From: Saccoglossus kowalevskii
Lineage: Eukaryota > Hemichordata > Enteropneusta > Harrimaniidae
DNA: 24,236 nt
Direction of reading: 5' to 3'
Assembly: GCF_000003605.2 (NCBI RefSeq)
Contig: NW_003127454.1
Coordinates: 1-24,236 of the forward strand
The stretch's first letter is position 1. Every line of letters starts with the position of its first letter. Made by a program: the position numbers and the translations under genes. Of the stretch, positions 1 through 24,236 are shown piece by piece. A model generated the notes under the pieces. The model ran no database searches. It worked only from the letters and a program-made list of their open reading frames with translations, and was not told the origin of the DNA.

Positions 1-3000
1 TGATAATCAGTGATGTGAAATTTGGGCGGGTGTTAATGTCAGTAAACTGGGTCTGATAATCAGTGATTGTGAAATTGGGCGGGTGTTAATGTCAGTAAAC
101 TGGTTTGATAATCAGTGATGTGATATTGGGCAGGTGTTAATGTCAGTAAACTGGTCTGATAAATCAGTGACCTGATATTGGGCAGGTGTTAATGTCAGTG
201 AACTGGTCTGATAATCAGTGATGTGATATTGGGCATGTGTTAATGTCAGTAAACTGGTCTGATAATCAGTGATGTGATATTGGGCATGTGTTAATGTCAG
301 TGAACTGGTCTGATAATCAGTGATGTGATATTGGGCATGTGTTAATGTCAGTGAACTGGTCTGATAATCAGTGATGTGATATTGGGCAGGTGTTAATGTC
401 AGTAAACTGGTCTGATAATCAGTGACCTGATATTGGGCAGGTGTTAATGTCAGTGAACTGGTCTGATAATCAGTGATGTGAAATTGGGTAGGTGTTAATG
501 TCAGTAAACTGGTCTGATAATCAGTGATGTGATATTGGGCAGGTGTTGAAGTCAGTGAACTGGTCTGATAATCAGTGATGTGATATTGGGCAGGTGTTAA
601 TGTCAGTGAACTGGTCTGATAATCAGTGATGTGAAATTAGGCAGGTGTTAATGTCAGTAAACTGGTCTGACACTCAGTGATGTGATATTGGGCAGGTGTT
701 AATGTCAGTGAACTGGTCTGATAATCAGTGATGTGATATTGGGATAGGTGTTAATGTCAGTAAACTGGTCTGATAATCAGTGATGTGATATTGGGCGGGT
801 GTTAATGTCAGTAAACTGGTCCGATAATCAGTGATGTGATATTGGGCATATGTTAATGTCAGTAAACTGGTCTGATAATCAGTGATATGATATTGGGCAT
901 GTGTTAATGTCAGTGAACTGGTCTGATAATCAGTGATGTGAAATTGGGTAGGTGTTAATGTCAGTAAACTGGTCTGATAATCAGTGATATGATATTGGGC
1001 ATGTGTTAATGTCATTGAACTGGTCTGATAATCAGTGATGTGATATTGGGCAGGTGTTAATGTCAGTAAACTGGTCTGATAATCAGTGACCTGATATTGG
1101 GCATGTGTTAATGTCAGTGAACTGGTCTGATAATCAGTGATGTGAAATTGGGTATGTGTTAATGTCAGTAAACTGGTCTGATAATCAGTGATGTGATATT
1201 GGGCAGGTGTTGATGTCAGTGAACTGGTCTGATAATCAGTGATGTGAAATTGGGCGGGTGTTAATGTCAGTAAACTGGTCTGATAATCAGTGATGTGATA
1301 TTGGGCAGGTGTTAATGTCAGTAAACTGGTCTGATAATCAGTGACCTGATATTGGGCAGGTGTTAATGTCAGTGAACTGGTCTGATAATCAGTGATGTGA
1401 AATTGGGCGGGTGTTAATGTCAGTGAACTGGTCTGATAATCAGTGATGTGATATTGGGCGTGTGTTAATGTCAGTGAACTGGTCTGATAATCAGTGATGT
1501 GATATTGGGCAGGTGTTAATGTCAGTGAACTGGTCTGATCATCAGTGATGTGATATTGGGCAGGTGTTAATGTCAGTGAACTGGTCTGATAATCAGTGAT
1601 GTGATATTGGGCAGGTGTTAATGTCAGTGAACTGGTCTGATAATCATTGATGTGAAATTGGGCAGGTGTTAATGTCTATAAACTGGTCTGATAATCAGTG
1701 ATGTGATATTGGGCAGGTGTTAATGTCAGTGAACTGGTCTGATAATCCGTGATGTGATATTGGGCAAGTGTTCATGTCAGTAAACTGGTCTGATAATCAG
1801 TGATGTGATATTGGGCATGTGTTAATGTCAGTGAACTGGTCTGATAATCAGTGATGTGATATTGGGCATGTGTTAATGTCAGTAAACTGGTCCGATAATC
1901 AGTGATGTGATATTGGGCGTGTGTTAATGTCAGTGAACTGGTCTGATAATCAGTGATGTGATATTGGGCAGGTGTTAATGTCAGTGAACTGGTCTGATAA
2001 TCTGTGATGTGATATTGGGCATGTGTTAATGTCAGTGAACTGGTCTGATAATCAGTGATGTGATATTGGGCATGTGTTAATGTCATTGAGCTGGTCTGAT
2101 AATCAGTGATGTGATATTGGGCCGGTGTTAATGTCAGTGACCTGGTCTGATAATCAGTGATGTGATATTGGGCATGTGTTAATGTCAGTGAAGTGGTCTG
2201 ATAATCAGTGATGTGAAATTGGGCAGGTGTTACTGTCAGTGAACTGGGCTGATAATCAGTGATATGAAATTGGGCAGGTGTTAATGTCAGTAAACTGGTC
2301 TGATAATAAGTGATGTGAAATTGGGCAGGTGTTAATGTCAGTAAACTGGTCTGATAATCAGTGATGTGATATTGGGCAGGTGTTAATGTCAGTGAACTGG
2401 TCTGATAATCAGTGATGTGATATTGGGTAGGTGTTAATGTCAGTAAACTGGTCTGATAATCAGTGATGTGATATTGGGCATGTGTTAATGTCAGTAAACT
2501 GGTCTGATAATCAGTGATGTGATATTGGGCATGTGTTAATGTCAGTAAACTGGTCCGACAATCAGTGATGCGAAATTGGGCATGTACTAATGTCAGTGAA
2601 CTGGCTTGATAACCAGTGATGTGTTAATGTAAGTGAAGTGGTCATATAATCAGTGATGTGAAATTGGGCGGGTGTTAATGTCAGTGAACTGGTCTGATAA
2701 TCAGTTATGTGATATTGGGCATGTGTTAATGTCAGTAAACTGGTCTGATAATCAGTGATGTGATATTGGGCATGTGTTAATGTCAGTGAACTGGTCTGAT
2801 CATCAGTGATGTGATATTGGGCAGATGTTAATGTCAGTGAACTTGTCTGATAATCAGTGATGTGAAATTGGGCAGGTGTTAATGTCAGTGAACTGGTCGA
2901 TTATCAGTGATGTGAAATTGGGCATGTGTTAATGTCAGTAAACTGGTCTGATAATCAGTGATGTGAAATTGGGCAGGTGTTAATGTCAGTGAACTGGTCG

Positions 3001-4293
3001 ATTATCAGTGATGTGAAATTGGGCATGTGTTAATGTCAGTAAACTGGTCTGATAATCAGTGATGTGATATTGGGCGGGTGTTAATGTCAGTAAACTGGTC
3101 CGATAATCAGTGATGTGATATTGGGCATATGTTAATGTCATTAAACTGGTCTGATAATCAGTGATGTGATATTGGGCATGTGTTAATGTCAGTGAACTGG
3201 CCTGATAATCAGTGATGTGAAATTGGGCGGGTGTTAATGTCAGTAAACTGGTCTGATAATCAGTGATGTGAAATTGGGCGGGTGTTAATGTCAGTAAACT
3301 GGTCTGATAATCAGTGACGTGATATTGGGCAGGTGTTAATGTCAGTGAACTGGTCTGATAATCAGTGATGTTATATTGGGCATGTGTTAATGTCAGTAAA
3401 CTGGTCTGATAATCAGTGATGTGATATTGGGCATGTGTTAATGTCAGTGAAATGGTCTGATAATCAGTGATGTGATATTGGGCATGTGTTAATGTCAGTG
3501 AACTGGTCTGATAATCAGTGATGTGATATTGGGCAGGTGTTAATGTCAGTAAACTGGTCTGATAATCAGTGACCTGATATTGGGCAGGTGTTAATGTCAG
3601 TGAACTGGTCTGATAATCAGTGATGTGAAATTGGGTAGGTGTTAATGTCAGTAAACTGGTCTGATAATCAGTGATGTGATATTGGGCAGGTGTTGAAGTC
3701 AGTGAACTGGTCTGATAATCAGTGATGTGATATTGGGCAGGTGTTAATGTCAGTGAACTGGTCTGATAATCAGTGATGTGAAATTAGGCAGGTGTTAATG
3801 TCAGTAAACTGGTCTGATAATCAGTGATGTGATATTGGGCAGGTGTTAATGTCAGTGAACTGGTCTGATAATCAGTGATGTGATATTGGGTAGGTGTTAA
3901 TGCCAGTAAACTGGTCTGATCATCAGTGATGTGATATTGGGCATGTTTTACTGTCAGTGAACTGGTCTGATCATCAGTGATGTGATATTGGGCAGGTGTT
4001 AATGTCAGTGAACTGGTCTGATAATCAGTGATGTGATATTGGGCAGGTGTTAATGTCAGTGAACTGTCTGATAATCAGTGATGTGATATTGGGCAGGTGT
4101 TAATGTCAGTAAACTGGTCCGATAATTAGTGATGTGATATTGGGCATTTGTTAATGTCAGTGAACTGGTCCGATAATCAGTGATGTGATATTGGGCATGT
4201 GTTAATGTCAGTAAACTGGTCTGATAATCAGTGATGTGATATTGGGCATGTGTTAATGTCAGTAAACTGGTCCGATAATTAGTGATGTGATAT
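1..4293. repeat. 51-bp minisatellite, array A (about 84 units, open at left edge)
   Basis: Head-to-tail copies of a 51-bp unit whose plus-strand parts read tgataatcagtgatgtgata, then ttgggcaggtgttaatgtca, then gtgaactggtc. Common variants are gcagg/gcatg/gcggg/gtagg, gtaaac/gtgaac and atatt/aaatt, plus rarer private changes such as tgacctg and gttgaag. The length is three times 17 and one minus-strand frame is open, so the array yields long artificial ORFs of a 17-residue repeat. The plus strand carries TGA TAA in the unit. The last unit breaks off at the polypyrimidine tract of the gene X acceptor. The array lies in the presumed last intron of gene X. I see no evidence that it is coding. Confidence 0.97.
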
Positions 4294-4307
4294 TTTATAT
4301 TTTACAG
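4294..4307 (+). promoter_or_regulatory. 3' splice acceptor of gene X terminal exon, copy 1
   Basis: A T-rich tract ending ttttatattttacag comes immediately after the last minisatellite unit. The frame that is open downstream hits a TGA at 4283-4285 and has no ATG anywhere up to its stop, so a coding exon here needs splicing from an upstream exon. The same tract is present, unchanged, at 22605-22618. Confidence 0.6.
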
Positions 4308-4540
4308 ATTTTGAAAGTACAAAACCCAGTCAAATAGGTGAGCAAGCTACTGGTGAAAGTGATGTGACATTAGTAGATGATATTGAGTCCAAAAATTCAT
4401 CTTGCACAGAAGAGCTATTCTCTCTTTCTGATTTTTCAACTTCAAATGTTGCAGGCAGTCCTTCATATTCTCCGTTACTAAATAGTTACTCCTTAGATGA
4501 CAGTGATGAAGATCTACCAGATTTTAACATCAATGGATGA
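4308..4540 (+). CDS. Terminal coding exon of unrecognised gene X, copy 1 (partial)
   Basis: After the acceptor, two bases (at) complete a split codon. Then 76 codons run open from 4310 to a TGA at 4538-4540. The frame contains no Met, so this is an internal or terminal exon and not a free ORF. The peptide is acidic and serine-rich and looks disordered: it starts FESTKPSQIGEQ, contains EELFSLSDFSTS, and ends SLDDSDEDLPDFNING. I recognise no domain and assign no function. An internal AG|GTGAGC at 4336-4342 matches a splice donor well and could trim the exon to 30 bp. The near-identical copy at 22619-22851 carries one replacement (Asn to Lys) and one silent change. Upstream exons of this gene are outside the window or hidden. 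The coding call is inferred from the acceptor, open frame, composition and 3' end. Confidence 0.5.
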
Positions 4541-5100
4541 TTTTCACAATACTAATATTTAACACATTTCCATTATATCGTACGCCTTTGATACATGATG
4601 TTTATTTGTGGAAGAAGAAATCATCTCCACATGCATACCCCCGGTAGTTTTTAGGCATTTGCGTAGAACTGGATTTAGATATACGATGTCATTTTAAATA
4701 TTACTCTGGTAAATAACTATTACTTTAAAAAAATCAAATTCCAAACCATGCAAAACTGAACAGATTGTCATGCACTATATGGACAGTGAGCCCTCAATTT
4801 CTTCCAAACTGTACAATTTTAAAATGGTGTGAATTTATAAATGGTATTCCTATGACAGGACCCTTATGCACACTATTGTACACTATTTCTTTTTTAATGG
4901 TCGCTGGTAGTTGTCAGTCTCTTCAATTTAAATTTTGTGTAAATATGCAAAATGGTTTAATCATTGTAGTAGTGTTTTTTGATGTGTATTTTACAGTGCA
5001 TTATTGATGTTTAGTGGGCTAATTTTTGAATAGAATACATTATCTTGATGTAATTTTATTTAATTTCAAAGTTGAAAATAAATCACTGTCCTAAAGTTGT
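4541..5100 (+). other. 3' UTR of gene X, copy 1, with polyA signal
   Basis: AT-rich non-coding sequence after the gene X stop codon. AATAAA lies at 5077-5082 and is followed about 17 bases later by a GT-rich tract (tgtgttgttttgt, 5098-5110), the usual layout of an animal cleavage site near 5095-5105. An 80-codon ORF at 4765-5007 lies wholly inside and looks fortuitous: it is Cys/Phe-rich with no recognisable domain. Copy 2 of this segment differs by only two substitutions. Confidence 0.5.
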
Positions 5101-5559
5101 GTTGTTTTGTAAACATATGAAGTAATGTTGTCCCTGTTGCAAGTGTAATATGGATGTCGTCTTTGTGACCAGGTAAATCGTTTCTGCATGAATTGAGTGA
5201 ATAACTGACTGTACTAGTATCAACAAAAATCAGATTTATTAAATGACTAAATTTGCAATATTTGTAAGTAAAGTGTTTAATTTTTATGGCATTACTCAAT
5301 GACACTTGCAATGTATTCATGGTGGGGAAATTAGAGAATGAAGCACAAGTCAAACATGAACTTGTACAAAGAAGTGACAAACTTGTTTACATGCACCCAT
5401 AATTGTAATGTTGTGCAAGCTAATATGCACCCAATTTGAAAATGATGACCATATACATGTAGAAAATTAAAATATTAGAAAATGGGATCGAGAATTGAAT
5501 CCTGAATTATTCAAATTCGATCACAACTCATTTCGAGCACCAATAATAAGCTGCAAAAC
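5101..5559. other. Intergenic spacer, no feature recognised
   Basis: AT-rich sequence between the gene X polyA site and the LINE tail. The minus-strand ORF at 5066-5380 has no family resemblance and overlaps the 3' UTR, so I do not call it. The same stretch recurs 18,311 bp to the right with two substitutions. Confidence 0.6.
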
Positions 5560-6015
5560 ATAGAGCAGTTGTAACAAAATTGAGAATTAGCGCCCATAGT
5601 TTAGAAATAGAGAAAGGACAATACCAAAAAATTCCTTGTAGTGGCAGAAAGTGCACTGCTTGCGACCAAAATGAGATTGAATACGAAATGAGCTTCATAA
5701 TTGAATGCATGCTGTATGAAAATGAAAGAACTGAAATATGGAAGGAAATCAGTTTAATACATTTGCAACAACATAAATACCAATTGATTACAACAAGCAA
5801 TAACAGCCAAAAAATAACAAAACTAGCAAGCTACATCTAATTGTTTCAGTGCCAAGCATTACAAAAAAATACCAGCTATTTCTCTTTTTTTTAAATCCTT
5901 TTCTATTTTGCTACTTCCTCAATTTTTTGTTTTTGTTGTAATTTCCAAATCAAAATAAGGATATGATAAATGATGCAATAAAGATTATTCTTATTGTCAA
6001 CATAAAAAAACAAAA
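5560..6015 (+). mobile_element. LINE (non-LTR retrotransposon) 3' tail, copy 1
   Basis: From about 5563 the reading frame gives AVVTKLRISAHSLEIEKGQ, then CTACDQNEIEYE and SFIIEC, ending with a stop at 5838-5840. This is the C-terminal tail typical of Jockey/CR1-like LINE polyproteins: a K-L-R-I-S-A-H motif followed by a Cys-x2-Cys finger. The usual His before the last Cys is Ser here, so the finger is probably broken. The non-coding tail ends with AATAAAGATTATTCTTATT (5977-5995) and A-rich sequence to about 6015, like the 3' end of the LINE fragment near 15,660. The element is severely 5'-truncated, and two in-frame stops sit just upstream of the motif. The same tail recurs at 23,871 onward. 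Confidence 0.75.
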
Positions 6016-6043
6016 AAATCCATTAAAAGACTTGATTGTAAAC

Positions 6044-6049
6044 TTTATT
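6044..6049 (-). promoter_or_regulatory. PolyA signal of the FBXL15-like gene
   Basis: TTTATT on the plus strand is AATAAA on the minus strand, about 75 bases after the stop codon of the FBXL15-like last exon. Cleavage would fall near 6020-6030, just outside the LINE tail, giving a very short 3' UTR. Confidence 0.55.
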
Positions 6050-6122
6050 GATAGCCACATATATTTTGACAAATGTACAAATTTGTTAGCACTGCTATTG
6101 TGAAGTTATCAGCCCATGTTTT

Positions 6123-6306
6123 TTATATCTGATGGAACAATGCTGGATATGGCAAGACAGCTGGGTGTGGTTCTCTACCTCCAGGAGGCGCTCTCACATC
6201 AATATCAATTCCCTTCACTCGTAATCGAGCTAAGCTGGCTTCATTTATATCACGGCAATCTGAAACTTCTAGTTTACGTAATTTGGGGCAACAATCGCCT
6301 AGTAAT
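6123..6306 (-). CDS. FBXL15: Last coding exon of FBXL15-like F-box/LRR protein
   Basis: On the minus strand the acceptor ttttgttatttcag is followed by one base (A) and 60 codons, ending TAA at 6125-6123. The peptide starts LLGDCCPKLRKLEVSDC, a cysteine-containing leucine-rich repeat, continues INEASLARLRVKGIDIDV, and ends with a Pro-rich tail closing in ALFHQI. The segment R-L-R-x-K/R-G-I/V-D-I-D-V followed by prolines is the C-terminal signature I recall for FBXL15. The single A completes an Arg codon with the CG left at 17347, so the two exons are phase-compatible. FBXL15 is an SCF ubiquitin-ligase receptor, known in mammals to target SMURF1. That role is carried over by family, not shown here. 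The gene converges on gene X, with the LINE tail between them. Confidence 0.82.
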
Positions 6307-7488
6307 CTGAAATAACAAAAATATAAATATTGGTACAGAAAATTGGGGTGAGGACATTTGCTAAGGTGATGAAATGGTTAAATGTCTGAAACTCACTTCT
6401 CAAACATTCTCATCTACTTCACTTCAAACATCAGGTTGTATCTCTGACCACTATGCCTATTATGTAGGTGTGAATTCTGGATTACACTGGTGCTATGCTT
6501 GCCACAGCAGACTTTGCTGGTAGTTTATTACCTGCTTTGTATGTTTTCGTAATGTCATTCTTGTGTCGAACACACAGATGCAGATTTAGCCTTTCTAGCC
6601 AGATCGTCATCGTTTCTGTTCAAATCAGTCAATTTGTGGACGAGTTACGGCATTTTAAATTTTTCCTACTTTCATCTACGAAATTTATAAATGCATGATA
6701 AGCAAATTTAAAGTAATATTTCTCATTATTCCCAGATTTGTCAAATAGCAGCGTTGACAGTGTTCTTTTTTTGCGGATGCTTCGTATTTTTTGTGGATAG
6801 ATTTATTTAAAAAGTTGATATGCTCACACAACTATTAAAGTAATTGAAGTCATTTAATATTCACTACAAAGCTGATAATTATCTCTGTTCTCATTTTTTG
6901 TATAATTACAGAAACATGGAAAATAAACATAGAAATTTGTGGAGATTATTTAAAGGGGAGCAAAGGTGTGGCTTTTGACACTCTGTACATGAAATTTGAG
7001 ATCTATGAATGAATTCTGTTGATAAAAACAACTTGTATGTGCTGCGAAATGCCCTAAATATCGGGTATAAAACGGGCTGTGAAGCAGACAAACGCCCGCT
7101 TTGCTTGGCGTCATTTCGCCTCTAGAGGGCCAGTCAGATGATGTCAGCAGTGAACATTGATAACTGAACCCATTCATGCTAGTACGTCAATCCCATAGAA
7201 ATGCTACTATGAAAGACCTTGTTAACTGACCACTTAAAAGTTGAAACATGGAGAGGTGTTGTGTTATGAATGCCACAACGATTCATGTTATGTTTCTCGA
7301 AATCCCAAATAAAAATTTGCGTTGCTGGTTGCGAGAAATCGGCGGAAGAACTAACCTGAAAGTGAAGACACATACAGCGTTCTGGCTATTGTAAACAGTG
7401 AGTAAATAAATATTGTTTCTTTCACTATCTCATTTTTCGTAATTTTTTCAAACTGCAGTGCACCTAAGTCGTAAAAAATACAAAGTAT
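6307..7488 (-). other. Proximal part of the FBXL15-like intron, no feature recognised
   Basis: AT-rich intronic sequence next to the last FBXL15-like exon. The short ORFs here (6495-6698, 6906-7177, 7179-7373) overlap on opposite strands and match nothing I know. A 10-bp palindrome, cctctagagg, lies near 7119. No splice-flanked coding segment is convincing. Confidence 0.55.
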
Positions 7489-7510
7489 GTCCCGACACAA
7501 CAGTCGGGAC
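7489..7510. repeat. Perfect hairpin at the left edge of the DIRS remnant
   Basis: GTCCCGAC and GTCGGGAC form an 8-bp perfect inverted repeat around a 6-nt loop (acaaca). It sits where the sequence turns from AT-rich intron to GC-richer retroelement, so it may belong to the element's terminus. That placement is inferred. Confidence 0.5.
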
Positions 7511-7560
7511 GCAAGACATGCTCATTCTGCCTTAAACAATGCCTGTTTGGGTCCCGCTTA

Positions 7561-9000
7561 TTGCCTTTCACGCTCGGTTGTGTCAGGATACAAGCACAAG
7601 CTGAGATACTGCCTGTACCTCCACCACCAGGGCTAGGGTCAAGTGTGTCCCATTCTCCTAGTGATCTCTCCTTTAGAGGGTCAGTGGGGGGACAACTCAC
7701 ATCAGTGGGAAAGGGAGCATCCACTTTTTTAATAAAGGGGGCTCTATCCCTGGAACGGATCGCCTTGCGCGTCCTCTTCCATACCCCCCCCCAGGCTCGG
7801 GCTAACCAGGCATTGTTTCCTGCGTCTTTCCAAGCCGTGCAGAGTGCCCCCACTTATGACTCTGCGAGGGGACTCCAGTGTTGGTACCCCTGTACAGGGC
7901 GGTATGCAACCCTCTTATGGGGTGCAGCTACCATTTCTCCAACAGGAGGGGGGGTGAGCGCTTTGTCGTTTCTCGTCTCATCTTTGTCGGGGCAGTCACA
8001 GGATACCCAACCAACCGGAGCCCAGCTGTCCCTTACTAATATGCAGTTAAGGTTGCAGCTTGTGAACCAGGCAGTGATGGCCGCGAGACTTGTACGCCCG
8101 TTGGCCAACTCCCCTGAGTGCCTCGTGTGACCCAGGCTATGGAGGAGGCTCAGAGGGTGATGGAGGGGTGATTGGTACCCTTCGGGAGAAAAGGACAAAC
8201 AGCTTAAACCTGGTTTCGGAGCGGTCACGTCCAATGCCTTCCGTTGGGTGAATCGATATCCCATTGGGGCTATGTGAACCGTTGATAGGTCCCGGTGTTG
8301 GACACGTGGTACCACAGTCTCTCCATAGGTTCCCTGTCCTTAACCCGGTACCCATACTTTTGTTATGGCGGGTAGTGCAGATCGAGAAGGCCACGTTGCG
8401 TGGTCATTTGACCGGCACCAATGCCTACTAGTGCATAGGGCTTTACGGGCGGAACTTAGACCCATCAAGTTTATAGAATGGGCTTCTTTAGTGTTAGAGC
8501 GTCAGCTCAACAGCAAGCCTCGATCCTCGGCAGATGGGCCAGTCCCTGGCGACGCAGAGAGTCGCTATGTGTGATATCTTGTAAGTCCATACTGCCCTCT
8601 TGACAGGAGCGGTTTCGGCTGAGCGTGAGGCAGTTCTGGGTCTGTGCGCCTATCCTAATCTGTGACCGGCTATTTAGTGGACGGTTAGTGGATGCGGTGA
8701 ATGGTTTGGCGGTTGCTGAGGATCAGCGTATCCAATTTAAGCAATCGTCCCTGTTGGCCAAAGTAGCTAGTCCTTCTGGTCAATGGTTCTAACTAAAACT
8801 ACAAGGCAGCCCAGGCAGTAAGTCCTCCGCTCTGAGCCACAACCAGCGAGGATCAAAGCGCTCATAGTCTCCTTCGAAGGGGCAGAAAAAGACTAGTAGC
8901 GGGAAGCGTCAGAGAAAGCCCAAGAAACGTGGTGTTGGTGGTGGGTGTTCTGACACTTCTGGGGACCAGGGGGCCGCGAAGTCTCTTTGAAGGTTCGCCG
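7561..9000 (+). pseudogene. Gag-like / pre-RT region of the DIRS remnant (broken)
   Basis: A 189-codon plus-strand frame (7561-8130) is followed by pieces in other frames, up to stop-ridden sequence at 8900-9000. A recognisable piece near 8660-8760 reads DRLFSGRLVDAV and then AEDQRIQFKQSSLL, like the segment that precedes the basic region in DIRS gag proteins. A Lys/Arg/Ser-rich stretch (SSGKRQRKPKKRGVGGG, about 8895-8950) follows. Opposite-strand ORFs over the same bases (7464-7853, 7854-8315, 8137-8394) are shadows caused by the GC content. Assignment of the first 189 codons to gag rests on position only. Confidence 0.5.
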
Positions 9001-9239
9001 ACTGCCTGGACATGGATGGTGGTACGACTCCGGGTCTCCCTCCCCAGAGTCCTCGGGCTCAGTCTCCCCCTCTTCGTCCTAACATACTGGAGGCTGGAGT
9101 TCGGGTAGCACTAGCTCCAAATCCCCGTCCGCTCCTTCCAATGGGATCGTGCCTTATGTAGCACATACCAGCTTGGCGCAGGGTATCAGATTCCTCTTCA
9201 GTCTCCTCCTCCTCTGAGTCCTCACCCTCCCTCAGGTCT

Positions 9240-9860
9240 TTTGTCGAGGGATGAGGTCAAGGCGGGGACGATCCGACAGGAAGTAGCAAGCCCCGTATTT
9301 ATTGCCAGGGTTCTTTCCCACATCTTCCTTGTTCCCAAGAGTTGGGGGGTGGCGTCCAGTTCTAGACTTCAGTCGCCTGAACGGGTTTGTGGAACTTAAG
9401 CGCTTCCGGATAGAAACACCAGCGGGCATTGCTGGATATGAGCGACGCTTACCTCCACATTATGATTCACCACTCATGCAGCCGATATCTCAGATTCCCA
9501 TCTGAGGGCAAAGTTTACCGCCTTTATTTTCGGTCTGTGCACGGCACCGTATGTCTTCACCAGTGTGCTAAGACAGGTGACCCAGCTGCTACACTGGTCG
9601 TCTGCCTATCCAAACCCACATCTTGACGACTGGTTATTACACAACTGAGACAGGGAGGCTTTAGTGGAGCACATGCTTTTGACGCAGATTCTCCTCCATG
9701 AGTTGGCCTTTTCAATAAATATTGCCTAGTCCAACCCAATACCATCCTACAGCCTGGTTTTTCTGGGTATGCAGTTCGACATGGATCAAGGGCTTGTTTG
9801 CCGTCGCAGGAGCGATGCAACTCTCTTGTAGAGTTCACCAGCCAACTCCTGTCGTCGGGA
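9240..9860 (+). pseudogene. DIRS reverse transcriptase domain (broken)
   Basis: Motifs appear in RT order but in shifting frames. HIFLVPKSWG comes near 9316, then in another frame GGWRPVLDFSRLNGFVELK (about 9341-9400), then the SDAYLHI strand near 9440, the catalytic-type LDDWLLHN (about 9621-9645), and LVFLGMQFDMDQGLV (about 9758-9800). The palm box is LDD preceded by His, compatible with DIRS-like RTs. At least two frameshifts and stops at 9646-9648 and 9726-9728 show that it cannot be translated as one domain. I describe it only as a relic. Confidence 0.78.
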
Positions 9861-10029
9861 TTGGTGTCGATACACGAACTGATGACTTCAGTTCGTCGTC
9901 TGGCTCTCCGGTCTCATCCAATTCAGAGGTGCTTACAGGATCCACATGCGAAACCTGACGTTCAGGGGTTCGATCATTGGACCAAGCAATGTCTGCCCTC
10001 CTTTGGCGGAACGACACATGGTACTTGGA

Positions 10030-10412
10030 AACAGGAACTCCCCTAGATCCGACGACTCCCTCGCTGACTCTCATTACAGATGCGTCGCCCCAGGGATGGG
10101 GCCGTCTGCATATTTAGGCCGCCACATCTATTGGTTGGAGTTGCAGACCGTCCTACTGTCTGAAATTTTTCAGGGAGTCGCACACCATCACAGAGTCCTG
10201 CTTTGGACAGACAACACCTTAGTAGTGTCAAGGAAAGGAGGGACACGTTCCCCCATGTTGTCGAAGCTAGCGGAGGAGATTCTCCTTTGGTGCCTGGATA
10301 ACCCGGTTGAGCTATCGGCTTACCACCTCCCAGGGATACGCAACAGCGCTGTAGACGCCCTCTCGAGACGTATCCAGTTTCAGAACACCGAGTGGCAGAC
10401 CCCCCCTCCCTA
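10030..10412 (+). pseudogene. DIRS RNase H domain (broken)
   Basis: LITDASPQGWG (about 10066-10098) carries the first RNase H acidic residue. After a frameshift the 9946-10413 frame supplies WLELQTVLLSEI, then the LLWTDNT strand with its Asp, then GGTRSP and HLPGIRNSAVDALSRR with the last acidic position. The order and the D-N-T, G-G-T-R-S and D-A-L-S-R boxes are hallmark DIRS RNase H features. The first part of that ORF, before about 10110, is out of frame with the domain. One frameshift separates the two halves. Confidence 0.78.
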
Positions 10413-10893
10413 ATGGGTGGCGGACCCGCAGTTTTGTCTCTGGGATGGGCCCCAGATAGTTCTGTTTGCCAATCACTGGAATGCCAAGCTCCCGGCGTAC
10501 GTGTCACTCCTCTCAGAGACGAGCGCTTTCGCCATGGACGCTCTATCCATCTACGCTTCCAAGTGGGAGCCAAGTGTTGGAGAAGTTGTGACTCAAGCCC
10601 ACCTGTCTTCTGACTTGGGTGGCGCCCAATTGACCTGTGAAGGTCTGGCTCCCAATGTTGCTGGAACTTCCAGTTGAGTCGCCGAATATCCCGGATCTGT
10701 TGTCCCAGCCGGACGGCACTCTACCGATGAGCCCGCTCTATTCCATATTCACGCGTGGAGGCTGTCAATAAACCAAGCACTAGGCTTTTCTGCAAAGTTG
10801 TCCAAGTTCCTCGCTTTGGCACAGTCGGACGGCACCAGACATTTGTATGAATCCAGATGGAGACCGTACATTGATTGGTGTTACGGAAGCTAA
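10413..10893 (+). pseudogene. Post-RNase H linker and truncated tyrosine-recombinase start
   Basis: From about 10414 the frame gives IVLFANHWNAKLPAYVS and FAMDALSIYASKW, the 'D-L-F-A..N-x-K-L-P-x-Y-V-S' linker found after RNase H in DIRS elements. Another frame from about 10740 gives HAWRLSINQALGFSAKLS and RHLYESRWRPYIDWC, resembling the N-terminal SAM-like, core-binding part of the DIRS tyrosine recombinase. A TAA follows at 10891-10893. None of the catalytic Arg, His-x-x-Arg or Tyr boxes is found downstream, so the recombinase is truncated or was lost by deletion. Confidence 0.6.
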
Positions 10894-10915
10894 TCCTCCT
10901 GACTGGTACTTGTCG

Positions 10916-11899
10916 TTGGTCTAATGGCGTTACGACCCCCCCTGGAGCCTATGGATAAGGCGAACACGAAGTATGTCACTATGTAAACAGTTTTTTCTTT
11001 TGGCTCGAGCGTCAGTCGCTTACCCTGGAGACAGGTGATGTTTTGTTGACGATTGGGCCAAAATCGTCTACAGTATTGAAGCCGTAGCTGTAAACATTCA
11101 TCAAAATGTATCAACATTCTGTACATTATACAATAACTCTTTATTAAAGTGATTGAGCTGATTTGGACTGGAATAAAATATTTTTTATTTGGAACACATC
11201 GCAATTGATCAGGAAATATTTGTTTGCTCCAGTTTTCTGCGTCGATGCCGTGGGCTGGTGACCGTTATACAATTGTTTACAGTGTTCTAATCATTACGAT
11301 TTACTTATTTGTTTGCTTCCATTCTAGATAATTATGCTCAGTGTTTGATGTTAAATTGAAGTGATGACTGTATAAACGAACTTTGGCTGGCGAAGATTTA
11401 TCAGGAAGTGTACATATTTGTTAGAAGTGAAACAAAATATTTAATGTAATGAAAAAAATTGTAAAATGCTGTGGAATTTCTTTTGTAAAAAAAAATATAC
11501 TAGCAATTTTCTATTAATGGTTTATTCAAGTGAGCAAAATATAATGTACAGAAAGATTGCACGTAGAGTATCGCTACACTGAAAAGTAAGCAACCGACAG
11601 CCTGTATAAAAGAGGGCTGTGATTGGCTGTTACTTACGCGAGATTTGAACGGGACTTACATAGGCGTCGGATCAGATGTATGTAGGGCGAAATTAAAAAA
11701 AAAATCTCAAAATCAAAGTAAAGTAATAAAATAAAAAGGCATTAATAACAAAAGTAATAAAAAATAAAATTAAAATAAGTTTATAGCCAAAATAATTAAA
11801 GCCTGTACACTACATCAGATTTTAATCAGATTGCCTCCTTTGCTTGACGCTGCCGGTTTTGTTTGGCGCTATCAAACCCCAGCAATACACTGCTTTGAT
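10916..11899. other. Intronic AT-rich stretch, no gene recognised
   Basis: No coding motif on either strand. The minus-strand ORF at 10890-11204 is unrecognised and overlaps the end of the DIRS relic. A TATAAAA with nearby imperfect inverted arms (agtaagcaaccgacagcc ... ggctgttactta) lies near 11585-11637 and is followed by an A-rich run (about 11690-11800). These could be remnants of a mobile element's non-coding end. Confidence 0.5.
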
Positions 11900-12490
11900 G
11901 CATTAAAATTGTTGGGACCCTATTTCATTGTTCAGTCGACCGGCATTAGTAAGCCTCCCCATATTGGGGGGTCTACTTTCGAGGCACTCAGTCCCTGAAA
12001 GTCGCCTAAGTGGTTTTATCCTGGGCCAAGACTCTTTGTTAGTGAGTAGTTTTGATTTCTCTCAGTTTTTTGACCTTTTTTTTTTTGTGTTGAAAAATAT
12101 ACATTTCAGCTGTCGGAGCTTCCCTACCTCCCTCACTAGTAATAAATGGAATTTATTATTTCCACGGTCTTTCTGGTAGGTGATGTAGTAAACTATTAGG
12201 GTTGTAAAAACCTGTTTGTTTACTTAATCATACCTACCAGAAAGTCTGTAGAAAAACGCCCACCTCACCACAAGCTTTCGGCAGCCCGTTGGTGCAGCGG
12301 AAACGTTTGTGAGAATGATTGGATCAGGCCTCACGAGCATCCTGATAGTGACCCCTTAGGAGAGGCCTGTAGTTAATCTGTAGTTAAGCCTAACGAGTAA
12401 TAAATGGAATTTATTATTTTCATGGACTTTCTGGTAGGTATGATTAGGTACAGAAACGGGTTTGGACAACCCTAATAGTTTAGTACAAGC
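11900..12490. mobile_element. Non-coding terminal debris with direct and inverted repeats (possibly DIRS-type)
   Basis: A block of about 44 bp containing taataaatggaatttatta (a palindrome with a 3-nt centre) followed by ctttctggtaggt occurs at 12137-12181 and again, in the same orientation, at 12393-12438. The stretch after the second copy (gactttctggtaggtatgat ... accctaatagtttagtac, 12424-12486) also occurs inverted at about 12177-12255. Mixed direct and inverted repeats of this sort fit the split or inverted termini of DIRS-like elements. The similarity to known DIRS ends is from memory and is not proven. The 83-codon ORF at 11928-12179 has no recognisable domain. Confidence 0.5.
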
Positions 12491-12514
12491 GATCATATAT
12501 TTGTATTAAAACAC

Positions 12515-13230
12515 ACTAGTCAAAATAAATACATTTACGCCTGCTTAATAGATTTCGAAACGGCATTTGATTCAATTTGGCGTCAAGGTCTTTTGTACAA
12601 ACTCTTAAAAAATTGTATTTCAGGAAAATTTCACAAAATCATCCAATCAATCTGCACTACTAGTAGCTCATCGAGTTGTATAAAATTAAAATTAAAAAAT
12701 GGCTTAACAGAAGCATTCCCATTCCAAAGAGGCGTCCAACAAGTCCATTACTATTTAATATATGTCAACGATATTGAAGAATATTTAGAAAATTCAAACA
12801 CTGATTCTCCTTCTTTACTAAATAGTCATCTTCCCTGCCAGATGATCTACTTCTGTTATCTAAATCAAACACAGGTCTTCAAAATGCTTTAAACTTTAGG
12901 TATTTATTGTGAAAAATGGCAACATATCATCAACATATCAATATAACCAAAGTTATTATATTCAATATAACAGGAAAAACTCACCAAGCATAAATTTCAT
13001 ATTAATAATGTTGAACATGAAACAGTTTCTAATTATTCTTACCTGGGAGTCAAATTAAGTAGTTCAGGCAAGCTCCATACAGCACAAGATGATTTAGCAA
13101 ATAGGGCTTTGAAAGCATGTTTTAAAATAAAACAACTTTTACACAGTGACATTTATATCCCTGTCAAAACATATCTAATCAAAGAAAGCTTAGAAAGAAC
13201 TCCCGTGTGCTGTGAGTATTGGAGACACAT
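12515..13230 (+). mobile_element. LINE reverse-transcriptase fragment
   Basis: The plus strand gives YIYACLIDFETAFDSIWRQG (about 12531-12590), the A/F-x-D RT box, then KLKNGLTEAFPFQRGVQQ, then after frame changes LLFNIYVNDIEEYLENS-like and DDLLLLSKSNTGLQNALN. The last carries the downstream Asp-Asp of the RT palm, with the preceding residue disturbed. Further on, NYSYLGVKLSSSGK and RALKACFKIKQLLHSD (about 13030-13150) match the post-palm region of Jockey/CR1-like LINEs. Several frameshifts make it a pseudogene. The sequence matching the next RT-C part resumes at about 14,670, so the two pieces are probably one interrupted element or two copies in the same orientation. Confidence 0.78.
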
Positions 13231-13399
13231 TAAAATTAATTCAAAATTTAAGATTTGCTTTTCAAACGAGAAGCTTGGCAACTAATTTTTGTCTATTTGA
13301 GATGCATAACATGAAAAAAATGTGATTCACATTATCAAAATTTATTATACATACAGAAAATACATTTGATTTTTCATTCATGGTTTTTAGTCTAATTTA

Positions 13400-14655
13400 T
13401 TCTAGAGCACCTCTGCGATGAATTCAATTTAAATCTGATTTTTTTAGATGGACTAATAATAGATAATCAATATGCATGTTTATCAACATTAAACTAATCA
13501 TGTCTGTGGATTACCTCAATGAACCAAATTAATTATTATACAAATTAAGCAATTATTATGCATAGATTTAGGTTGCATATTGTCTCAGGGTGCACATGTA
13601 CAAAGTTTCATTATAATGTGATGATTAATCCTACCTAAATTAGTGGAAAGCGAAAAGTAAATTATTATGCAAATTAGATAATTATTATAGATGTATACAA
13701 ATCTAAAACTAATTAGATCATCACATTGTGTTAGTGTACATACGTACCAAGATTCATTGTTAAGATAAGTACTGTCACAGACCATCTATGTACGAAGTTT
13801 CATTGAAATTTGATTATAACCAAATATTATGATTTATTGTGCAAATTAGGTAATTAATATGATCTGATTATAATTCAAAACTGAGTGGGTCTGTGCATTG
13901 TTCTGGAGCATCAATGTACCAAGTTTCATTGAAATGGAATAATTAGTACATGTGATATAAGTGTAAAAGATGAAAATTGGCTAATTATGCAAATTAGATA
14001 ATTAATATGCACTAATTTTAACCTAAAACTAATCAGGTCTGTGCATTGTCCTAGAAAATCTATTTACCAAGATTCATTGAAATGGGATAATTAGATAATT
14101 AGTCAGTGTAAAAGCCAAAAATTAACTAATTATAGTTGTTTAATATGCACACAATTTTACTTAAAATTAATCAGGTCTTTGGATTGTTCTAGAGCATCTA
14201 TGTACCAAGTTTCATTGAAAAGTAATGAAGTACCGGTAATAGTGCTTGAAATATCAAAAGCTGAACATTAGGTAATTAATATTTCACATATGTTTATCGT
14301 CCTATGTATCTATGTAAGTTTCATTGAAATGTGATGATTAGTACTTAAGATATCAGTGGAAAAGACAAAAATTGACTAATCATTATGCAAATAAGGTTAA
14401 TTATATGCATGGATTTTTACCCAAAACTAATCACATCTGTACATTAGTCCAGAGCATCTATGTACCAAGTTTTATCAAAACTAATGAATGGCTCTTTAGA
14501 TATCAGTGGAACAGTAAAGGAACAGCTGAAAATTTTCAACCAAAACCTAATCAAATATGCACATTAGCCCAGAGCATCTACATTGTATACACCAAGTTTC
14601 ATTAAAAACCAACATACGGTTCTTGAGATATCAGTGGAATGGACAGGCACACATA
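13400..14655. repeat. Degenerate repeat block, spacing about 110-150 bp, splitting the LINE
   Basis: The motif tgtaccaagtttcattgaaa and decayed versions recur near 13601, 13747, 13793, 13919, 14067, 14206, 14316, 14465 and 14592. Between them come attatgcaaattaggtaatt, actaatcaggtctgtgcattg and gagatatcagtgga. The block closes with acaggcacacatacagacag, a common ending of such repeats in marine invertebrates. It lies between the RT and C-terminal halves of a LINE, so it may be an insertion into it. No coding sequence is seen. The ORF at 14372-14605 is a by-product of the repeats. Confidence 0.75.
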
Positions 14656-14664
14656 CAGACAGGG

Positions 14665-15690
14665 TAACTGTTTGTGTGACTATTATAAAACCAGTTTTAC
14701 TGTACTGCACTGAGATCTGGTCAAGCAACAATATTAAATCAAAACAAAATATTTTCAACAACAATAACCCAGCAGAAAAAATACACATTAAATTTCTCTT
14801 AAAAGTAAATTGCAAATCATCTAACATAGCATGCCTGATGGAGTTGGGTCGCTACCCTCTCACTGTTACTAGTACAATTCAGATGGTAAAATATTGGATA
14901 AAAATATCACAGAAGCCAGAATACACTCTTCTAAATGAGGCATATAGACTAGGTATCACTCTAGACAAAGCTGGCACACCAAACTGGGTGTCAAGCATCA
15001 AACAAACTTTAAATTTGGTAAACAAGGATGACATCTGGAAAAACCACACTCCTAAAACTATTAACAAACTTATTACCACAGTCAAGGAGAACATAAAACA
15101 GACATTTCAAAGTCACTGTGATAACTTTCTATTCGATGACAAAAAGGGAGGCAACCATAGAAACAAACTACGCACTTACAGATGCATTAAAGAGAAAGTT
15201 ATCTTGAAATAGTCAAAAATCCATTCCATAGGTCAGCATTGACAAAATTAAGGATAAGTGCACATACTCCACAAATTGAGAAAGGCAGATACACAAACCA
15301 CGCCTTACAAGATAGAAAATGTCAAATTTGCCAGAATGGAGAGATTGAGGATGAAAAACATTTCCTCCTAACGTGATCACACTATGATGCATTAAGACAA
15401 GACAGCCTAAACAAATGTTTTGCAACACCGACCAATCAAAACAAGCAAGAAAAACTAGTAAATATACTTAAAACAAAAGACAAAAACATGTTAATTAATT
15501 TAGCCAAATTTGTATACCAAGGCTTCTTAATGAGAGAAAACTACATTAAATCTAATAAAAAAAAATGTTTTTGCTTTGTTTTGTGTTTTTGTTCTCTAAT
15601 GTTCAACATTTAACTTTATTGTATCACGAACAATATCTGAATTAAGGTTACATTTATCAATAAAGATTATTATTATTATTATTACACATC
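14665..15690 (+). mobile_element. LINE C-terminal fragment with 3' ATT-repeat tail
   Basis: The frame from about 14665 to 15212 gives IIKPVLLYCTEIWSSNN, then AEKIHIKFLLKVNCKSSN, then LMELGRYPL, the conserved region after the RT domain of Jockey/CR1-like LINEs. A frameshift near 15205 moves to a frame with LTKLRISAHTPQIEKGRY, then CQICQNGEIEDEKHFLL. There the final Cys of the Cys-x2-Cys...His...Cys finger is replaced by a TGA (about 15376). The 3' end is AATAAAG (15659-15665) followed by ATT repeats to about 15684. It is the same family as the tails at 5560 and 23871 but clearly a different copy. Confidence 0.8.
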
Positions 15691-16033
15691 GGTATGTCAC
15701 GGGATGTACACCAATCTCACCCCCAATACATTCAATTTCACTGAAAATGGAGAACCTACCTTTGCAAACACGTCTGTTATGCTGCCTTCTTGAAGTTCCT
15801 GCAATCAAATATGGCTACTACTTCTTCTACTAACTAGTGAAGGAAACCACTGAGCCGAACAAAATATAAACAGTAATATAATAACTTACAGATCTAATCT
15901 AAGGCAAAATACTTTATTTTAGCTGGAATTTATATTCACTGAAAAGACTTTTTGGGTGTTTTGTATGGAATTTATTTTGATTGATTTAAGACGAGTTGAA
16001 AGTAAAATATAGGAAACAAGCCATGCATGGCAC
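15691..16033. other. Intronic stretch, no firm feature
   Basis: AT-rich. On the minus strand a 39-bp segment (15798-15760) is flanked by a good acceptor (tttgattgcag) and donor (AAG|GTAGGT) and would encode ELQEGSITDVFAK in one phase. That phase does not fit the FBXL15-like junction: inserting it there gives a stop. It is therefore not annotated as an exon. No other signal is seen. Confidence 0.45.
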
Positions 16034-16972
16034 AGTCCCCGTTAGTTATCAAATTTAAAATATATAGTTTTGTTTATAGTAATATAGCAGGAATATAACC
16101 ATGTCAGGAATATGATTTTTTTAACATTAAAATGATTGAAATTTGTATCTGATCGTCAAACAAGTACTTGTCCATATTGAGAGAAATTGCTCTGGAACAG
16201 CATTCAAAATCAGCCATTTTGAATACATGTATATATATAACATGATGTATAACGAATATATAAAATTTGAATATAATCAGTCAAAGCATTCAAGAGATAT
16301 GGCTCTAGAAGCCCAATCATTAAAACAAAATGGCCGCCAGACAGCCATTTTGAATCCGATCTGAAAAATAAATGATGTGCATCAGGAACCTGTAATGTCT
16401 GATATATGTACCAAGTTTGAACGAAATCCATCCATAAATGCCAGAAATGCTTGATATTTGATGATTGTTTAGCACAAAAAAGGCCACCATTTGGTCATTT
16501 TAAATAGGATCGTCAAACCAATATATCTGTCTATCTATGACATGATGTATAATGAATATTTAAAATTTGAACATAATCAGTGAAACCAAGTCAGAGATAT
16601 GGCACGAGAACCACATTCATTAATACAAAATGGCCGCCAGTCGGCCATTTTGAATCTTATCTGAAAAACAAAATTATTTGCATCAAGGTCCCATAATGTC
16701 TAATGTATATACCAAGTTTGAACAAAACCCATCAGTAAACAGCCGAGAAATGCTTGATTTTGATGATTTTAGCACAAAAATGGCCGTTATTCGGCCATCT
16801 TGAATCAGATCGTGAAACAAATTGATGTGCATATGTATAATATCATGTATGGTGTATGTGTAAAGTTTGATTGTGATTGGTCAAGGCATTTCTAAGATAC
16901 AGGTCCGGACGCACGCACACACGGAGGTCAAAACATAAGTCCCCGTTTTCGGACTGCGTCCGAACGGGAACT
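16034..16972. mobile_element. 939-bp non-autonomous element with inverted ends and 150-bp internal repeats
   Basis: The left end AGTCCCCGTT (16034-16043) and the right end read in reverse, AGTTCCCGTT (16963-16972), are inverted copies. Just inside the right end lies a strong hairpin (16938-16972) with arms around the loop tgc. Internally, four blocks containing aaaatggcc or aaaggcc are spaced exactly 150 bp apart (tggccgccag at 16331, a variant at 16481, tggccgccag at 16631, a variant at 16781), with alternate blocks more alike (300-bp period). Accompanying motifs are taccaagtttgaac and catgatgtataatgaat. It ends with a cgcacgcacacacgga tract before the hairpin. There are no coding motifs. 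A Helitron-like end (hairpin then CTAA) or a TIR element are both possible. Confidence 0.6.
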
Positions 16973-17260
16973 AAAAAGGTATACTCTCTGGATTCTATTT
17001 TAACTAAATCATTCCTTCAGCGAAAATAAAGTATTTTGCAGTAATTAATTTATTCTGAGTATGCGCAGTTGTTCTGTCAATGTTGCTGGGAGAGGTAATT
17101 TTTGATGAAAATCATGAAAAATATCCACTTAGGATTTTCAGATCTGGAAAAAAAATTGTTGCATGGTCAAAAGATTATTGTTCATCAACCTGCTTTCATT
17201 GATATCTGCTGCAGAATTTCTGAAACAATTTTGAAGACGGTAAATTAAAAACCCGAATTA
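16973..17260. other. Intronic stretch, nothing recognised
   Basis: AT-rich intron between the 939-bp element and the solo hairpin. It has no ORF, repeat or splice-flanked segment of note. Confidence 0.5.
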
Positions 17261-17296
17261 GTAGTCCCTTTTCCAGGCTGCACCTGAATGGGGAAT
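17261..17296. repeat. Solo hairpin resembling the end of the 939-bp element
   Basis: The sequence agtcccttttccaggctgca continues as cctgaatggggaataataaa. Arms ccc..ttccagg and cctgaa..gggg pair around ctgca, the same layout as the hairpin at 16938-16972 (agtcccc...hairpin...cgggaactaa). It is probably a decayed relic of a related element. Confidence 0.45.
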
Positions 17297-17346
17297 AATA
17301 AAGCACAGTGCCTCTATTTGTGAATAAAGCTTAAAATAAAACTTAC

Positions 17347-17635
17347 CGTATGACTGAATTTGTAATCCTCCAACAACCCTGAATATTAAGATGTTCAAAA
17401 GCAGAACAAGTTCTTGCCAGCATGTCGATTACAACATTTGTTATGCCATATATTTTTGCTAAAGAAAGATATTTCAGTCCAGGATGAGATATTATTAATA
17501 CCAAGATAGTTTCATCATCAAGTTCCCAGCAGCTTGTCAAGTCAACATATTGTAGACACTCACAGTTCATTGCGAGGACAGCCAAAGCTGGAGCCTGCAC
17601 CCAGTGGCATCCATGCACAGAAATGTAACGCACAA
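17347..17635 (-). CDS. FBXL15: Internal LRR exon of FBXL15-like F-box protein
   Basis: On the minus strand the exon starts after acatcacatcag with TT (completing a split codon), runs 95 codons, and ends ATACG|GTAAGT, a near-consensus donor. It encodes cysteine-type leucine-rich repeats: RYISVHGC, LQYVDLTSC, LKYLSLAKI and FEHLNIQGC, each 26 residues apart. The period is also kept to LRKLEVSDC in the exon at 6306-6123, with the CG + A junction making an Arg codon. This resembles the LRR region of FBXL15 (DLTxCxxLxDE, then a LARxC segment). FBXL15 family members recruit substrates to an SCF ubiquitin ligase. The F-box itself is in upstream exons not seen here, expected to the right of the window. 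The minisatellite reads in frame into this exon, which I regard as accidental. The acceptor tract is weak in pyrimidines. Confidence 0.82.
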
Positions 17636-17637
17636 CT

Positions 17638-20600
17638 GATGTGATGTGATATTGGGCGTGTGTTAATGTCAGTGAACTGGTCTGATAATCAGTGATGTGA
17701 TATTGGGCAGGTGTTAATGTCAGTGAACTGGTTTGATAATCAGTGATGTGATAATGGGCATGTGTTAATGTCAGTGAACTGGTCTGATAATCAGTGATGT
17801 GATATTGGGCGTGTGTTAATGTCAGTGAACTGGTCTGATAATCAGTGATGTGATATTGGGCAGGTGTTAATGTCAGTGAACTGGTCTGATAATCAGTGAT
17901 GTGATATTGGGCAGGTGTTAATGTCAGTGAACTGGTCTGATCATCAGTGATGTGATATTGGGCAGGTGTTAATGTCAGTGAACTGGTCTGATAATCAGTG
18001 ATGTGATATTGGGCGTGTGTTAATGTCAGTGAACTGGTCTGATAATCAGTGATGTGATATTGGGCGTGTGTTAATGTCAGTGAACTGGTCTGATAATCAG
18101 TGATGTGATATTGGGCATGTGTTAATGTCAGTGAACTGGTCTGATAATCAGTGATGTGATATTGGGCAGGTGTTAATGTCAGTGAACTGGTCTGATAATC
18201 AGTGATGTGATATTGGGCAGGTGTTAATGTCAGTGAACTGGTCTGATAATCAGTGATGTGATATTGGGCAGGTGTTAATGTCAGTAAACTGGTCTGATAA
18301 TCAGTGATATGATATTGGGCAGGTGTTAATGTCAGTAAACTGGTCTGATAATCAGTGATGTGATATTGGGCAGATGTTAATGTCAGTGAACTGGTCTGAT
18401 AATCAGTGATGTGATGTGATGTGATATTGGGCATGTGTTAATGTCAGTGAACTGGTCCGATAATCAGTGATGTGAAATTGGGTAGGTGTTAATGTCAGTA
18501 AACTGGTCTGATAATCAGTGATGTGATATTGGGCAGGTGATAATGTCAGTGAACTGATCTGTAATCAGTGATGTGATATTGGGTAGGTGTTAATGTCAGT
18601 AAACTGGTCTGATAATCAGTGATGTGATATTGGGCATGTGTTAATGTCAGTGAACTGGTCTGATAATCAGTGATGTGATATTGGGCAGGTGTTAATGTCA
18701 GTAAACTGGTCTGATAATCAGTGAACTGATATTGGGCAGGTGTTAATGTCAGTGAACTGGTCTGATAATCAGTGATGTGAAATTGGGTAGGTGTTAATGT
18801 CAGTAAACTGGTCTGATAATCAGTGATGTGATATTGGGCAGGTGTTGAAGTCAGTGAACTGGTCTGATAATCAGTGATGTGATATTGGGCAGGTGTTAAT
18901 GTCAGTGAACTGGTCTGGTAATCAGTGATGTGAAATTGGGCGGGTGTTAATGTCAGTAAACTGGTCTGATAATCAGTGATGTGATATTGGGCAGGTGTTA
19001 ATGTCAGTGAACTAATCTGATGATCAGTGATGTGATATTGGGTAGGTGTTAATGTCAGTAAACTGGTCTGATAATCAGTGATGTGATATTGGGCATGTTT
19101 TACTGTCCGTGAACTGGTCTGATCATCAGTGATGTGATATTGGGCAGGTGTTAATGTCAGTGAACTGGTCTGATAATCAGTGATGTGATATTGGGCAGGT
19201 GTTAATGTCAATGAACTGGTCTGATAATCAGTGATGTGAAATTAAGCAGGTGTTAATGTCAGTAAACTGGTCTGATAATCAGTGATGTGATATTGGGCAG
19301 GTGTTAATGTCAGTGAACTGGTCTGATAATCAGTGATGTGATATTGGGCATGTTTTAATGTCACTAAACTGGTCTGATAATCAGTGATGTGATATTGGGC
19401 ATGTGTTAATGTCAGTAAACTGGTCTGATAATCAGTGATGTGATATTGGGCATGTGTTAATGTCAGTGAACTGGTCCGATAATCAGTGATGTGATATTGG
19501 GCGTGTGTTAATGTCAGTGAACTGGTCTGATAATCAGTGATGTGATATTGGGCAGGTGTTAATGTCAGTGAACTGGTCTGATAATCAGTGATGTGATATT
19601 GGGCAGGTGTTAATGTCAGTGAACTGGTCTGATAATCAGTGATGTGAAATTGGGCAGGTGTTAATGTCAGTAAACTGGTCTGATAATCAGTGATGTGATA
19701 TCGGGCAGGTGTTAATGTCAGTGAACTGGTTTGATAACCCGTGATGTGTTAATGTCAGTGAAGTGGTCTGATAATCAGTGATGTGAAATTGGGCGGGTGT
19801 TAATGTCAGTAAACTGGTCTGATAATCAGTGATATGATATTGGGCATGTGTTAATGTCAGTGAACTGGTCTGATAATCAGTGATGTGAAATTGGGCGGGT
19901 GTTAATGTCAGTAAACTGGTCTGATAATCAGTGATATGATATTGGGCATGTGTTAATGTCAGTGAACTGGTCTGATAATCAGTGATGTGATATTGGGCAG
20001 GTGTTAATGTCAGTGAACTGGTCTGATAATCAGTGATGTGATATTGGGCATGTTTTACTGTCAGTGAACTAGTCTGATCATCAGTGATGTGATACTGGGC
20101 AGGTGTTAATGTCAGTGAACTGGTCTGATAATCAGTGATGTGAAATTGGGCAGGTGTTAATGTCAGTGAACTGGTCGATTATCAGTGATGTGAAATTGGG
20201 CATGTGTTAATGTCAGTAAACTGGTCTGATAATCAGTGATGTGATATTGGGCGGGTGTTAATGTCAGTGAGCTGGTCTGATAATCAGTGATGTGATATTG
20301 GGCTTGTGTTAATGTCAGTGAAGTGGTCTGATAATCAGTGATGTGAAATTGGGCGTGTGTTACTGTCAGTGAACTGGGCTGATAATCAGTGATATGAAAT
20401 TGGGCGGGTGTTAATGTCATTAAACTGGTCTGATAATAAGTGATGTGATATTGGGCAGGTGTTAATGTCAGTAAACTGGTCTGATAATCAGTGATGTGAT
20501 ATTGGGCAAATGTTAATGTCAGTGAACTGGTCTGATAATCAGTGATGTGATATTGGGTAGGTGTTAATGTCAGTAAACTGGTCCGATAATCAGTGATGTG

Positions 20601-22604
20601 ATATTGGGCGTGTGTTAATGTCAGTAAACTGGTCTGATAATCAGTGATGTGATATTGGGCATGTGTTAATGTCAGTAAACTGGTCCGATAATCAGTGATG
20701 TGAAATTGGGCATGTACTAATGTCAGTGAACTGGTTTGATAACCAGTGATGTGTTAATGTCAGTGAACTGGTCTGATAATCAGTGATGTGAAATTGGGCA
20801 GGTGTTAATGTCAGTGAACTGGTCTGATAATCAGTGATGTGAAATTGGGCAGGTGTTAATGTCAGTGAACTGGTCTGATAATCTGTGATGTGATATTGGG
20901 CAGGTGTTAATGTCAGTGAACTGGTCTGATAATCAGTGATGTGAAATTGGGCAAGTGTTAATGTCATTGAACTGGTCTGATAATCATGATGTGACATCGG
21001 CAGTGTTATGTCAGTGAACTGGTTGATAACAGTGATGTGTTAATGTCAGTAAACTGGTCTGATAATCAGTGATGTGAAATTGGGTAGGTGTTAATGTCAG
21101 TAAACTGGTCTGATAATCATTGATGTGATATTGGGCAGGTGTTGATGTCAGTGAACTGGTCTGATAATCAATGATGTGATATTGGGCAGGTGTTAATGTC
21201 AGTGAACTGGTCTGATAATCATTGATGTGAAATTGGGCAGGTGTTAATGTCAGTAAACTGGTCTGATAATCATTGATGTGATATTGGGCAGGTGTTAATG
21301 TCAGTGTACTGGTCTGATAATCATTGATGTGATATTGGGTAGGGGTTAATGTCAGTAAACTGGTCTGATAATCAGTGATGTGATATTGGGCAGGTGTTAA
21401 TGTTATTGAACTGGTCTGATAATCAGTGATGTGATATTGGGCGGGTGTTAATGTCAGTGAACTGGTCTGATAATCAGTGATGTGATATTGGGCATGTGTT
21501 AATGTCAGTGAACTGGTCTGATAATCAATGATGTGATATTGGGCATGTGTTAATGTCAGTGAACTGGTCTGATCATCAGTGATGTGATATTGTTGAGGTG
21601 TTAATGTCAGTGAACTGGTCTGATAATCGGTGATGTGATATTGGGCATGTGTTAATGTCAGTGAACTGGTCTGATAATCAGTGATATGAAATTGGGCAGG
21701 TGTAATGTCAGTAAACTGGTCTGATCATCAGTGATGTGATATTGGGCAGGTGTTAATGTCAGTGAACTGGTCTGATAATCAGTGATGTGAAATTGGGCGG
21801 GTGTTAATGTCAGTGAACTGGTCTGATAATCAGTGATGTGAAATTGGGCGGGTGTTAATGTCAGTGAACTGGTCTGATAATCAGTGATGTGATATTGGGC
21901 ATGTGTTAATGTCAGTGAACTGATCATCAGTGATGTGATATTGGGCAGGTGTTAATGGCAGTGAACTGGTCTGATAATCAGTGATGTGATTTTGGGCAGG
22001 TGTTAATGTCTGAACTGGTCTGATAATCAGTGATGTGATATTGGGCATGTGTTAATGTCAGTCAACTGGTCTGATCATCAGTGATGTGAAATTGGGCGGG
22101 TGTTAATGTCAGTAAACTGGTCTGATAATCAGTGATGTGAAATTGGGCGGGTGTTAATGTCAGTAAACTGGTTTGATAATCAGTGACCTGATACTGGGCA
22201 GGTGTTAATGTCAGTGAACTGGTCTGATAATCAGTGATGTGATATTGGGCATGTGTTAATGTCAGTAAACTGGTCTGATAATCAGTGATGTGATATTGGG
22301 CATGTGTTAATGTCAGTGAACTGGTCTGATAATCAGTGATGTGATATTGGGCATGTGTTAATGTCAGTAAACTGGTCTGATAATCAGTGATGTGATATTG
22401 GGCATGTGTTAATGTCAGTAAACTGGTCTGATAATCAGTGATGTGAAATTGGGCAGGTGTTAATGTCAGTAAACTGGTCACGATAATCAGTGATGTGATA
22501 TTGGGCATGTGTTAATGTCAGTAAACTGGTCTGATAATCAGTGATGTGATATTGGGACATGTGTTAATGTCAGTAAACTGGTCCGATAATTAGTGATGTG
22601 ATAT
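17638..22604. repeat. 51-bp minisatellite, array B (about 97 units)
   Basis: Same unit and orientation as array A. It starts two bases outside the acceptor AG of the FBXL15-like exon (tgatgtgatgtgatattggg) and ends at the T-rich acceptor tract of gene X copy 2, so it fills the whole gap between two opposite-strand exons. It shares rare unit variants with array A in the same order: gttgaag at 18840 (array A 541 and 3688), gggctgataatcagtgatat near 20371 (array A 2249), and a shortened unit ttgataaccagtgatgtgtt near 20736 (array A about 2609). The arrays are therefore copies of one another with unit gains and losses. A patch of single-base deletions lies at about 20985-21035. Confidence 0.97.
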
Positions 22605-22618
22605 TTTATATTTTACAG
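22605..22618 (+). promoter_or_regulatory. 3' splice acceptor of gene X terminal exon, copy 2
   Basis: Same T-rich tract ending acag as at 4294-4307, again abutting the last minisatellite unit. If the right-hand copy is real, this acceptor lies inside an intron of the FBXL15-like gene, on the opposite strand. Confidence 0.5.
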
Positions 22619-22851
22619 ATTTTGAAAGTACAAAACCCAGTCAAATAGGTGAGCAAGCTACTGGTGAAAGTGATGTGACATTAGTAGATGATATTGAGTC
22701 CAAAAATTCATCTTGCACAGAAGAGCTATTCTCTCTTTCTGATTTTTCAACTTCAAAGGTTGCTGGCAGTCCTTCATATTCTCCGTTACTAAATAGTTAC
22801 TCCTTAGATGACAGTGATGAAGATCTACCAGATTTTAACATCAATGGATGA
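22619..22851 (+). CDS. Terminal coding exon of unrecognised gene X, copy 2 (partial)
   Basis: Same length, phase and stop as the exon at 4308-4540, 18,311 bp to the right. Two substitutions separate the copies inside the exon: aat to aag (Asn to Lys) and gca to gct (silent Ala) in the stretch ending VAGSPSYS. The open frame, acidic tail (SLDDSDEDLPDFNING) and internal AG|GTGAGC at 22647-22653 are preserved. Whether this is a second gene copy, an allele placed in tandem or an assembly duplicate cannot be decided from the sequence. No domain is recognised. Confidence 0.45.
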
Positions 22852-23411
22852 TTTTCACAATACAAATATTTAACACATTTCCATTATATCGTACGCCTTT
22901 GATACATGATGTTTATTTGTGGAAGAAGAAATCATCTCCACATGCATTCCCCCGGTAGTTTTTAGGCATTTGCGTAGAACTGGATTTAGATATACGATGT
23001 CATTTTAAATATTACTCTGGTAAATAACTATTACTTTAAAAAAATCAAATTCCAAACCATGCAAAACTGAACAGATTGTCATGCACTATATGGACAGTGA
23101 GCCCTCAATTTCTTCCAAACTGTACAATTTTAAAATGGTGTGAATTTATAAATGGTATTCCTATGACAGGACCCTTATGCACACTATTGTACACTATTTC
23201 TTTTTTAATGGTCGCTGGTAGTTGTCAGTCTCTTCAATTTAAATTTTGTGTAAATATGCAAAATGGTTTAATCATTGTAGTAGTGTTTTTTGATGTGTAT
23301 TTTACAGTGCATTATTGATGTTTAGTGGGCTAATTTTTGAATAGAATACATTATCTTGATGTAATTTTATTTAATTTCAAAGTTGAAAATAAATCACTGT
23401 CCTAAAGTTGT
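22852..23411 (+). other. 3' UTR of gene X, copy 2, with polyA signal
   Basis: Equivalent of 4541-5100, with AATAAA at 23388-23393 and the same GT-rich downstream tract. Differences seen are t to a (actaatattt/acaaatattt) and a to t (catacccc/cattcccc). Confidence 0.45.
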
Positions 23412-23870
23412 GTTGTTTTGTAAACATATGAAGTAATGTTGTCCCTGTTGCAAGTGTAATATGGATGTCGTCTTTGTGACCAGGTAAATCGTTTCTGCAT
23501 GAATTGAGTGAATAAATGACTGTACTAGTATCAACAAAAATCAGATTTATTAAATGACTAAATTTGCAATATTTGTAAGTAAAGTGTTTAATTTTTATGG
23601 CATTACTCAATGACACTTGCAATGTATTCATGGTGGGGAAATTAGAGAATGAAGCACAAGTCAAACATGAACTTGTACAAAGAAGTGACAAACTTGTTTA
23701 CATGCACCCATAATTGTAATGTTGTGCAAGCTAATATGCACCCAATTTGAAAATGATGACCATATACATGTAGAAAATTAAAATATTAGAAAATGGGATT
23801 GAGAATTGAATCCTGAATTATTCAAATTCGATCACAACTCATTTCGAGCACCAATAATAAGCTGCAAAAC
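23412..23870. other. Intergenic spacer, copy 2, no feature recognised
   Basis: Equivalent of 5101-5559. Two substitutions were seen (ataactgact/ataaatgact and gggatcgag/gggattgag). It holds no recognisable gene. Confidence 0.55.
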
Positions 23871-24236
23871 ATAGAGCAGTTGTAACAAAATTGAGAATTA
23901 GCGCCCATAGTTTAGAAATAGAGAAAGGACAATACCAAAAAATTCCTTGCAGTGGCAGAAAGTGCACTGCTTGCGACCAAAATGAGATTGAATACGAAAT
24001 GAGCTTCATAATTGAATGCATGCTGTATGAAAATGAAAGAACTGAAATATGGAAGGAAATCAGTTTAATACATTGCAACAACATAAATACCAATTGATTA
24101 CAACAAGCAATAACAGCCAAAAAATAACAAAACTAGCAAGCTACATCTAATTGTTTCAGTGCCAAGCATTACAAAAAATACCAGCTATTTCTCTTTTTTT
24201 AAATCCTTTTCTATTTTGCTACTTCTCAATTTTTTG
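23871..24236 (+). mobile_element. LINE 3' tail, copy 2 (cut by window end)
   Basis: Same AVVTKLRISAHSLEIEKGQ start and Cys-x2-Cys finger as the element at 5560. One substitution (ccttgtag/ccttgcag) and a single-T deletion near 24072 are present. The deletion shifts the frame so that it stops at 24095-24097, well before the position used in copy 1. Three more single-base deletions follow before the window ends. Because both copies share flanks and position, this is the same insertion duplicated with the locus and not an independent insertion. Confidence 0.72.

Follow-up and report, generated by a model that had tools for sequence, protein, structure and literature searches.

The end of a gene, here called gene X, occurs twice on a single contig of Saccoglossus kowalevskii, which raises the question of whether the genome or its assembly duplicated this sequence. 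The window, meaning the whole stretch of DNA that was analyzed, is the complete contig C2001 (NW_003127454.1; 24,236 bp), so both window edges are contig ends; it is without any N gap and, throughout its length, without an Rfam match at gathering scores. Searches of the organism's own genome covered the 572-Mb assembly of 4,830 contigs.

Gene X and its FBXL15-like neighbor

The features discussed below are as follows.

1..4294, plus strand: left array of a 51-bp unit, 84.4 copies, cut by the contig start and open at position 1
4308..4540, plus strand: gene X terminal exon, copy 1, with the acceptor TTTTACAG upstream and open to its stop
4541..5100, plus strand: putative gene X 3' UTR, copy 1, as read from the sequence, with AATAAA near 5080
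5534..5999, plus strand: tail of a non-LTR retrotransposon (LINE tail), a dispersed repeat in the genome; end placed by eye
6123..6306, minus strand: FBXL15-like last exon, one copy found in the assembly
17347..17635, minus strand: FBXL15-like LRR exon, one copy found in the assembly, 5 bases from the right array
17641..22605, plus strand: right array of the 51-bp unit, 96.3 copies (about 97 units)
22619..22851, plus strand: gene X terminal exon, copy 2, with one amino-acid change (N to K)
22852..24236, plus strand: second copy of the 3' UTR, spacer and LINE tail that follow the gene X exon, truncated by the contig end

Alignment bore out the observation in an earlier note on this DNA that the gene X end recurs: positions 4295-5761 are repeated at 22606-24072 in the same orientation, 18,311 bp away, with seven substitutions (left coordinates 4447, 4453, 4553, 4637, 5205, 5489 and 5639) and no gaps. 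The resulting flank divergence is 0.48% (95% confidence interval 0.19-0.98%, computed with n = 1466), and the 2:5 ratio of transitions to transversions among the seven differences is uninformative. Three one-base alignment gaps (at 5762, 5863 and 5885) lie in the last 165 bases of the right copy, plus a fourth near 5918 that was placed by eye only, where the alignment fragments. In the assembly, the gene X end was found on C2001 only, in two copies; 40 of the 44 genome matches to this query fell within the LINE tail, at identities of at most 92% and mostly 72-87%. The assignment of this tail to a LINE is confirmed both by these dispersed matches and by its 44% identity over 59 amino acids to the LINE in the middle of the window (E = 3e-11). 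A Pfam search of the transposable-element frames gave an RVT_1 match under its cut-off and nothing else relevant, and gene X itself had no Pfam match and no relative among viral contigs.

The reading of the two minus-strand exons as an FBXL15-like pair also stood, as 17347-17635 and 6123-6306 splice in frame and, in that order, match residues 144-278 of human FBXL15, used as the query. Against the assembly this query gave 20 matches that include each C2001 exon once; the best was 17343-17627 (37%, E 4.4e-11), with close runners-up on contigs C4122 (5.7e-11) and C1940 (7.0e-11) at 28-30% identity, and the next in order, 6186-6308 (51%, residues 238-278, E 3.9e-4), was the only one of the 20 to extend beyond residue 268. 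The pair is assigned to FBXL15 as the best genome match reaching the C-terminal end of the query (motif RLR-x-G-[VI]-DIDV). The best relative in the Protein Data Bank was FBXL2, in four registers, and the FBXL query found nothing in prokaryote genomes. Compared with FBXL15, only part of the gene lies on C2001: the F-box domain is absent from the exons read there, and query residues 1-72 had no assembly match at E ≤ 1, leaving the N-terminal F-box exons unrecognized. The acceptor of the LRR exon is poor in pyrimidines, and given this feature the exon may be cut by the junction with the array. The array unit and this acceptor both end in ATCAG, and the array might conceivably have been seeded from the FBXL15 splice acceptor, but the match is only 5 bases long.

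If a whole unit had been duplicated, a second FBXL15-like last exon was predicted just past the right edge of the window and a further copy of 17347-17635 to the left of position 1. Neither could be seen on C2001 because the contig ends at both edges, and in the assembly each exon occurs once; a full-length match to 17000-17640 was 1 of 40 genome matches, on C2001, and the LRR-exon part of that query matched C2001 only. However, missing pieces are by themselves no proof of a single copy, since the N-terminal exons of FBXL15 are unrecognized anywhere in the assembly.

The 51-bp arrays

Minisatellites consist of head-to-tail tandem units of roughly 10-100 bp, and the arrays on C2001, with a period of 51 and 84.4 + 96.3 copies, are of this type. 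They run in the same direction on either side of unique sequence (4295-17640), whatever the right gene X copy is. An exact 33-base unit pattern had 191 genome matches, all on one strand, of which 66 were on C2001 and 125 on C41, a contig of 17,700 bp that is array from end to end; when up to 3 mismatches were allowed, there were 167 in the window and 318 on C41. The exact unit was not found in the viral or prokaryote contigs searched, and a dispersed minisatellite, carried as part of a mobile element, was rejected because the organism's own genome has no exact match off C2001 and C41. The longest exact runs are 333 bp between the left array and C41, 232 bp between the right array and C41 and 192 bp between left and right, so none of the three is a near-identical copy of another.

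A coding array was also rejected: read on the minus strand, the array would give a Ser/Thr-rich repeat of 17 residues that continues the frame of the LRR exon, but most indels have lengths not divisible by three, and synonymous variants are not enriched in the open frame (67/385 weighted, versus 52-217/385 in the other five). This repeat is reminiscent of mucin repeats.

As had been claimed, the two arrays share rare variants in the same order. The best block (left units 43-53 with right units 52-62) reached a score of 62.7, where 200 shuffles gave at most 41.5, and an end-anchored colinear chain scored 31.9 against a shuffle mean of -6.9 and maximum of 10.5 (25 shuffles, with the last 4 units left in place). 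Five other blocks (scores 18.4-30.1) fell under the shuffle maximum of 38.5 (60 shuffles), and one of them, left units 69-79 with right units 19-29, is out of order. When each array was compared with itself at the unit level, the left reached 40.5 against a shuffle maximum of 52.5 and the right had nothing above shuffles; the left array contains an exact internal repeat of 365 bp. The divergence of about 0.4% given in the earlier note holds for the flanks (7/1,466) but not for the arrays, whose two largest blocks have 25 variant differences across 1,122 positions (22 aligned units; Fisher p = 9e-5), with 0-1.6% difference in the smaller blocks.

There is an error-like excess of indels at both ends of C2001; in the left array, for example, the first 3 full units have 4 one-base insertions, whereas the remaining 82 units of the same parse have 4 one-base indels between them. 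Within the right array, units 66-97 have 12 indel events in 32 units (six of them in one unit) versus 6 in the 147 other units, and the corresponding counts of indel-bearing units are 6/32 and 6/147 (p = 0.009). This tally excluded left units 1-3 (4 events), the 61-bp right unit 15 (4 events) and the partial last unit, and scored units with a 14-base deletion as no event. Such a cluster is not specific to a join, because the interior of C41 has them too (there, units with the 14-base deletion count as several events). In addition, the first 12 right units lack T9A, G33A and C16T, which are otherwise common variants (permutation p 0.001 for an initial run and 0.048 for a run at any position, with variants picked after looking), and a change-point scan using G33A alone found its best right-array break at unit 88 (p = 0.048) rather than around unit 12.

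Weighing a false join against a real duplication

Of the two origins that had been offered, a tandem duplication of the 18.3-kb unit or a wrong join, the genome search favors the latter, and a plain duplication of the whole unit at 0.4% is disfavored because the arrays are too diverged (a longest exact run of 192 bp, where the predicted median is 707). A false duplication is probable, in which the assembler bridged a long, region-private array and so displayed a single gene X end twice, probably in two allelic forms. The minisatellite would be private to the region, with a true length beyond what C2001 shows. The contig would begin within the array of the last intron of gene X, pass the convergent 3' ends of gene X and FBXL15, and reach the same repeat beside the FBXL15 LRR exon; there the assembler would have crossed near-identical units into array sequence running once more up to the gene X end, and halted 1.6 kb on. 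On this view the two gene X ends represent a single locus, most likely as its two alleles; we infer both the artificial join within the right array and the allelic status of the copies.

This false duplication is favored because the gene X end occurs twice but the FBXL15-like exons once each in the assembly, because exact unit matches are confined to C2001 and C41, because the arrays are discordant and the contig ends error-like, and because units 66-97 of the long right array, which lies between the copies, are indel-rich. The first 12 right units lack three common variants, as would be expected of a mosaic right array, and joins are unreliable in an array of this size, which reaches at least 17.7 kb on C41 and about 27 kb when the three assembled stretches are summed. 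A known type of assembly error sets allelic copies next to each other in a single scaffold (PMC9516828), and such heterotype false duplications resemble the present case in that one sequence has two copies, different at the SNP level and separated by a stretch that is hard to assemble; the failure to find a second copy of the neighboring exons is a likeness as well, but here the copies are separated by an assembled minisatellite and not by an N gap. Several points count against a false duplication: the contig is gapless; seven clean substitutions and no indels in 1,467 bp fit a paralogue as well as an allele; arrays in two introns predict units on contigs with the upstream exons, yet exact matches are on C2001 and C41 only; and the G33A break at unit 88 argues against a join near unit 12.

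A real and recent tandem duplication of array plus segment, by unequal crossing-over between same-direction arrays around the 13.3-kb segment, is rather unlikely. It would leave the outer genes intact and create orphan pieces between them, namely a gene X end and FBXL15 exons, and the arrays would then have changed fast. The same-direction arrays that bracket unique sequence, the rare variants they share in order, a possibly mosaic right array compatible with a crossover and the gapless contig all agree with it, and the first and third of these are also likenesses to array-mediated tandem segmental duplications. In contrast to those, the remainder of the second unit was not found: the FBXL15 last and LRR exons appear once in an assembly that may miss copies, divergence is not uniform but greater in arrays than in flanks, and the contig ends, with error-like indels, fall in the copies. 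A related proposal is similarly doubtful, namely that a private minisatellite, expanded to tens of kilobases within introns of a convergent gene pair, drove a genuine amplification, tandem or circular, of array plus 13.3-kb segment and so placed an orphan gene X end inside FBXL15. Another reading, in which one long array natively links the FBXL15 LRR exon to the gene X end and the false join instead falls at 5530-6120, in the LINE tail that separates gene X copy 1 from the FBXL15 last exon, is improbable; a single array would account for both array edges and the tail is a dispersed repeat, but its 40 other matches are too different for an easy misjoin, and the convergent 3' ends of gene X and FBXL15 form an orderly pair. 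Very improbable is an extrachromosomal circle or longer tandem series of array and segment, in which the contig ends overlap since the molecule repeats: the ends do align to each other (5.9 kb, 93.3%), but the two arrays differ in sequence, as do the gene X ends at seven sites, which demands at least two distinct units, and the FBXL15 exons were found once.

As a repeat, the array resembles hypervariable minisatellites (VNTRs) in its 51-bp head-to-tail unit, many variant repeats, block rearrangements and faster change than its flanks, and is unlike them in its great length (17.7 kb on one contig, about 27 kb over three stretches) and in having exact units in only two assembly contigs. The locus illustrates compactly how a single long, private minisatellite can give a gene end the look of a recent duplication, and the most telling cheap test was the copy number of the neighboring exons in the same assembly, together with the all-array contig. 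Should the duplication be real, the locus would offer a clean instance of a minisatellite mediating duplication between two genes.

Contig layout and dispersed elements

The 24,236-base window is the complete contig C2001, and both window edges are contig ends, as established by a genome search (572 Mb, 4,830 contigs); the contig is without any N. Its spliced FBXL15-like gene and its elements of LINE type suggest animal DNA.

Features of the contig, from left to right
1-4294: L, left array of the 51-bp unit, open at position 1
Right of L, plus strand: gene X last exon and 3' UTR, copy 1
Between gene X copy 1 and the FBXL15-like last exon: LINE tail
6123-6306, minus strand, right of the LINE tail: FBXL15-like last exon
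Between the two FBXL15-like exons: intron of ~11 kb with transposable elements
17347-17635, minus strand, between this intron and R: FBXL15-like LRR exon
17641-22605: R, second array of the 51-bp unit
After R, to the contig end: gene X end, copy 2

A degenerate GC-rich element (7470-10980, 47-54% GC) had no significant match in Pfam; its fragments, which include an RNase H-like stretch, resemble a DIRS-type retroelement. A degenerate LINE lies at 12540-15690, and its RVT_1 match is under the Pfam cut-off. An AT-rich element whose internal repeats recur about every 140-260 bp seemingly splits this LINE at ~13290-14675. The stretch 12131-12487 resembles a small foldback element: it carries a direct repeat of 51 bases (90%) and inverted arms of 63 bases (89%) that are separated by 178 nt.

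Copies of the gene X end and of the FBXL15-like exons

The two gene X ends, offset by 18,311, align gaplessly over 1,467 columns and differ by 7 substitutions; one substitution alters an amino acid (N to K), and both copies have an open frame to the same stop. The divergence of about 0.4% at this distance proposed in the earlier note holds for the gene X ends and fails for the arrays, which are more diverged. When 40 of 86 candidates from a genome search were scored, query bases 1-864 (window 4300-5163) matched C2001 alone, twice, among the 44 matches listed; 40 of these matches were LINE-tail copies and two others were short, at window 5164-5259.

Gaps are in excess at both contig edges. The last 165 bases of the gene X end alignment contain three one-base gaps and a fourth read by eye (Fisher p = 1e-4 counting all four, 1e-3 counting three). 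At the other edge, the three leading units carry four one-base insertions, vs four one-base indels in the remaining 82 units (p = 1e-4). This excess suggests thinly supported contig ends, and the genome search, made after the edge-indel result, identified both edges as real contig ends.

A protein search with human FBXL15 (22 of 22 candidates scored, 20 matches) placed the window LRR exon first (37%, E 4.4e-11), with further LRR genes close behind (E 5.7e-11 and 7.0e-11, 28-30%); the window last exon is 51% identical to FBXL15 residues 238-278. The second FBXL15-like last exon that had been predicted did not appear, as neither exon had another copy among the 20 matches, and FBXL15 N-terminal exons were not recognised in the same search. 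The stretch 17000-17640 had a full-length match on C2001 alone among the matches listed (40 of 285 candidates scored), and the other 39 covered the transposon part alone, up to query base 306. Shortly downstream of the LRR exon, as transcribed, positions 17000-17305 are a piece of a genome-dispersed transposon (at least 39 further matches, 77-86%).

Relationship among the arrays

In a unit-level alignment, units L43-53 and R52-62 form a block scoring 62.7 vs a shuffle maximum of 41.5 (200 shuffles), while 25 shuffles with the last 4 units kept in place reached at most 10.5, vs 31.9 for the end-anchored colinear chain. On sequence grounds, this alignment shows a common history of L and R. Five further blocks score 18.4-30.1, under the shuffle maximum of 38.5 (60 shuffles), and one of them, L69-79 with R19-29, is out of order; sharing of rare variants in the same order is borne out by the best block and the chain and not by these five. 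In addition, variants differ at 25 of 1,122 positions in the two largest blocks vs 7 of 1,466 flank positions (p = 9e-5), with 0-1.6% difference in smaller blocks. L and R share no exact match longer than 192 bp, and the one of that length lies within L69-79 and R19-29. At flank divergence, simulation predicts a longest run of ~700 bp, and runs of at most 192 bp arose in 0 of 20,000 simulations at 0.48%, in ~1 in 10,000 when divergence was set to its upper confidence limit and in 16% at 2% divergence. The short run and the block divergence therefore indicate that L and R are not simply 0.4% copies of each other. Within L, a 365-bp stretch is repeated exactly; the unit-level self-comparison of L (40.5) was not above shuffles (maximum 52.5). 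In the MUC3 genes, the tandem-repeat exon is reported to be more diverged than the flanking parts (PMC9578598), and minisatellite origins have been reviewed (PMC6947457).

One end of R is indel-rich: its 32 units carry 12 events, six of them in a single unit, vs 6 events in 147 units (units with an event, 6/32 vs 6/147, p = 0.009). The first 12 units of R are without three common variants, picked after looking at the data (p 0.001 for an initial run, 0.048 for any position), which fits a mosaic array made by the assembler or by crossover; a scan on a single variant places a break at unit 88 instead (p 0.048). R ends 5 bases from the LRR exon (17636-17640) and 13 from the gene X exon (22606-22618). 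The LRR-exon 'acceptor' is pyrimidine-poor, so this exon may be truncated by the R junction.

Genome-wide, a 33-base part of the unit has 191 exact matches, on one strand throughout: 66 on C2001 and 125 on a second contig, C41. The latter (1-17700, 17,700 bp) consists end to end of the 51-bp minisatellite alone; exact repeats inside it reach 380 bp, and indel clusters are scattered in its interior. No exact run that C41 shares with L exceeds 333 bp, and none that it shares with R exceeds 232 bp, so the assembly contains ~27 kb of array, spread over three stretches of which no two are near-identical.

Origin of the second gene X end

Bridging by the assembler from the FBXL15-side array to the gene X-side array would yield exactly the observed structure, and a false duplication of this kind is probable, because no second FBXL15 exon was found, L and R have diverged, the R end is indel-rich and the contig ends stop inside the copies. 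However, the join is gapless, indel clusters also occur inside C41, and the array edge expected beside the missing upstream exons is on no other contig (exact 33-base match), all of which count against the assembler. Unequal crossover between the same two arrays would produce the same structure as a real duplication, an origin that we regard as rather unlikely. Published work reports that false duplications include allelic copies assembled as paralogues, that 7-24% of false duplications in the older assemblies share a scaffold, and that their marks are half read depth, gaps between copies, discordant read pairs and one-copy k-mers (PMC9516828); most of these marks require reads.

Whatever the status of the right copy, the unique segment 4295-17640 is bracketed by the private 51-bp repeat in the same direction. 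Such an arrangement can come from separate arrays in an intron of gene X and an intron of FBXL15, or from a single multi-copy unit. An array length of 17.7 kb is shown for a single place, and some of the three array stretches could be alleles of one fast-changing array.
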